Of a stretch of 64,000 nt of DNA, positions 1 through 64,000 are shown piece after piece. Numbering within the stretch: the stretch's first letter is position 1; each line of letters starts with the position of its first letter. The position numbers and the translations under genes are program-made. The DNA comes from Rhodococcus oxybenzonivorans (GTDB lineage Bacteria; Actinomycetota; Actinomycetes; Mycobacteriales; Mycobacteriaceae). The stretch lies in assembly GCF_003130705.1 (NCBI RefSeq), contig NZ_CP021354.1, forward strand, positions 6,547,770 to 6,611,769, read 5' to 3'. The notes under the pieces were generated by a model. That model saw nothing but the letters and a program-made list of their open reading frames with translations, had not been told where the DNA came from and did not search any database.

Positions 1-191
1 CCGCAGATCGGGCCGTTGGGGTCGTCGAGCGAACAGCTGGGTGGAAGAGGCGCGCAATTGTGTGGCGGTGCACCGTCCGGGCTATAGCAGATGTCTTCGG
101 CGAAGCCATACGCCGAAGGTGGGGAGGCGATGAACGCGGCAGCGACCAGCGTCAGTGCCACGGTGGCCAATCTCCGAATGGAACCATTCAT
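1..191 (-). CDS. Small secreted protein, 3' end beyond the window
   Basis: Only the first 63 codons are visible. The start is the ATG at 191, preceded by GGAGAGG eight bases upstream. The N-terminus is a classical signal peptide: NGSIRR, then a hydrophobic stretch LATVALTLVAAAFIA, then SPPSAYGFA with a plausible signal peptidase I site near residue 28. The visible mature part is Cys/Pro-rich (DICYSPDG, NCAPLPPSCSLDD), typical of small exported actinobacterial proteins. No family is recognised and the C-terminus is missing, so no function can be given. It diverges from the membrane protein gene starting at 472; the 280 bp between them hold no other gene. Confidence 0.6.
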   Translation of the reverse strand, partial: MNGSIRRLATVALTLVAAAFIASPPSAYGFAEDICYSPDGAPPHNCAPLPPSCSLDDPNGPIC

Positions 192-471
192 CGACAAGCA
201 CCTCTCCGGTCGCCCTGTGCTTCCACGTTAACACCGGAGCCGTGACCAGAACTCGATATCCGCGGAGTCATGTATGCGGCGGTCTCTGGGAGGCGGGACG
301 TATTTGACTGTGTCGAAACGGTTTTACAACTTCGACTATCCAAACGCGTTCAGGGTGACGATTACTAACCCTCAGGTGACTGTTCACACCCGCCCATCTG
401 CCGGACGCTGAGAACGTCAGAACGGAACCCTCAGAGGAAGAAGTCCCCTCGATCGAAAGGACATCACCACT

Positions 472-1398
472 GTGTCGCACAACCTCGGCACCACTGTCCC
501 CGCCGCGCACGATCACGAGTTGGCGCGAACCGCCGCGCCCACCGTCGAATCCGGCCCGAAGCGAGTCCGCCACCACTGGACCCTCACCCGGACAGGCCTC
601 TACCTTCTGCTCGCCGCCCTACCGCTACTGGCGATCTCGGCGCAGGTGTTCGGTGTCGTGCCGATGAACACCACCGGCGCGCTGGTGATCATTCCACTCG
701 CGGCCGCCCTCGCGGTGTTGTGCGTATTTGCTCCGCACCCGATCGACCGCATCGTCGGCCATGGCCTCGGCTGGGGGATGTTCGCGTGTCTGGTCTACGA
801 CATCTTTCGCCTCGACACCGTGTACCTGCTCGACCTGTGGGGCGACTTCATTCCGAAAATGGGTACCTGGCTCCACTCGGGATCCGACACCCGGACCGGC
901 GCAGTCGTCGGTTATCTCTGGCGTTACATCGGTGACGGAGGCGGAATCGGAATCGGTTTCTTTCTCATCGCCCTCGCCTTGGGCCTTCAGCACTTGTCAC
1001 GCCGCACGGTCGTCCTCACCTCCGTCGCCTTTGCGGTGTTCCCGGTGTGGGCCGGCCTCATCGCCACGGTCGCCCTGTCGCCGGACGGGCAGCAAGCCAT
1101 GTTTCCGCTCACGCCGACGACGCTCGCACTCTCATTGATCGGGCACCTGATCTTCGGGCTCGTACTCGGCCTCGGCTTCCTGCGGGCGCGGCACAGCGTC
1201 GGCCGGCACTGGCCCTGGTCGCCGCTCCTCCCGGCGGCGCGGAGAGCGGGTCGCCGGACCCATCCGTCCCATGGCCGACCTGCCTCACGCTTGCGGTCAG
1301 CGGTTCGGTTGCCGGCCCGTGCCAGGCGCCCGCGCAGTGCGGCGCTGATGCAGGCATGCGGTGAGTGCGGCGCGACTGCCCGTGACACCGACGGCTAG
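472..1398 (+). CDS. Predicted six-helix membrane protein of unknown function
   Basis: 308 aa. The GTG start at 472 has AAAGGA about ten bases upstream. After a 40-residue hydrophilic N-terminus there are six hydrophobic segments (about 42-65, 70-90, 100-125, 148-170, 178-200 and 212-235). The last ~70 residues are Arg/Pro-rich, without hydrophobic segments, and of quite different character. This tail could be a natural basic cytosolic extension. It could also be the result of a frameshift soon after the last helix, because a neighbouring frame stays open over much of the same stretch. No family is recognised. A strong hairpin follows the stop. Confidence 0.6.
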   Translation: MSHNLGTTVPAAHDHELARTAAPTVESGPKRVRHHWTLTRTGLYLLLAALPLLAISAQVFGVVPMNTTGALVIIPLAAALAVLCVFAPHPIDRIVGHGLGWGMFACLVYDIFRLDTVYLLDLWGDFIPKMGTWLHSGSDTRTGAVVGYLWRYIGDGGGIGIGFFLIALALGLQHLSRRTVVLTSVAFAVFPVWAGLIATVALSPDGQQAMFPLTPTTLALSLIGHLIFGLVLGLGFLRARHSVGRHWPWSPLLPAARRAGRRTHPSHGRPASRLRSAVRLPARARRPRSAALMQACGECGATARDTDG

Positions 1399-1402
1399 GA
1401 CT

Positions 1403-1441
1403 TTCGATACGCCTGCGTGTTGGTCACGCAGGCGTATCGAA
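1403..1441 (+). terminator. 17-bp perfect hairpin behind the membrane protein gene
   Basis: A perfect 17-bp inverted repeat: TTCGATACGCCTGCGTG, five-base loop, then its exact complement. It starts five bases after the TAG at 1398. There is no clear U-tract, so it resembles the strong hairpins without U-runs common behind actinobacterial genes. Confidence 0.65.
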
Positions 1442-1695
1442 CGGTCCCCGCCCTCTCGCGTACCTCCCAATTCCTCCTCACCTGGATCTGGACCCCAGAG
1501 GCGTGCCCGAACTGGCACTGTGCTCCCCTCCACACCCTCCATACAGTGTTGTGAATCACACCAACAGTTCAGTTCGCGGTAGATCGTCTCCCGTATCTCC
1601 CGCCGGCACTGTTCTCCGTTCCGAACCGCCGACGGTCCGCCCCCGGATCGCGATGGCGACCTGACGATCCCGGTCAGCGCACAGTGGAGGAAGAC

Positions 1696-3168
1696 GTGAC
1701 CTCAACACCACCCCCGGTCCGAACTCAGGACTCCGGCCTCGGAAAAGGCCTGAAGAAACGGCACATGAACCTCATCGCCCTCGGTGGCGTGATCGGTGCC
1801 GGATTGTTCGTCGGCAGCGGCGTCGTCATCGAGAACGCCGGCCCGGCAGCGATCGTGTCGTTCCTGATCGCGGGGGTCATCACCCTCCTGATCATGCGGA
1901 TGCTCGCGGAAATGGCGGTGGCGAGGCCCGTCGTCGGATCGTTCTACGTCTACGCCCGGGAAGCGCTCGGTAATCGCGCCGGCTTCTCCGTCGGGTGGAT
2001 GTACTGGTACTTCTTCGTCATCGTCGTCGCCGTCGAGGCCATTGCGGGCGGGCGCATACTGCAGCTGTATCTACCGTCCGCGCCGCTGTGGATCCTCAGT
2101 CTCGGCCTCCTCGTCATCCTGACCTGTACCAATCTTGTCTCTGCGCGTTCATTCGGCGAGTTCGAGTACTGGTTCTCCTCGATCAAGGTGATCGCGATCG
2201 TCCTCTTCCTGGGGTTGGGCGCACTCTGGATCACCGGACTGTGGCCCGACTCGACTCCCGGAGTCGCGAACCTCGTCAGCCACGGCGGGTTCGCCCCCCT
2301 CGGTTGGGGCGCGGTGCTCGCGGCGGTCGTCCCCTGCGTCGCCTTCTTCACCGGCGCGGAGATCGTGACCATCGCGGCGGCCGAATCAGCGGAGCCGAAG
2401 AAGGCGGTTGCCCGGGCGATGCGCTCCATCGTGGTCCGGATCATCACGTTCTACGTCGGCTCCATCTTCGTCGTCGTCGCGGTCGTGCCGTGGAGCACCG
2501 AGGCCGTCGGAGTCAGCCCCTATGCAGCAGCCCTCTCGGCCCTGCACATTCCCGGAGTCGCCACGATCATGAACATCGTCATCCTCACCGCGGTGCTGTC
2601 CTGCCTGAACTCGGCGCTCTACACCTCCTCCCGAATGCTGTTCGCCCTCACTCGGAACGGCGACGCCCCCCGGATGTTCACGCACCTGTCCCGCGGCGGG
2701 GTGCCACGGCGCGCGATCCTGGCCGGCACTGTGATCGGGTATGCATCCGTGGTCGCGGCCTTCGTCTCCCCGGACCTGGTGTTCTCGTTCCTGGTGAACT
2801 CCTACGGCGCCGTCGCGCTCTTCGTCTACCTCATGATCGCCCTCTCCCAAGTCGCCCTGCGTAAGAAGCTCGAAGCGCAGGACCCCTCGGCCCTCAGCCT
2901 GAAGATGTGGCTGTTCCCGTGGCTGAGCTACGCGACCATCGGATTGATGGGTGCCGTGATTGCCGCGATGGCGGTTCTGCCCACTACCCGTTCGCAGTTC
3001 TGGCTCAGTGTGGTGACCCTGGTCTTCATCCTGATCGGATACGAATTCCGCCGTCGCAGCCGGGCCGGCGCGGAACCGCAGGGCACCGTCCCTGCGGCCG
3101 AAGAAGCATCGGCGCCCAACCCCGAAGCGGAACAACTCGTCGGAGTTTCAGCGCGCGAGCAACTCTGA
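1696..3168 (+). CDS. Amino-acid permease (APC superfamily, AAT family)
   Basis: 490 aa. The GTG at 1696 is chosen over the in-frame GTG at 1684 because GGAGGAAG lies immediately upstream of 1696 at normal spacing. The protein begins with the family signature KKRHMNLIALGGVIGAGLFVGSG in the first helix (broken glycine motif) and has about twelve hydrophobic segments, ending in a hydrophilic tail rich in Glu and Ala. This matches proton-coupled permeases of the GabP/AnsP/ProY type, which import amino acids across the cytoplasmic membrane; the substrate cannot be read from sequence. It stands alone, closed by a 14-bp hairpin, and lies directly upstream of the amino-acid sensing glnX-glnH-pknG operon. 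Confidence 0.9.
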   Translation: MTSTPPPVRTQDSGLGKGLKKRHMNLIALGGVIGAGLFVGSGVVIENAGPAAIVSFLIAGVITLLIMRMLAEMAVARPVVGSFYVYAREALGNRAGFSVGWMYWYFFVIVVAVEAIAGGRILQLYLPSAPLWILSLGLLVILTCTNLVSARSFGEFEYWFSSIKVIAIVLFLGLGALWITGLWPDSTPGVANLVSHGGFAPLGWGAVLAAVVPCVAFFTGAEIVTIAAAESAEPKKAVARAMRSIVVRIITFYVGSIFVVVAVVPWSTEAVGVSPYAAALSALHIPGVATIMNIVILTAVLSCLNSALYTSSRMLFALTRNGDAPRMFTHLSRGGVPRRAILAGTVIGYASVVAAFVSPDLVFSFLVNSYGAVALFVYLMIALSQVALRKKLEAQDPSALSLKMWLFPWLSYATIGLMGAVIAAMAVLPTTRSQFWLSVVTLVFILIGYEFRRRSRAGAEPQGTVPAAEEASAPNPEAEQLVGVSAREQL

Positions 3169-3185
3169 CGAACCCCCATCGAATC

Positions 3186-3219
3186 CGAGGACAGGGACCG
3201 GACCGGGTCCCTGTCCTCG
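3186..3219 (+). terminator. Rho-independent-type hairpin after the permease
   Basis: Perfect 14-bp stem (CGAGGACAGGGACC and its complement) with a six-base loop, followed by GTTTCTGT. It begins 17 bases after the permease stop and separates the permease from glnX. Confidence 0.8.
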
Positions 3220-3309
3220 TTTCTGTGTCCGGCCCCCGACATCGACTTTTCGGCACGATACGGCGAAAATCGGGCACACTGGCAGAACACCTCGGCGGAG
3301 GAGGACACC

Positions 3310-4640
3310 GTGTTCCACCGCGGAGACAACGCCGTCACCGAAGAGCACTCGCTGGACGAGTCACTGCTCGTCGAGCCCGAATCCCGCCGGCAGCCCTGGC
3401 GCGAATTTCTTGCCTCGACACCGGGCCGGCTCTCCGTGCTGGGCATCGCACTGGTGACTGCAGCACTCGCGACCGGGGCCATCGCGTCGGCCGCGATCGG
3501 TGCCCGTCAACAGCGGATCGACGTACTACGGACGCATACCGAACCGCTCGCGTACGCCGCGGAAGCTCTGTACAGCTCTCTGTCGATCGCCGATGCCGCA
3601 GCCACGACCTCCTTCATTTCCGGTGGAATCGAACCCCGCGAGGTACGCAACCGGTACAACCAGGCGATCGGTGATGCATCGAACGCCCTGGTGACTGCGT
3701 CGAACGGAGTGTCTTCGACGGACGCCGGGGCGCTGCGCCTGCTGTCGGAGGTGTCCAGGCACATGTCCGTGTACACCACGCTCGTCGCGACCGCCCGCGC
3801 CAACAACCGGTCGGGCAATCCGGTGGGCGTCGCCTATCTGGGTGACGCGTCGGCCCTGATGCAGGACACCATCCTGCCTGCAGCCGAGCGTCTGTACATC
3901 GAACAGTCGCGGTCCGTCGCCGACACACAGGCCCACGGTGCCCGGCTGCCGCGCGCCGCATTCGTCGTCACCGCGGGACTGCTGATCGCACTCGTCCTCG
4001 CCCAGGTCTACCTGGCGCGCAAGAGTAAGCGACGCGTCAACCCCGGTCTCGTCGTTGCCTCACTTCTCACCGCAACCCTCCTGGTGTGGCTGGCCGCGGC
4101 CGCACTGGTCTCCACATCGGCGATCGATCGGGCGAGAAGCGAAGGGGCACAACCACTCGCCACCATCACACAATCACGCATTCTCGCCCAGCAGGCACGG
4201 GCGGACGAGACACTGGCATTGTTGCAGCGCGGCTCCGACGAGCAGTCCGAGATCGATTACGAGGCGCACTCCTCCGCACTGGCCGACGCCCTCGGACGGT
4301 TACAGAGCGACGCGCGACCCGAGGTTGCCGACGCGCTTGCCGCGCTGGACGGGTGGCGGGCCGCCCACGAGATGTTGCAGCAAAGTCTCGCGGCCGGCGA
4401 CTACTCGGGTGCGAGCGCCCTCGCCATCGGTTCGGGCGAGATCGCGTCGACCGCTCGGTTCGCCGCCCTGGACGAATCTCTCCGGACCGGCATCGAGCGA
4501 TTTCGCACCGAGGAACTGGACGGAATGGCCGCAGCGTATCGGTCGTTGTCGCTGCTCGCGGTGGGTAGCATGGTGATCGGCGTCCTCTGCGGGTTCGCCG
4601 TCGGTGGGGGGATCTGGCCAAGACTGAACGAGTACCACTG

Positions 4641-4641
<1 letters not shown>
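3310..4641 (+). CDS. glnX: GlnX, membrane partner of the GlnH/PknG amino-acid sensor
   Basis: 443 aa with a GTG start preceded by GGAGGAGG. Four hydrophobic segments (about 38-62, 200-220, 235-262 and 412-435) bracket two mainly helical extracytoplasmic regions, a layout resembling chemoreceptor-like sensors. Identification rests on context: it is the first gene of a unit with glnH and pknG, the same order as Rv0412c-Rv0411c-Rv0410c in M. tuberculosis. There GlnX is proposed to pass the GlnH ligand signal (Asp/Glu) across the membrane to the kinase PknG. The stop TGA overlaps the glnH ATG by one base, indicating translational coupling. Confidence 0.85.
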
Positions 4642-10051
<5,410 letters not shown>

Positions 10052-10077
10052 GCCACCAGTGTTGCGCCCACCCCACG

Positions 10078-10953
10078 TCACCGCAACGCTTCGCGCGCCC
10101 CCTCGCGGACGGCACCGGTGAGGGCCGTGAGTAGCGGCGATTCCAACTTCCACCGCTGCCAGTACAACGGTACATCGATCGGTCGCGCCGGATCGAGCTC
10201 GACCAGTCCGTGGTCGCTGCCCGTGTGCAGTTCGGGGAGCAGTCCCCAGCCGAGCCCGTAGTGGACCGCGTCCGAAAATGCCGAGGAACCCGGAACGAAG
10301 TGCCGCGGTGGATGCACTCGTCGTCGAGTGAACCCCCGCAGGAATCTGGCCTGCAGCTCATCCTTGCGGTCGAAGTCGAGCATGGGGGCGACTGCCAGAG
10401 CCTCTGCGGTCGGCCCGTCCGGGAACCAGTGATCGGCGAACTCACGGCTGCACAGTGCGCGGTACCGCATCGATCCGAGTGTTTCCACCGTGCATCCCTG
10501 CACCGGCTCCGAAACGGACGTCACCGCCGCCATCACCGTTCCCTCCCGCAGCAGCGCCGTGGAGTGGTACTCGTCTTCGCGGTGCAGGTCGAACAGCACA
10601 CGATGTTCCGGTGCCAACCGGGCTAGGGCCGGGATCATCCAGGTCGACAGCGAATCCGCGTTCACGACGAGGGGCAGCGTGCTCGTCTGCGCAGTATTCG
10701 GATTGAGCGAGGCCATCGTCTCCTGCTCGAGGTGGGCCACTTGCCGTGCGAGGGTGAGCACCACGCGCCCCGAGTCCGTGGCCCGCGCCGGTTTCACCCG
10801 CTGCACCAGCACGCGTCCCACCTGTTGCTCGAGCGCCTTGATGCGCTGGCTCACGGCGGACGGTGTGATGTGCAGGGTTCGGGCCGCCGCCTCGAACGTG
10901 CCTTCGTCGATAACGGCGGCAAATGTGCGAAGCGCGGCGAGGTCCAGCTCCAT
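10078..10953 (-). CDS. lysG: LysR-family regulator LysG/ArgP
   Basis: 291 aa from the ATG at 10953 (MELDLAALRTF), which fits homologues better than the ATG at 10974. The N-terminal winged HTH (FAAVIDEGTFEAAARTLHITPSAVSQRIKALEQQVG) is followed by a LysR effector domain. It is transcribed divergently from lysE, the standard arrangement in Corynebacterium and Mycobacterium, where LysG activates the exporter gene when Lys, Arg or His accumulates. A TAGCAT lies eight bases before the ATG and overlaps a candidate operator, which would allow autoregulation and a leaderless message. Confidence 0.9.
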   Translation of the reverse strand: MELDLAALRTFAAVIDEGTFEAAARTLHITPSAVSQRIKALEQQVGRVLVQRVKPARATDSGRVVLTLARQVAHLEQETMASLNPNTAQTSTLPLVVNADSLSTWMIPALARLAPEHRVLFDLHREDEYHSTALLREGTVMAAVTSVSEPVQGCTVETLGSMRYRALCSREFADHWFPDGPTAEALAVAPMLDFDRKDELQARFLRGFTRRRVHPPRHFVPGSSAFSDAVHYGLGWGLLPELHTGSDHGLVELDPARPIDVPLYWQRWKLESPLLTALTGAVREGAREALR

Positions 10954-10963
10954 GTGAAGCAAT

Positions 10964-10989
10964 GCTAATGGCAATGAAGGATAATTAGC
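10964..10989. promoter_or_regulatory. Candidate LysG operator between lysG and lysE
   Basis: Inverted half-sites GCTAAT and ATTAGC are spaced 14 bases apart in the 72-bp divergent intergenic region, the geometry expected for a LysR-type dimer site. GATAAT within it could serve as part of a promoter element. Confidence 0.45.
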
Positions 10990-11012
10990 TGGCCTGATGC
11001 AGGGCGGCTTCG

Positions 11013-11018
11013 TAGCGT
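11013..11018 (+). promoter_or_regulatory. -10 element of a likely leaderless lysE transcript
   Basis: TAGCGT lies seven bases before the lysE ATG, with no Shine-Dalgarno sequence in between, so transcription would begin at or next to the start codon. Confidence 0.4.
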
Positions 11019-11025
11019 GGTGTCC

Positions 11026-11646
11026 ATGGACTTCACACCCAGTGTGCTCACGGCAGCAGCGGGCTTCGGCACCGGTCTGTCACTGATCGTCGCGATCGGC
11101 GCCCAGAACGCTTTCGTACTGAGGCAGGGCATCGTCCGCCGACACGTCCTTCCCGTCGTCGCTCTCTGCGCGGTCTCCGACGTCATCCTCATCGGACTCG
11201 GGATCAGCGGAATTGCCACGATCCTCAGCCACGCGCCCGGTGCGATCACCGTCATCCGCTGGGCAGGAGCAGCGTTCCTGCTGGCCTACGCGGCGTTCGC
11301 GGCGCGTCGAGCCCTACGTCCCGGGACCCTCGACACTCCGCAGGAAGTCGGGTCTGCCACACTCGCCACCGCGGTCCTCACCTGCCTCGCACTGACCTGG
11401 CTGAACCCGCACGTCTACCTCGACACGGTGCTGATGCTCGGATCGGTCGCCAACAATCAAGGAGATCCCGGGCGTTGGCTGTTCGGCCTCGGAGCGGCCG
11501 TCGCGAGCGTCAGCTGGTTCCTCGCCCTCGGCTACGGCGCCCGATTCCTGCACCGAGTATTCGCCCGTCCCGCCGCCTGGCGGGCACTCGACGCCGGTAT
11601 CGCCGCGCTGATGCTCACGCTCGGCATCACATTGGTGGTTTCATAG
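11026..11646 (+). CDS. lysE: LysE, L-lysine/L-arginine exporter
   Basis: 206 aa. The ATG at 11026 is preferred over the GTG nine bases upstream because it fits family starts and a leaderless promoter. The protein carries the LysE/ArgO pattern: FGTGLSLIVAIGAQNAFVLRQGI in the first helix, five or six membrane segments, and WLNPHVYLDTVLMLGS in the middle. It exports basic amino acids to relieve intracellular excess, for example during growth on peptides, and is presumably activated by the divergent lysG product. Confidence 0.93.
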   Translation: MDFTPSVLTAAAGFGTGLSLIVAIGAQNAFVLRQGIVRRHVLPVVALCAVSDVILIGLGISGIATILSHAPGAITVIRWAGAAFLLAYAAFAARRALRPGTLDTPQEVGSATLATAVLTCLALTWLNPHVYLDTVLMLGSVANNQGDPGRWLFGLGAAVASVSWFLALGYGARFLHRVFARPAAWRALDAGIAALMLTLGITLVVS

Positions 11647-11747
11647 TCAACTCGAGGTTGACGTGCCTCGCCGGGTCGACCAATACTTGGCAGCGTGCCC
11701 TCGCAATCGAGTCAGCCGCTGTCGGACGCGAACGTCAGGGAGTCGTA

Positions 11748-12161
11748 ATGGAACCCGTGCAGCGATTCTCCGCTGCCCGCGTCGCCCGGCTCGCTACCGC
11801 CGGACCCGACGGAGCACCGCATCTCGTACCGTTGGTCTTCGCCCTCGCCGAGGACAAAATCTACTCGTGCGTCGACTTCAAACCCAAGCGCACCACGGCA
11901 TTACGACGACTGAAGAACATCGCCGCGAATCCGTCCGTCAGCATGCTCGTCGATCACTACGACGACGACTGGGACCAGCTGTGGTGGGTGCGGGTGGACG
12001 GCGTGGCCGAGGTACTCGACGCGACCACCGCGGAAGGAACCGCCGCCATCGACGCTCTCGCCGCCAAATACCCGCAGTACGCCGCGCGCCGTCCGCAGGG
12101 ACCGGTAATCACCGTCCGCTCCCTGCGCTGGCATCACTGGTCCGCCGTGAGTACTTCTTAA
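11748..12161 (+). CDS. F420-dependent/PPOX-class oxidoreductase, split beta-barrel
   Basis: 137 aa. ATG at 11748 follows AGGGAG at good spacing. The fold is recognisable: FSAARVARLATAGPDGAPHLVPLVFAL, then YSCVDFKPKRTT, LKNIAANPSVSMLVDHYDDDWDQLWWVRVDGVAEV. This is the TIGR03668/Rv0155-like group of small PPOX F420-binding proteins, which bind F420 or flavin and reduce unidentified substrates. The last codons (AVSTS-stop) are supplied by a dispersed palindrome that covers the stop codon, suggesting that the element trimmed or extended the original C-terminus. Confidence 0.8.
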   Translation: MEPVQRFSAARVARLATAGPDGAPHLVPLVFALAEDKIYSCVDFKPKRTTALRRLKNIAANPSVSMLVDHYDDDWDQLWWVRVDGVAEVLDATTAEGTAAIDALAAKYPQYAARRPQGPVITVRSLRWHHWSAVSTS

Positions 12162-12188
12162 CACTGGGGCGTTGAGAAGTGCTCACGG
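12145..12188. repeat. Dispersed VST-stop palindrome, copy A
   Basis: 18-bp arms (CCGTGAGTACTTCTTAAC and CCGTGAGCACTTCTCAAC read on opposite strands) around an eight-base loop, fully paired if two G-U wobbles are allowed. The left arm encodes V-S-T-S and the TAA stop of the PPOX gene. Copies B and C are at 19865 and 31917. It could act as a transcription terminator. Confidence 0.8.
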
Positions 12189-12192
12189 GCGC

Positions 12193-12198
12193 TAGCCT
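12193..12198 (+). promoter_or_regulatory. -10 element of a likely leaderless SDR transcript
   Basis: TAGCCT lies seven bases before the GTG at 12206 and five bases after palindrome copy A. No Shine-Dalgarno sequence is present. Confidence 0.4.
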
Positions 12199-12205
12199 CG
12201 GGTCC

Positions 12206-12874
12206 GTGCCCACAGCCCTGATCACCGGAGCCAGCCGCGGCCTCGGAGCCGCCATCGCCCGCGAACTCGCACCGAGTCACGACCTCCTTCTCGGAGCCCG
12301 CACAGCAGCGTCGCTGACCGCCATCCTCGGCGAACTCCCCGCCGCGACTCCCTGGCCCGTCGAACTCACCGACTACGACGCGGTGGCCGACGCCTGCGCG
12401 CCGATCGAGCACCTCGACGTGCTGGTGCACAACTCCGGGGTCGCCGACCTGTCGACCGTCGCCGAGTCCAGCGTCGAGCAGTGGCGTCACACACTCGAAG
12501 CGAACGTGATCGCCGTGGCCGAGCTGACGCGCCTCCTCCTACCTGCCCTGCGCGCCGCCGGAGGACACGTCGTGCTCATCAATTCCGGTGCGGGAATCCG
12601 GGCAAATGCCGGGTGGGGATCCTATGCGGCGAGCAAATTCGCCCTCCGCGCCTTCGCGGACTCCCTGCGGCTCGAGGAGCCGGACCTGCGGGTCACCTCC
12701 CTTCACCCCGGACGGATCGACACGGACATGCAACGCGCCATCGTCGCAGGCGAGGGCAACGAATACCGTCCCGAGAGGTACCTCCGAGCCTCGACGGTCG
12801 CCGCTGCCGTACGTCAGGCCGTCGAGACGCCGGCCGACGCACATCCCACCGAAGTCGTGCTGCGCGTCCGGTGA
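12206..12874 (+). CDS. Short-chain dehydrogenase/reductase
   Basis: 222 aa from the GTG at 12206, which places the cofactor motif TGASRGLG at residues 6-13, as is usual. Further SDR hallmarks are the NSG version of the NNAG motif (VHNSGVAD), the catalytic Ser in LINSGAG, and YAASK with the catalytic Tyr and Lys. LHPGRIDTDMQ follows in the substrate loop region. It reduces or oxidises an unknown alcohol/ketone with NAD(P). It is short for the family but complete. Upstream lies palindrome A and then a TAGCCT box that suggests a leaderless message. Confidence 0.85.
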   Translation: MPTALITGASRGLGAAIARELAPSHDLLLGARTAASLTAILGELPAATPWPVELTDYDAVADACAPIEHLDVLVHNSGVADLSTVAESSVEQWRHTLEANVIAVAELTRLLLPALRAAGGHVVLINSGAGIRANAGWGSYAASKFALRAFADSLRLEEPDLRVTSLHPGRIDTDMQRAIVAGEGNEYRPERYLRASTVAAAVRQAVETPADAHPTEVVLRVR

Positions 12875-13046
12875 CAGCGAGACTTGCGCGACGCACCGGC
12901 AAAAAACCGACGTGAGATACATCACTGTTTGGTCCTTCAGAAAACCCTTAAGCTGCTCACAATCAACCGCCCTACAGTTTTTTACGTCAGCACAGTTCGC
13001 CAGCACGAGTCGGGTTTTTCACGTCGGCTCAGGAGGTAACGCCACG

Positions 13047-13388
13047 ATGAACACCGAACAGCGCAAGCCGAACGATTCCGTCATCGACGTGAGCGGCGAT
13101 CTCTTCGCTTCGATGTTCTCCCTCGATCTCGGCGACGGCGACGTGGACTACGACGCCGTCGAGCGGATCCACGATGGCGAGTTCGGCGAGTGGACCCTCG
13201 CGGCCGCACGCTCCGGGCTGTTCCCGCCCCACGCTGTGGAAGCCCTGCAGCAGTCGTGGCAGAAGGCCCCCCGCTCCCTGCTCGACGCCCTGCTCACCGA
13301 CGCCGACGAAATGACCCGTAAGCGCTGCAACATCATCTGGGCCGGCCTCGACGAGGCCAGCTCCTTCGACACTGCCGAATACGCCTGA
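13047..13388 (+). CDS. Conserved-looking acidic protein, unknown function
   Basis: 113 aa. ATG at 13047 follows a perfect AGGAGGT ten bases upstream, so translation should be strong. The sequence is acidic (LDLGDGDVDYDAVERIHDGEFGEW) and soluble, with predicted helices and an internal LQQSWQKAPRSLLDALLTDADEMTRKR. No motif identifies a function. The 170 bp upstream are AT-rich for this genome (AAAAAACC, TTTTTTACG) and may hold its promoter. It ends three bases from the convergent isomerase-like gene. Confidence 0.65.
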   Translation: MNTEQRKPNDSVIDVSGDLFASMFSLDLGDGDVDYDAVERIHDGEFGEWTLAAARSGLFPPHAVEALQQSWQKAPRSLLDALLTDADEMTRKRCNIIWAGLDEASSFDTAEYA

Positions 13389-13391
13389 CGG

Positions 13392-14042
13392 TCAGAACGG
13401 CCAGGCGGGAACCGACGGCAGCCCGGTACGGGTGGGACGGCCGATCAACCACGCGAGCAGCTCGTGATGCGGCAGTTCCGGAATGGTGACGTCGGGATGA
13501 AGTGTCTTCAACTCGGGTAGCTCCGTCGCCAACGTGTTGTCGACGAAGGCCTCCGGCCAGTCACCGACCGCATGGTCCAGGCCGAGGTCGACGTGATGGA
13601 TCTCGAGTTCACGCCACCGCAGTACCGGCACATCCCGGGCCGTCACCGGCTTACGCCAGTTCACCGGCGTCTCGAACCGGTCCGCGGTGATCTCCCGAAG
13701 CGAATCGATCACGCGGCGGCCGGCGAATCGAAAGTCGGCGGCGAGGAGCTCGACGGACCGGCCCGCCCCCTCCTCTATCGCGGCTGCCCGGGCAGCAGGC
13801 CCGCCGGGATACATCTCCGGAGCGGGTTCCCCCGTAATCACGCCGACGGCGAACCGGTTGAGAGCATCCGCGTTCCTCGCCAGATGCGTCACCACATGAC
13901 CACGACTCCACCCCGGTAACCGGGAGGGTTCACGGGCCTGCTGGTCGGTCATGGTCTCGAGCGTCGACTCGAGCGCCCGCTGCGACGCGGCCACCTCCTC
14001 GAGCAGTGCGGTATACGACTGATCGGTGTGCGGCGCGGTCAT
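13392..14042 (-). CDS. Mycothiol-dependent maleylpyruvate isomerase-family protein
   Basis: 216 aa, start ATG at 14042. It belongs to the TIGR03083/DinB-like four-helix family: SRLPGWSRGHVVTHLARNADALNRF provides the first metal-ligand helix and WRELEIHHVDLGLDH the second (HxxxD). Members are mycothiol S-transferases or maleylpyruvate isomerases that use mycothiol, the actinobacterial thiol; the substrate here is unknown. TAGCAT lies exactly seven bases before the ATG, suggesting a leaderless transcript. Rv0036c is a similar protein near leuS in M. tuberculosis. Confidence 0.85.
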   Translation of the reverse strand: MTAPHTDQSYTALLEEVAASQRALESTLETMTDQQAREPSRLPGWSRGHVVTHLARNADALNRFAVGVITGEPAPEMYPGGPAARAAAIEEGAGRSVELLAADFRFAGRRVIDSLREITADRFETPVNWRKPVTARDVPVLRWRELEIHHVDLGLDHAVGDWPEAFVDNTLATELPELKTLHPDVTIPELPHHELLAWLIGRPTRTGLPSVPAWPF

Positions 14043-14049
14043 GGCCCCG

Positions 14050-14055
14050 ATGCTA
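14050..14055 (-). promoter_or_regulatory. -10 element of a likely leaderless isomerase transcript
   Basis: On the minus strand TAGCAT is followed by seven bases and then the ATG at 14042, with no Shine-Dalgarno sequence. Confidence 0.45.
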
Positions 14056-14162
14056 GGTGATCACACCGGAGAACCCACGGAATTAACGACTGCGACAGAA
14101 TCCCGCGATTCGCGGTCGCCCATTCTGGTTACTCGTCGGTTCGGGACGGCAAAGCCAGCCCT

Positions 14163-14215
14163 TTCAGCGCACGACAGCCTTTTCAGCACACGACAGCCCG
14201 TTCAGCCCACGACAG
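14163..14215 (+). repeat. Three 15-bp direct repeats with a 19-bp period
   Basis: TTCAGCGCACGACAG, TTCAGCACACGACAG and TTCAGCCCACGACAG start at 14163, 14182 and 14201, differing only at the seventh base. The array ends 14 bases before the start of the CsbD-like gene. It could be a protein-binding array or a folded leader; it is too short and irregularly spaced for CRISPR. Confidence 0.8.
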
Positions 14216-14229
14216 TAGGAGAACCATCC

Positions 14230-14787
14230 ATGAGTGATCGCGACACGTCCGGGGAAGCCCGCGAAGGTTTGCTGGACTCCGTCAAGGGCAAGGCGAAAGA
14301 GGTCGCCGGAGCGGTGACCGGGAACGACTCGCTGACCGCCGAGGGACAATTGCAGCAAGCCGAGGCGCAGCAGCGCAAAGAGGCGAACACCGCCGAAGCC
14401 ATCGCCCGGGCGGAGACCGAGCAGGCGGCCGAGGAACTCCAGGAAGTGCGTGCCGAAGGGGCCGCAGAACGCGCCGAGGTCCGGGACGAGGCGGATGTTG
14501 CACGGCAAGCCGCCGAAGAGCAGCGCCGAGCACAGCGCCGGGCGGCCGAAGAGGCGCAGCACCGTGAGGTGGCCACGGAGCAGGCCCGAGCCGGAGTCGA
14601 CGCCCGGATCGAAACCAGTCGCGCCGAAGAGAATGCGCGCACCGAGGTCGCTGCCGCGGCGGAGAGCGCCGGAGAGGCCGTCGAGGAGCATCGCCAGTCG
14701 ATACGCGAAGCGGACGCCGCGCGGGCCGAAGCCGAGCGTGCACGTCGCGAAGCCGAGGCCCTGCGCGACGACGCCGAACAGTCCTGA
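14230..14787 (+). CDS. CsbD-like stress protein with a long charged helical extension
   Basis: 185 aa, ATG at 14230 after AGGAG. Residues ~8-35 resemble the CsbD fold (GLLDSVKGKAKEVAGAVTGNDSLTAEGQLQQAEAQ), a small domain induced by general stress in Bacillus and actinobacteria. The rest is an almost uninterrupted Ala/Glu/Arg-rich helix with heptad character, likely a long coiled coil. The next gene, 28 bases downstream, also encodes an Ala/Glu/Lys/Arg coiled-coil protein, so the two probably act as a pair. A triple direct repeat immediately upstream may control them. Function unknown; stress role inferred from CsbD only. Confidence 0.75.
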   Translation: MSDRDTSGEAREGLLDSVKGKAKEVAGAVTGNDSLTAEGQLQQAEAQQRKEANTAEAIARAETEQAAEELQEVRAEGAAERAEVRDEADVARQAAEEQRRAQRRAAEEAQHREVATEQARAGVDARIETSRAEENARTEVAAAAESAGEAVEEHRQSIREADAARAEAERARREAEALRDDAEQS

Positions 14788-14815
14788 TCACCACCCACGT
14801 ATCGAGGGAGATTCG

Positions 14816-15493
14816 ATGAATATCGTCAGTGTGCCGTTAGCGGTCCTGCGCCTGCAGTACAAAATCGTGCGGTTCCCGTTGCAACTGATCGAGGACCAGT
14901 TCATGTCCCGGCTGGGTACCGAGGCGCCGGCGCGGGTGATGTACGAACGCACTCTCGGCGTCCTCGACGGCGCCGTCGGCAGTGTTCTGGGCGATCAGGA
15001 GGTCGAGCAGCGCGGCGCGGCGCTCACCAAACGCAGCGACGCGCTCCTGCGGGCAGCGGAACTCGATGCCGAGGCGAGCCGCAAAGAGGCGGAGGCAGAC
15101 GCCGAGTTGGAAGCCGGGCGGCAGCGCGCCAACGAGCAGCAAGTTGAAGCGCAGGAGGCGAAGCAGCGCGAGGTCGAGCAAGCCCGTAAGCGCGAAGAAG
15201 AACGCAAGCGCGCCGCCGCTCAGGAGGCCGAACAGCGCAAGCAAGCCGCCGCGAAGCAGGCCGACGAGCAGGCAGCTCAGCGTAAACAGGCCGCGGAGGC
15301 CGCCGCACGGAACGAGCGGGAGAAGATCAAGGCTGCCGAGGAGAAGGCCGCTGCACCTGCCAAGGAGCAACTGCAGGAAGCCGCCGACAAGCAGAACGAG
15401 GCTGCAGACAAGCGGGCGCGGGCCGACCGCGTGGAGGATTTGGCCGAGTCCGAGGCCGCCAACCGCAAGAACGAGAAGGCCGCCGGCAGCTAG
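14816..15493 (+). CDS. Coiled-coil protein with amphipathic N-terminus, partner of the CsbD-like gene
   Basis: 225 aa, ATG at 14816 behind GAGGGAG. The first ~70 residues are a mixed hydrophobic region (VSVPLAVLRLQYKIVRFPLQLIEDQFM) and could sit on the membrane surface. From ~75 on the protein is a very long Lys/Arg/Glu/Ala helix with repeated EAxQRKQAA-type segments. A shape of membrane-associated head and long coiled coil suggests a scaffold, but no family is recognised. Its TAG shares the palindromic CTAG with the stop of the convergent hydrolase gene. Confidence 0.7.
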   Translation: MNIVSVPLAVLRLQYKIVRFPLQLIEDQFMSRLGTEAPARVMYERTLGVLDGAVGSVLGDQEVEQRGAALTKRSDALLRAAELDAEASRKEAEADAELEAGRQRANEQQVEAQEAKQREVEQARKREEERKRAAAQEAEQRKQAAAKQADEQAAQRKQAAEAAARNEREKIKAAEEKAAAPAKEQLQEAADKQNEAADKRARADRVEDLAESEAANRKNEKAAGS

Positions 15494-16470
15494 TGGCCTG
15501 CCGACCCGGTGACGTCCAGGTCGGTTACGAAATCCAGCAGGAGCGTGTTCACCTCGGTGGGCCGCTCCTGCTGAACGAAATGCCCGGCACCCTCCAGTAT
15601 GTGCACGCCCCGCAGGTCGGGAACGGCCTCCCGCATGCGGTCGAGTGCCGCCGAACCGCTCATCGCGAGGACGGGATCACGGGCACCGGCGATGAACAGC
15701 GTCGGGACCTCGATGGGGGCGCCATCGAGGTCCACGCTGCGTTCCCAGTTCGCGTCGTACGCCCGATACCAGTCGAGGCCCCCGGTGAATCCGGTAGCGC
15801 TGAATACTCTGACGTAGTGGTCGAATTCGGCCTGCGACAACCACGACCACGGCAACGGCGGTGCGTGCGGCAACACGTCGAGATAGCCGTTGCCCTCGGA
15901 CGGGTGCTGCCAGATGTCGAGGTAGTGATAGTCGCCCGAGAGCGCGTGGAACAGCCTGTGCAGGAATCGGCGAGGGTCGGCGTCGAGCTCCCGATCCGCG
16001 ACACCGGGTTCCTGAAAGTAGTGGATGTGCAGAAAGTGCTTGCGCGCCACCGCCGCATACAACTCGGACGGTCGGGCGGGGAAACGGTCGGGCGCATAGG
16101 GCACCGCCAGGAGCACCAGCCCCGACACCCGCTCGGGGTGGCGTAGAGCGAGCGTCCACGCGACCGGGGCGCCGAAGTCGTGGCCGACGAATACCGCTCG
16201 ATCTTCACCGAGCGTGTCCAGGAGGCCGACGAGTTGGTCGGCGACGCGATCGTTCGCGTAGTCGTCGATGGTGACGGGGGTGTCCGTGCGACCGTACCCG
16301 GGCATGTCCGGCGCGAGGGCCCGGAACCCGGAATCGGCGAGCGCGCGACTCTGATGGCGATAACTGAACCCGAGTCCCGGGAATCCGTGGCACATCACCA
16401 CCGGCGGTCCTGCGCCCAGATCGCTGATACTCCAACGGAATCCGTCGACCACGACCTCGCGTTCGGACAT
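15490..16470 (-). CDS. Alpha/beta hydrolase, epoxide-hydrolase-like
   Basis: 326 aa. The ATG at 16470 overlaps the TGA of the upstream dehydrogenase gene, indicating translational coupling. Motifs: oxyanion region MCHGFPGLGFSYRHQ (HGFPG), nucleophile elbow VFVGHDFGAPVAW with Asp as the nucleophile (GHDFG, as in epoxide hydrolases and dehalogenases), and the catalytic His in GAGHFVQQE. An Asp nucleophile argues against the C-C hydrolase HsaD, which uses Ser. Its position behind a KstD-type dehydrogenase gene suggests it acts on a steroid- or terpenoid-derived intermediate. Confidence 0.85.
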   Translation of the reverse strand: MSEREVVVDGFRWSISDLGAGPPVVMCHGFPGLGFSYRHQSRALADSGFRALAPDMPGYGRTDTPVTIDDYANDRVADQLVGLLDTLGEDRAVFVGHDFGAPVAWTLALRHPERVSGLVLLAVPYAPDRFPARPSELYAAVARKHFLHIHYFQEPGVADRELDADPRRFLHRLFHALSGDYHYLDIWQHPSEGNGYLDVLPHAPPLPWSWLSQAEFDHYVRVFSATGFTGGLDWYRAYDANWERSVDLDGAPIEVPTLFIAGARDPVLAMSGSAALDRMREAVPDLRGVHILEGAGHFVQQERPTEVNTLLLDFVTDLDVTGSAGH

Positions 16471-18209
16471 CACTCTCCGGACGTGCCTGCCATCGACCGC
16501 GCCCTCTCCGCAATGTCGAGTGCCGCAAGATAGCCGAAGACCAGCGCAGGACCGATCGTGGCTCCCGGTCCCGCATAGGTGTGTCCCATGACCGGCGCGC
16601 TCGTGTTTCCCGCCGCATAGAGTCCCTCGATGACGGTTCCGTCTTCGCGAAGTGCTCGCCCCGCCGTGTCGGTGTTGATGCCGCCCTTCGTACCCAGATC
16701 GCCCGGGACCATCTTGGCCGCGTAGAACGGGCCCTTGGTCAACTCGCCCAGGCTCGGGTTGGGTTTGTTGCTGATGTCGCCGTAGTAGTGGTCGTATTTG
16801 CTCTCACCACGGTGGAAGTCCTCGTCCACACCCCGGCGGGCGAACCCGTTGAACCGTTCGACGGTGGCGGTGAAACGATCCGCGGGAACACCGATCTTCT
16901 CGGCAAGGCCCTCGAGAGTGGACGCCTTGACGATCGCCCCGCTTTCGAGCCACTTCCTGGGAAGCGGGGCACGCGCCGTGACACTGGCGAAGAGGTACCG
17001 GTCCCGGTAGGTCTGGTCGAAGATCAACCAGGCGGGGATGTTCTCGCCCGGGCCGTCGCCCTGCCCGTACTCACCGCCATACATTCGATGTACCGCCTCG
17101 ACATACGGCAGCGACTCGTTCATGAACCGCTCGCCGCGGTCGTTGACCATGATGCTGCGCGGCAGTGACCGCTCGGCGAGGGCGAACCACGGTCCCTTGG
17201 GCAGCGGGATGCTCGGACCCCACCAGGCGTCGCTCATGAAGCTCACCCCGGCACCGAGTTTCAGCGCCGCATTGATACCGTCGCCCGTATTCGACGGTGC
17301 CCCGGTGGTCCAGTCGGAACCGATCGGCTCGCGCTGGTACTTCCGTCGCATCTCCGCATTGTTGTCGAATCCACCGCACGCCAGGACGACACCGTGCCCC
17401 GCGCGCAGCGTCGTGGTCTGCTCGTTCGACTTCACGACCACCCCGACTACGCGGCCGTTCTCGGTGAGCAGATCGGTCAGCTCGGTGTTCAGCCGCAGGG
17501 GGATACCCGCTTGGCGGACCCCGAGAAGGAGTTCCGCCATCAGGGCCGCACCCATGCCGATCAGGTGCTGTCGCCGCGCCTTCGCGACCATACTGCGCAG
17601 CCCGACCCGCACCATCCGAACCGGTCCGCGCCAAGTCCGGAATCCCGTACTCAGCCAGCGATAATCCGACTGCTTCACGACGACGTTCAGTGGGGTCTTG
17701 CTGTACGGCGGATGCAGGGTGTCGAGGTCGTCGCCGAGTGCGCGCGCATCGAACGGCACGGGCTCACACGAGCGACCGGTAGCCAGCCCGCCCGGTGCCT
17801 CCGGGTAGTAGTCGGAGTAGTTCTTCACCCATTCCAACTTCAGCGGACTGTGGTCGATCAGGAACTGGAGTGCTTCCGGCCCTCTGTCGATGTAGGTGTC
17901 GATCCGCTCGGGATCGACGACCGGTCCGACGATGCTGCGCACGTACGTGCGGGCGGCCTCGAGATCGTCGGGGGGAGCGTCCCGTTGGAGCACCGTGTTT
18001 CCCGGAATCCATACTCCGCCACCGGATCGGGACGTGGAGCCGCCCCAATACGGCGACTTCTCGACGATCACCACTTTCAGTCCGCGCGCGGCCGCGGTGA
18101 TCGCGGCACTCATTCCGGCAGCGCCCGATCCGACCACGACCACGTCGAAGCTCTGGTCCACCGATTCCTTCGCGGGGAGGATGGCGTGGTTGTCCCCTGA
18201 TGTGGTCAT
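16470..18209 (-). CDS. kstD: 3-ketosteroid delta1-dehydrogenase-type flavoprotein
   Basis: 579 aa from the ATG at 18209, which has AGGGAG five bases upstream. N-terminal FAD-binding Rossmann motif VVVVGSGAAGMSAAITAAARG, then EKSPYWGGSTSRSGGGVWIP. The C-terminal flavin region GLYAAGNTSAPVMGHTYAGPGATIGPALVFGYLAA is characteristic of KstD and related FAD-dependent ketosteroid dehydrogenases, as is the 560-580 aa length. It would introduce the C1-C2 double bond into 3-ketosteroids. Rhodococcus has several paralogues, so the exact substrate is open. A perfect KstR-type operator is 33 bases upstream of the start. The hydrolase gene is coupled downstream. Confidence 0.85.
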   Translation of the reverse strand: MTTSGDNHAILPAKESVDQSFDVVVVGSGAAGMSAAITAAARGLKVVIVEKSPYWGGSTSRSGGGVWIPGNTVLQRDAPPDDLEAARTYVRSIVGPVVDPERIDTYIDRGPEALQFLIDHSPLKLEWVKNYSDYYPEAPGGLATGRSCEPVPFDARALGDDLDTLHPPYSKTPLNVVVKQSDYRWLSTGFRTWRGPVRMVRVGLRSMVAKARRQHLIGMGAALMAELLLGVRQAGIPLRLNTELTDLLTENGRVVGVVVKSNEQTTTLRAGHGVVLACGGFDNNAEMRRKYQREPIGSDWTTGAPSNTGDGINAALKLGAGVSFMSDAWWGPSIPLPKGPWFALAERSLPRSIMVNDRGERFMNESLPYVEAVHRMYGGEYGQGDGPGENIPAWLIFDQTYRDRYLFASVTARAPLPRKWLESGAIVKASTLEGLAEKIGVPADRFTATVERFNGFARRGVDEDFHRGESKYDHYYGDISNKPNPSLGELTKGPFYAAKMVPGDLGTKGGINTDTAGRALREDGTVIEGLYAAGNTSAPVMGHTYAGPGATIGPALVFGYLAALDIAERARSMAGTSGE

Positions 18210-18242
18210 ACGGCTCCCTATCGGTACGTGAAGTACCAAAAC

Positions 18243-18256
18243 TAGAACACGTTCCA
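18243..18256. promoter_or_regulatory. KstR-type operator upstream of kstD
   Basis: TAGAACACGTTCCA fits the published KstR motif TnnAACnnGTTnnA at every fixed position. It lies 33 bases before the dehydrogenase ATG. KstR is the TetR repressor of cholesterol catabolism genes in actinobacteria. Confidence 0.8.
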
Positions 18257-18288
18257 CCATAGATCAAGGGTGGCGTCACTTCCGATCC

Positions 18289-19365
18289 CTAGGGAATGGG
18301 AATGACCAGGAGAGGCATGCCGGGAATCTGCACCCGGATCTGCGGCTGCGGCAACGGCGCGGGGGCCGGAGGCGGTGGCAATTCGACCTGCGGCGGTGGT
18401 GGCGGAGGAGGAGGCGGTGGTGGTGGTGGTGGGGGAGGAGGCGGTGGCGGCGGCGGCGCAACCGTAGCCGGGGCAGGACGTGGCGCAGCCTGCTGCACCG
18501 CGATCGGCGGCGAATCGACGACAGGGGCTTCGGAGATCACCGGCGCCGGCGCCCTCGGACGCTCCGCCGGCTGCCCCGGTCCCGCACCGACCGGAACGGG
18601 AGTAAGGCCTCCGGTCATCAAGTCCACGACGGCGATGTCGTTCATTGCCAGGTTCGACGGCTGCACTACCAAGAGCCGATCCTCCTGAAAACTCGGCCAC
18701 GGGTCACCCTGCATTTCCGAATTCTCGCCGAGGATGGGGGCCAGGAGAGGGCTGCCTTGTACACACCGAACCCGTGGCACGCCGTGGTCGTCGACCAGAA
18801 CGATCGTCCCGGCCTCGAGAACCGATTGGACCGGCTGCGCCCGGCCCCCCTCGAACCCGTGGTCGGTGACCCGGGTATCCGCGCGAAGCAAAACCGGCGT
18901 CAGCGTCCGTACGTAACTCCGAACGTCGTCGACGTCGAATACGCCGGACCACGCCGTCATTCGGGCGGGGTCCCGTTCGAGGTCGTCGACGAGCTTCTGG
19001 CGGTCGCACAGCAACCGGTCCGGGCTTCCCCCGTAGAGACCCGTGCGGTCACCCACCACTCGGATGCCGCCGGTGCCGCCCTCGGTGGGCAGTTCGGTGC
19101 CGGCAGGACCGTACGGAACGGTGGTGGGCGTCTGCGGCGGAAGCAGCACCTGGGTCCAGGGATACCCGTCGTCCATGGCGCCGTTGAGCTCGACGGAGAC
19201 GGTCCTGACCTCCGACCCGGAGGAGCAGGCCACCATCACCGTGGCGGCGACGGCACCCGCTACGACCAGCCACTGACGCGGTACGCGCCGGAAGCGCGTA
19301 CCTGCACGTGCGACTGCTCTGCGTCGGGCACCCCTTGCGGCCGGCCCGGCGTCGTCGGTGGCCAC
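18289..19365 (-). CDS. Lipoprotein with DUF6777 domain and long polyproline tail
   Basis: 358 aa, GTG at 19365. A basic N-terminus, hydrophobic stretch and lipobox ending in Cys47 (VMVACSSG) indicate an exported lipoprotein. Residues ~85-245 match the DUF6777 pattern (TGLYGGSPDRLLCDRQKLVDDL, SYVRTLTPVLLRADTRVTDHGFEGG, VPRVRC). The C-terminal third is proline-rich with 22 consecutive prolines and further PPPP/PAP stretches, likely a rigid wall-spanning arm. TACGAT lies six bases before the GTG and no Shine-Dalgarno sequence is present, suggesting a leaderless message. Function unknown. It sits between two KstR-operator genes but has no such site itself. Confidence 0.75.
   Translation of the reverse strand: MATDDAGPAARGARRRAVARAGTRFRRVPRQWLVVAGAVAATVMVACSSGSEVRTVSVELNGAMDDGYPWTQVLLPPQTPTTVPYGPAGTELPTEGGTGGIRVVGDRTGLYGGSPDRLLCDRQKLVDDLERDPARMTAWSGVFDVDDVRSYVRTLTPVLLRADTRVTDHGFEGGRAQPVQSVLEAGTIVLVDDHGVPRVRCVQGSPLLAPILGENSEMQGDPWPSFQEDRLLVVQPSNLAMNDIAVVDLMTGGLTPVPVGAGPGQPAERPRAPAPVISEAPVVDSPPIAVQQAAPRPAPATVAPPPPPPPPPPPPPPPPPPPPPPQVELPPPPAPAPLPQPQIRVQIPGMPLLVIPIP
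18391..18456 (-). repeat. CCN codon run encoding 22 consecutive prolines
   Basis: All four proline codons are mixed in the run, so it is maintained at protein level rather than being a simple triplet expansion. Confidence 0.85.
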
Positions 19366-19371
19366 ACCGAC

Positions 19372-19377
19372 ATCGTA
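19372..19377 (-). promoter_or_regulatory. -10 element of a likely leaderless DUF6777 transcript
   Basis: TACGAT on the minus strand, six bases before the GTG at 19365. Confidence 0.4.
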
Positions 19378-19428
19378 AGCACACTGTCCGCTCGACCGGG
19401 CGGTAATCCCGGTGTGGTCGTGTGCGTG

Positions 19429-19803
19429 TCAGCGCGTAACCATGTCCTCCTGTGACCAGTACGCCTTCATGGTCGTGATCTTGCCGTCGTCGTCGAAGGT
19501 CATCACATCGATCGGCGCTATCTCGAGCTTCTGCTCACCCAGTTCGGTGACCAGCGAGAAGTGGAAGGCCGCTGTGTTTCCGGCGATCCTCAGCGTGTGC
19601 AGTTCGCTGGTCTGCTGTAGCGGCTCGATAACCCCGTAGAACTCGCGAATCGACTCCACCGTGGTTCGCGGGTCGGTACCCACCGGATCTTCCACGACTG
19701 CACCGTCGGCATAGAGCGCCAGCACGTCGTCGACGGTGCCCGTGGCCACCACCTCGACGTACCTCTCGACGGTCTTGCGGATGTCTTCTGCGGACGGTGC
19801 CAT
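19429..19803 (-). CDS. ksi: Steroid delta5-3-ketoisomerase (KSI)
   Basis: 124 aa, ATG at 19803 behind AGGAG. This is more than a generic SnoaL-fold protein. The sequence aligns by eye with bacterial ketosteroid isomerase over its whole length and keeps the catalytic residues at almost the same numbers: Tyr15 (ERYVEVV), Tyr56 (IREFYG), Asp39 in VEDPVG (the proton-shuttling base) and Asp99 in APID (oxyanion hole). It converts 3-keto-delta5 steroids to delta4 isomers without cofactor (EC 5.3.3.1). A perfect KstR-type operator 22 bases upstream supports a role in sterol catabolism, and a KstD-type gene lies 1.2 kb downstream. Confidence 0.88.
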   Translation of the reverse strand: MAPSAEDIRKTVERYVEVVATGTVDDVLALYADGAVVEDPVGTDPRTTVESIREFYGVIEPLQQTSELHTLRIAGNTAAFHFSLVTELGEQKLEIAPIDVMTFDDDGKITTMKAYWSQEDMVTR

Positions 19804-19825
19804 GGCGAATGCTCCTGAAGTCGAC

Positions 19826-19839
19826 TAGAACGCGTTCTA
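19826..19839. promoter_or_regulatory. KstR-type operator upstream of ksi
   Basis: TAGAACGCGTTCTA is a perfect palindrome and a perfect match to TnnAACnnGTTnnA, 22 bases before the ksi ATG. Confidence 0.85.
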
Positions 19840-19864
19840 TTCGAGGACAGTAGCGCAAACACGA

Positions 19865-19914
19865 CACCCGTGAGCACTTCTCAACCACGGAGTGTTAAGA
19901 AGTGCTCACGGGTG
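19865..19914. repeat. Dispersed VST-stop palindrome, copy B
   Basis: 21-bp arms (left arm begins CACCCGTGAGCACTTCTCAA) around an eight-base loop with one mismatch, starting ten bases beyond the leuS stop. Here it encodes nothing and probably terminates leuS transcription before ksi. Confidence 0.8.
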
Positions 19915-19923
19915 CGGAGCACT

Positions 19924-22761
19924 TCAGAGGACGATATTGACCATCTTCCCCGGCACGACGATCACCTTGCGCGGATCCTTGCCGTCCAGCAGTGCCACGA
20001 TCTTCTCGTCGGCGAGCGCGATCTTCTCGATCTCCTCGCGTGACGCGTCGGCCGCCACCGTGACTCGGCTGCGGACTTTGCCGTTCACCTGGATCGGGTA
20101 CTCGACGGTGTCCTCCACCAGCCACTTCTCCTCGGCCACCGGGAAGGGACCGTGGGCCAGCGACTTCTCGTGGCCGAGGCGCGACCACAGCTCCTCCGCG
20201 AGGTGCGGGGCCAGCGGCGCGAGCATGAGCACCAGGGGCTCCACCGCGGAGCGAGGGGCACCGCCGGGGTAGGCCTTGGTGAGATGGTTGGTGTACTCGA
20301 TCAGCTTGGCCGCCGCGGTGTTGTCCCGCAGGGCCGTGTAGTCGTCGCTCACCCCGGCGATCGCCTTGTTCAGCGCACGCAGGGTGTCCTCGGAGGGGGC
20401 GTCGTCCGTGACCCGCACGGCGCCGGACTCCTCGTCGACCACCACCCGCCAGGCGCGCTGCAGGAAACGCTGAGCGCCAACGACGTCCTTGGTCGCCCAC
20501 GGACGCGACGTGTCGAGCGGGCCCATCGACATCTCGTACACCCGGAGGGTGTCGGCCCCGTACTCCTCGCAGATCTCGTCCGGCGACACCGAGTTCTTGA
20601 GGCTCTTGCCCATCTTGCCGTACTCGCGGTTGACCTCCGCGCCCTGATAGAAGAACTTGCCGTCCTTCTCCTCCACCTCGTCGGCCGGCACGTACACCCC
20701 GCGCGCATCGGTGTAGGCGTAGGCCTGGATGTAGCCCTGGTTGTACAGGCGGCGGTACGGCTCACTCGAGCTGACGTAGCCGAGGTCGAACAGCACCTTG
20801 TGCCAGAACCGCGAGTACAGCAGGTGCAGCACAGCGTGCTCCACACCGCCGACATACAGGTCGACGCCGCCGGGATCGTTCGGTCCGTGGATCTCCGGCC
20901 GCGGACCTGTCCAGTACTGCTCGTTCTCCTTGTCGCAGAACGTGTCCTGGTTGGTCGGGTCGATGTAGCGCAGCTGATACCACGAACTGCCCGCCCACTG
21001 TGGCATCACGTTGGTGTCGCGGCGGTACGTCTGCAGTCCGTCCCCGAGGTCGAGTTCGACATTGACCCAGTCGACAGCCTTCGCCAGCGGGGGAGAGGGC
21101 TCCGAGGAGGCGTCGTCGGGATCGAAGGACACGGGAGCGTAGTCCTCGACCTCCGGAAGTTCTACCGGCAACATGGAATCCGGCAGTGCGTGCGCATTGC
21201 CGTCGGCGTCGTACACGATCGGGAAGGGCTCACCCCAGTACCGCTGACGAGCGAACAGCCAGTCGCGCAGCTTGTACTGGATGGTGCCCTTACCGGTGCC
21301 GTCCGCCTCGAGACGCTCGGTGATGACCCTCTTGGCGTCGGCGACGGTCATTCCGTTCAGGAAGTCCGAATTCACGATGGTGCCGTCGCCGGTGTACGCG
21401 TCCTTCGTGAGATCGCCACCGGAGATCACCTCGACGATGTCGAGACCGAACTCGGTCGCGAACTCGTAGTCACGATGATCATGGCCGGGGACCGCCATGA
21501 TGGCGCCCGTGCCGTACCCGGTGAGGACGTAGTCGGCGATGAACACCGGCAGCTCGCGCCCGTTGACGGGGTTCACCGCGTAGGTGCCGAGGAAGACACC
21601 CGTCTTCTCCTTGTATTCCTGACGCTCGAGATCCGACTTGGCCGCAATCGACTTCCGGTACGCCGCAACGGCTTCGGCCGGGTTGGCCGCACCGCCGGTC
21701 CATCGCGGATCGACGCCCTCGGGCCACTCGGCGGCGACGAGCTCGTCGACGAGGTCGTGCTCCGGCGCCAAAGTCACATAGGTGGCGCCGAACAGCGTGT
21801 CCGGACGAGTCGTGAACACCTCGATCTCGTGACTGTCGGCCTGGAATCGCACCTGCGCACCGTGCGAGCGCCCGATCCAGTTGCGCTGCATGGCCTTGAC
21901 CTTCTCGGGCCAATCCAGGTACTCGAGGTCGTCGACAAGGCGGTCGGCGTAGGCAGTGATCCGCATCATCCACTGCTGCAGGTGCTTCCGGAACACGGGG
22001 AAGTTGCCGCGGTCGCTGCGGCCGTCCGCTGTCACCTCCTCGTTGGCCAGGACAGTGCCCAGACCCGGGCACCAGTTGACCATCGAATCCGAGTGGTACA
22101 CCAGCCGGTAGGAGTCGAGCACGGCTTCCTTCTCGGAGACCGACAACGACTGCCAGTCCCGCCCGTCCTCCACGGTGCGCTCACCCGAGGCGAACTCCGC
22201 CTCGAGCTCGGAAATGCGCCGGGCCTTCCCAGCCTTCTTGTCGAACCAGGCGTCATGGATCTGCAGGAAGATCCACTGCGTCCAGTGGTAGAAGTCGACG
22301 TCGGTGGTCGCGAACGTGCGCCGCTCGTCGTGCCCGAGGCCGAGACGCCGGAGCTGGCGCTTCATGTTGATGATGTTCGCCTCGGTGGTGGCCCGCGGAT
22401 GCGTTCCCGTCTGCACCGCGTACTGCTCCGCCGGCAGACCGAACGCGTCGTACCCGAGCGTGTGCAGCACGTTGTGGCCCTGCATCCGGTGATAGCGGGC
22501 GAACACGTCGGTGGCGATGTAGCCGAGTGGGTGCCCCACGTGCAGACCCGTCCCCGACGGGTACGGGAACATGTCCTGCACGAACAGCTTGTCGGCGGGA
22601 ACCGGGCCTGCCAGCGGGCCGACCGGGTTGGGCGCGTCGAAGGTGCCCTCCGCGCTCCATCGATCCTGCCAGCGCTGCTCGATCTGGCCGGCGAGTTCCG
22701 CGGTGTAGCGGTGCTGCGGGGTCGCGTCGGACGGGTTGGCGGGCTGCGCGTGCTCGGTCAC
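19924..22761 (-). CDS. leuS: Leucyl-tRNA synthetase
   Basis: 945 aa with a GTG start. Class I signatures are present: the HIGH motif as HVGH ([24 protein letters not shown]) and KMSKS as KMGKS ([17 protein letters not shown]). The CP1 editing domain lies between ([18 protein letters not shown] and a long connective insertion) and a C-terminal anticodon-binding domain ends the protein. It charges tRNA-Leu in the cytosol. The gene is followed by palindrome copy B. A long open frame on the opposite strand is a GC-bias shadow. Confidence 0.97.
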
Positions 22762-22866
22762 TGTGGTCGCTATCTACTTGGCTGACATTCGTGGATGGAG
22801 AGGAATACCGTCAACCAGGGTAGAGCCTCACCCCACCCGGACTCACCTGCGCATCCGGGTGCGCCG

Positions 22867-22872
22867 TATCCT
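22867..22872 (+). promoter_or_regulatory. -10 element of a likely leaderless SdpI-family transcript
   Basis: TATCCT lies six bases before the GTG at 22879; no Shine-Dalgarno sequence. Confidence 0.45.
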
Positions 22873-22878
22873 GGTGTC

Positions 22879-23280
22879 GTGTTGATTGCCTCCGTCGTGC
22901 TGTTCGTCCTCGCCGTCGCCGTTGCCGGCGTCGCCCTGGCCGGCCTCACCGAACGTCTGCCGCGCAACCGGTGGGCGGGTGTCCGGACCGCCGAGACACT
23001 GCGCGACGACGACGCCTTCACCCTGGCGAACAAGGTCGCGGGCCCCACGCTTCTCGCCGCGGCCGGGCTGCTGATCATCGGTGGTGTCGCCGGAATTCTG
23101 GTCGGTGGAGTCATCGGGATCGGCGCCCTCCTGGTCAGCGTCGTCGCTGCTGCGCTCACAGCGGGTACGGGCGGATCACTCGGTGCCCGGGCGGCGGCAG
23201 CCGTGCCCGCCGCCGATACCGGTGCCTGTGGCAACTCCTGTGGAGCCTGCTCGCTGAAGGACGCCTGCCAGCCGTCCTGA
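22879..23280 (+). CDS. SdpI-family small membrane protein
   Basis: 133 aa from the GTG at 22879; an in-frame ATG at 22795 exists but would add an unlikely His/Pro-rich leader. Three hydrophobic segments. Between the first and second is the SdpI C-terminal signature PRNRWAGVRTAETLRDDDAFTLANKVAGP. In Bacillus SdpI gives immunity to the SDP toxin and signals to a repressor; actinobacterial homologues are of unknown role. The C-terminus carries four Cys in GACGNSCGACSLKDAC, a possible metal or disulfide site not part of the usual family. The next gene (DUF1648) is 22 bases downstream, and both families co-occur in SdpI-type proteins. Confidence 0.8.
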   Translation: MLIASVVLFVLAVAVAGVALAGLTERLPRNRWAGVRTAETLRDDDAFTLANKVAGPTLLAAAGLLIIGGVAGILVGGVIGIGALLVSVVAAALTAGTGGSLGARAAAAVPAADTGACGNSCGACSLKDACQPS

Positions 23281-23302
23281 TCGGCGGCAGACGGCCCACC
23301 CG

Positions 23303-24268
23303 GTGCCCAGTTCGAAAATCGTCGACCCCGCTGGAGCCGTCTTCGGTGTGATCCTGCCCGTGGTAGCCGCGTTGTCCGGCGTGCTCCTGACGAAGCTGTG
23401 GGAACCCCGGCTGCCCGCGGAAATCGCCACGCATTGGACCACCACCTCGGCGGACGGTTTTTCCACCCCGATGTCCAGTGCCTGGACGTTCGCTCTCGTG
23501 ACGGTCCTCTTCGGCGGTGGCTGCGCGGCCGTTGCCGCCCTCGCGCCGGCCTTGCTCATGATGCGCCGCACCATGCTCGTCGTCGGGTTGTCTGTGGTCG
23601 GGATGGTCAGCACCGTGCACGTGGTGATACTCGCCGTCCAACTCGATGTCACCCATCCGGCCGATACCGAGCTTCCGCTGTGGTCCCTCGGCGCCGGGAC
23701 CGTACTCGGCGCCGGTGTCGGAATGATCGGCGCGGCGTGTCTGCGGGACTACCGGCGCCGGGTCTCGGCCACACATCGACCCGACGTCACACTGCCCCGG
23801 GCCGCCGCACCCGCCGCAGTGGCCGCATCCGTGGGTTTCGGGACAGCGGGGTCCGGAATCCTGCTTCTTCTGCTCGGCGTCGTCCCCGCCCTCGTCGTCT
23901 GCCGCATTTCCGGCGGCTGGTGGCCGCTCGCCGTGTTCGTTCCCGTCGGGCTGTTGATCGTCAGCCTCCTGCGCTTCCGTGTCATCGTGGACGAGGACGG
24001 CATCCGGGTGATCAACATGGGCATGACCGCCCTCGACTACGGCATCGACGAGATCGAGGGTGCGCGCGTCGACGTAGTCAAGCCCTTCGACGACTTCGGT
24101 GGGTGGGGGTTGAAAGTGAAGGGGCCGCGGAACTACGGCGTCGTCACCCGCACCGGGCCCGCGGTGATCGTCACCACCGCGTGCGGTGACCGATTGACCG
24201 TCACCACCGCGGAAGCCGAGGACATGGCCGGGGTCCTCAACGCATTCGCCGACCGACGGCGGGAGTGA
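23303..24268 (+). CDS. DUF1648-domain membrane protein
   Basis: 321 aa, GTG start at 23303. The N-terminal part has the DUF1648 hallmark LPAEIATHWTTTSADGFSTP between two membrane segments. About six hydrophobic segments follow in total. The last ~110 residues are a soluble PH-like region (FRVIVDEDGIRVINMGMTALDYGIDEIEGARV, GGWGLKVKGPRNYGVVTRTGPAVIVTTACGDRLTVTT). DUF1648 is found fused to SdpI in other bacteria; here the two are neighbouring genes and probably work together in the membrane. Confidence 0.75.
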   Translation: MPSSKIVDPAGAVFGVILPVVAALSGVLLTKLWEPRLPAEIATHWTTTSADGFSTPMSSAWTFALVTVLFGGGCAAVAALAPALLMMRRTMLVVGLSVVGMVSTVHVVILAVQLDVTHPADTELPLWSLGAGTVLGAGVGMIGAACLRDYRRRVSATHRPDVTLPRAAAPAAVAASVGFGTAGSGILLLLLGVVPALVVCRISGGWWPLAVFVPVGLLIVSLLRFRVIVDEDGIRVINMGMTALDYGIDEIEGARVDVVKPFDDFGGWGLKVKGPRNYGVVTRTGPAVIVTTACGDRLTVTTAEAEDMAGVLNAFADRRRE

Positions 24269-24362
24269 GCGCCCGGGTCGACAGTCGCCATCGACCGGTT
24301 GCAGGGTGACGGCACACGCGCGATCGCGAGGAGTCGCCCAGTACTGTGGCCTCAGGAAGTGA

Positions 24363-25145
24363 ATGCTGATGCCTGAACCGCTTCGCCAGTGCGAGTTCCG
24401 CTTCTACGAGGAGCTGAACGACTTCCTCGCGCCGGAGTCGCGGAAGCGCACATTCGCGCATTACTTCATCGGCACACCCTCGGTGAAGGACCGCATCGAA
24501 GCGCTGGGCGTGCCGCACACCGAAGTTGACCTCGTGCTCGTCGACCAGATCTCGGTCGACTTCGCGCACCGCCTCGTCGGGGGCGAACGGGTCACGGTGT
24601 ATCCCGTGTTCGAACGCGTCGACATCACGGGTCTCACTCGACTGCGACCGCGACCGTTACGCGAATCCTCGTTCGTCCTCGACGTGCATCTCGGCCGGCT
24701 CGCCGGCTATCTCCGGTTACTCGGCTTCGACACCCGGTACCGCAACGACTTCGCCGACACCGAACTGGTCGAGATTTCGGTGTCCGAGCACCGGATCGTC
24801 CTCACCCGCGACACCGGCCTCCTCAAGCGTGCGGCAGTGACTCACGGCGCCTTCCTGCACGAGACCGATCCACGCCGCCAGCTACGGGAAGTACTGGACC
24901 GCTTCGACCTCCACACACGGATCGCGCCGTTCACCCGATGCGCGGGGTGCAATGGGACCTTGACCACGGTGTCCTGGGACGAGGCACGCCATGAGGTGCC
25001 GCCCGGAGTGGCGGAACGGGAGCGCGACTTCAGTCGGTGCCGGAACTGCGGCCACCTCTACTGGCCGGGCAGCCACCTTTCCCGGTTACGCCGTCGCCTG
25101 CACGAGGTGGGCGTGGATCTGGGGCCGATCCCTCAGGAGGCGTGA
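24363..25145 (+). CDS. Mut7-C RNase-domain protein with N-terminal ubiquitin-like domain
   Basis: 260 aa, ATG at 24363 with AGGAAG upstream. Residues ~10-95 form a ubiquitin-like/ThiS-like fold of the Mut7-C-associated type (FRFYEELNDFL, VKDRIEALGVPHTEVDLVLVD). Residues ~105-255 are the Mut7-C PIN-like RNase domain: FVLDVHLGRLAGYLRLLGFDTRY, IVLTRDTGLLKR with conserved Asp residues, and a zinc ribbon CAGCNGTL...CRNCGHLYW. The family is predicted to cleave RNA, with unknown target. The 3' end overlaps the convergent Cys-rich gene by 13 bases. Confidence 0.85.
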   Translation: MLMPEPLRQCEFRFYEELNDFLAPESRKRTFAHYFIGTPSVKDRIEALGVPHTEVDLVLVDQISVDFAHRLVGGERVTVYPVFERVDITGLTRLRPRPLRESSFVLDVHLGRLAGYLRLLGFDTRYRNDFADTELVEISVSEHRIVLTRDTGLLKRAAVTHGAFLHETDPRRQLREVLDRFDLHTRIAPFTRCAGCNGTLTTVSWDEARHEVPPGVAERERDFSRCRNCGHLYWPGSHLSRLRRRLHEVGVDLGPIPQEA

Positions 25146-25342
25146 CGCAGTTCGGCAGTGAACTCCGCGGTGCAGAAGCATCCGTCGCCGAGTTCCTCGC
25201 AGTCGATGATCAGGGTATGGCGAACCTCGGACAGCTCGACGCACGACTCGTCGGTGCACTCGATGCCGCGCCGGCTGTGCACGATCAACGTTCCGTGGCA
25301 GTGGTCGAGTGCCGTCTCGCAACGTCCGCATGGTCTGTTCAC
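25133..25342 (-). CDS. Small cysteine-rich protein, probably metal-binding
   Basis: 69 aa. GTG at 25342 follows a near-perfect AAGGAGG, so this is a real gene despite its size. Eight Cys occur: CGRC near the start, then Cys in DHC, IEC, DESC, IIDC and GCFC. The pattern suggests one or two zinc sites or disulfides. No signal peptide, hence cytosolic zinc binding is likelier. Not recognised as a named family. It overlaps the end of the Mut7-C gene on the other strand. Confidence 0.7.
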   Translation of the reverse strand: MNRPCGRCETALDHCHGTLIVHSRRGIECTDESCVELSEVRHTLIIDCEELGDGCFCTAEFTAELRHAS

Positions 25343-25426
25343 GTCTGCTGCCTCCTTACTTCGTCCTGCTCTGTTGATACCACCCGTCTCCGACAGACCC
25401 CGGGACGTGCTCGAGGGTGTGTCGGC

Positions 25427-26032
25427 TCAGTTGCGCTCGACGTCGATCGGGTGAGTGGCCAACAGGGCGAGAGGAAGAGGCTGACGTCGCAGGACCTGGG
25501 CCCAGACGTCGATGCGGGCCGGCGCCACGACGTCCGACGGCAGCGCGGACACCACCATCCAGTCGTCACGCTGCAGCTCCGAGTCGAGCTGCCCGAACGT
25601 CCAGCCCGAGTAACCGGCGAAGATGCGGACACCTTCCACCAGGGGTGCGATGACCTCGGGGTCGGAGTCGAGATCGACCATCACGACGCGGCCGTGCACC
25701 CGGCGCAGTCCCGCGACCCCGTCGATGAGCGCACCGGTCCGCAGGGTGGCCAGGCACAGCGCGGCGTCCCGCTTGACGGGACCACCGACATAGAGTGCGG
25801 CGGGGCGGGCGGCGAGCGGTGCCCACTGTGGCAGCACCTCCTGCACCGCGGTCTCGCTGGGGCGGTTGATGACCACGCCGAGGCTCCCGGCCTCATTGTG
25901 TTCGATCACATAAATCACGGTGCGACGGAATGCGGGCTCGACCAGATCGGTGGACGAGACCAACAAGCTCCCCGGGCGGACCACCGGTTCCGTCGACGCC
26001 ATTCGATCCTCGGGTTCTTCTGCGTGCGCCAC
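25427..26032 (-). CDS. YqgE/AlgH family protein
   Basis: 201 aa with a GTG start chosen to match the N-terminus of its mycobacterial counterpart Rv0038 (PEDR-type leader). Family motifs: GSLLVSSTDLVEPAFRRTVIYVIEHN, GSLGVVINRPSE, GGPVKRDAALCLA, and IFAGYSGWTFGQLDSELQRDDWMV. The structure of the family is known but its molecular role is not; AlgH was once thought to be a transcriptional regulator. Close to leuS, as in mycobacteria. Confidence 0.9.
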   Translation of the reverse strand: MAHAEEPEDRMASTEPVVRPGSLLVSSTDLVEPAFRRTVIYVIEHNEAGSLGVVINRPSETAVQEVLPQWAPLAARPAALYVGGPVKRDAALCLATLRTGALIDGVAGLRRVHGRVVMVDLDSDPEVIAPLVEGVRIFAGYSGWTFGQLDSELQRDDWMVVSALPSDVVAPARIDVWAQVLRRQPLPLALLATHPIDVERN

Positions 26033-26101
26033 CCGAACATCATCCCACCGCGGCGAGAGTGATGTGTCCCAGGACGCGAGCTGCGTCCGGTTCGCACGAA
26101 T

Positions 26102-26797
26102 TCAGGCGGGCGGGAGCCCGGCAGTGTCGGCGAGCACGGCGAGATGGTGTTCGAACAGGGCAGCCGGATCGGTGAACGTATCCGCCCCGTACTGACCGAA
26201 GACCTCGAAGTTCACCGCACCGAACAGGCTGGACCACACCAGGACCCCGCGGGCGAGCAGGTGATCGGGAGTGGTAAGGACGAGCTCCGCGCGAATCCGG
26301 TCGAGATCGGCGGCAAGACCGGCGTCGAGGGGGGCGGACGCGTCGGCGTCGAGAAGGCCCGAGCGGTAGGCACCGTCGAAGATGCGGACCAGCGCGTAGA
26401 TGACCCGGGTTCCGGGCGTCGTGGTCTGTTCGCCAGGGGCGTCGTAACCGGGAACCGGGCTGCCGAACAGTAGTCCGTAGCGCGCCGGCTCACGCAGAGC
26501 CCACGCCCGTACCGCGCGGCCCAGGGCCAGGAACTGCTGTCGCGGATGTTGCGCGGACGCGACTGCGGCGTCCACCTCGTCCCCGAGCTCGTTGTATCCG
26601 TCGACGACGAGCAGGGTCAGCAGTTCGTCGCGGCTCTTCACGTACCGATACACGGCGGACGAGACCACTCCGAGGTCCCGGGCCACCGCTCGCAACGACA
26701 GTGCCGCGGCGCCGACGGCGGCCAGCTGTTCGCGGCCTATTCGGGTGATGTCCTGCAACGTCTGCTCTCGGGCACGTTCCCGTGGTGTTGCCGGCAT
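26102..26797 (-). CDS. TetR-family transcriptional regulator
   Basis: 231 aa from the ATG at 26797. N-terminal HTH: ITRIGREQLAAVGAAALSLRAVARDLGVVSSAVYRYVKSRDELLTLLVVDGYNELG. The C-terminal region matches the TetR_C group found with WHG-type regulators (AWALREPARYGLLFGSPVPGYDAP). It is divergent from an NAD(P)-binding oxidoreductase gene, and the 136 bp between them hold two copies of the same palindrome, so it very likely represses itself and that gene. Confidence 0.88.
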   Translation of the reverse strand: MPATPRERAREQTLQDITRIGREQLAAVGAAALSLRAVARDLGVVSSAVYRYVKSRDELLTLLVVDGYNELGDEVDAAVASAQHPRQQFLALGRAVRAWALREPARYGLLFGSPVPGYDAPGEQTTTPGTRVIYALVRIFDGAYRSGLLDADASAPLDAGLAADLDRIRAELVLTTPDHLLARGVLVWSSLFGAVNFEVFGQYGADTFTDPAALFEHHLAVLADTAGLPPA

Positions 26798-26837
26798 GGG
26801 TTCAGGGTGCCGATCGGAGAGAGCGGTGTCAACAAAC

Positions 26838-26852
26838 GAGAGCAGTGCTCTT
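26838..26852. promoter_or_regulatory. TetR operator, distal copy
   Basis: GAGAGCAGTGCTCTT, seven-base arms around a central G with one end mismatch. Its centre lies 49 bases from that of the second copy. It abuts a TTGACT that could be a -35 box for the oxidoreductase gene. Confidence 0.65.
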
Positions 26853-26886
26853 GACTTTGCGCTCATACGGGCGCACTCTTCGAACA

Positions 26887-26901
26887 GAGAGCAGTGCTCT
26901 C
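26887..26901. promoter_or_regulatory. TetR operator, proximal copy
   Basis: GAGAGCAGTGCTCTC, a perfect 15-bp palindrome with a central unpaired base, 32 bases upstream of the oxidoreductase ATG and downstream of a possible CACTCT -10 box, where a bound repressor would block transcription. Confidence 0.7.
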
Positions 26902-26933
26902 CCTACTGGACACCACACACATCGGGAGCAGAA

Positions 26934-27875
26934 ATGTCGAACATCGAAATCGTCACCGGCGCGGGACCCGTCGGCGCGACAGTGGCACAGCAGCTCGCAG
27001 AACAGGGGCGACGCGTCCGCCTGCTCACCCGCTCCGGAAGCGGTCCGGAACACCCGCTGATCGAGCGAAGGGCGGTCGACGTATCCGACCCCTCGGCCGT
27101 GCATGCAGCTTTCGAGGGGGCCGCCGCCGTCTACCACTGCATTCACGCCGCCTATACCGCCGAGGCGTGGGAGCGCACCCTCCCCGCGGCGGAGCACACC
27201 GTTCTGGAGGCGGCGGGAGAGGTCGGCGCGGTGGTCGTGTTTCCGGAAAGCCTCTACTCCTACGACACCGAACAGCAGCCCATGACCGAAACCACGCCGC
27301 GCACCGCCACGACGGGAAAGCGCGGAATCCGTGCCCGGCTGCTCGACGCTCGCGCCGCCTCCTCGACCCCCACCGTCAGTGTCGTCGCCTCCGACTTCTT
27401 CGGTCCGCAGGTGCTCAGCGCCCACGCCGGCGAGCGCATGGTCCCGGTTGTGCTCGCCGGCAAGACGATGCGCGTCCTGGGCTCTGCCGACACGCCCCAC
27501 TCCTTCACCTTCGTCCCCGACCTCGCGGCGGCGATGATCGTCGCAGCACACGACCGCGACCTGTGGAACTCCGTGTTGCACGCGCCGACGGCCCCCGCGG
27601 TGACCCAGCGGCAGATGGTCCAGGCTTACGCCGACGCAGCGGGGGTGCCGGCACCGAAGGTGAGCGCTCTCCCGGGATGGGTTCTCCGGACGGCAGGCCG
27701 CCTCCACGAGGGGTCCCGCGAGCTGGCGGAGATGATGTACCAGTTCGAGAACCCGTTCGTCATGGATTCGAGTGCCAGCGAGCAGCGCCTCGGGCTGAAG
27801 CCGACGCCACTGCCTGAGGCCGCAGAGCAGACCGTCCAGTGGTGGCGGGAGAGGTCCCTCGCACAGGCCGGATAA
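26934..27875 (+). CDS. NAD(P)-binding epimerase/reductase of the atypical SDR class
   Basis: 313 aa, ATG at 26934 after GGGAG. The Rossmann motif GAGPVGATVAQQLAEQG at residues 8-24 is of the extended/atypical SDR type (GxGPxG). Later parts resemble NmrA/epimerase proteins (VVVFPESLYSYDTEQQP, SVVASDFFGPQVLSAHAGERMVP, FTFVPDLAAAMIVAAHD). The catalytic YxxxK is not obvious; KRGIRARLLDAR occupies that place. It may therefore be a binding or reductase protein of different chemistry. Presumably repressed by the divergent TetR protein; substrate unknown. Confidence 0.75.
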   Translation: MSNIEIVTGAGPVGATVAQQLAEQGRRVRLLTRSGSGPEHPLIERRAVDVSDPSAVHAAFEGAAAVYHCIHAAYTAEAWERTLPAAEHTVLEAAGEVGAVVVFPESLYSYDTEQQPMTETTPRTATTGKRGIRARLLDARAASSTPTVSVVASDFFGPQVLSAHAGERMVPVVLAGKTMRVLGSADTPHSFTFVPDLAAAMIVAAHDRDLWNSVLHAPTAPAVTQRQMVQAYADAAGVPAPKVSALPGWVLRTAGRLHEGSRELAEMMYQFENPFVMDSSASEQRLGLKPTPLPEAAEQTVQWWRERSLAQAG

Positions 27876-27878
27876 GGT
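27873..27878 (+). promoter_or_regulatory. -10 element of a likely leaderless MFS transcript, overlapping the upstream stop
   Basis: TAAGGT begins with the TAA stop of the preceding gene and lies seven bases before the ATG at 27886. It could give the transporter a leaderless transcript independent of the upstream gene. Confidence 0.4.
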
Positions 27879-27885
27879 CCCGTGA

Positions 27886-29193
27886 ATGGCGGAACAGCTC
27901 GGCAACCCGCGAGGACGACGGGAGGCGTGGCGTCGTACCGCGCACACCCTGCGCCGGTCGCCCGGGCTGGCCCGGCTTGCGACCGTGCGATTTGCCAGCC
28001 AGTTCGGCGACGGAATGTTTCAGGCAGCGCTGGGTGGCGCCATCTTGTTCAATCCCGAGCGCGAGACCGACCCGCTGGCGATCGCCGCCGGCTTCGCGGT
28101 ATTGCTGCTTCCCTACTCGGTGATCGGACCCTACGCGGGGGCACTCCTCGACCGCTGGGATCGTCGGACGGTGCTGCTGTGGGCCAATGTCCTACGTGGA
28201 GTACTGATTCTGGTGACCGCCGCCCTTCTGGGGTCCGGGGCCGGAGAGTTCCCGATCCTTCTCCTCGCCCTCGCCGCCATCGGTGTCAGTAGGTTCGTAC
28301 TCGCCGGCGTCTCCGCCGCGCTACCGCGCGTGGTCCACAAATCGTGGCTGGTCGCCACCAACTCCGTGCTCACCACCACCGGTTCGGTAGTGTCCGCTCT
28401 CGGAGCCACAACATCCGTCGCCGTCGTCGGTGTCGCGGGCGCAGGCGACCGCGGGTCCGGTATCGCCGTCGCCGCCGCCGCGGTCGGTTCCGTGGTCGCC
28501 GCTCTCGCGGCGTCCCGATTCCATCGTCGGCTTCTCGGCCCACACGCGGATGAACGGGCGGATTACGGAGTGGTCCGTGCCGTCGCGTCGGGACTGCGCA
28601 ACGGAGCCGTGGCCGTGTGGCGGTCCCCGGGCGTCACCACCGCCATGATCGGCATCGGCACGCATCGGATCGTGTTCGGCGCCAACACGCTGATCATGGT
28701 CCTCGTGCTGCGAGACACGTCCAGGGCCGGTTCCCTACCGGGAGGACTGGCCGGGTTCGGTGTCGCGGTCGGCGCGACCGCAGCGGGGATGCTGCTCGCC
28801 GCGATCTCCACACCGTTCACCATTCCGCGAATCGGTCGCTCCCGCACCATCACCACCGCGTTGGTCCTCGCCCTTGTGGCGCAGACGACGCTCGTGGCGA
28901 CCCTGACCCAGGCCTCCCTGCTGTGGGGTGCACTGGTTCTCGGATTCGCCGGGCAGTCGATCAAGCTGAGCGGCGACGCCGCCATGCAGATCGACATCAA
29001 AGACGACCGCCGCGGGCAGGTGTTCGCGCTCCAGGACACGGTGTTCAACGTGGCGTTCATCGCGTCGATCGCCGCCGCAGCCCTCGTGATCGCCCCCGAC
29101 GGCCGATCACTCGGATTGGTACTGGCCGGTTCGGCCCTTTACGCCCTGGGACTCGGCGCTGCCCTACTCAACGCACGTCGCGGCCGACCCTGA
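27886..29193 (+). CDS. Major facilitator superfamily transporter
   Basis: 435 aa, ATG at 27886, ten bases after the upstream stop. Twelve hydrophobic segments; the loop between helices two and three carries GALLDRWDRRTVLLWANVLRG, the MFS motif A region (DRxxRR). It resembles Rv0037c, a predicted multidrug-type efflux protein located near leuS and yqgE in M. tuberculosis. Substrate unknown. It converges on the hotdog gene with 19 bases between. Confidence 0.88.
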   Translation: MAEQLGNPRGRREAWRRTAHTLRRSPGLARLATVRFASQFGDGMFQAALGGAILFNPERETDPLAIAAGFAVLLLPYSVIGPYAGALLDRWDRRTVLLWANVLRGVLILVTAALLGSGAGEFPILLLALAAIGVSRFVLAGVSAALPRVVHKSWLVATNSVLTTTGSVVSALGATTSVAVVGVAGAGDRGSGIAVAAAAVGSVVAALAASRFHRRLLGPHADERADYGVVRAVASGLRNGAVAVWRSPGVTTAMIGIGTHRIVFGANTLIMVLVLRDTSRAGSLPGGLAGFGVAVGATAAGMLLAAISTPFTIPRIGRSRTITTALVLALVAQTTLVATLTQASLLWGALVLGFAGQSIKLSGDAAMQIDIKDDRRGQVFALQDTVFNVAFIASIAAAALVIAPDGRSLGLVLAGSALYALGLGAALLNARRGRP

Positions 29194-29212
29194 GCGGTCC
29201 TGGACGCCGCTC

Positions 29213-29623
29213 CTATCCGGAACCGGGCAGCGGCACATTCTGCAGACGAACCTGTCCACGGGCCACCTCTTTGCCGGTGTCGGAAGCGGTGATGACCACC
29301 GACCACAACTGCTGGATACGGCCCTGCTGAATCGGTAGGGCCACCACGTCGACGCGACCTTCGGTGCGGGACCGGATGAAGTCGGTGCCGTTGTGCACAC
29401 CGACCGCGAACTGGCCGCGGTCTGCCACTGCCGTGCTCGCACCGATACTCGCGGCGCTCTCGACTGCCGTCGTGTAGACGCCACCGTGCACGACCCCCCA
29501 CGGCGTGTGGTGCTCGGCGGACAGATCGATGTGGCCGACGACTTTCGTGCCCGATACCTCGTCGAGTTCTAGGCCGGCAGCGGCGACGAAAGCGCTCGCC
29601 GCGGACGTGGTCAGGTCGGTCAT
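29213..29623 (-). CDS. PaaI-type hotdog thioesterase
   Basis: 136 aa, ATG at 29623 behind AAGGAG. Hotdog-fold motif: HHTPWGVVHGGVYTTAVESAASIGA (HGG with the following acidic residue as general base), then DFIRSRTEGRVDVVALPIQQGR. PaaI/YdiI-like proteins hydrolyse acyl-CoA thioesters such as hydroxyphenylacetyl- or 1,4-dihydroxy-2-naphthoyl-CoA; the acyl group cannot be told here. Confidence 0.88.
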   Translation of the reverse strand: MTDLTTSAASAFVAAAGLELDEVSGTKVVGHIDLSAEHHTPWGVVHGGVYTTAVESAASIGASTAVADRGQFAVGVHNGTDFIRSRTEGRVDVVALPIQQGRIQQLWSVVITASDTGKEVARGQVRLQNVPLPGSG

Positions 29624-29660
29624 GGTCCATTCTCCTTGTCGATCCGCACTGGGTTTGAAA

Positions 29661-30152
29661 TCACAACTTACCCTCCCCGATCTCAGGGGCCACGTCAATG
29701 GCGCCGCCGTGGCCGAGTGCCGCCTCGGACCGCCAGAGAGAAAGTGCGCCGGCCGTCACGGCACCGGGAATCGGATCGGAAGCCACCGCGCGCACGCTCG
29801 GGTCGGACGGTTCGTCATTGCGTCGATCGGGCACTGGATCCAGATGGCGACGCAGGTCGTACGCGGGTTCGATGTGGTCGCCGGCCACCCGCACCTCGCG
29901 GTCCCACGTCCCGTTGCCGCTGGGGTCGGTGAAGTAGCGGGCTTCGTTCCCGGCGTCGTAGTCGAGCACCGAGTGGTCGGCCGCCCCGTCCCCGTTGTCG
30001 TCCCACATGGCGTCGTCGAGAAGCCCGTCGCCGTCGAAGTCGAGCCGCACCGCGTCCATTCCGCCGAGCAGACCCAGATCGAGGTCGGCTGGGGAGATCC
30101 AGGTCGCGGGGGCTTCTGCGCCGGTTCCGAACGAATACTCGAGAGGGTCCAT
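29661..30152 (-). CDS. Acidic protein with EF-hand-like calcium repeats
   Basis: 163 aa from the ATG at 30152; the frame stays open further upstream but that part overlaps the start region of the divergent secreted protein and looks non-coding. Two Asp-rich segments, LDFDGDGLLDDAMWDD and DDNGDGAADHSVLDYD, resemble calcium-binding loops of the dockerin/thrombospondin-3 type. No signal peptide with this start and no clear ribosome binding site, so the true N-terminus may differ. It is divergent from the DUF4185 gene. Function unknown. Confidence 0.6.
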   Translation of the reverse strand: MDPLEYSFGTGAEAPATWISPADLDLGLLGGMDAVRLDFDGDGLLDDAMWDDNGDGAADHSVLDYDAGNEARYFTDPSGNGTWDREVRVAGDHIEPAYDLRRHLDPVPDRRNDEPSDPSVRAVASDPIPGAVTAGALSLWRSEAALGHGGAIDVAPEIGEGKL

Positions 30153-30396
30153 GTAAGGATTCGACGCAGCGCGACCGCATCCGGTTCCGCTGGAAGGGAA
30201 AAACCCAGGGGCTTCGCCACACCCCGGGTGGCCTCGATCTGCGAAATCGTATGCGACCGTGAAACCGTACTGTAACCGGACTGCGACCGGGCACGCCGGG
30301 CACTGAACCCGAGAACGCTGCCACCGGGTGTTACCTTTTGCCCTGAACGTGCAGGTCGGTCCATCCTGACTCCGACCACCGATCTGGAGGGGTCCC

Positions 30397-31911
30397 GTGG
30401 TCGAGAAGTCCTGGTCTGTTGCCGGAGCACCGTTGTGCGTCGCCGCCGTCGTCGCGGCAACGATCGGGTTTTCGGCAGGTCCCGCTGCGGCGGAGACGAA
30501 TTCGTGGTTGCCGGTGAACATCTGTGGCGAGACCGGGTTCAACCCGGCCAAGGAGCCCCCGACTCCCGGTGGTCCGCTGCTACCGCCGATACCGCCGACC
30601 ATCGCCATCCCGATTCCGTACCCAGACTTCGTGCCGGTGCCGGTCCCCGGACCCACCGTCGATCAGACTCGCGTGGCACAAGATCTACCTGCCGACCCCT
30701 GCGCGGACCCGTGCCCGGACCTCACCGACGAGATCGAGGAACCCCAGCCGGAGGTCGGCTCGTCGGGATCTTCCGGGTCGAGCGCGCTGCACATTCCGAA
30801 GATCGAAATCGACCCACGCCCGGAGACCATTCCGATCCCCGTCCCCGGCGGCCCGGGTCCCGCGCCGCAGCCCGCACCCCCGGTGCAGATCAACCCGGCC
30901 GAACGGGGCTCCCTCACCGAAGCACTCGGCACCCCGGCGGTCGGTGACGTGCGCCTGGTGTCGCAGCTGACGGGCCACGGTTCGGACAATCGGACCGACA
31001 AGCGCTGGCAGGTGGACGGCACGGACCTCGGCATCATCTGGGAGACGAAGCCCGGGGAGGTGGCCATCGCCTTCGGTGACACCTTCGGTAAGGACTGGAA
31101 TCCGCCCGGCGCCTTCGGGGAAGACTGGCGCAGCAACGTTCTCGGGCACAGCACGGACACCGACCTGTCCGACGGCATGACCATCGACAGCATGGTGCAG
31201 GACAGCCGCTGCCACGCCGCCGAGATCATCGACAGCCGGCACATCCCCAACTTCGAGACGACGACCATTCCCACGTCGGGGTTCACGATCGGCAACCGGC
31301 AGTTCCTGAGCTACATGTCGGTGAAACGGTGGAGTGTGGTGCCCGGCATGTGGTACACGAACTACGGCGGCATCGCGTACTCCGACGACAACGGTCAGAC
31401 GTGGACCAAGGACCAGCACGCCAAGTGGCACAACATTTTCGGCGCCCGTTTCCAGGTGTCGGCCATGGTCCCCCACGGCGACTACGTGTACATGTTCGGC
31501 ACTCCGAACGGGCGCATCGGCACCATCGGTCTGGCCCGGGTGCCCGTCGATCAGGTACTCAACACCACGTCGTACCAGTACTGGTCGAACGGAACATGGA
31601 CGCCGGTCTCCGAACATCTCGCGACCCCGATCGTCGGTGGGGTGGCCAGCGAGCTGTCGGTTCGTTACGACACCGGCACCGGCACGTGGCTGATGAGCTA
31701 CCTCGAGCCCATCGGCGGGCGGATCATCCTCCGCCAATCCTCGTCCCCACAGGGCGTTTGGTCCGGCGGAGCCACTCTCGTCGACACCACCGACTACCCG
31801 AAGGCGTACGGCGGCTTCATCCATCCGTGGTCCACCGGCAAGGACCTGTACTTCACGATGTCGGAGTGGGACAGCTACAACGTGTACCTGATGCACGCGT
31901 CCCTGCGCTGA
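30397..31911 (+). CDS. Secreted DUF4185 protein, GH183 endo-D-arabinanase family
   Basis: 504 aa, GTG at 30397 behind GGAGGGG. A signal peptide ends near AAAETN (residue ~33). A proline-rich, low-complexity linker runs to about residue 175. The DUF4185 domain fills the rest: VSQLTGHGSDNRTDKRWQVDGTDLGIIW, VAIAFGDTFGKDW, WYTNYGGIAYSDDNGQTWT, FGTPNGRIGTIGLARVP and a C-terminal WSTGKDLYFTMSEWDSYNVYLM. DUF4185 proteins were shown to cleave mycobacterial D-arabinan (GH183). Rhodococcus has an arabinogalactan wall, so this may remodel its own wall or attack that of relatives. Palindrome copy C follows the stop. Confidence 0.82.
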   Translation: MVEKSWSVAGAPLCVAAVVAATIGFSAGPAAAETNSWLPVNICGETGFNPAKEPPTPGGPLLPPIPPTIAIPIPYPDFVPVPVPGPTVDQTRVAQDLPADPCADPCPDLTDEIEEPQPEVGSSGSSGSSALHIPKIEIDPRPETIPIPVPGGPGPAPQPAPPVQINPAERGSLTEALGTPAVGDVRLVSQLTGHGSDNRTDKRWQVDGTDLGIIWETKPGEVAIAFGDTFGKDWNPPGAFGEDWRSNVLGHSTDTDLSDGMTIDSMVQDSRCHAAEIIDSRHIPNFETTTIPTSGFTIGNRQFLSYMSVKRWSVVPGMWYTNYGGIAYSDDNGQTWTKDQHAKWHNIFGARFQVSAMVPHGDYVYMFGTPNGRIGTIGLARVPVDQVLNTTSYQYWSNGTWTPVSEHLATPIVGGVASELSVRYDTGTGTWLMSYLEPIGGRIILRQSSSPQGVWSGGATLVDTTDYPKAYGGFIHPWSTGKDLYFTMSEWDSYNVYLMHASLR

Positions 31912-31916
31912 CGCAC

Positions 31917-31960
31917 CCGTGAGTACTTGTTAACCACGGGATGTCAATAAGTACTCACGG
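31917..31960. repeat. Dispersed VST-stop palindrome, copy C
   Basis: 18-bp arms (CCGTGAGTACTTGTTAAC and CCGTGAGTACTTATTGAC on opposite strands), eight-base loop, one wobble and one mismatch. It lies between the convergent DUF4185 and modC genes. The right arm encodes the end of ModC, V-S-T-Y and the TGA stop. Confidence 0.8.
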
Positions 31961-33023
31961 CGTGGATTGCCACCTCGGTGGCCTTGACGACGAAGAACAC
32001 GTCGAGTCCGGGCACCAGATCGAGCTCGGCGACGGATTCTGCTGTCACGTCGGCGCTCAGTTCCAGCCGGCCACGGGGAGTCACCGCCCGCACCCGCACG
32101 ATGGGGCCGCGCACCTCGATTTCGGTCACGGTCACGCCGAAGACGTTGCGGGGACTGCCTTCCGGCGACCGCCGATGGACCGCCACTGAATGCGGCGCGA
32201 ACACTGCGACGGCCGGAGCGGTGCCTCCCACGTCGTCGTCGGGCAGGCCGTGCATCCGGACGCCGTTCTCGGTCTCGAACCCGGACGGGGTAGCGAAGAC
32301 GGCCACGAGGTTGAGTCCTGCGATCCGTGCCGCGAACGAGCTGCGCGGCCGGGAGAGCACATCGCGCACGGACCCCGACTCGACGACTCTTCCGCCGTCC
32401 ACCACGATCACGCGGTCGGCCAGCGCCAGTGCGTCGAGGACGTCGTGAGTGACGACGACCGCGGTCCGATGCTCCTCGCGCAATACTTTTCGCAGCAGCA
32501 CCCGCAACGCGGGAGCCGCAGCCACATCCAGTGCGGCCATCGGTTCGTCGAGCAGGAGCGCCTGAGGGTCCGCCGCCAGGGCACGTGCGACCGCGACACG
32601 TTGAGCCTGCCCACCTGACAACTGGTGTGGTCGGCGGTCGGCGAACTGCGTGGCGTCGACGGCATCCATCCAATGCCGGGCGATGGTCCGCGCTTCCCGG
32701 CGACTTCGCCCGGCGCTGCGTGGGGCGAAGGCCACGTTGGCGGCGACAGTGAGATGCGGGAACAGCAACGCCTCCTGGGCAAGTAGCGCCATTCCCCGGC
32801 GATGCGGCGGAACGGCGATCCCGGCGCCGGTGTCGGTGAGTACCCGGCCGTTCAATTCGACCCGGCCGGTGTCGGGCCGTATCAGTCCGGCGGCGACGGA
32901 CAGCAGTGTCGACTTGCCGGCTCCGTTCGGGCCCAGGACGGCCAGAACCTCACCCTCCGCGACGTCGACGGCCATCTCGATGTCGCGGGCCTGTATCCGC
33001 GCATCGAGGCTCAGCCCGCTCAC
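31944..33023 (-). CDS. modC: Molybdate ABC transporter ATPase ModC
   Basis: 359 aa, GTG start overlapping the modB TGA. Walker [10 protein letters not shown], signature LSGGQAQR, Walker [13 protein letters not shown] and the H-loop VVVTHD are intact. The C-terminal ~120 residues form a TOBE/Mop domain ([33 protein letters not shown]) that binds molybdate/tungstate oxyanions. It energises uptake through ModB with ModA as the binding protein. The last residues AVSTY come from the dispersed palindrome. Confidence 0.93.
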
Positions 33024-33826
33024 GGCACCGCTCTCGACGCCCAGCCGCGCGACCCCACCACGATGACCACCGCGACGATCACCAGCACCAGCGACAACGC
33101 CACTGCCGCATCGGCATCCGTTTCCCGCTGAAGATAGATCTCCAGCGGAAGGGTACGGGTGACCCCCTCGAGACTGCCGGCGAACGTCAGGGTGGCGCCG
33201 AATTCACCGAGTGCCCGCGCGAACGACAGCACGGCGCCGGACACCAATCCCGGCAGCACCAGTGGAAGGGTCACGCGGCGGAAGACCGTGGTGGGTCCGG
33301 CTCCGAGCGTGGCCGCGGCGGACTCGTACCGCCTGCCTGCAGTGCGGAGCGACCCTTCGAGACTGACCACCAGGAACGGCAATGCCACGAAGGTCTGTGC
33401 GAGCACGACCGCCGTGGTGGTGAACGCGACGGAAATTCCCGCCACTTCCAGATGCTGTCCGATGAGACCCTTCCGGCCGAACGTGTAAAGCAATGCGATT
33501 CCGCCCACGACGGGCGGGAGCACCAACGGCAGCAGCACCAGCGACCGCAGCACGGGAAGACCCCGAAAGCTACTGCGCGCCAGCACTGCCGCCATCGGTA
33601 CACCGAGGAGGATGCACAGCACCGTGCTGGCGGCAGCAGTACGCAGACTCAGCTCCAGCGCGGCGAGCGAGGACTCGGAGGTGACCAACTCGACGAATCG
33701 AGGCCAGTCGACGCTTGCCAGCATCGCCGTCAACGGCAGTACGACGAACAACCCCCCGACAGCCGCCGGGACGAAGAGCCAGCGCGGCAGCCCGGAGGGA
33801 ACCACCGTACGCGCCGGACGGGTCAC
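33020..33826 (-). CDS. modB: Molybdate ABC transporter permease ModB
   Basis: 268 aa, GTG start overlapping the modA TGA. Six membrane segments and the EAA loop [23 protein letters not shown] that docks on the ATPase, followed by [22 protein letters not shown], the characteristic GEFGAT stretch of ModB/CysT-type permeases. It forms the membrane channel of the ModABC importer. Confidence 0.93.
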
Positions 33827-34593
33827 GGCTCACCGAATCCTGCATCGGCAAGAACTGCCCGGCCGTCGGGTCCGGTGACGAACGCGACGAATTCGCGGGC
33901 CGTCTCCGGCGCGCCCGAATCGGCAAGAGCGACTATGGGATAGGTGTTCACAGCCTGTGCGGCCTCGGGTACGGCCACCGCCGTCACAGCGTCACCGGCT
34001 CCGGTCGCGTCCGTGACGTACACCAGCCCGGCGTCCGCCTGCCCGGCAATCACCTTGTTCAGGACATCCGTCACCGACGACTCTTCACTGACCGGTGCGA
34101 GATCGACTCCCGTCGACGACTCGACCCTCTGCGTCGCGGAGCCGCACGGCACCTGCGGCGCGCAGGTGACCACCAATGTTCCCGGACGGGCCAGGTCGGC
34201 GAATGTGGTAATCCCTTCAGGGTTTCCGGGTGCGGTGACGATGGTCAGGGTGTTCGTGGCGAAGTCGACAGGACTGCCCGCAGTGAGTCCCGCATCGACC
34301 ACCTTGGCCATGTTGCGCTGGTCCGCGGACGCGAATACGTCGGCGCGAGCACCCTGATCCAGCTGGGCTGCCAGATCGGAAGAACCGGCGAAGCTGAACT
34401 CCACCCGAGATCCCGGATGCTGCGCCTCGAATCTTTCCGCGAGTTCGGTGAAGGTGGACTTCAGGGACGCTGCCGCGAACACCGTGATCCGTTCACCCGA
34501 GTCGGTGTCGTCGGAGCCGCACCCGGACAGAGTCCCGAGGATGAGCACGGCCAGGGCGATGACGGCGGCTGCTCGGCCCGAGTTCTGTTTCAT
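33823..34593 (-). CDS. modA: Molybdate-binding lipoprotein ModA
   Basis: 256 aa, ATG overlapping the upstream TGA. Signal peptide with lipobox LSGC, lipidated at Cys25. The substrate-binding fold shows the ModA signatures [46 protein letters not shown] and LVYVTDA. It captures molybdate outside the membrane for ModBC. All three mod genes and the HTH-TOBE gene overlap by four bases each, a tightly coupled operon. Confidence 0.93.
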
Positions 34594-34994
34594 GAGGTCT
34601 CGACGGGGGTTTCGACAATGACCGTGGTGGACTTCACGACGGCCACCGCGATCTTCCCGGGTTCGAGCCCGAGGTCGCGCACCGCTTCACTGCTCATCAG
34701 GGACACCACCCGGAACGGCCCGCATTGCAGCTCCACCTGCGACATCACCGTGTCGGAGACGATGCCCGTCACGATCCCAGTGAACCGATTCCGCGCCGAG
34801 GAACCCGATCCGAGGAGGTCCGGCGACGCGGCCGCGTGGGCGCGGGCGAATTCGGCGAGCGCCGCGCCGTCGACGGCCATGCGCCCGGAGTCGTCCTTCT
34901 GGGCGAGGAGGCTGCCGTTGTCGATCCACCGCCGGACGGTGTCGTCGCTGACGCCGAGCAGTTCGGCCGCCTGCCGGATACGTATGCGCGTCAT
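34590..34994 (-). CDS. HTH-TOBE molybdate-responsive regulator or Mo-binding protein
   Basis: 134 aa, ATG at 34994. N-terminal excisionase/MerR-type HTH (RIRQAAELLGVSDDTVRRWIDNGSLLAQKDDSGRMAVDGAALAEFA). The C-terminal Mop/TOBE domain (ARNRFTGIVTGIVSDTVMSQVELQCGPFRVVSLMSSEAVRDLGLEPGKIAVAVVKSTTVIVE) binds molybdate in ModE and molbindins. Probably an intracellular Mo sensor controlling its own operon. The ten-base word CGTATGCGCG occurs in its first codons and again 50 bases upstream, a candidate autoregulatory site. Confidence 0.85.
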   Translation of the reverse strand: MTRIRIRQAAELLGVSDDTVRRWIDNGSLLAQKDDSGRMAVDGAALAEFARAHAAASPDLLGSGSSARNRFTGIVTGIVSDTVMSQVELQCGPFRVVSLMSSEAVRDLGLEPGKIAVAVVKSTTVIVETPVETS

Positions 34995-35081
34995 CTAGGC
35001 ACTACTCCGCAGATGCGTCATGAAGATGATCGTATGCGCGCGTTTGCGGAATGATCAAGCGATGAGACCCGCAGAAGCGGA

Positions 35082-38000
35082 TCAGTACACGTCGCGCACG
35101 TACCGTTTGTCAGTGGACAACTGCTTCATGTACAGCTCGGTGTCCTCTTCGTCGAGCCTGCCGTGCGTGCGGACCACTTCGCGGATCGTCTCGTCCACGT
35201 CCTTCGCCATCCGGCTGGCATCCCCGCACACGTAGAGGTACGCGCCCTCCTGCATCCAGTTCCACAACTTCGCTCCGTGTTCGCGGATGCGGTCCTGCAC
35301 GTAAATCTTCTGCCGCTGGTCACGGGAGAATGCTGCATCGAGATGGGTGAGAAATCCGTCGCGGTGCATAGCTTCCATCTCCTCGCGGTAGTAGAAGTCC
35401 GTCGCTTCGTGCTGCTCACCGAAGAACATCCAGTTCTTGCCGGTGTGCCCGAGTTCCCGCCGCTCGTGCAGGAAACCGCGGAACGGGGCGATTCCCGTGC
35501 CGGGACCCACCATGATCATGGGCGCATCCGCCGACGCCGGCGGTCGGAAATGCGCCGACTTCTGCACGAAGATCGGCACATCGGCCTCGTCGCAGTGATC
35601 CGCGAGGAACGTGGAGCAGACGCCGGACCGGTCCTTGCCCTCGTGGTTGTACCGCACAGCCGACACGGTCAGCTGCACCTCGCCGGGATCGATCTTCGGG
35701 CTGGACGAAATGGAATACAGTCGCGGCTGGAGCCGCTTGAGAACGCCGAGCCACTCCTCGACCTCGGCGTGAACGCCGTACTGCCCGAGCACGTCCATCG
35801 ACTGCCGGCCCCACAACCACTGCTGGAGGGCAATCTTGTTCTGCGGTCGCATCAATCGGGCCAGCTCGGTGTCCTGCGTACGACTCTGGACGAACCGGAG
35901 CAGCTCGGGCGTCACCTTGGTGATCTCGAATTTGGTCCGCAACGCCTCGTGCAGCGCCATCTCCGGCAGGTCGGCCACGGTCACCGGGACATCGGGCTTC
36001 AGCCCCGTCACCTTCAGCCACTCGTCGACGACGGCGTCGCTGTTGGTGGGCCAGACGCCCAGCGCGTCACCCGCCTCGTAGACGAACTCCGGATCACTCA
36101 CCTCGAACCCGAACTGTCGCACGTCCTTCGACGATCCCGCCGCGCTGAGGCGCACGTTCTTCGTGAGGCGGGTGACGAACGGTGACTTACGCGTGAAGGC
36201 CGCTGCCTTCTTCGGGGCGGGTGCGGGCGCGACGGAAACCACCGCCGCTCCATCGACGGCCTCCCGGTCGCGAACCAGCTTCTGCACCTGCTCCAGCCAC
36301 TCGCGTGCTTGATCCTCGTAGTCGGGTTCACAGTCGACGCGGGCGGTGAGACGCTTGGCCTGCAACTGCTCGAGCCGAGCATCGAGCCGCTTACCGTGGC
36401 CGCAGAAGTCGTCGTAGCTGGAGTCTCCGAAAGCCAATACCGCATATCGGGTTTCGGTCAGTGTGGGTGCCTCGTCACTGCTGAGGGCCGACCAGAAACT
36501 GCTGCCGTTGTCGGGCGCGTCTCCGTCACCGAACGTGCTGGTGATGATGAGGAGGTCACGGACGCCGCGCAGGCTTCCGACGTCGTAGTCGTCCATGCTG
36601 ATCAGGTGTGTTCCGTGGCCGGCCGCCTGCAGTTGCGCGGCACATTCGGCGGCGAACTCCTCGGCGTTGCCGGTCTGCGAGGCCCACACCACCACGACAG
36701 GATGCTGGACCGATTCAGTACCTGAGGCGCTGCCATTCTGCGCGCCGACCCCGGATGTGTCGCCCGAACGGGAGAACAGACCGGCGAGCATCCCGTCGAG
36801 CCACACCCGCTTGGAACCCGAGATCGGGGCGTCCCGGGGAAGGACCGGCACGCCGCGGACCTCGGTGGACCGCAGTCCCGACAACAGCCCCGAAAGATAT
36901 GTGCGTTCGTGTTCGTCGAACGTCGGGGGAGCCGAATCATCCAGTCCGAGAAGCTGGGTCAGTTCATCGGCTGGGCTCGCGAGCTGCAGCTGGGATCCGC
37001 CGGTCTCCGGAACCGCCGGTTGCGACACCGGTGCCACGCGAGTCAGTGACACCGCGCAGGCCTTGAACTCCGGCTGGAACGACATCGGGTCGACGGCATC
37101 GTTGGTGACGGCGTTGATGCTGAGGTACTCGCCAAACGAGTCGTTCCAGTGGAAAGGCGCGAAACAACCACCGGGAAGCACCCGGTCACTGACGACCGCG
37201 GGAAGCACCGCGCGGCCACGCCTCGACGCCACCTCGACCTTGTCACCGTCTGATATCGACAGCCGCTGCGCATCCGCCGGGTTGATCTCGACGAAGGGTC
37301 CCGAGTTCAGCTTGTTGAGCTTGGCCACCTTGCCCGTCTTCGTCATGGTGTGCCATTGGTGCTGCAGCCGACCCGTATTGAGGACGAACGGGTAGTCGTC
37401 GTCCGGCAGCTCGGCCGGCAGCATGTGCGGTCGCGGGAAGAATGCCGCCTTTCCGCTCGGGGTGGCGAAGGCGAGCCGGGGGAGCGAGCCGTCGGGAGCC
37501 GACAGCAGCCTCTGACTCACCCCGTCATTGACGTAACGGATGGGGTTGCGGTCGGTGCGGTCACCGGGCGGGCTCGGCCATTGCACCGGCGTATGACGGA
37601 GCCGCTCGTAGGTGATGCCGCGAAGGTCGTAACCCGTCTTCGGGTTCCACGTGCGCTTGATCTCTTCGAACACGTCCTCGGACGTCTCGTAGGTGAAGGC
37701 GTCCGCATACCCCATCTCGCAGGCCACCCGCGCGATGATCTTCCAGTCGGGCAACGCCTGACCCACCGGGTCGACGGCCTGTTGCAGCAACGTCAGGTTG
37801 CGCTCGGAATTGATCATCACCGAGTCCGACTCGGCCCACAGCGCGCCCGGCAGCAGGATGTCGGCGTAACCGTTGGTCTCGGTGTCGAGGAACACGTCCT
37901 GAGTGATCACGAGCTCGGCTGCCTCGAGTCCCTCGATGACCGTCCGCCGATTCGACACGGTGGCGACAGGGTTGGTGCAAATGATCCAGCAGGCCTTGAT

Positions 38001-39215
38001 TCGTCCGGCGACCATCTGCTCGAACATGTCGACGGTGCCCGTGCCGACCTCGGTGCGGATGGTGCCCTCGGGCAGGTCCCACAGGTCCTCGACGAACGTG
38101 CGGTCGTCGGCCGCGAGGATCGACCGCTGACCGGGCAGGCCCGGGCCCATGTATCCCATTTCGCGGCCACCCATGGCATTGGGCTGACCGGTGAGGGAGA
38201 AGGGTCCGCTACCGGGACGGCAGATCGCGCCGGTGGCGAGGTGGAGGTTGCAGATCGCGTTGGTGTTCCAGGTGCCGTGGGTGCTCTGGTTGAGGCCCAT
38301 CGTCCAGCACGTCATCCACTCGGCGGCCTCGCCGATCCACTGGGCGGCCTGTCGGATGTCGGTTTCGGGGATGCCGGTGATGTCCGCGACCTTGTCGGGC
38401 GTGTACTCCTCGAGGAACTCCGGCATCACCTCCCAGCCCTCGGTGAACTCGGCGATGAACGCGGGGTCGGTGTGCCCGTTCTTCACGAGCAGGTGCAGGA
38501 GGCCGTTCAGGAGTGCGAGGTCGGTGCCGGGCGTGATCTGCAGAAAGAGATCCGCCTTGTCGGCCGTCGCGTTGCGCCGCGGGTCCACCACGATCAGCTT
38601 CGCGCCTGCCTTCACGCGCTCGAGGAGACGCAGGAACAGGATGGGGTGACAGTCCGCCATGTTCGCGCCGATCACGAAGAACACGTCGGCCTTGTCGAAG
38701 TCCTGGTACGACCCGGGGGGGCCGTCGGCGCCCAACGACTGTTTGTACCCGGTGGCGGCACTGGCCATACAGAGGCGCGAGTTGGACTCGATCTGGTTGG
38801 TGCCGACGAACCCCTTGGCCAGCTTGGTCACGAGGTACTGCGCTTCGATGGACATCTGGCCGGAGACGTAGAAGGCGACCGCGTCCGGACCGTGCCGGTC
38901 GATCTGCTCCTTCAGGCGGCGTGCCGTCTCGCTGATTGCGGCGTCGACGTGCACAGCCGTCGGTGCCTCGCCGCGCTCGTCGCGAAGGTAGCCGGTCTCC
39001 ATCCGGCCACCGGCCACCAGCATCTCGGCGCTCGTCGCGCCCTTGGTGCACAACCGGCCGAAATTGGTGGGATGCTCCTTGTCGCCGGACGCCTTCAGAA
39101 CGCGGCGCGCACCCGTCTCCGGGTTCGTTTCGACTTCGAGGACCATGCCGCAGCCGACACCGCAGTACGAGCAGGCGGTCTTCACTGTGGAAGTACCGGC
39201 TTTCTGCTGCTGCAT
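35082..39215 (-). CDS. Self-sufficient assimilatory nitrate reductase: molybdopterin subunit fused to flavodoxin/NADPH reductase
   Basis: 1377 aa. ATG at 39215 is preferred over the one at 39236 because AAGGAG lies six bases before it. Residues ~10-65 bind a 4Fe-4S cluster (Cys15, 18, 22, 56). A bis-MGD molybdopterin oxidoreductase domain of the NasA/NarB type follows to ~790 (NSRLCMASAATGYKQSLGADGPPG, WTMGLNQSTHGT, and a C-terminal MPT-binding part with NTGRLQHQWHTMTKTGK). From ~835 comes a flavodoxin domain (VVWASQTGNAEEFA), then a cytochrome P450 reductase-type FAD domain, and a C-terminal NADPH domain (GPGTGIAPFRGFLHERRE, LYVCGDASRMAKDVD). One chain can thus take electrons from NADPH through FAD and FMN to Fe-S and Mo. 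A GlnR-like box lies upstream and Mo uptake genes downstream. Confidence 0.9.
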   Translation of the reverse strand: MQQQKAGTSTVKTACSYCGVGCGMVLEVETNPETGARRVLKASGDKEHPTNFGRLCTKGATSAEMLVAGGRMETGYLRDERGEAPTAVHVDAAISETARRLKEQIDRHGPDAVAFYVSGQMSIEAQYLVTKLAKGFVGTNQIESNSRLCMASAATGYKQSLGADGPPGSYQDFDKADVFFVIGANMADCHPILFLRLLERVKAGAKLIVVDPRRNATADKADLFLQITPGTDLALLNGLLHLLVKNGHTDPAFIAEFTEGWEVMPEFLEEYTPDKVADITGIPETDIRQAAQWIGEAAEWMTCWTMGLNQSTHGTWNTNAICNLHLATGAICRPGSGPFSLTGQPNAMGGREMGYMGPGLPGQRSILAADDRTFVEDLWDLPEGTIRTEVGTGTVDMFEQMVAGRIKACWIICTNPVATVSNRRTVIEGLEAAELVITQDVFLDTETNGYADILLPGALWAESDSVMINSERNLTLLQQAVDPVGQALPDWKIIARVACEMGYADAFTYETSEDVFEEIKRTWNPKTGYDLRGITYERLRHTPVQWPSPPGDRTDRNPIRYVNDGVSQRLLSAPDGSLPRLAFATPSGKAAFFPRPHMLPAELPDDDYPFVLNTGRLQHQWHTMTKTGKVAKLNKLNSGPFVEINPADAQRLSISDGDKVEVASRRGRAVLPAVVSDRVLPGGCFAPFHWNDSFGEYLSINAVTNDAVDPMSFQPEFKACAVSLTRVAPVSQPAVPETGGSQLQLASPADELTQLLGLDDSAPPTFDEHERTYLSGLLSGLRSTEVRGVPVLPRDAPISGSKRVWLDGMLAGLFSRSGDTSGVGAQNGSASGTESVQHPVVVVWASQTGNAEEFAAECAAQLQAAGHGTHLISMDDYDVGSLRGVRDLLIITSTFGDGDAPDNGSSFWSALSSDEAPTLTETRYAVLAFGDSSYDDFCGHGKRLDARLEQLQAKRLTARVDCEPDYEDQAREWLEQVQKLVRDREAVDGAAVVSVAPAPAPKKAAAFTRKSPFVTRLTKNVRLSAAGSSKDVRQFGFEVSDPEFVYEAGDALGVWPTNSDAVVDEWLKVTGLKPDVPVTVADLPEMALHEALRTKFEITKVTPELLRFVQSRTQDTELARLMRPQNKIALQQWLWGRQSMDVLGQYGVHAEVEEWLGVLKRLQPRLYSISSSPKIDPGEVQLTVSAVRYNHEGKDRSGVCSTFLADHCDEADVPIFVQKSAHFRPPASADAPMIMVGPGTGIAPFRGFLHERRELGHTGKNWMFFGEQHEATDFYYREEMEAMHRDGFLTHLDAAFSRDQRQKIYVQDRIREHGAKLWNWMQEGAYLYVCGDASRMAKDVDETIREVVRTHGRLDEEDTELYMKQLSTDKRYVRDVY

Positions 39216-39290
39216 CGACTGCTCCTTCACCTGCACGGCCGCGACATGTCCACCTGGTTCTCGGCCCCTATCAAGAGTGCCGATTGGTGT

Positions 39291-39307
39291 GTTTCGTCGG
39301 GATTAAC
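39291..39307 (-). promoter_or_regulatory. GlnR-like box upstream of nitrate reductase
   Basis: Read on the minus strand: GTTAATCCCGACGAAAC. It fits the actinobacterial GlnR half-site pair gnTnAC-n6-GAAAC with one change (C to T), 76 bases upstream of the ATG. GlnR activates nitrogen assimilation genes under nitrogen limitation. Confidence 0.5.
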
Positions 39308-39447
39308 CCCCGTGAGCGTTCGATGACGTCTGTCGCACCCGAGAAGCACCGGGATGGTGAGTCGAGGGAGGTATGGCAGCAATACGTGTGACGGGTGTCA
39401 CCGCAGGTGAGCCGGTCGGGTAAGCAATTCTCACCCGTCGCCGCGGG

Positions 39448-40899
39448 TCAGCCCTGCTGCGATGCCCACCACGACAGCAGTTCGGCCTCCGCTTCGTCGC
39501 GGGTGAGGGGACCACGATCGAGTCGCAGCTCCTTCAGGTACTGCCACGCCTTCCCCACCTCCGGACCCGCAGGGATGCCCAGCAGTTCCATGATCGCGTT
39601 GCCGTCGAGGTCGGGGCGCACCCGGGCGAGATCCTCCTGCTCCGCGAGCCTCGCGATCCGCTCCTCGATGTCGTCGTAGGTGGCCTGCAACGCCGCCGCC
39701 CGCCGCTTGTTACGCGTGGTGCAGTCGGCGCGGACCAGCTTGTGCAACCGCGGCAGCAGCGGTCCGGCGTCGGTGACATAGCGACGTACCGCCGAATCCG
39801 TCCACTGACCCTTGCCGTAGCCGTGAAAACGCAGATGAAGGAACACCAGCTGAGAGACGTCGTCCACCATCTGCTTGGAGTACTTGAGGGCGCGCATCCG
39901 CTTACGCACCAACTTGGCCCCCACCACCTCGTGGTGGTGGAAGCTCACGCCGCCGCCCGGCTCGTTGCGCTTGGTGTCCGGCTTACCGATGTCGTGCAGC
40001 AGCGCAGCCCACCGCAACACGAGGTCGGGGTCGCCGTCCTCGAGGTCGATGGCCTGCGCGAGCACGGTCAGCGAATGCCAGTACACATCCTTGTGCTGAT
40101 GATGTTCGTCGATCTCGAGCTTCATCTGCGGCACCTCGGGCAGCACGTGGTCGGCCAGCCCGGTCTCACACATCACGTTGATGCCGTCGTTGGGGAACTC
40201 GCCCAGAATCAGCTTGTCCAGTTCGGCGCGCACCCGTTCGGCCGTGATGCGTTCGATCTGCGGTGCCATGTCCGTGATCGCCCGGTGCACGCGCTCGTGG
40301 AGGGTGAAACCCAGCTGCGACACGAAGCGGGCGGCCCGCAGCATGCGCAGCGGGTCGTCGTCGAAGGAATTCTCGGGAGCCGACGGGGTGTCCAGCACAC
40401 CGGCCAGAAGAGCATCCATGCCGCCGAGCGGATCGACGAAGTCCTGCGAACCGTCCGCACCGATCTTCACCGCCATCGCATTGACCGTGAAGTCACGCCG
40501 CACCAAGTCGTCCTCGAGCTTCGACCCGAACGAGACGACGGGGTTGCGCGACACCCGGTCGTACGCATCGGCACGGTAGGTGGTGATCTCGACCTGCTGC
40601 CCCGCCTTCGCGGCGCTGATCGTCCCGAAGTCGATACCTGTGTCCCACTGGTTGTCGGCCCAGCCCGACAGCAATTTCTGCACCTGCTCGGGCCGGGCAT
40701 CGGTGGTGAAGTCGAGGTCGGTGCCGAGGCGTCCGAGAATCGCGTCCCGGACACTCCCGCCCACCAGGTACAGCTCGTGGCCCGCCGCAGCGAACCTCTC
40801 TCCGAGCGGCGTCAGGACTTCGGACAGCTCGCGCAGCGTCACCGCGGCGCCGGCAAGCAGTCGCGTACGGCGCTCGTCGTCGAGAGAAGGGACAGTCAC
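39448..40899 (-). CDS. pcnA: CCA-adding enzyme/poly(A) polymerase family nucleotidyltransferase
   Basis: 483 aa from the GTG at 40899 (a TTG 27 bases upstream is also possible). Nucleotidyltransferase motif [24 protein letters not shown] with the metal-binding Asp pair, the RNA-binding head with [11 protein letters not shown], and a C-terminal HD domain ([25 protein letters not shown]). It matures or repairs tRNA 3' CCA ends. It is the PcnA/CCA gene (Rv3907c) that opens the conserved block leading to murJ. Divergent from the nudix gene. Confidence 0.93.
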
Positions 40900-41035
40900 G
40901 TCCAGGAAGCTTACCGAGGTGCGCAAATAGCGGGATATGCATGCGAGGGCGTCACCTCGAAGTTTCGATCACCACAGGACCGTCACGAAGCGTCTCGGTT
41001 GGGTGCGGCAATCAAGGAGAGGCCAGGAAGGCAAC

Positions 41036-41041
41036 TACTAT
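41036..41041 (+). promoter_or_regulatory. -10 element of a likely leaderless nudix transcript
   Basis: TACTAT, seven bases before the GTG at 41049, with no Shine-Dalgarno sequence. Confidence 0.5.
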
Positions 41042-41048
41042 CGATGGG

Positions 41049-41624
41049 GTGTCTGCTGCCGAACGTGCGAATAGGAGTCGCCGCAACTCGCGGCGGCGCG
41101 GCGCCGTCGGCAAACCCGCGAAACCCCACATGAGGACGGTTCGGGAAACCTCGGCGGGTGGTCTGGTGGTCAACGGTCTCGGTGGACCCAGGGAGAACCT
41201 GTGCGCGGCGCTCATCGGGCGGACCGATCGGCGCGGCCGTCTGCTGTGGTCGCTGCCCAAGGGGCACATCGAGCAAGGGGAGACGGCCGAGCAGACCGCC
41301 ATGCGTGAGGTCGAAGAGGAGACGGGCATACAGGGCACGGTCCTGGCTTCACTGGGCAGCATCGACTACTGGTTCGTCACGGAGGGCAGGCGTGTCCACA
41401 AGACGGTGCATCATTATCTGCTCCGTTTCCTCGGCGGGGAACTGTCCGACGAAGACGTGGAAGTCACCGAGGTAGCGTGGGTGCCGCTCGCCGAGCTGGG
41501 GTCACGCCTGGCCTACGCAGACGAACGGAAACTCGCAGAAATCGCCGGTGAATTGATCTCCAAGATGACAACCACTCTGCCCGACCCCGATCTGAAGCTT
41601 CAGAAGGGGCACGACGCCGGATGA
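41049..41624 (+). CDS. Nudix hydrolase (MutT4-like) heading the murJ operon
   Basis: 191 aa. The GTG at 41049 is chosen because homologues (Rv3908) carry an Arg-rich N-terminal extension like the [14 protein letters not shown] here; a later ATG would remove it. The nudix box [23 protein letters not shown] is complete, with the [11 protein letters not shown] lead-in. It hydrolyses nucleoside diphosphate-linked compounds, and in mycobacteria it is grouped with the MutT proteins. The TGA overlaps the ATG of the DUF6049 gene, so nudix, DUF6049 and murJ are translationally coupled. Confidence 0.88.
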
Positions 41625-44017
41625 GGATGGCTTTTCGCCGGATCGGGGCAGCGGCATCGACCGCACTCGTGGTTGCTCTCGCTCCCATCGGCACCGGAGT
41701 GGCTGTTGCCCAGGATCCCGTTCCGCCGGTGAGCGCCGGGAGCCAGACCGTCGACGAGGATCCGGAGTTTCTCGAGCTGCACATCGACAAGGTCACCCCC
41801 AACACGGTCACCACCACCAGCGATCCCTTCGTCACGGTGTCGGGATCGGTGAAGAACATCGGCGACCGCACGGTCAGCGACGTCAGCGTGCGTCTGCAGC
41901 GGGCCCCCGCCGTCGCGAGCAGCGATGCCCTTCGGACCTCCCTCACACTCGATCAGTCACGGTTCGACACGGTCGGCATGTTCGACACGGTCGCCGAGAG
42001 CCTCGACGAAGGCCAGAGCAAGCAGTTCACGTTGTCCCTGCCACTGCGGTCGGACACCGATCCCGCACTCGACATCACCGAACCCGGCGTCTACCCCATG
42101 CTGGTCAACGTCAACGGGACCCCCGAGTACGGTGGCGCCGCGCGCCTGGACGATGCCCGCTTCCTACTCCCTGTATTCGGGGTGCCCGGTACGCCGGCGA
42201 TTCCACCCGACATTTCCAGCCCCGTCGCCGTCACCATGTTGTGGCCGCTCGCCGACCGGCCGCGACTCGCCGCCGGAGTGCCGGGCTCGGTCACCGACCC
42301 GGTTCGTCTCGTCGACGACGAGCTCGCGACCTCCCTTGCCGACGGCGGACGCCTTCACGAGTTGCTGGCGTCCGCGGAGTTCGCCACCGGTGAAGCGGTG
42401 GATCGCGATCATGCACTTCGCGACAGCATGTGTCTGGCCGTCGACCCCGACCTGCTGATCACGGTCGAGAACATGACCCGCGATTATCTAGTGGTGGACG
42501 ATCCGTCCGACCCCACCGGGCCTGCGCACGCGGGTACCGGCCGGGAGGCCGCCGCGGACTGGCTCGAGCGAGCCCGGTCGCTCGCCGCATCGATGTGCAC
42601 CACGTCGGTGCCGTTCGCCCAGGCCGATCTGTCCGCGATCAGTGCCGTGGGGAACACCGAGCTCACCGCCGCCGCTCTCGAGGCTCCCGCCGACATCGTC
42701 GACAACATCCTCGGGGTCACCTCGCTGCGAAACTTCGTGTGGAGCGACGCCGGAGTCCTCGACGACGACACTGCACAGCTGTTACGCCGGGACCAGCCCA
42801 CCACCACCCTGCTCGCCGCCAACGCCATCGACACCGACGCACCGAGGGACAGCGCCCACGTCATCGAGGCCAGTCCGGCGCAGTCGCCGTTACCCGGGAA
42901 CGGTGAGACCACCCCCGCGGCCACCGGGACGTCCGCGCCCACCGGCAGCCTCGATGCGCTGCTGTTCGATCCTGCGGTGGGCGCTGCCCTGGCCGCGACC
43001 GGCACCACGCCGCAGACTCCCTCGTACACCCCCGCGCGGGCCCGGTTCGACCTCACCGACGACTCGCAGGCAGCCCGTTTGCAGGACGCCCTCGGTGCCG
43101 TGTCCTGGTCTGCACTCGAACCGGCCGTCGCCCGCAGCGCCGGGACACCGCGCTCCCTCATGGTGGTCCCGCCCCAACTGTGGACCGCCGGCGAGGACGA
43201 CGCCGAGACGATTCTGTCGACGGTGTCGTCGATGATCCGGACCGGTCTCGCCACCCCCCGGCCACTTCCCGCACTGCTGGGTCGCCAGCCCGGATCACCG
43301 GAGCTGTCGTCACTGGATTACCCGGACCAGGCCACCGAGGACGGGGTTCCCGCCCACCACCGCGACGCCGTCGCCGATCAGATACCCCGCATCGAGACAC
43401 TGGACACGGCGCTGATCGACGACCCGCAGGCCACGCTGACCCCGGAGCGATTTACCGCACCGCTGCGCGAAGACTTGCTGCGTTCGATGAGTCTCGCCCA
43501 TCGCCGTGACGAAAAGCACGACTCGGCGAGCGAGGCATCCGACCTGCGCACCGAGCAGGTGGCCGACACTATGAACGACCTGTTCGGAGCCGTCACCGTC
43601 GTGTCCCCTGGCGGTGTCTACACCCTGGCGTCGGAACAGAGCCCCCTTTTGCTCGTCGCCCGGAACGACCTGCCCGTGGGCATCACTGTCCAGCTGCAGG
43701 TAGCCGCGCCGTCGGGGATGACCATTACCGACATCGGGCCGACGCCACTGCCGCCGCGGGGCAGCCGGACGCTGACCGTGCCCACCGAGGCCAACGACTC
43801 CCGCAAGCTCGTCGTCACATTCTCGCTGACCACGGCCGATGGGCAGCAACTCGGTGAGCCGACCAGCGTGACGGTACGGTCCAACGCGTACGGGCAGGCC
43901 TTGGCGATCCTGACAGCGTGTGCGGGCACTCTGCTGCTGTTCCTCGCCGGCCGCCGGCTGTGGCACCGATTCCGCGGCCAGCCGGATCCAGCTGACGAAG
44001 GGTACGAACGTTCATGA
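41621..44017 (+). CDS. DUF6049 secreted/membrane-anchored protein upstream of MurJ
   Basis: 798 aa. Signal peptide ([26 protein letters not shown], cleavage near residue 30), a very long extracytoplasmic region with Ig-like beta character at both ends ([53 protein letters not shown]). One C-terminal membrane helix ([25 protein letters not shown]) is followed by a short cytosolic tail. It corresponds to Rv3909 in M. tuberculosis. The fixed position between nudix and murJ and four-base overlaps on both sides suggest a role in peptidoglycan precursor export or wall assembly; no activity is known to me. Confidence 0.85.
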
Positions 44018-47000
44018 CCGGGAACTTGCCCGACCGGGGCCAGAGGCTTCCCGATCGCTCGCATCCCCGGGTCGCACCGTGGGAACGGGACCACTGGGCA
44101 CGGGAGATTCGACCGGACGAGGCACCGACGGTGCAGTTCGCGGCCATCCGGGTCGACCCCCCGCCGCCGCCGGTCCGGGACTCGGGACCGTCGACGGCAC
44201 CGCAGAAACAGAGCAACTCCCGCCTCCTCGCGTCCACCGGGTCGATCGCGGTGGCGACACTCGTCAGCCGCATCACCGGATTCGCCAAGCAACTTCTGGT
44301 CCTGACGTTGCTCGGCGGCTCGGTGGCCAGCTCGTTCACCGTCGCCAGCCAGATTCCGAACATGATTTCCGAGCTGGTGCTCGGCGCGGTGCTGACCGCC
44401 ATCGTCGTGCCCGTGCTGGTCCGCGCGGAACGTGAGGACCCGGACAACGGTGCCGCCTTCGTGCGCCGCCTGTTCACGGCCACCTGTGTGCTCCTCGGAA
44501 CGGCAGCGTTACTCGCCACCGCGGCCGCGCCGGTGCTCACCACCCACGTGTTCCTGTCCGACGACGGCAAGGTCAACACGTCCCTCACCACAGCTCTGTC
44601 GTTTCTCCTCCTGCCGGCGATTCTGTTCTACGGGCTCTCCGCCCTGCTCACGGCGATTCTCAACACCAGGCAGGTGTTCAAACCCGGGGCCTGGGCCCCG
44701 GTGCTCAACAACGTCGTGATGCTCACCGTGCTGGTGATCTACTACGCGATGCCGGGCGAAATCACCCTCGACCCGGTGCGGATGAGCGACCCGAAACTGC
44801 TGGTCCTCGGCGTAGGCGTCACCCTCGGTGTCGTGGTGCAGGCCGCCAGCCTCGTGCCTGCGATCCGGCGCGAAGGCATCTCGTTGAAACCGCTGTGGGG
44901 CCTCGACGACCGGCTCAAGCAGTTCGGTGGGATGGCCGTCGCCATCATCCTGTACGTGCTGATCAGCCAGGCGGGCATGATCGTCGCCACCCGCATTTCG
45001 TCCCACGCGGACGCGTCGGGTCCCGCGATCTACAACAACGCGTGGCTCCTGCTGCAGCTGCCGTACGGCGTGCTCGGTGTCACCGTGCTCACGGCGATCA
45101 TGCCGCGGCTCAGCCGCAATGCCGCCGCCGACGACACCCCCGCCGTCGTCGACGACCTCTCGGTGGCGACGCGTCTGACGATGATCTCGCTGGTTCCGAT
45201 CATCACCTTCCTCACCTTCGCGGGACCCGAGGTGGGGCAGGCCCTGTACGGGTACGGCAACTTCGGTACGGGTGACGCGGGGCGTCTCGGCCAGGCCGTC
45301 AGTTGGTCCGCCTTCACACTCATCCCGTATTCCCTCGTCCTCATCCAGCTCCGTGTCTTCTACGCCCGTGAACGCGCCTGGACTCCCACCTGGATCGTCC
45401 TCGGCATCACTGCGGTGAAGATCGCACTCTCCGCACTCACCCCCCTCATCGCCTCGAGCGACGACCAGGTGGTGATCCTGCTGGGCGCCGCGAACGGCAT
45501 CGGGTACATCACCGGTGCACTCATCGGTGGGTACCTCCTGCACCGCAGCCTCGGAAACCTCCAAATGGCCAACGTCGGGAAAACCGTGTGGGTGGTGGTG
45601 CTCGCCTCCCTCGCCGGCGCGCTCGCGATGCTCGGGGCCGAACGCCTCCTGCAATTGGACCGCCTCACCACTTTGTTCGGCGGCCCGGGTTCGATGGCCC
45701 GAGTCGCGATCAGCGGGATCTTGATGCTCGGTGTCACCTTCGTCATTCTGTGGTTCGCGAAGGTCCCCGAAATCATGTCGATCACTGTCGCCGTCGCGCG
45801 CAAGATCCGGGCACTGCGCGGTCGCGGCGGGGAACCGGAACCCGAGCCCGACCCGCTCGCCGACGCCCAAACAGAACTGATTCCCGTGGTCCGCGCCACA
45901 CCGCGCGACTTCGGTGGTCGCCCGCGTGGTATCGAACGACCCGGTGGTCTCCCGTACCCTGGACACGAGCGGGTCGGATCGCCGCCCGGTACGGGTCGGA
46001 GTTGGGCATTCGAAAATGAAGGAGTGAGGGTGAGCGACGACGACGTAGCCGGCAGCAAGCGAGCCGGAGGTTCTACGGTGCAAGCGTCCGAACGGAATTC
46101 GGCTGCTTCGTCGAATGGCGTCGACGCCCCCACCACGCGAATCGAATCGGAGCCCGCAACTTCCGGCACCCCGAAGACCAAGTCGGACCAGGCGACCACC
46201 GCCGACGCCGGCTCCACGACGCCACCGGCGAACGGCACGGCTGGGCCGAACGTCGCCGGCTCTGCTGTGTCGGCCGACACTGCCGTTCCGGATAAGACTG
46301 CCGTTCCGGCCGAGACTGCCTCCTTCGATGCAGGCGGTCCCGCGCGCAAGGACCCCCGGCCGACGGGTTCAGCAGCGGGCCACGACACCAGTTTCGACAC
46401 CGGCGTGATTCCGATCACTCCCGGACCCGGTCGTGATCGAGGCGCCGGCCCGCGTCCTATTCCCCGCGGCCCCAAGCTGATTCCGGGCGCCTCCGTCGCC
46501 GGTGGTCGTTACCGTCTGCTCACACCGCACGGTGGGTCCCGGGGCCTGCAGTTCTGGCAGGCCCTCGACGTCAAGCTCGACCGTGAGGTCGCTCTCACCT
46601 TCGTCGACGCCGAACAGCGTTCCACCTCGGCCGGACCCGAAGGACCGCAAGCGATCCTGTCCCGCACGCTGCGCCTGGGTCGCATCAACTCGCCCGGTCT
46701 CGCCCGGGTTCTCGACGTGGTCCGTGGCAGCTCGGGCGGCATCGTCGTCGCCGAGTGGACGCCCGGACGTTCGTTGCGGGAGATGGCCGACACCAAGCCC
46801 TCTCCGATCGGTGCCGCCAAAGCCATCCGGGCACTCGCCGCAGCAGCGGAGACGGCGCACCGGGCCGGTGGGGCACTGTCCATCGATCACCCCGACCGCA
46901 TCCGGATCAGCATCAACGGCGACGCCGTCCTGGCCTTCCCGGCCACCCTCGCCGATTCCGACTCCAGTTCCGACGTACGCGGTCTGGGCGCCATGCTCTA

Positions 47001-48003
47001 CGCGCTCATCACCGCCCGCTGGCCGCTCGGCGATCCCTCCGCACCGGCAGGCGACCCCACCCATCGGCCGGGAAGTGTCGGTGGCATGCGGCTGGCCGAC
47101 CGCGACTCCAACGGCCAACCCATCGGCCCCCGGGTCATTCGCCCGGAAGTCCCCTTCGAAATCTCGGCGGTCGCGCTGCGCTCGCTGGAGCCGAACGGGG
47201 GCATCCGCACAGCCGCCACGGTTCAGCACATTCTCGACCAGGCGTCGGTCATCAACGAGAAAACCGAACTGATCCCCGCCCTGCGGCTCGGACAGCGCAC
47301 GCCCGGCATATCCGGGCATGAGCTCGCCGACCCCGAAGCCATCGAGGCGGAGAAGAAGAAGTCCAACAGGATGCTCGCCGCTCTCGTCGGTCTCGGGGTC
47401 GTGACCATCATCGTGTTGGCTCTGCTCGGTTTCTGGCTGGCCACGTTCTTGACCGGAAGCAGTTCGGACGCTCCGCTCACCGAGCAGGACTTCGGCCTCA
47501 CCACCTCCGCGGAGCCGCCTCCGGGCGCCGCCGCTCCCGCCGCACCGGCACCGCCGGCGAACGTCGCACCGGTCACCCCCGCGTCGGCCACCGTATTCTC
47601 GCCGCAGGGCACACCCGACTCCGCTGCCAATGCCCGGCTCGCCATCGACGGCAACACCGCCACAGTGTGGAGTACCGACTCCTACTTCCAGCCGTTCCCG
47701 GCACTGAAGAACGGTGTCGGCCTGATGATCACCTTGGACGAGCCGGCCAACTTGTCGAGCGTGTGGATCAACTCGCCGACACCCGGCACCAAGGTAGAAA
47801 TTCGGAGCGCCCCCTCGGAGGAGCCCACCCTCGACCAGACCCAGGTCATCGGTTCGCAGGTGCTCGGTAGCGGCGTCACCGAAATCCCCGTGACATCGGA
47901 GGCGCCCACCACCAACGTCCTGGTCTGGATCACCGGCCTCAGCACTTCCGGGGGCAAGAACCAATCCTCCATCGCAGACGTGGGATTCAACGCCACGACG
48001 TAA
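44014..48003 (+). CDS. murJ: Lipid II flippase MurJ with intracellular pseudokinase and extracellular domain
   Basis: 1329 aa. After a ~70-residue cytosolic leader, residues ~75-595 contain the MVF/MurJ core with about 14 membrane helices (TGSIAVATLVSRITGFAKQLLV, MISELVLGAVLTAIVVPVLVR). A disordered Ala/Thr/Ser-rich linker of more than 200 residues follows. A kinase-like domain (~827-1090) lacks a recognisable catalytic HRD and metal-binding DFG, hence a pseudokinase. A single helix at ~1119-1147 leads to a discoidin-like outer domain (SAANARLAIDGNTATVWSTDSYFQPFPALKNGVGLMI). In M. tuberculosis MviN, PknB phosphorylates the pseudokinase, which recruits FhaA. The gene is longer than Rv3910 because of the linker. 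Confidence 0.93.
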   Translation: MTGNLPDRGQRLPDRSHPRVAPWERDHWAREIRPDEAPTVQFAAIRVDPPPPPVRDSGPSTAPQKQSNSRLLASTGSIAVATLVSRITGFAKQLLVLTLLGGSVASSFTVASQIPNMISELVLGAVLTAIVVPVLVRAEREDPDNGAAFVRRLFTATCVLLGTAALLATAAAPVLTTHVFLSDDGKVNTSLTTALSFLLLPAILFYGLSALLTAILNTRQVFKPGAWAPVLNNVVMLTVLVIYYAMPGEITLDPVRMSDPKLLVLGVGVTLGVVVQAASLVPAIRREGISLKPLWGLDDRLKQFGGMAVAIILYVLISQAGMIVATRISSHADASGPAIYNNAWLLLQLPYGVLGVTVLTAIMPRLSRNAAADDTPAVVDDLSVATRLTMISLVPIITFLTFAGPEVGQALYGYGNFGTGDAGRLGQAVSWSAFTLIPYSLVLIQLRVFYARERAWTPTWIVLGITAVKIALSALTPLIASSDDQVVILLGAANGIGYITGALIGGYLLHRSLGNLQMANVGKTVWVVVLASLAGALAMLGAERLLQLDRLTTLFGGPGSMARVAISGILMLGVTFVILWFAKVPEIMSITVAVARKIRALRGRGGEPEPEPDPLADAQTELIPVVRATPRDFGGRPRGIERPGGLPYPGHERVGSPPGTGRSWAFENEGVRVSDDDVAGSKRAGGSTVQASERNSAASSNGVDAPTTRIESEPATSGTPKTKSDQATTADAGSTTPPANGTAGPNVAGSAVSADTAVPDKTAVPAETASFDAGGPARKDPRPTGSAAGHDTSFDTGVIPITPGPGRDRGAGPRPIPRGPKLIPGASVAGGRYRLLTPHGGSRGLQFWQALDVKLDREVALTFVDAEQRSTSAGPEGPQAILSRTLRLGRINSPGLARVLDVVRGSSGGIVVAEWTPGRSLREMADTKPSPIGAAKAIRALAAAAETAHRAGGALSIDHPDRIRISINGDAVLAFPATLADSDSSSDVRGLGAMLYALITARWPLGDPSAPAGDPTHRPGSVGGMRLADRDSNGQPIGPRVIRPEVPFEISAVALRSLEPNGGIRTAATVQHILDQASVINEKTELIPALRLGQRTPGISGHELADPEAIEAEKKKSNRMLAALVGLGVVTIIVLALLGFWLATFLTGSSSDAPLTEQDFGLTTSAEPPPGAAAPAAPAPPANVAPVTPASATVFSPQGTPDSAANARLAIDGNTATVWSTDSYFQPFPALKNGVGLMITLDEPANLSSVWINSPTPGTKVEIRSAPSEEPTLDQTQVIGSQVLGSGVTEIPVTSEAPTTNVLVWITGLSTSGGKNQSSIADVGFNATT

Positions 48004-48038
48004 TCGGCTCCCGGTATTCATGGCCCGGCGTTCTGAGC

Positions 48039-48044
48039 TAACAT
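48039..48044 (+). promoter_or_regulatory. -10 element of a possible leaderless sigM transcript
   Basis: TAACAT, six bases before the GTG at 48051; no Shine-Dalgarno sequence. Confidence 0.35.
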
Positions 48045-48050
48045 CCGCCG

Positions 48051-48632
48051 GTGCGCATCTTCCGGGGGGTCGCCGAGGGCGGACCCTCGGATGTCGAGTT
48101 GCTCGCTGCGCATGTCGCCGGTGATCCGCACGCCTTTGCGACGTTGCTCGGTCGCCATTACGACCACCTGTGGCACGTCGCGACGCGCACCAGCTACACG
48201 CGCGAGGATGCCGCGGACGCACTGCAGGAGGCATTACTGTCGGCACACCGCAATGCCGGCTCCTTCCGACGCGATGCCGCGGTCCGGAGCTGGTTGCACA
48301 CGATCGTCGTCAATGCCTGCCTCGACCGCATCCGCCGGAACAAAGCCCGCCCTGCGGTGTCTCTGTCGGCCGACGAGGACGACGAGCCCCGGGACGCCCG
48401 CGATCGTGTCGCCGAGCTCGAGATGAGCCTGGTGGTCGATCGCGCCTTGGCGCAGCTGCCGCCCGACCAGCGGACCGCGATCGTGGCGGTAGACCTCGAA
48501 GGTCACTCGACCAGTGAAGCCGCCAGGCTGCTCGGTGTTCCGGAGGGCACGGTGAAGAGTCGATGCGCGCGTGGCCGCAAGAAGTTGGCCGCTTCTCTCG
48601 AATATTTCCGGGACGAGGGGAACCGATCATGA
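48051..48632 (+). CDS. sigM: ECF sigma factor SigM
   Basis: 193 aa, GTG at 48051. Region 2: LLAAHVAGDPHAFATLLGRHYDHLWHVATRTSYTREDAADALQEALLSAHRNAGSFR, then WLHTIVVNACLDRIRRNK. Region 4: LPPDQRTAIVAVDLEGHSTSEAARLLGVPEGTVKSRCARGRKKL. The sequence tracks mycobacterial SigM closely, and the gene follows murJ and precedes its membrane anti-sigma, as in Rv3911-Rv3912. In M. tuberculosis SigM acts on Esx and surface lipid genes. Confidence 0.92.
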   Translation: MRIFRGVAEGGPSDVELLAAHVAGDPHAFATLLGRHYDHLWHVATRTSYTREDAADALQEALLSAHRNAGSFRRDAAVRSWLHTIVVNACLDRIRRNKARPAVSLSADEDDEPRDARDRVAELEMSLVVDRALAQLPPDQRTAIVAVDLEGHSTSEAARLLGVPEGTVKSRCARGRKKLAASLEYFRDEGNRS

Positions 48633-48710
48633 TCCTGTGGCGTCAAACTCTTATAGGAGCGCAGGACTGTCAGGCCGGTCAGGACCGAGCGGAATCGGTG
48701 AGGAGGTGTC

Positions 48711-49457
48711 ATGGCCACTGATGATGTCGGCTCTTCGGATGGAGAGCTGCCGGCTCCGCCGTACTCCGCCGATCTGCTGTCCGATCTTCACGCCGGAGTG
48801 CTGCCCGAGTCCGTGAGTGAGCGCCTCTGGCCCCTGGTGCGGAACGATCCAGAAGCTATGGAGGTCATTTCCGCGCTCGACAGGGTCACCGAGCAGCTCG
48901 GGGCACTGGGCCGCGACCATTCCGTCGCGTCACCAATTCCCGACGACGTTGCCGACCGCATCGCTCGCGCACTCGCGGAGGAAAGGGAGTCCTCGGTCTC
49001 TCGGGTGGTGCCCCTCGCGCGGCGCAGAAGGTGGGCGGCTGTGGCAGGCGGCGCAGTGGCCGCGGCCGCTGCGGTCGTGGTGGCGATCGCTGTCGTCACG
49101 CCGACCAGCAATCCCACCGATCCGCCGATTGCTTCTCCGAGCACCTCCGAAACTTCCTCCGGTCCAGCGGTTCTCGAGCTGGACGCCGATCTCGACGCCG
49201 CGCGCCTCCTCACCGTGATCGGATCCCGTCAACTGGGCGCGCTCGAGAACCCGGAAGTCCTCGCAGAGTGCTTGCGCGCGAACGGAATCGAGCCGTCTCG
49301 TACGCTCCTGGGGTCGGGGGAAGTGCGGCTCGACGGCGCCCCCGGAGTACTCCTCCTTCTTGCCGGGCCTCAGCCACCGCAGATCACCGCGCTGGTTGTG
49401 GGAAACAGCTGCAGTGCCACGAATCCGGCCACCATGTCGGTCACCGATATCGGTTGA
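48711..49457 (+). CDS. Membrane-bound anti-sigma factor for SigM
   Basis: 248 aa, ATG at 48711 with GAGGAGG at ideal spacing. An N-terminal cytosolic part (~1-100) would bind SigM. One membrane helix (RRRWAAVAGGAVAAAAAVVVAIAVV, ~105-127) follows, then a Ser/Thr/Pro-rich segment and an outer domain of ~95 residues. It matches the position and layout of Rv3912. No CHCC zinc motif is present, as in the mycobacterial protein. Release of SigM presumably needs proteolysis or a conformational signal from outside. Confidence 0.85.
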   Translation: MATDDVGSSDGELPAPPYSADLLSDLHAGVLPESVSERLWPLVRNDPEAMEVISALDRVTEQLGALGRDHSVASPIPDDVADRIARALAEERESSVSRVVPLARRRRWAAVAGGAVAAAAAVVVAIAVVTPTSNPTDPPIASPSTSETSSGPAVLELDADLDAARLLTVIGSRQLGALENPEVLAECLRANGIEPSRTLLGSGEVRLDGAPGVLLLLAGPQPPQITALVVGNSCSATNPATMSVTDIG

Positions 49458-49468
49458 GCGACAACGCA

Positions 49469-50026
49469 TCATGTCGTGCTGTGCGCAGACGGAACGAGTA
49501 GCTCGAGAATTTTGGCACGCAACTCGGGAGTGTCGTCCTCCACGGCGATCAGACTCGCGAACATCGCGGCACCAGCAGCGAGGACGAGAAGAGCCTTCGC
49601 GGTACTCGCCTCACCCTGATCATCGTCGAACAGGCGGGTGCTGGGCCCGCTGAACCCCTGCCACAAGGCATTACGCAGATCGGCGTGATCCCGGATCGCG
49701 GCGAGGAGGCCGGGAGTTGCCGCGCGAACCTCAGGCCGTGCGAACAGCTCGGCACTGCCGGTCACGACCCACCGAATCCAGCCTTCCCGATCGGTGCCCT
49801 CGAACGGCGTCAGGTCGGGGGTGGCACCGAGAATCGCGTCGAGCACAAGATGCGCTTTGGACGGCCACCGCCTGGTAATCGACGCCCTGCTCACCCCGGA
49901 ACGGGTGGCGATTGCCCGCATGCTCAGTTGCTCCCAGCCGGACTCGACGAGCATCGCGCGGGTCACGGCCAGCACGTCGGTGTCGATGCGCGGGTCACGG
50001 GGTCGTCCTGTTCCGGTGGCATTCAT
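49469..50026 (-). CDS. TetR-family regulator
   Basis: 185 aa, ATG at 50026. HTH: AVTRAMLVESGWEQLSMRAIATRSGVSRASITRRWPSKAHLVLDAIL. The C-terminal ligand region is unremarkable. It is divergent from an epimerase/OYE gene pair, and a small inverted repeat in the 88-bp gap is a candidate operator. It is part of an insert that separates the sigM/anti-sigma genes from trxB, which are adjacent in M. tuberculosis. Confidence 0.85.
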   Translation of the reverse strand: MNATGTGRPRDPRIDTDVLAVTRAMLVESGWEQLSMRAIATRSGVSRASITRRWPSKAHLVLDAILGATPDLTPFEGTDREGWIRWVVTGSAELFARPEVRAATPGLLAAIRDHADLRNALWQGFSGPSTRLFDDDQGEASTAKALLVLAAGAAMFASLIAVEDDTPELRAKILELLVPSAHSTT

Positions 50027-50065
50027 CAGCTCGAATTGTGGGACAAAAGCGCCGTCCTCGCTATA

Positions 50066-50080
50066 TCGTACCTAATACGA
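50066..50080. promoter_or_regulatory. Candidate operator of the TetR regulator
   Basis: TCGTACCTAATACGA: five-base arms TCGTA and TACGA around CCTAA, in the middle of the divergent gap. A further TCGTA half-site begins at 50092. Confidence 0.45.
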
Positions 50081-50114
50081 GACCACTGGCATCGTAATTC
50101 GACAGGACGGGCAC

Positions 50115-51086
50115 ATGAAGATTGCGGTTACGGGCGGCACCGGGTACGTGGGCGCTCACACGACCCTGGCGCTGCTCGCCGACGGCCACACCGTCCGCCT
50201 GCTCGTCCTTCCACACGAGTCGATCGACGTTGTGGTGGCGTCGGCGGGGGACGCCTCGGCTCGGATCGAAGTCGTAGTGGGGGACATCCGCGACCGAACG
50301 TCCATCGAGCAGCTGCTCGACGGGTGTGACGCACTTCTGCACGGTGCAGGGGTCGTGGGCACGGACGACCGGCGTGAGCAGCTGATGTGGGAGGTCAACG
50401 CTCAGGCCACCGCCGCCATTCTCGTCCGAGCCGCCTTCCTCGGTCTCGACCCGATCGTCCATGTCGCGAGTTTCAGCGCGCTGTTTCCATCCCCGGATCC
50501 CGTGATCGGGCCCGACAGTCCCACCGCGGCGGGACGCAGCGCGTACGGGCGGACGAAGGCGGCCGCCGATCGTGTCGCCCGTGCTCTGCAGGACGCCGGA
50601 GCACCGGTCGTCATCACCTATCCCACCAGTGTGGTCGGTCCCGGCCTCGAAGGCACCAAAGGTGTCACCGAACAGGGTTGGGCCGTCCTACTGGGCAGCG
50701 GGGTAGCTCCGCGGTTCCGCGGCGGCATGCAGATGATCGACGTGCGCGATGTTGCCGCTGTCCACGCCGCCGTGATGCAGCCCGGCCGCGGACCTCGGCG
50801 TTACGTCTGCGGCGGCGAGCTGATCGAGTTCAATCACCTCATCGACATCCTCGAACATTCTTCGGGACGACGACTGCGCCGGATCTCGCTGCCCGGGGGA
50901 GTTGTGCGGTTCCTGGGACGGCTCGCCGATGCCGTCGGCAAATACACCGCGGTCAGCGCAGGCTTCAGTTACGAAGCCGCCTGGCTGCTCACTTCGGCCA
51001 CTGCCACCGACGACTTCCGCACGCGCGACGAACTGGGTCTGAAGTGGCGTCCGCCCCGAGACGCCCTCGCGTCGACGTTCGCCTGA
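50115..51086 (+). CDS. NAD-dependent epimerase/dehydratase-type extended SDR
   Basis: 323 aa, ATG at 50115. Rossmann motif VTGGTGYVGAHTTLALLADGH at residues 5-25 (GGTGYVG) and a GRTKAAADRV stretch with the Tyr/Lys catalytic pair in SAYGRTK (YxxxK). Later FRGGMQMIDVRDVAAVHAAVMQP is typical of dihydroflavonol reductase-like enzymes. It likely reduces a ketone or aldehyde on a small hydrophobic substrate. It forms a unit with the old yellow enzyme gene 36 bases downstream, under the divergent TetR. Confidence 0.85.
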   Translation: MKIAVTGGTGYVGAHTTLALLADGHTVRLLVLPHESIDVVVASAGDASARIEVVVGDIRDRTSIEQLLDGCDALLHGAGVVGTDDRREQLMWEVNAQATAAILVRAAFLGLDPIVHVASFSALFPSPDPVIGPDSPTAAGRSAYGRTKAAADRVARALQDAGAPVVITYPTSVVGPGLEGTKGVTEQGWAVLLGSGVAPRFRGGMQMIDVRDVAAVHAAVMQPGRGPRRYVCGGELIEFNHLIDILEHSSGRRLRRISLPGGVVRFLGRLADAVGKYTAVSAGFSYEAAWLLTSATATDDFRTRDELGLKWRPPRDALASTFA

Positions 51087-51122
51087 TCGCAGCACTCACC
51101 TCCTCGCCCGAAGGCAGACACA

Positions 51123-52310
51123 ATGACCACTCCGACCGACCGGCGCACGATCTGGGAACCCGCCCGTCTCGGCCCTCTGACCCTGCGCAACCGCATCATG
51201 AAAGCCGCCACCTTCGAAGGAGTCATGCCTCGCGGGCAGGTCACCGACAAGCTCGTCGAATTCCACGCCGAAGTGGCCCGTGGCGGCGCCGCGCTCACCA
51301 CCGTTGCCTACTGCGCCGTCTCACCCGGCGGACGGGTCCACGCCAATACCCTGGTCCTCGACAAGGCCAGTGTTCCCGGACTTCGGCGGCTCACCGATGC
51401 CGTCCATGCCGAAGGAGCGTTGGCGTCGGCGCAGATCGGGCACGCCGGACTGGTCGCGAACACGCTCTCGAATCGCACGAAGACGCTGGCCCCGTCCACG
51501 CGCCTGAGTCCGCCCGCCATGGGACTGGTGCGTGGTGCCACCCACACCGAATTGGATCAGGTCGTCGCGGACTTCGAGAACGCTGCGCGGGCGGCCGTCG
51601 ATGCCGGCTTCGACGCCATCGAGGTTCATCTCGGCCACAATTACCTGCTCAGTTCCTTCATGAGCCCCAACCTGAACAAGCGAACCGACGAATACGGGGG
51701 CAGCCTGGAGAAGCGGGCAGCCTTCCCACGCCGTGTGGTCGAGGGTATTCGCCGCGTCGTCGGCGACACGATCGCCGTCACCGCGAAGTTCAACATGACC
51801 GACGGTGTTCCCAAGGGATTGTGGCTCGACGAGAGCCTCCGCATCGCTCGACTCCTCGAACGGGACGGGCATCTCGACGCGCTGCAACTCACCGGCGGCA
51901 GTTCCCTCCTCAACGGAATGTACTTCTTCCGCGGAGAGGTGCCGATGGCCGAATTCGTTGCATCACAACCGAAACTGGTCGGGTACGGCCTGAAGCTCTA
52001 CGGACCCCGTATCTTCCCGACCTACCCGTTCGAAGAAGCGTTCTTCCTGCCGATGGCTCGCCAGTTCCGCGAAGCGCTGTCCATGCCTTTGATTCTTCTC
52101 GGGGGCGTCAACAGACTCGACACCATCGACACCGCACTGGGTGAAGGGTTCGAGTTCGTAGCGATGGCCCGCGCACTGCTCCGCGACCCGGACCTCGTCA
52201 ACAAGTTCCGCGACCAGCACGTAGCGGAAGGCCTGTGCATTCACTGCAACAAATGCATGCCCACCATCTACACCGGCACCCGCTGTGTCATCCGAGAGAC
52301 TCTTCGCTGA
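51123..52310 (+). CDS. NADH:flavin oxidoreductase, old yellow enzyme family
   Basis: 395 aa, ATG at 51123 with GAAGG upstream. FMN-dependent (beta/alpha)8 barrel: LGPLTLRNRIMKAATFEGVMPRGQVTDKLVEFH, QIGHAGL, DAIEVHLGHNYLLSSFMSPNLNKRTDEYGGSLEKR, and late ILLGGVNRLDTIDTALGEGFEFVAMARALLRDPDL. The C-terminal CIHCNKC...TRC resembles the cysteine cluster of the 2,4-dienoyl-CoA reductase branch, but the FAD/NADH half of that enzyme is missing. It would reduce C=C bonds of enones; pairing with a ketone reductase-like SDR suggests consecutive reductions. Confidence 0.88.
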   Translation: MTTPTDRRTIWEPARLGPLTLRNRIMKAATFEGVMPRGQVTDKLVEFHAEVARGGAALTTVAYCAVSPGGRVHANTLVLDKASVPGLRRLTDAVHAEGALASAQIGHAGLVANTLSNRTKTLAPSTRLSPPAMGLVRGATHTELDQVVADFENAARAAVDAGFDAIEVHLGHNYLLSSFMSPNLNKRTDEYGGSLEKRAAFPRRVVEGIRRVVGDTIAVTAKFNMTDGVPKGLWLDESLRIARLLERDGHLDALQLTGGSSLLNGMYFFRGEVPMAEFVASQPKLVGYGLKLYGPRIFPTYPFEEAFFLPMARQFREALSMPLILLGGVNRLDTIDTALGEGFEFVAMARALLRDPDLVNKFRDQHVAEGLCIHCNKCMPTIYTGTRCVIRETLR

Positions 52311-52351
52311 TCAGAGGCCCGTGGGGGAGCGATCGGTATCACCTACAGTCC

Positions 52352-52378
52352 GGGAACAACACCCTTTAGTCTGGTGTT
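52352..52378 (+). promoter_or_regulatory. SigH/SigR-type promoter of trxB-trxA
   Basis: GGGAACA, 16 bases, TGTT: very close to the mycobacterial SigH consensus gGGAAYA-N16/17-cGTT, 41 bases before the trxB ATG. SigH responds to disulfide stress. An inverted repeat CAACACC/GGTGTTG overlaps it. Confidence 0.7.
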
Positions 52379-52418
52379 GATCAATTCGACTGTGCACGCT
52401 CCCTATCGGAAGGCCCGC

Positions 52419-53402
52419 ATGACCACTCCATCGACGGTTCATGAACTCATCATCGTTGGTTCGGGACCTGCCGGATATACCGCAGCCGTCTACGCGGCGC
52501 GGGCGGAACTCGAACCGCTGCTCTTCGAGGGCACCCAGTTCGGCGGTGCTCTGATGACGACGACCGAGGTCGAGAACTTCCCCGGATTCCGGCAAGGAAT
52601 CATGGGCCCCGACCTGATGGACGAGATGCGCGAGCAGGCCAAGCGCTTCGGCGCCGACATCCGTACCGAGGACGTCGAGGAACTCGATCTGACCGGGCCG
52701 ATCAAGAAGGTCGTCGTCGGTGGCGAGACCTATCAGGCACACGCGGTCGTACTCGCGATGGGCGCGGCTGCCCGATACCTCGGCATCCCCGGCGAGGAGA
52801 AGCTCCTGGGCCGCGGCGTCAGCGCCTGCGCCACCTGTGATGGCTTCTTCTTCAAGGACCAAGACATCGTGGTCGTCGGTGGCGGCGACTCCGCAATGGA
52901 AGAAGCGACCTTCCTCACGAGGTTCGCCCGCAGTGTCACGGTGGTCCACCGCCGTGAGGAGTTCCGGGCGTCCCGCATCATGCTCGAGCGCGCCAAGTCG
53001 AACGAGAAGATCCGGTTCGTCACCAACGCAGAACCGATCGAGGTGCTCGGCGAGAACAGCGTCACCGGTCTGGTCGTGCGCGACACCGTCACCGGTGAGC
53101 AGTCCACGCTTCCCGTCACCGGAATGTTCGTGGCCATCGGTCACGACCCGCGCAGCGAACTCGTCAAGGGACAGGTCGAGGTCGACGAGGCCGGTTACGT
53201 ACGGGTGCAGACGCCGACCACCGCCACCTCGCTGGACGGCGTCTTCGCTGCCGGTGATCTGGTAGACCACACCTACCGTCAGGCGATCACCGCAGCCGGC
53301 ACCGGATGTTCCGCGGCCATCGACGCCGAGCGTTGGCTCGCCGAGCGCGGCGACATCACCGCGAACACCATCGCGGCCGCCGGTGCACCGGTCGACGCCT
53401 GA
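52419..53402 (+). CDS. trxB: Thioredoxin reductase
   Basis: 327 aa from the ATG at 52419 with GGAAGG before it. FAD motif [19 protein letters not shown], redox-active CATC (Cys137 and Cys140), NADPH motif [19 protein letters not shown] with HRREEFRAS, and the C-terminal FAD contact [34 protein letters not shown]. It reduces thioredoxin with NADPH in the cytosol. Cotranscribed with trxA 48 bases downstream, probably from a SigH-type stress promoter. Confidence 0.96.
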
Positions 53403-53450
53403 GTTGTCCACGATCGTCCAAGTTTTATCCGTCGAGTAAGGGGATTTCCC

Positions 53451-53774
53451 GTGTCGAACACCGTTACCATCACCGATGATTCGTTCCAACAGGATGTGCT
53501 GGGCAGCGACAAGCCTGTGCTCGTCGATTTCTGGGCTACCTGGTGCGGCCCGTGCAAGATGATCGCTCCGGTGCTGGAGGAAATCGCCGGCGAGCACAGC
53601 GACAAGCTGACGATCGCCAAGCTCGACATCGACGCGAACCCGGGTGCCGCCCGCGACTTCCAGGTGATGTCGATCCCCACGCTGATCCTGTTCAAGGACG
53701 GCAAGCCGATCAACACCATCGTCGGTACGAAGGGCAAGGCTGCGCTGCTGAAAGAGCTGGCCGACGTTCTCTGA
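53451..53774 (+). CDS. trxA: Thioredoxin
   Basis: 107 aa, GTG start with AAGGGGA upstream. Classical active site WCGPC with Cys32 and Cys35, preceded by VLVDFWAT and followed by KMIAPVLEEIA; the cis-proline loop is MSIPTLILFKDGK. General dithiol reductant of the cytosol, substrate of the adjacent TrxB. Corresponds to TrxC (Rv3914) in M. tuberculosis. Confidence 0.96.
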   Translation: MSNTVTITDDSFQQDVLGSDKPVLVDFWATWCGPCKMIAPVLEEIAGEHSDKLTIAKLDIDANPGAARDFQVMSIPTLILFKDGKPINTIVGTKGKAALLKELADVL

Positions 53775-53796
53775 TCGACACCTGAACAGCCTGCCC

Positions 53797-53818
53797 GATT
53801 CCCGATTTTGTGGGAATC
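53797..53818 (+). terminator. Short hairpin after trxA
   Basis: GATTCCC, eight-base loop, GGGAATC, beginning 23 bases after the trxA stop. The stem is only seven pairs, so termination may be partial. Confidence 0.4.
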
Positions 53819-53942
53819 TCTGAGACAATCGATCGATGTGCTCCTGTCGCATCCGCGAACGGGACACGTCGATCGACTCGTTTGTAGAGAGCTGTGCTGT
53901 AGTGATACACACGGCCGTGGAATCAGACTGAGAGGCCCGAAC

Positions 53943-55142
53943 ATGCACCGACTCCGTCACGGCGACCATGGTCCGGCCGTCGCTGAGATTCGGGGCACTC
54001 TCGCCGGTCTCGGGTTCCTCCACGACGGTGTCGCCGACACTCGCCGCGACACCAATAATGGTTCGCACTGGATTGCGCCCGACGCCGTCTTCGACCACCA
54101 CCTCGACAGCGCCGTGCGGGCCTTCCAGCAGCAACGTGGGCTCCTCGTGGACGGAGTCGTGGGTCCGGCCACCTATCGGTCCATGAAAGAGGCGTCCTAC
54201 CGCCTGGGCGCACGCACGCTGATCTACCAACTGTCTGCACCCCTGTACGGGGACGACGTCGCTACGTTGCAGACACGGCTGCAGGACCTCGGGTTCTACG
54301 TCGGCCGGGTCGACGGATTCTTCGGACCGCAGACACACGAATCGCTGTCGTCGTTCCAGCGGGAGATCGGGATCGCAGCCGACGGAATCTGCGGCCCTGC
54401 CACCCTCCGTTCGCTCGAGTTGCTCGGTACCCGGGTCACCGGTGGTTCGCCCCACGCGATGAGCGAAGAAGAAATGGTCCGCAGCTCGGGTCCACAGCTC
54501 AGCGGCAAGCGCATCGTCATCGACCCCGGTCTCGGTGGGGACACCTACGGCACGATTGTCCATTCTCCGTATGGCACCATCTCGGAGTCGGACATCCTTT
54601 GGGATCTCGCCAGCCGGCTCGAAGGCCGGATGGCGGCGACAGGGATGGAAACCTTCCTGTCCCGGCCGCACCACGCGAACCCTTCGGACATCCAACGCGC
54701 GTCCACGTCGAATGCCTTCGACGCCGACCTCATGATCTCCCTACGATGTGACAGCAACTCCAGCCCCGCTGCCAACGGCGTTGCAAGCTTCCACTTCGGC
54801 AACTCGCACGGTTCGACGTCGATGATCGGCCAGGTTCTCACCGGCTTCATCCAGCGGGAGATTGTGGCCCGCACCCCATTGCAAGACTGCCGGACGCACG
54901 GACGCACCTGGGATCTGCTCCGCCTGACCAAGATGCCGACCGTGCAGATCGATCTCGGCTATCTCACCAACCGGTCCGATGCTGCCGTCCTGTCCAACCC
55001 GCGGGCACGTGACGCGATCGCGGAGGCCATCCTCATTTCGGTGAAGCGTCTGTACCTGCTCGGGCAGGACGATCAGCCCACCGGTACGTTCACCTTCGCT
55101 GAGTTGCTCGCCGAGGAACTGTCCTCTTCAGAACGGTCCTGA
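53943..55142 (+). CDS. cwlM: CwlM, amidase-like regulator of peptidoglycan synthesis
   Basis: 399 aa from the ATG at 53943; mycobacterial CwlM is 406 aa. Two peptidoglycan-binding-type domains (LRHGDHGPAVAEIRGTLAGLGFL; GDDVATLQTRLQDLGFYVGRVDGFFGPQTHESL) precede an amidase_3 domain. There is no signal peptide. The zinc ligands are lost: the usual DPGHGG reads DPGLGG and the second His position is LMISLRCDS, so it is a pseudoenzyme. The C-terminal PTGTFTFAELL region, where PknB phosphorylates CwlM in mycobacteria, is conserved. Phosphorylated CwlM activates MurA; the unphosphorylated form acts with MurJ, encoded 6 kb upstream. Confidence 0.93.
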   Translation: MHRLRHGDHGPAVAEIRGTLAGLGFLHDGVADTRRDTNNGSHWIAPDAVFDHHLDSAVRAFQQQRGLLVDGVVGPATYRSMKEASYRLGARTLIYQLSAPLYGDDVATLQTRLQDLGFYVGRVDGFFGPQTHESLSSFQREIGIAADGICGPATLRSLELLGTRVTGGSPHAMSEEEMVRSSGPQLSGKRIVIDPGLGGDTYGTIVHSPYGTISESDILWDLASRLEGRMAATGMETFLSRPHHANPSDIQRASTSNAFDADLMISLRCDSNSSPAANGVASFHFGNSHGSTSMIGQVLTGFIQREIVARTPLQDCRTHGRTWDLLRLTKMPTVQIDLGYLTNRSDAAVLSNPRARDAIAEAILISVKRLYLLGQDDQPTGTFTFAELLAEELSSSERS

Positions 55143-55145
55143 CCG

Positions 55146-55841
55146 TCAGCGCACTCCGACCGGGGTGCGCTCACCGATGTCGACCATGCTCACCGATGCC
55201 GTATGCAACAGGCGTTCCAGAGCAGCCTCCACGTCTTCCTTCCACCCGTGGTCACGATTCAACTCGAGCCTCAGCCGAGGGAACCGGTAGTGTGGAGCGA
55301 CGATCTCGAAGCCATTGTCTTCGAGGAACTCCGCGGGGATCATGCATTCCTCGGGGGAGCATTCCATGGCAGCGGTCGCCGATGCGATGCCGGAGTGGTC
55401 GGTATCGCTCGACCCACCGTCTCGAATACCGAAGGCCTCCAGGGCGCGGACACCGCGCCTCACCAGATCAGCGACCACCGCCTGAATGAGGGTGGCACCC
55501 AGATTTTGTTCTTCGCCGGCAGGCTCTAGTCGCAAGCTGGTGAGAAGGACGGCATCGGCACCCACCGGAGCGGTCGGCAGAAGCTGTGCCCGAGGCACCG
55601 TGCGTGGGGGAGCGTATAGCGCGCTGCCGACCGGCTTGCCATCCATGACGGCGACCTGACCGCAGGAACCCCACTCGAGCATGACCATCGACAGCCATGC
55701 TTCCTTCTCGAATTCCTGGTCACAGAATCCGCGCGAACTATGGATGGCCGCGGGATCCATCTCCCAGAAGACGCAACGACGAGCGTGAGCGGAGAGCTTG
55801 TCCAGGCCGTCGAGGGTGAGCGACGTGACGTGAGTCGACAC
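55146..55841 (-). CDS. GNAT-fold acetyltransferase-like protein
   Basis: 231 aa, GTG start at 55841. The middle has GNAT character (QVAVMDGKPVGSALYAPP, VLLTSLRLEPAGEEQNLGATLIQAVVADLVRRGVRALEAFGI), where the acetyl-CoA loop would be EEQNLGATL, a poor match to Q/RxxGxG/A. It occupies the place of Rv3916c between cwlM and parB. The substrate is unknown and catalytic activity uncertain. It converges on cwlM with three bases between stops. Confidence 0.75.
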   Translation of the reverse strand: MSTHVTSLTLDGLDKLSAHARRCVFWEMDPAAIHSSRGFCDQEFEKEAWLSMVMLEWGSCGQVAVMDGKPVGSALYAPPRTVPRAQLLPTAPVGADAVLLTSLRLEPAGEEQNLGATLIQAVVADLVRRGVRALEAFGIRDGGSSDTDHSGIASATAAMECSPEECMIPAEFLEDNGFEIVAPHYRFPRLRLELNRDHGWKEDVEAALERLLHTASVSMVDIGERTPVGVR

Positions 55842-55996
55842 TGGCTAGATCAGCCTCCAAATGTCACTACTACAAGTCATGTGTTGTCCTCTGATCTTCA
55901 CTGCTCGTTGTCCTCGCTGATCTGCCCCCGAGATGCTGTCACCGGTGCTGTCACAGTGACGGATTACCCGCGGGTGCTTCTACCTCGCCCAGACAG

Positions 55997-57058
55997 TCAT
56001 GAATCGGCTCGTTGCGCCTCCATCATTCCGACAATTCGCTGCAGATCGTCGACCGAACCGAACTCGACGACGATCTTGCCTTTGCGCTTACCGAGGCTGA
56101 CGGTCACCCTGGTGTCGAAGGAGTCCGACAACCGTTCGGCAACATCCTGTAGTCCGGGCATCTGGATCGGCTTCCTGCGTTGCGGAGGAGCAATCTGATC
56201 GTCATTGCGGTTCGCCAGGGTGACCGCCTCCTCCGTGGCGCGGACGGACATTCCCTCCGCCACGATTCGAGCGGCCATCACCTCTTGTGCGTCGGCGCCG
56301 GCCTCGAGTGACAGCAGTGCACGGGCATGTCCTGCGGACAGTACTCCCGCGGCAACGCGGCGCTGGACGGGAATCGGAAGCTTGAGGAGGCGGATCATGT
56401 TGGTCACCACGGGGCGGGACCGGCCGATCTTCGCAGCCAGTTCCTCGTGAGTCACCTCGAACTCTTCGAGCAGCTGCTGGTAGGCGGCCGCCTCCTCGAG
56501 CGGGTTGAGCTGCACCCGATGAATGTTTTCGAGAAGGGCGTCGCGGAGCATCGCGTCGTCACCCGTCTCACGGACGATGGCCGGGATCGTGTCGAGTCCG
56601 GCCTCCTGGCCGGCCCGCCAGCGGCGCTCACCCATGACCAGTTGAAACTTGCCGTCTTCGACCGGGCGCACCACGATCGGCTGCATCAAACCGAATTCGC
56701 GGATGGAGTGCACCAGTTCCGCCAGCGCCTCGTCATCGAAGACCTGTCGCGGCTGCTTCGGATTGCGCACGATCAGGTTCGGGGCGATTTCCCGGTACAC
56801 CGCACCGGTGGGGGAGGGGACGGGCTCAGCCCCATTCGTAACCTTCCCATCGCCGTTGTTTCCCGTGGATGCAGAAGCTCGGTCGCTGTCGGAAGGTGAG
56901 GTCGACGAGTTCGGGGTGGGCGGGGCGGGGATGTGGCGCTTGTCGGTGCCGATCACTACATCGGCGGCGGCGGTGCCCAGCCCCGGTGCCGTCGTGGGAC
57001 CGGTCGGAATCAGCGCGGCCAATCCGCGGCCGAGTCCACCCTTACGCGTCTGACTCAT
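55997..57058 (-). CDS. parB: Chromosome partitioning protein ParB
   Basis: 353 aa, ATG overlapping the parA TGA. Basic N-terminus [14 protein letters not shown] (the GLGRGL motif that stimulates ParA), a linker, then the CTP-binding/partition domain [36 protein letters not shown] with [22 protein letters not shown] (ERR box). The HTH is in [33 protein letters not shown] and a C-terminal dimerisation domain follows. It binds parS and spreads as a CTP-dependent clamp. Seven parS sites lie within 5 kb. Confidence 0.96.
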
Positions 57059-58068
57059 CTCTGCTCCTGCTTCGTGATCTGTGCTGTACGCGCTGCGAGT
57101 TCACGTCCCGCGTCGAGGTAGCTCATCGCGCCACGTGAACCGGGGTCGTAGTCCAACACCGTCATCCCGTATCCGGGCGCTTCGGAGACCTTCACACTTC
57201 GGGGGATGACCGCGCGGAGGACGGCGTCTCCGAAGTGGGACCGGACTTCCGCTGCCACCTGGTCTGCGAGCTTCGTGCGTCCGTCATACATCGTCAGTAG
57301 CACGGTCGAGACATGCAGGTCCGGATTGAGGTGGGCTTGTACCAACTCGATGTTCCGCAGCAATTGACCGACGCCTTCGAGCGCGTAGTACTCGCACTGG
57401 ATCGGAATCAGAACTTCCTTGGCCGCGACCATCGCGTTCACCGTGAGCAAGCCGAGCGATGGAGGACAGTCGATGAGGATGAAGTCGGCGTCGATATCTC
57501 GGAGCGCCTTTTCTGACAGCGCCCCCTTCAGCCGGCCCTCGCGGGCCACCATCGACACCAGCTCGATCTCGGCGCCGGCGAGGTCGATGGTCGCCGGGAT
57601 GCAGAAGAGTCGCTCGTTGTGTGGGCTCGTTTGGATCGCCTCGGCGGCGGTTACCTCACCCAGGAGCAGTTCGTAGCTCGACGGGATACCCGAATGGTGG
57701 GCCACTCCGAGGGCGGTACTGGCATTGCCCTGGGGGTCGAGGTCGATCACGAGGACCGTCAGACCCTGCACTGCGAGAGCGGAGGCGAGGTTGACCGCAC
57801 TTGTGGTCTTGCCGACCCCGCCCTTCTGATTGGCGATTGTGAGAATCCGGCGCTCCGGCGGTTTGGGTAGCGTCACGGAGTGGGGGTGGAGTACCTGGCT
57901 GGCTCTATGCGCGGCCGCGCCAATCGGAGTCTCCTCGACGGAGATGCCGTTATACGGAGCCGTGAATCCGTCGTCTCCGTTTCCCGAGCTCGTCGCGTGG
58001 TCGGATCGATGTTCGGTTTCACGTGAAACTGTTTCACGTGAAACGGCGGATTCAGGCCCACCCGACAT
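57055..58068 (-). CDS. parA: Chromosome partitioning ATPase ParA
   Basis: 337 aa, ATG at 58068 behind AAGGAG. The deviant Walker A is [14 protein letters not shown], with [17 protein letters not shown] and [18 protein letters not shown]. An N-terminal extension of ~75 residues precedes the ATPase domain; it contains the repeated peptide [10 protein letters not shown], which is simply the translation of two tandem parS sites. ParA segregates the origin region together with ParB. Confidence 0.96.
58015..58030. other. parS: parS site 1 (inside parA)
   Basis: Core GTTTCACGTGAAAC, perfect 14-bp palindrome, within the parA coding sequence. Confidence 0.9.
58030..58045. other. parS: parS site 2 (inside parA)
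   Basis: TGTTTCACGTGAAACG, sharing one base with site 1. The pair encodes [10 protein letters not shown] in ParA. Confidence 0.9.
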
Positions 58069-58137
58069 TGATTACTCCTTCGATTGGGAATCGCTCGTTA
58101 CTCGACATACTCACTCCGCATCCGTCGCCCGAGTGTC

Positions 58138-58821
58138 TCATCGGCGCTGACGGCGTTTCGGTACACGCTCTGCCCGAACCACCACGGTAGGAACCGGAAG
58201 AAGACCCACTCCACATTCCACGATGTCCAGCTTGCCAGCACCCAGCCGAGTCAAAGCGGCACGGTCGCGGGCGATCTCGTCGGCCGCGCTCGAACCCTTC
58301 AGTGCAAGCATTCTCCCATGCTCGTGGATCAACGGCAGCGACCACTTGGCCAACTTCTCCAACGGTGCCACTGCCCGCGATGTGACAACGTCCGCGCCAC
58401 CGGCTTCTTTCACCACGCCAGACTCTTCCGCGCGACCACGAACAACCAACACATCCAAACCGTTCGACTCGACGAACTCCGCAAGATATACAGATCGTCG
58501 CAGCAGGGGCTCGACCAAGGTGATCCGCAAGTCGGGACGGGCAATCGCCAACGGAATACCGGGCAGTCCCGCTCCGCTGCCGACATCCACCACGGACTCG
58601 CCCTCAGCGATCAACTCACCGATCACTGCACAGTTGAGAAGGTGCCGTTCCCACAGGCGAGGAACCTCTCGTGGCCCGATCAGGCCACGCTCTACACCGT
58701 CACTTGCGAGAGACTTGTAGTACCGCTCCGCGATGTCGAATCGTTCACCGAACACCTGGCGAGCCGCCGCTTGTTCGTCCCAGTCGGCCGGCTTCTCACC
58801 ATTCGGTTCCACGTGAAACAT
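58138..58821 (-). CDS. rsmG: 16S rRNA (guanine527-N7)-methyltransferase RsmG
   Basis: 227 aa, ATG at 58821 with GGAGG just upstream. SAM-binding motif [29 protein letters not shown], followed by [22 protein letters not shown], typical of GidB. It methylates G527 of 16S rRNA; loss gives low-level streptomycin resistance. The first codons MFHVEP are encoded by a parS site that covers the start codon, so ParB binding could block its transcription or translation start region. Belongs to the rsmG-parA-parB group transcribed away from the origin. Confidence 0.94.
58805..58820. other. parS: parS site 3 (start of rsmG)
   Basis: GGTTCCACGTGAAACA; its complement supplies the TG of the ATG and the following codons of rsmG. 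Confidence 0.88.
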
Positions 58822-59169
58822 CCTCCCGCGAAGAGCTCATCTTCTACAAACTCAGCCTCTCCATTATCCGCCCTGATTCCCGACTGCGTCCCCTAACACC
58901 CACTCGCAACGCCGAAGAGTGTCTAGACCGCCACACCCGCGGTGGGGGAGGGGAGGGGGTGTAGGTGAAAACCCGGCGCCGAACGGACAGCAGGCGATCA
59001 GCGGCGCACGATGAAAGCTGTGCTACCGCCTTGCTCACAGTCGAGGGCTTTAGATCTTTGAGGCATCCGCTTCCGTGCCCGATTGGAAGCGGTGCCGTGT
59101 GTGCGCGGCCCTCGGACACACGCCGCGACGTCTGTTCCGTGGGGGCCAATAGGGGTCGCATCCGGCCTG

Positions 59170-59185
59170 TGTTTCACGTGGAACA
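59170..59185. other. parS: parS site 4
   Basis: TGTTTCACGTGGAACA, one departure from the perfect palindrome, in the gene-free stretch. Confidence 0.88.
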
Positions 59186-59326
59186 TGCTGACACGCTTCG
59201 CGGCATCGTCTCCGACTTCACTGCGGATACGCATGGCCCGGCCCGGCCTAGCGAAGTCGATTAGGACTTGAAGCGCATCTCTTCGTCGGATTTCAACCCT
59301 CGACACAGATGTACCGCAATGACGCC

Positions 59327-59342
59327 GGTTCCACGTGAAACA
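59327..59342. other. parS: parS site 5
   Basis: GGTTCCACGTGAAACA, in the gene-free stretch. Confidence 0.88.
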
Positions 59343-59744
59343 TTGACTAGCTGTGGCGGACCTCGCGTTCCAAACTGCGAGGGTTTCACCCAATTTGGGC
59401 GCATCCTCAACTTCAGCTCGGCGTCGGTGAACCCGCGCGCCCGGCGTCGACAATCAGTGGGTAGGACGGCGGCATGCGGTACCGGCGACGCTGGGCGCCC
59501 TGCCGGGACGTGATGAGCGCGCTGCCGGGAACCGATGTTTCCGTTCGGCGGCCTAGAAGCTACCGAACACTAAATTGAACGCGAAGAAGCTAGGCTGCCG
59601 CTGTGCCGGCGGCAGGTGCCCCCGAGTTCAGGCATCACCACAGCGCGGCCGGCGTGTGGAGGTGCGAGGTCTCTACTCCGAACGGCCGTTCGGCAAGTTT
59701 CTCGGGCGGCGTCAGTCCGAGAAACATCATCGGCCACCATTGGT

Positions 59745-59760
59745 GGTTCCACGTGAAACA
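59745..59760. other. parS: parS site 6
   Basis: GGTTCCACGTGAAACA, identical to site 5. Confidence 0.88.
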
Positions 59761-60570
59761 TCGCCCCCGGGGCGGGAGCATACGATTCGAACCCGCTCGG
59801 CTGACGAGACCGTCGACACCAGAAGTCACATCGTCGCCCTCCGATCCTGCCGCTGCTGCCGCCACGAACGCTGTATCTCCGATTGCCTGACGAATCCCGA
59901 GACGCGCCCATTGCGGCGCGTCGACGAGGGCGAATCGGAATCATCACAGTGACGAAACTCCGATGGGTGGTTGGATGGCCGGAAACCGACTCAATGTTTC
60001 GGCAATTTTTCGTACTGGCACGGCCCGGCTCACCTGAACCAGAGGAATCCCGGACCATCGACCGCCTGCCGCGGGGCGCACATGCCAACACCGAGACCAG
60101 CCTGCTTCGACGCTCCGGGCACACACCTTCGCGCGCTTCGATCGAAACGAGCATCACGATCACGGGGTCGTAGGCAGTCGGCACCCTCGGTGGATGTATG
60201 ACGCGGGGCAAGGTGGCCCGGGCGCCCGGGTTCGCTGCAGCGGAACTCAATCGACCAGAACCCCTTCCTTTCGCCGGTGCCGCCAACCGACGCCCCTCCG
60301 GCCCCAGGCCCTAACGCGCGTGGCACCAGTCCTTCGTCGAGTCACGACCACGCACGTCGACTCGACTCACCGGTTCCGGTCCAGGACGAGTTCGCAAAAT
60401 CGGCAGTTGCGGATGTCTCCTCCTACCCAGCCCGTCCGGGACGGCCGTCCTGCGCTTCACGTCAGCAGTTGCACGCACGAGGGCCGTGGATCGTCACCAT
60501 GTCTTGCAGTGAGTGACGGTGCACGTGCCGTCCGGCCGACGACTCAGGTGGGGGAGGGGAGGGTCTGGTG

Positions 60571-60586
60571 TGTTTCACGTGAAACG
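60571..60586. other. parS: parS site 7
   Basis: TGTTTCACGTGAAACG, identical to site 2, 8 bp beyond the second G-rich 17-mer. Confidence 0.9.
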
Positions 60587-60621
60587 AGAGACACCGATTG
60601 GCGTTGCCGGAACGAAAGAAA

Positions 60622-60648
60622 GCGGGCCCAGGGATACCCTGGGCCCGC
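60622..60648 (-). terminator. Rho-independent terminator of the rpmH-jag group
   Basis: Perfect 12-bp stem GCGGGCCCAGGG with loop ATA; on the minus strand it is followed by the T-rich TTTCTTTCGTTCC. It starts 23 bases after the jag stop. Confidence 0.85.
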
Positions 60649-60670
60649 CTTCCGAATGTGGTGTGCTGAG

Positions 60671-61225
60671 TCAGTCCTTGATCACGACTACGCGACGCGA
60701 CGGCTCGGCGCCCTCGCTCTCGCTGGAGACCCCAGCGACCTTGGCAACAGCGTCGTGCACGATCTTCCGCTCGAACGGGGTCATCGGAGTGAGCTCCTCC
60801 CGTTCGCCGGTCTCGAGCACGCGGCGTGCTGCGGACGCACCCAACTCGGTGAGTTCCGCGCGACGCCCGGCACGCCAACCAGCGATGTCCAGCATCAGTC
60901 GGCTGCGTTCACCCGTTGCCTGTTGCACAGCAAGGCGTGTGAGCTCCTGGAGTGCGTCGAGTACCTCACCTTTGCGGCCGACCAACTTGGTGAGATCGTC
61001 ACCCCCGTCGATACTGACGACTGCTCGATCGCCTTCGACGTCCAGATCGATATCGCCATCGAAATCGAGCACGTCGAGGAGTTGCTCGAGGTAGTCGCCG
61101 GCGATCTCGCCTTCCTCGATGAGGTAGTCGTCAGAATCGGAGTCAACCTCGGTGTCCGGGTTCTGCGTCGGAGCCGTCACGTCTGTCTCATCTCCGTCCA
61201 CTGCGATGTCAGGCTCAGTAGCCAT
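60671..61225 (-). CDS. jag: Jag/KhpB RNA-binding protein
   Basis: 184 aa from the ATG at 61225, preceded by AAAGAG. An acidic N-terminal segment (~1-45) is followed by a KH domain (LVGRKGEVLDALQELTRLAVQQATGER) and an R3H domain (GWRAGRRAELTELGASAARRVLETGEREELTPMTPFERKIVHDAVAKVAGVSSESEG). It probably works with YidC in membrane protein biogenesis or as a small-RNA/mRNA binder with KhpA. It begins 19 bases after the yidC stop. Confidence 0.93.
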   Translation of the reverse strand: MATEPDIAVDGDETDVTAPTQNPDTEVDSDSDDYLIEEGEIAGDYLEQLLDVLDFDGDIDLDVEGDRAVVSIDGGDDLTKLVGRKGEVLDALQELTRLAVQQATGERSRLMLDIAGWRAGRRAELTELGASAARRVLETGEREELTPMTPFERKIVHDAVAKVAGVSSESEGAEPSRRVVVIKD

Positions 61226-61244
61226 ACTCGTTCTCTTTTCTGAA

Positions 61245-62354
61245 TCAGCGCCGCTTGCGCTTAGGGGACTTTCCGCGGTTCGTCTGAGGCCGGGCACCGG
61301 GTTTCGGCTTCGACGTGCCCGTCGGTGAACCGTCACCGCTCACAGTTCCCGTCGACTGTTCGGAGGCGTCGTCTTCCACCACTCCGTCGACGACCTCTGG
61401 TTCGCCCGGGGCTCCGTCTACCGCAGCCTTCTTCTTCTTCGAAAGATTGGGGCGCGCACCTGGCTTCGGGGCGTTCTCCGCTCGACGAGCCAGCGCTGCC
61501 TGCTTCTTCTCTTCCTCTTCCGCATCGATCTTCCGGAAGACGATGTGCTGCTGCGCGTAGGTCCAGATGTTGTTACTCACCCAGTAGAGAAGGATTGCGA
61601 TGGGGAGGAAGGGGCCACCGACAAGGACGCCCAGTGGGAAAATCCACAGCGCAAGCTTGTTCATGATCGCGGACTGCGGGTTCGCGGCGGCCTCAGGGCT
61701 CTGTCGAGCGACGGAGGCGCGGGAGTTGAAGTGCGTCGCAACGCTCGCGATGACCATGAGCGGGATAGCAACCGCTGCAATGTTCAGCATGGTCGGGACC
61801 GGACCGTAGATCGCGAACGCCTCGAGCTGATCCGACGGGGTGGTGATCGCAGCCGAAATCGGTGCACCGAAAAGTCGGGCACTCAGGAAGGACTGGACGT
61901 CCTCGACGCTGAAGAAGTAGTTCGGCGTATTCGCGTTGTCCTCGACCGACATGCCGAGCTGTCCGAAACCGGTACCGGTGCGGTTGAACGACCGAAGAAC
62001 GTGGAACAGACCGATGAACACAGGCGCCTGAGCAAGCACGGGTAGACAGCCCATGATCGGGTTGAATCCGTGCTCTTTTTGGAGCTTCTGCATCTCGACG
62101 GCCTGCCGCTGGCGGTCACCTGCATACTTCTTCTGCAGTGCCTTGATCTGCGGTTGCAGTTCCTGCATCTGGCGCGTGGTACGCACCTGCTTGACGAAAG
62201 GCTTGTACAGGATGGCGCGCAAGGTGAAGACGAGGAATACCACGGAGAGGGCCCACGTGAAGCCACTGTCCGGTCCCAGGAAGGGAATCGCCCCGAAAAC
62301 CTTGTGCCAGACCCACAGGATCCCGGACACCGGATAGTAAATGAAGTCGAGCAC
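61245..62354 (-). CDS. yidC: Membrane protein insertase YidC
   Basis: 369 aa, GTG start with GAGGAG eleven bases upstream. Five hydrophobic segments in the Oxa1 pattern; the first cytosolic loop has [49 protein letters not shown] and then [24 protein letters not shown] conserved Arg for the hydrophilic groove is expected near RAILYKP. The C-terminal tail is Lys/Arg-rich ([21 protein letters not shown]), suited to ribosome contact. It inserts membrane proteins with or without Sec. Confidence 0.95.
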
Positions 62355-62358
62355 GGCT

Positions 62359-62751
62359 CTATGTACTCCTCTGTTCGTCCACGTTCACCGGACAGTGGTG
62401 ACGGCTACCCGGATGACGGCTACCCGCATGTTGGTGAGGGACCGAATCCGGCCCACCGGGCACGGGATCCCACCCACCAGGGTGCCAGGGCGCACATTTC
62501 GCCAGCCGGACCACCGTCAAGACAAGACCTTTGAGAACCCCGTGGGTGCGCAGGGATTCGACTGCGTACTCGCTACAGGTGGGTGTGAACCGGCAGGTCG
62601 GCAACCTCAGGGGCGACACATATGTCCGGTACAACTCGATCAGAAAGATAAGGATTCGCGCCGGCAGGGCACGGATGGTCGCCCACGTGGACGTCGTCGG
62701 GGTATCGGCACCCGCCACCGCGGCTCGCGACTCGTCGAGTGCGCTTTTCAT
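62359..62751 (-). CDS. yidD: Membrane protein insertion efficiency factor YidD
   Basis: 130 aa, ATG at 62751, six bases after the rnpA stop. YidD core: [62 protein letters not shown] with the conserved cysteines. The N-terminal ~25 residues and a His/Arg-rich C-terminal tail are extra. Amphipathic peripheral membrane protein assisting YidC, always between rnpA and yidC. Confidence 0.93.
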
Positions 62752-62757
62752 GCGAAG

Positions 62758-63123
62758 TTACTCATGCGCAAGAAGATCCAATCGGGAGAGACCTGCACGA
62801 AGTTGCTTGTCCAGATCCCGGCTACTTGCAGTCGCGGCTCCCGGAAGAGCCCGAATCACCACATCGGTGGTGGCTGGAACAGCACCCACCAGGTCGATGC
62901 AGATATGACGAAGCCGGCGTGCGACTCGATGTCGAATCACCGCCGGCCCGACAGCCTTACTCACAACCAGTCCAAATCGTGGACCGCCGCTACTCACCAG
63001 CTCATCTGTCTGTCCACGGTCGAATGCGTGGACAACCAGATCGCGTCTTCCCATCCGGCGACCGCGTCGTACAGTCAACGAAAAGTCTGAATGACGACGC
63101 AATCGGTACGGCTCAGGCAACAC
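62758..63123 (-). CDS. rnpA: Ribonuclease P protein component
   Basis: 121 aa, GTG start with AGGAG six bases upstream. LPEPYRLRRHSDFSLTVRRGRRMGRRDLVVHAF, then PRFGLVVSKAVGPAVIRHRVARRLRHICID: the RNR-type motif region (normally RNxxKRxxR) reads VIRHRVARRLR, as in other actinobacteria. It assists the RNase P RNA in removing tRNA 5' leaders. Lies 27 bases after rpmH. Confidence 0.95.
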   Translation of the reverse strand: MLPEPYRLRRHSDFSLTVRRGRRMGRRDLVVHAFDRGQTDELVSSGGPRFGLVVSKAVGPAVIRHRVARRLRHICIDLVGAVPATTDVVIRALPGAATASSRDLDKQLRAGLSRLDLLAHE

Positions 63124-63150
63124 CCCGAGCTCCTGAACCCAGTATCGGGA

Positions 63151-63294
63151 TCAGGCGGTGAGGGATTCGCGGCCCTTACGGCGACGCGCCGAAACGATTG
63201 CACGACCCGCACGGGTCCGCATACGAAGACGGAAGCCGTGAACGCGCGCGCGGCGTCGGTTGTTCGGCTGGAACGTCCGCTTGCCCTTGGCCAC
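63151..63294 (-). CDS. rpmH: Ribosomal protein L34
   Basis: 47 aa, GTG start with GAGGAG eight bases upstream. The sequence [20 protein letters not shown], then [27 protein letters not shown] is a complete bacterial L34. First gene of the rpmH-rnpA-yidD-yidC-jag group, reading away from dnaA. Confidence 0.97.
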
Positions 63295-63677
63295 GGTCAA
63301 CACTCCTCGAAATTCATCGACGCCTCCCGGCGTCCTGGATCTAACATGGTCGAAAACTCAGGTGGTCAACCAGCAGTGACACACGACATCGCCGCTGGAC
63401 TGAATCCAGCACGATACCGCCACCTCACCACAGGGTGACTGTTCGAGAGTACTGATGACTCCCGGTCAGGTCAAACTCGCTCACCTGCACTTCCTCTGCG
63501 AACGGGATGACCGACACGCCGAGGTTCGATAAATGCTTGCACCCCAACTTCCGATGTGCCAAACCGCTGTGAGGTTGCCGACACTGTTGCTAGCGTTGAA
63601 GCATGGTCTCGCCGATGAACCCTGATCGAGTGCCCAGCTCTCGACTTCACCGTTCTCATCTGCACATTCACCAGAAT

Positions 63678-63686
63678 TCATCCACA
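63678..63686 (+). promoter_or_regulatory. Possible DnaA box
   Basis: TCATCCACA, one or two changes from TTATCCACA/TTGTCCACA. Confidence 0.4.
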
Positions 63687-63855
63687 GGGCACAGACGGTG
63701 TCCCGCCTTCGGTCACCCCGAGGGTTGCTGACGCACGTCACATCCCGGGTCGGTCCACCCCCTTCATCCAGACGTCCTGCGCAAAACCGCAGTTCAGGGC
63801 GGTAAATCTGGAAGTTTCACCTCGTAACGACGTCTTCACACCAGTCCTCCAAGCT

Positions 63856-63864
63856 TTGTCCACA
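63856..63864 (+). promoter_or_regulatory. DnaA box
   Basis: TTGTCCACA, the preferred actinobacterial DnaA box. Confidence 0.8.
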
Positions 63865-63866
63865 TC

Positions 63867-63875
63867 TGTGGATAA
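63867..63875 (-). promoter_or_regulatory. DnaA box
   Basis: TTATCCACA on the minus strand, facing the previous box two bases away. A weaker GTTTCCACA follows at 63879-63887. Confidence 0.8.
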
Positions 63876-63987
63876 TTGTGTGGAAACACAGTTCAGATGG
63901 CATATTCGTAGGTCCGTACGGGGTCCATCCTCAGGTCGGGGAACGCCCAATTCCACCTCGGCGACGGCACCGACATCTCGACAAACT

Positions 63988-63994
63988 GGGGAGG
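63988..63994 (+). promoter_or_regulatory. Ribosome binding site, presumably of dnaA
   Basis: GGGGAGG, six bases before the end of the window. A start codon at or just after 64001 is expected, and gene order predicts dnaA. Confidence 0.65.
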
Positions 63995-64000
63995 AACCAC

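Follow-up and report, generated by a model that had tools for sequence, protein, structure and literature searches.

A 44-base inverted repeat at gene ends in one Rhodococcus group, with constant arms and a drifting spacer, as a possible DNA recognition site

A palindromic element, labelled F1 here, occurs three times in the window, the 64,000-nucleotide stretch of Rhodococcus oxybenzonivorans DNA that was analysed (the genome under study is called G000). The copies and the genes that adjoin them are as follows.

11748..12161, plus strand: PNPOx-type flavin oxidoreductase gene (Pfam PNPOx_N), with V-S-T-S and TAA inside copy A's left arm
12145..12188, no strand assigned: copy A, arms 12145-12162 and 12171-12188, spacer 12163-12170
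12179..12874, plus strand: short-chain dehydrogenase gene (Pfam match), downstream of copy A
19429..19803, minus strand: SnoaL-like gene (Pfam match), downstream of copy B
19865..19914, no strand assigned: copy B, 21-bp arms 19865-19885 and 19894-19914, spacer 19886-19893
19924..22761, minus strand: leuS, its stop 12 bp ahead of the copy B 44-mer
30397..31911, plus strand: DUF4185 protein gene, ending 5 bp short of copy C
31917..31960, no strand assigned: copy C, between convergent genes, arms 31917-31934 and 31943-31960, spacer 31935-31942
31944..33023, minus strand: modC (Pfam ABC_tran and TOBE), ending V-S-T-Y and stop within copy C

The stop codon of the PNPOx-type gene (12159-12161) falls inside an arm of copy A, where the protein ends in SAVSTS, and the modC stop (31944-31946, minus strand) falls inside an arm of copy C, where the protein ends in HAVSTY. 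Coordinates and Pfam matches thus agree with the original prediction that copies A and C overlap gene ends and give A-V-S-T-(S/Y) to two unrelated proteins. The called start of the short-chain dehydrogenase gene lies within the right arm of copy A, and its start codon is uncertain. Copy B sits between two minus-strand genes, leuS and the SnoaL-like one; its 44-mer spans 19868-19911, and arm pairing continues out to 19865-19914.

The three exact palindromes with eight-base spacers were confirmed by a scan for the arm consensus, CCGTGAGYACTTNTYRAC, which has six perfect matches in the window, forming three inverted pairs that all enclose 8 bases. Allowing up to three mismatches still gives six matches, against 0.74 expected, and none of 100 shuffles reached six. 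In general form, F1 is a 44-base inverted repeat, dispersed over the chromosomes of one Rhodococcus group, in which two inverted half-sites, CCYGTGAGTACTT[A/C/G]TTAAC, flank an 8-base spacer; the full palindrome measures about 40-48 bp and presents stops in all frames. T is absent at position 11 in all 126 half-sites of G000 and all 160 from named Rhodococcus loci. The two half-sites of a copy are unlike at this position in 33 of 63 cases and share a base in 30, against 21 expected. Pairing that reaches into the spacer was considered and rejected, being at or below composition in the named-species set; in G000 it is slightly above composition at one position (position 18, 31 vs 22.8).

The initial observation was right, and the family is larger than first stated. 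At up to three mismatches G000 holds 61 full palindromes on each strand, with none in the backwards control, and two more diverged copies complete a catalogue of 63. Ten Rhodococcus genomes carry 29-100 copies each, so that the further copies anticipated from the window do exist; 394 genomes outside the genus gave 0. None of the titles and abstracts listed in literature searches concerned F1: the match in the accessible part of PMC6921075 is a primer, and GTGAGTAC was not found in the accessible part of PMC5217627. A second palindrome family, of 40 bp, is present in the same genus.

Placement relative to genes is strongly non-random. Called ORFs exclude 60 of the 63 G000 copies, and gene 3' ends host 52 of the 63, as they do 73 of 80 copies in named Rhodococcus loci (from a set of 88, 8 of which lie too close to a locus end for context to be called). 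The association with stop codons that the original prediction implied is borne out by 52 of the 60 copies outside ORFs, against 37% expected under a null that is uniform over intergenic DNA and gene tips (p 4e-15). Convergent gene pairs are enriched 2.5-fold in G000 and 3.3-fold in the named loci over a uniform null computed for both sets from G000 loci. That the arm provides last codons and stop also extends well beyond the window: 15 proteins of G000 end V[SR][TA][SYC]-stop within an F1 arm and so use the VST register, while 17 genes stop at CCG-TGA and 2 in the third frame, and comparison of orthologues shows that the C-terminus of modC is supplied by F1. A single short DNA element has given 15 proteins of one genome the same ending and is read through in a few others, yet what selection acts on seems to be the DNA.

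This placement is what would be looked for in a bidirectional terminator or 3'-end hairpin, an RNA structure that, with small GC-rich side hairpins, ends or protects the transcripts of both genes. Like such terminators, F1 is placed over stop codons or just behind them and folds into a stable hairpin (window copies, -22 to -31 kcal/mol, z -6 to -8), and small hairpins adjoin 28 of the 63 copies, vs about 17 in shuffles. Unlike intrinsic terminators, it has no T tract, and of the three window copies only copy B, on the leuS strand, passes a loose terminator scan. Rfam covariance models gave no match in the window at gathering scores, nor any with an E-value of 1 or less in a set of 10 loci. The claim that compensating wobble pairs keep the hairpin was not supported: wobble pairs seemed by eye to favour the transcribed strand in four of four codirectional G000 copies, but 30 further loci show no strand preference at position 13, 6 vs 6. 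An orientation of the spacer centre was likewise discarded, with 21 CC vs 7 GG in codirectional G000 copies and 12 CC, 18 GG in named species. Given these points and those below, the terminator explanation is rather unlikely.

Comparison between relatives indicates what is being maintained. At least 22 of 39 copies in one relative, G005, occupy orthologous places in G000; for 14, the G000 stretches compared offer no counterpart. Across 24 orthologous pairs the arms differ at 23 of 720 positions (3.2%), a figure that is low partly because the G005 copies were chosen for perfect or one-change arms, while the spacer differs at 73 of 192 (38%) and position 11 at 29 of 48. The modC locus was found through its protein, so that its relatives are not selected on F1; between G000 and six of them, 4-fold sites of modC differ by 0.47-0.54, while 2-4 of 30 arm positions and 4-6 of 10 in the spacer plus position 11 have changed. 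The copy at modC carries a rare arm variant (8 of 126 G000 half-sites) that is retained there in eight genomes. Another copy lies upstream of a DNA methyltransferase gene, in a divergent gene pair, and was likewise located through the protein; of 12 loci compared, 8 have it intact (0-1 mismatches), its spacer and position 11 varying while the arms stay. Shared places persist although silent sites of G000 and the relative differ by about half. In these alignments the arms change far less than nearby silent sites while the spacer drifts, and it appears to be primary sequence, rather than pairing, that is conserved. Both this and the maintenance of arms in a divergent intergenic copy argue against a terminator.

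So do copies inside genes. NRPS genes contain exact copies that lie in frame and are read through, and the in-frame hosts as a whole comprise two NRPS genes (with copies in a total of five genomes), a thioesterase and one ORF without a Pfam match. All use one frame, with TAA replaced by CAA. The NRPS copies were located by exact arm match, which in part predetermines how few arm changes they show: 1 of 30 arm positions is changed where 4-fold divergence is 0.43, and 0 of 30 where it is 0.09-0.18. Their reading uses codons that are rare in G000 (AGT 9%, ACT 11%, GTT 9% and TCA 6% of their amino acid). Of the original proposal that the element closes both reading frame and transcript, the frame part stands; closure as a selected trait is doubtful, because the divergent copy keeps its arms and exact copies are read through. 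There is a warning here that neither symmetrical changes in the arms nor V-S-T C-termini common to several proteins need mean protein or RNA function.

The in-frame copies also bring to mind Rickettsia palindromic elements (RPE), palindromes read in frame inside unrelated proteins. F1 resembles these in its occurrence in frame in unrelated proteins (NRPS, thioesterase), but it has stops in all frames, lies mostly at gene ends, and has arms, though not a spacer, that are near-constant between species. The likeness favours a REP-like or MITE-like selfish repeat, still being copied or converted and uniform without benefit to the host, as do the short, dispersed form confined to one clade, the second palindrome family in the genus, the 14 G005 copies without a G000 counterpart, and an excess of neighbouring copies in G000 (12 pairs less than 6 kb apart vs 3.5 expected). 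REP/BIME sequences are short dispersed palindromes, mostly outside genes, with RAYT (Y1/TnpA-REP) transposases. F1 is similarly a dispersed extragenic palindrome, but a full palindrome of 40 bp, largely at orthologous places, and with no Y1 transposase tracking it: PF01797 is present in 12 of 28 genomes of the genus, with no match in the F1 carriers G000, G010, G016 (74% complete) and G027, and this phyletic pattern does not support a RAYT/Y1 mobiliser. The orthologous places, and the modC arm variant that has escaped overwriting in eight genomes, speak against the suggestion that copies are moving or gene-converting now. A search for clean insertion boundaries showed neither target duplication nor a sharp edge at one empty orthologous site and the thioesterase. 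A phage or viral carrier was not found in two collections (no match in the phage set, no exact match in IMG/VR), and the 7 plasmid records that match at E up to 10 are all from Rhodococcus. A selfish repeat is quite unlikely.

Molecular drive of the kind associated with uptake sequences, in which copies favoured in DNA transfer are kept by biased exchange, is very improbable. DNA uptake sequences (DUS/USS) are taxon-specific and form inverted pairs at gene ends, features that F1 shares, and such drive would also fit the maintenance of copies that lie outside gene ends and the decay in some lineages. That said, F1 copies are far fewer, 29-100 per genome in the ten rich genomes, and the unit, the full 40-bp palindrome, is much longer.

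The distribution along the chromosome offers another point of comparison. The origin half holds 48 of the 63 copies (p 4e-5, uncorrected for accessory DNA) if the ends of the contig are taken to be at the origin; the origin was placed near the contig end by means of a feature in the window.

58016..60585, plus strand: parS-like cluster of seven sites (3 exact GTTTCACGTGAAAC, 4 with one mismatch)

This bias may be no more than a consequence of younger DNA in the chromosome arms and near the terminus. SlmA-binding sites (SBS) act in nucleoid occlusion in gamma-proteobacteria. According to PMC3116907, the E. coli SlmA site is the 12-bp GTGAGTACTCAC, with 50 copies in K-12, mainly within coding regions and none in Ter. 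Both elements are dispersed, and GTGAGTACT of the F1 arm equals the first 9 of those 12 bases; unlike the SlmA sites so described, F1 spans 40-48 bp, has two such starts and prefers gene ends. The window contains no exact GTGAGTACTCAC and one 2-mismatch match, vs 2.0 expected. An SlmA orthologue as the reader of F1 was rejected, with 0 above the 120-bit cut-off of NF007015 in 28 genomes (best 42.7 bits); below the cut-off, 27 of the 28 give hits with E-values up to 1e-7.

The reading that we favour, with about even confidence, is that F1 is a DNA recognition site, most likely bound by a sequence-specific, probably dimeric, putative DNA-binding protein confined to this lineage. Its constancy even where no gene ends suggests recognition by such a predicted protein; against this, its marked concentration at 3' ends and in convergent pairs is the pattern of a terminator or insulator. 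F1 would have spread, for the most part into 3' ends of genes, ahead of the divergence of these lineages, the shared V-S-T-stop C-termini being a by-product of where copies landed, and the spacer may flip by template switching between arms. None of the candidate binding proteins checked (Y1 transposases, SlmA, the adjoining methyltransferase) was supported, the methyltransferase beside the divergent copy being rejected as trans factor because 26 of 28 genomes have it (the two in which it was not found are 74-75% complete). A first guess at function is a role in chromosome domains or division control, because of the origin-side enrichment and the nine arm bases identical to the SlmA site; a second is a protein roadblock insulating convergent genes. 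A bolder version, which we consider unlikely, makes F1 the address of a novel chromosome-organising or division-licensing dimer in large-genome rhodococci. This putative dimer would bind 60-100 palindromes on the origin side, away from the terminus, and would represent an independent origin of an SlmA- or Noc-like role, with relatives already devoid of the protein now losing the sites. If a protein binds F1, rhodococci hold an undescribed genome-wide DNA-binding system.

Under the recognition-site reading, the putative trans-acting protein that reads the arms would have been lost in relatives with decayed copies, and these, if a protein does bind, are ready-made negative controls. F1 is decayed at every place read in three relatives: four in G024 (modC, leuS, methyltransferase and thioesterase) and one each, the thioesterase, in G007 and G014. 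The G024 thioesterase copy has 3 of 30 arm positions changed beside coding DNA whose 4-fold divergence from G000 is 0.07, the low end for this pair (0.34 at modC). A self-sufficient terminator should stay useful in such close relatives. Outside the four sites read, G024 keeps two other copies at up to three mismatches. Decay is partial in G027, which has 29 copies, so loss there appears to be gradual.

On the sequence comparisons set out here, F1 is a real, clade-restricted, dispersed palindrome that is kept by selection. Each copy consists of two inverted half-sites, or arms, around an eight-base spacer, and three copies lie in the window:

12145-12188, palindromic: copy A, at the end of a PNPOx-type gene
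19865-19914, palindromic: copy B, after leuS
31917-31960, palindromic: copy C, at the end of modC

These positions were exact in the original prediction and hold six half-sites with no mismatches, against 0.74 expected in the window at three mismatches. A 6.61-Mb contig of the 8.0-Mb genome ends with the window, and the further copies that had been anticipated were found genome-wide, 61 per strand at three or fewer mismatches to the fixed bases of the 40-mer and 0 for the backwards control. Together with two more diverged copies these make a catalogue of 63, all on this contig. The copies cluster along it, with 12 neighbouring pairs less than 6 kb apart against 3.5 expected and a maximum of 11 over 2000 random placements; the genes between clustered pairs look ordinary in those pairs that fall within one retrieved stretch.

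The 126 half-sites of this genome (G000) define the unit CCY-GTGAGTACTT-V-TTAAC, in which T is absent from arm position 11, where A, C and G are about equally frequent, and 57 of 63 copies have a CC or GG spacer centre. The two half-sites carry the same base at position 11 in 30 of 63 copies, against 21 expected; for position 13 the figures are 47 and 46. What is kept is therefore the half-site sequence, and pairing beyond it is not clearly retained. Copies with perfect fixed bases in named Rhodococcus species were read for anatomy and context in 80 of 88 cases among the matches listed, the other eight lying too close to a locus end. In this named set T is found at position 11 in 0 of 160 half-sites, both half-sites agree there in 46 of 80 copies, and pairing at spacer positions 17 and 18 is no more frequent than composition predicts.

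Matches to F1 occur in 11 of 28 genomes of the genus, ten with 29-100 copies and one (G024) with two. The ten rich genomes measure 7.8-10.3 Mb; two others, of 7.3 and 7.5 Mb, are without F1. An order-wide scan of 397 genomes from 85 genera gave matches solely in G000 and one congener, G026, with none in 394 genomes of other genera or in one further member of the genus. Named species with F1, over at least 80 loci, are R. opacus, R. jostii, R. koreensis and R. wratislaviensis, along with a Rhodococcus MAG. No match was found in a phage collection, nor any exact match in IMG/VR. Among plasmid records there are seven matches with E up to 10; every one is from Rhodococcus, and the best three carry NRPS annotation. 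A literature search at title and abstract level found no description of F1.

With genes called by our own gene caller, a gene end falls inside F1 or within 30 bp of it in 52 of the 63 copies, which comprise 24 between convergent genes, 31 between codirectional genes, 5 between divergent genes and 3 inside ORFs. Tabulation against stop codons, as first proposed, revealed strong 3'-end placement among the 60 copies outside ORFs: if copies were spread evenly over gaps together with 31 bases of gene tips, 37% would be expected at 3' ends, 16% between convergent and 28% between divergent genes (p 4e-15, 7e-6 and 3e-4, respectively). The named set, restricted to perfect fixed bases, has 73 of 80 copies at 3' ends among the matches listed, 42 convergent and 6 divergent. 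Stop codons sit in fixed registers, with 15 genes stopping at arm bases 15-17 to give C-termini V[SR][TA][SYC], 17 at the TGA of CCG-TGA, and 2 in the third frame. That the element supplies the last codons of its neighbours is proven at modC by comparing orthologous sequences: proteins from genomes with F1 end in ..AVSTY, ..VRTC or ..VRTS, that of G024 ends in ..AVGTS, and those of G007 and G014, whose modC ends contain no element, finish in ..HAARAA and ..HAARAV.

The arms change far less than their surroundings. Across 24 orthologous pairs between G000 and its relative G005, made up of 22 co-located copies together with A and C, there are 23 differences in 720 arm positions, 73 in 192 spacer positions and 29 in 48 at position 11. 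At modC, reached via the protein, six relatives differ from G000 at 0.47-0.54 of 4-fold sites and at 2-4 of 30 arm bases. Eight genomes retain at modC the arm variant GTGCG, which makes up 8 of the 126 half-sites in G000. This speaks against gene conversion having overwritten that site; the idea of a gene-converting element was not borne out there. Upstream of a DNA methyltransferase gene present in 26 genomes, a copy between divergent genes (reached via the protein) is intact in 8 of 12 loci fetched; spacer and position 11 vary, and all 8 intact copies have a GG centre. Two NRPS genes hold in-frame copies, written in codons rare in G000, that encode VSTYQPRDVNK[HY]S or VST[YC]QPPAV[NK]KYS. 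Their arms differ at 1 of 30 bases where 4-fold divergence is 0.43 and at 0 of 30 where it is 0.09-0.18, a conservation weaker than it appears because the relatives' copies were located by exact match. What does hold is that exact in-frame copies are retained at the same NRPS place in two and in three genomes.

Much of this dispersal seems to be old and inherited in place. Of 76 copies in G005, 39 were picked for having no mismatches or one TCAAC arm, and 22 of them share their position with a G000 copy, a lower bound since the G000 stretches compared were those around G000 copies; 14 had no matching locus among these stretches, and 3 matched a locus with no copy. A thioesterase copy is also common to G000, G024 and, strongly decayed, G007 and G014.

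G024, the nearest relative (LeuS identity 100% over a 221-aa stretch, ModC 91%), has two copies genome-wide at three or fewer mismatches, and F1 is decayed or deleted at all four sites read, modC, leuS, methyltransferase and thioesterase. Its thioesterase copy has 3 of 30 arm bases changed at a 4-fold divergence from G000 of 0.07; at modC 4-fold sites differ by 0.34. The methyltransferase site of G007 and G014 is compatible with either a remnant or absence, and in G027 the spacer of the modC copy is shortened while the methyltransferase-site copy has an internal deletion. A trans-acting partner of F1, lost in some lineages, would explain such decay more simply than independent local losses. 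At the modC 3' end of G008, F1 is cut within the second arm and followed by unrelated DNA, which places a rearrangement breakpoint within the palindrome.

A terminator or insulator is the role favoured by the preference for gene ends. The RNA hairpin is a stable one, at -22 to -31 kcal/mol, but it lacks a T tract behind it apart from a loose match after copy B on the leuS strand, and a terminator role is unproven. The wobble pairs once taken to show that the hairpin is kept do not bear this out: among 30 matches with one TCAAC arm (12 codirectional, 15 convergent, 3 in ORFs), the U-G-capable strand is transcribed in 6 codirectional loci and the opposite strand in 6. The spacer centre is flipped in 13 of the 24 orthologous pairs, and in four of these one whole spacer reads exactly as the reverse complement of the other, though the common spacer comes close to being self-complementary. 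Since template switching between arms would not only flip spacers but also produce symmetrical arm changes, such changes count only weakly as evidence for RNA pairing. A bias toward CC centres at codirectional G000 loci (21 CC, 7 GG) was not repeated in named species (12 and 18). The original prediction was right in its description and in its C-terminus claim at modC, but a terminator mechanism alone fails to account for the constraint. Constraint away from gene ends and co-decay favour a reading of F1 as a DNA site.

The boldest version of a DNA reading, which is not the finding, would give F1 a chromosome-domain role. The arm starts with GTGAGTACT, identical to bases 1-9 of the 12-base SlmA site, for which one account gives 50 occurrences in E. 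coli K-12 and none in the terminus domain (PMC3116907). Seven parS-like sites at 58016-60585, three exact (two of them one base apart at 58016-58044) and four with one mismatch, place the replication origin near the window's end, and 48 of the 63 copies lie on the origin side (p 4e-5). This role is offered only as a reading because no SlmA orthologue scored above the cut-off in the 28 genomes and because the bias could stem from accessory DNA around the terminus and in the chromosome arms.

Other repeats were encountered along the way. A perfect 17-bp inverted repeat, TTCGATACGCCTGCGTG, with a 5-base loop and unrelated in sequence to F1, occupies 1403-1441, just past a called gene end at 1398. 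A second dispersed 40-bp palindrome family, GTGCGCCTTTTTGGTAG-N6-CTACCAAAAAGGCGCAC, has matches in 17 of 28 Rhodococcus genomes (L159-L175) and lies 3-16 bp past a stop codon at every one of the 17 loci read, several being the same leuS site; often the arrangement is TAG with a small GCGGCTTCGCCGC hairpin. At leuS 3' ends (L118-L122, L124-L128) its arms carry paired changes, G-C or C-G replacing T-A and, further in, T-A, T.G or C-G, so an RNA hairpin may matter for this family. After leuS in G018 (L117) stands a third, distinct palindrome with the same start, GTGAGCGGTTTGTGAC...
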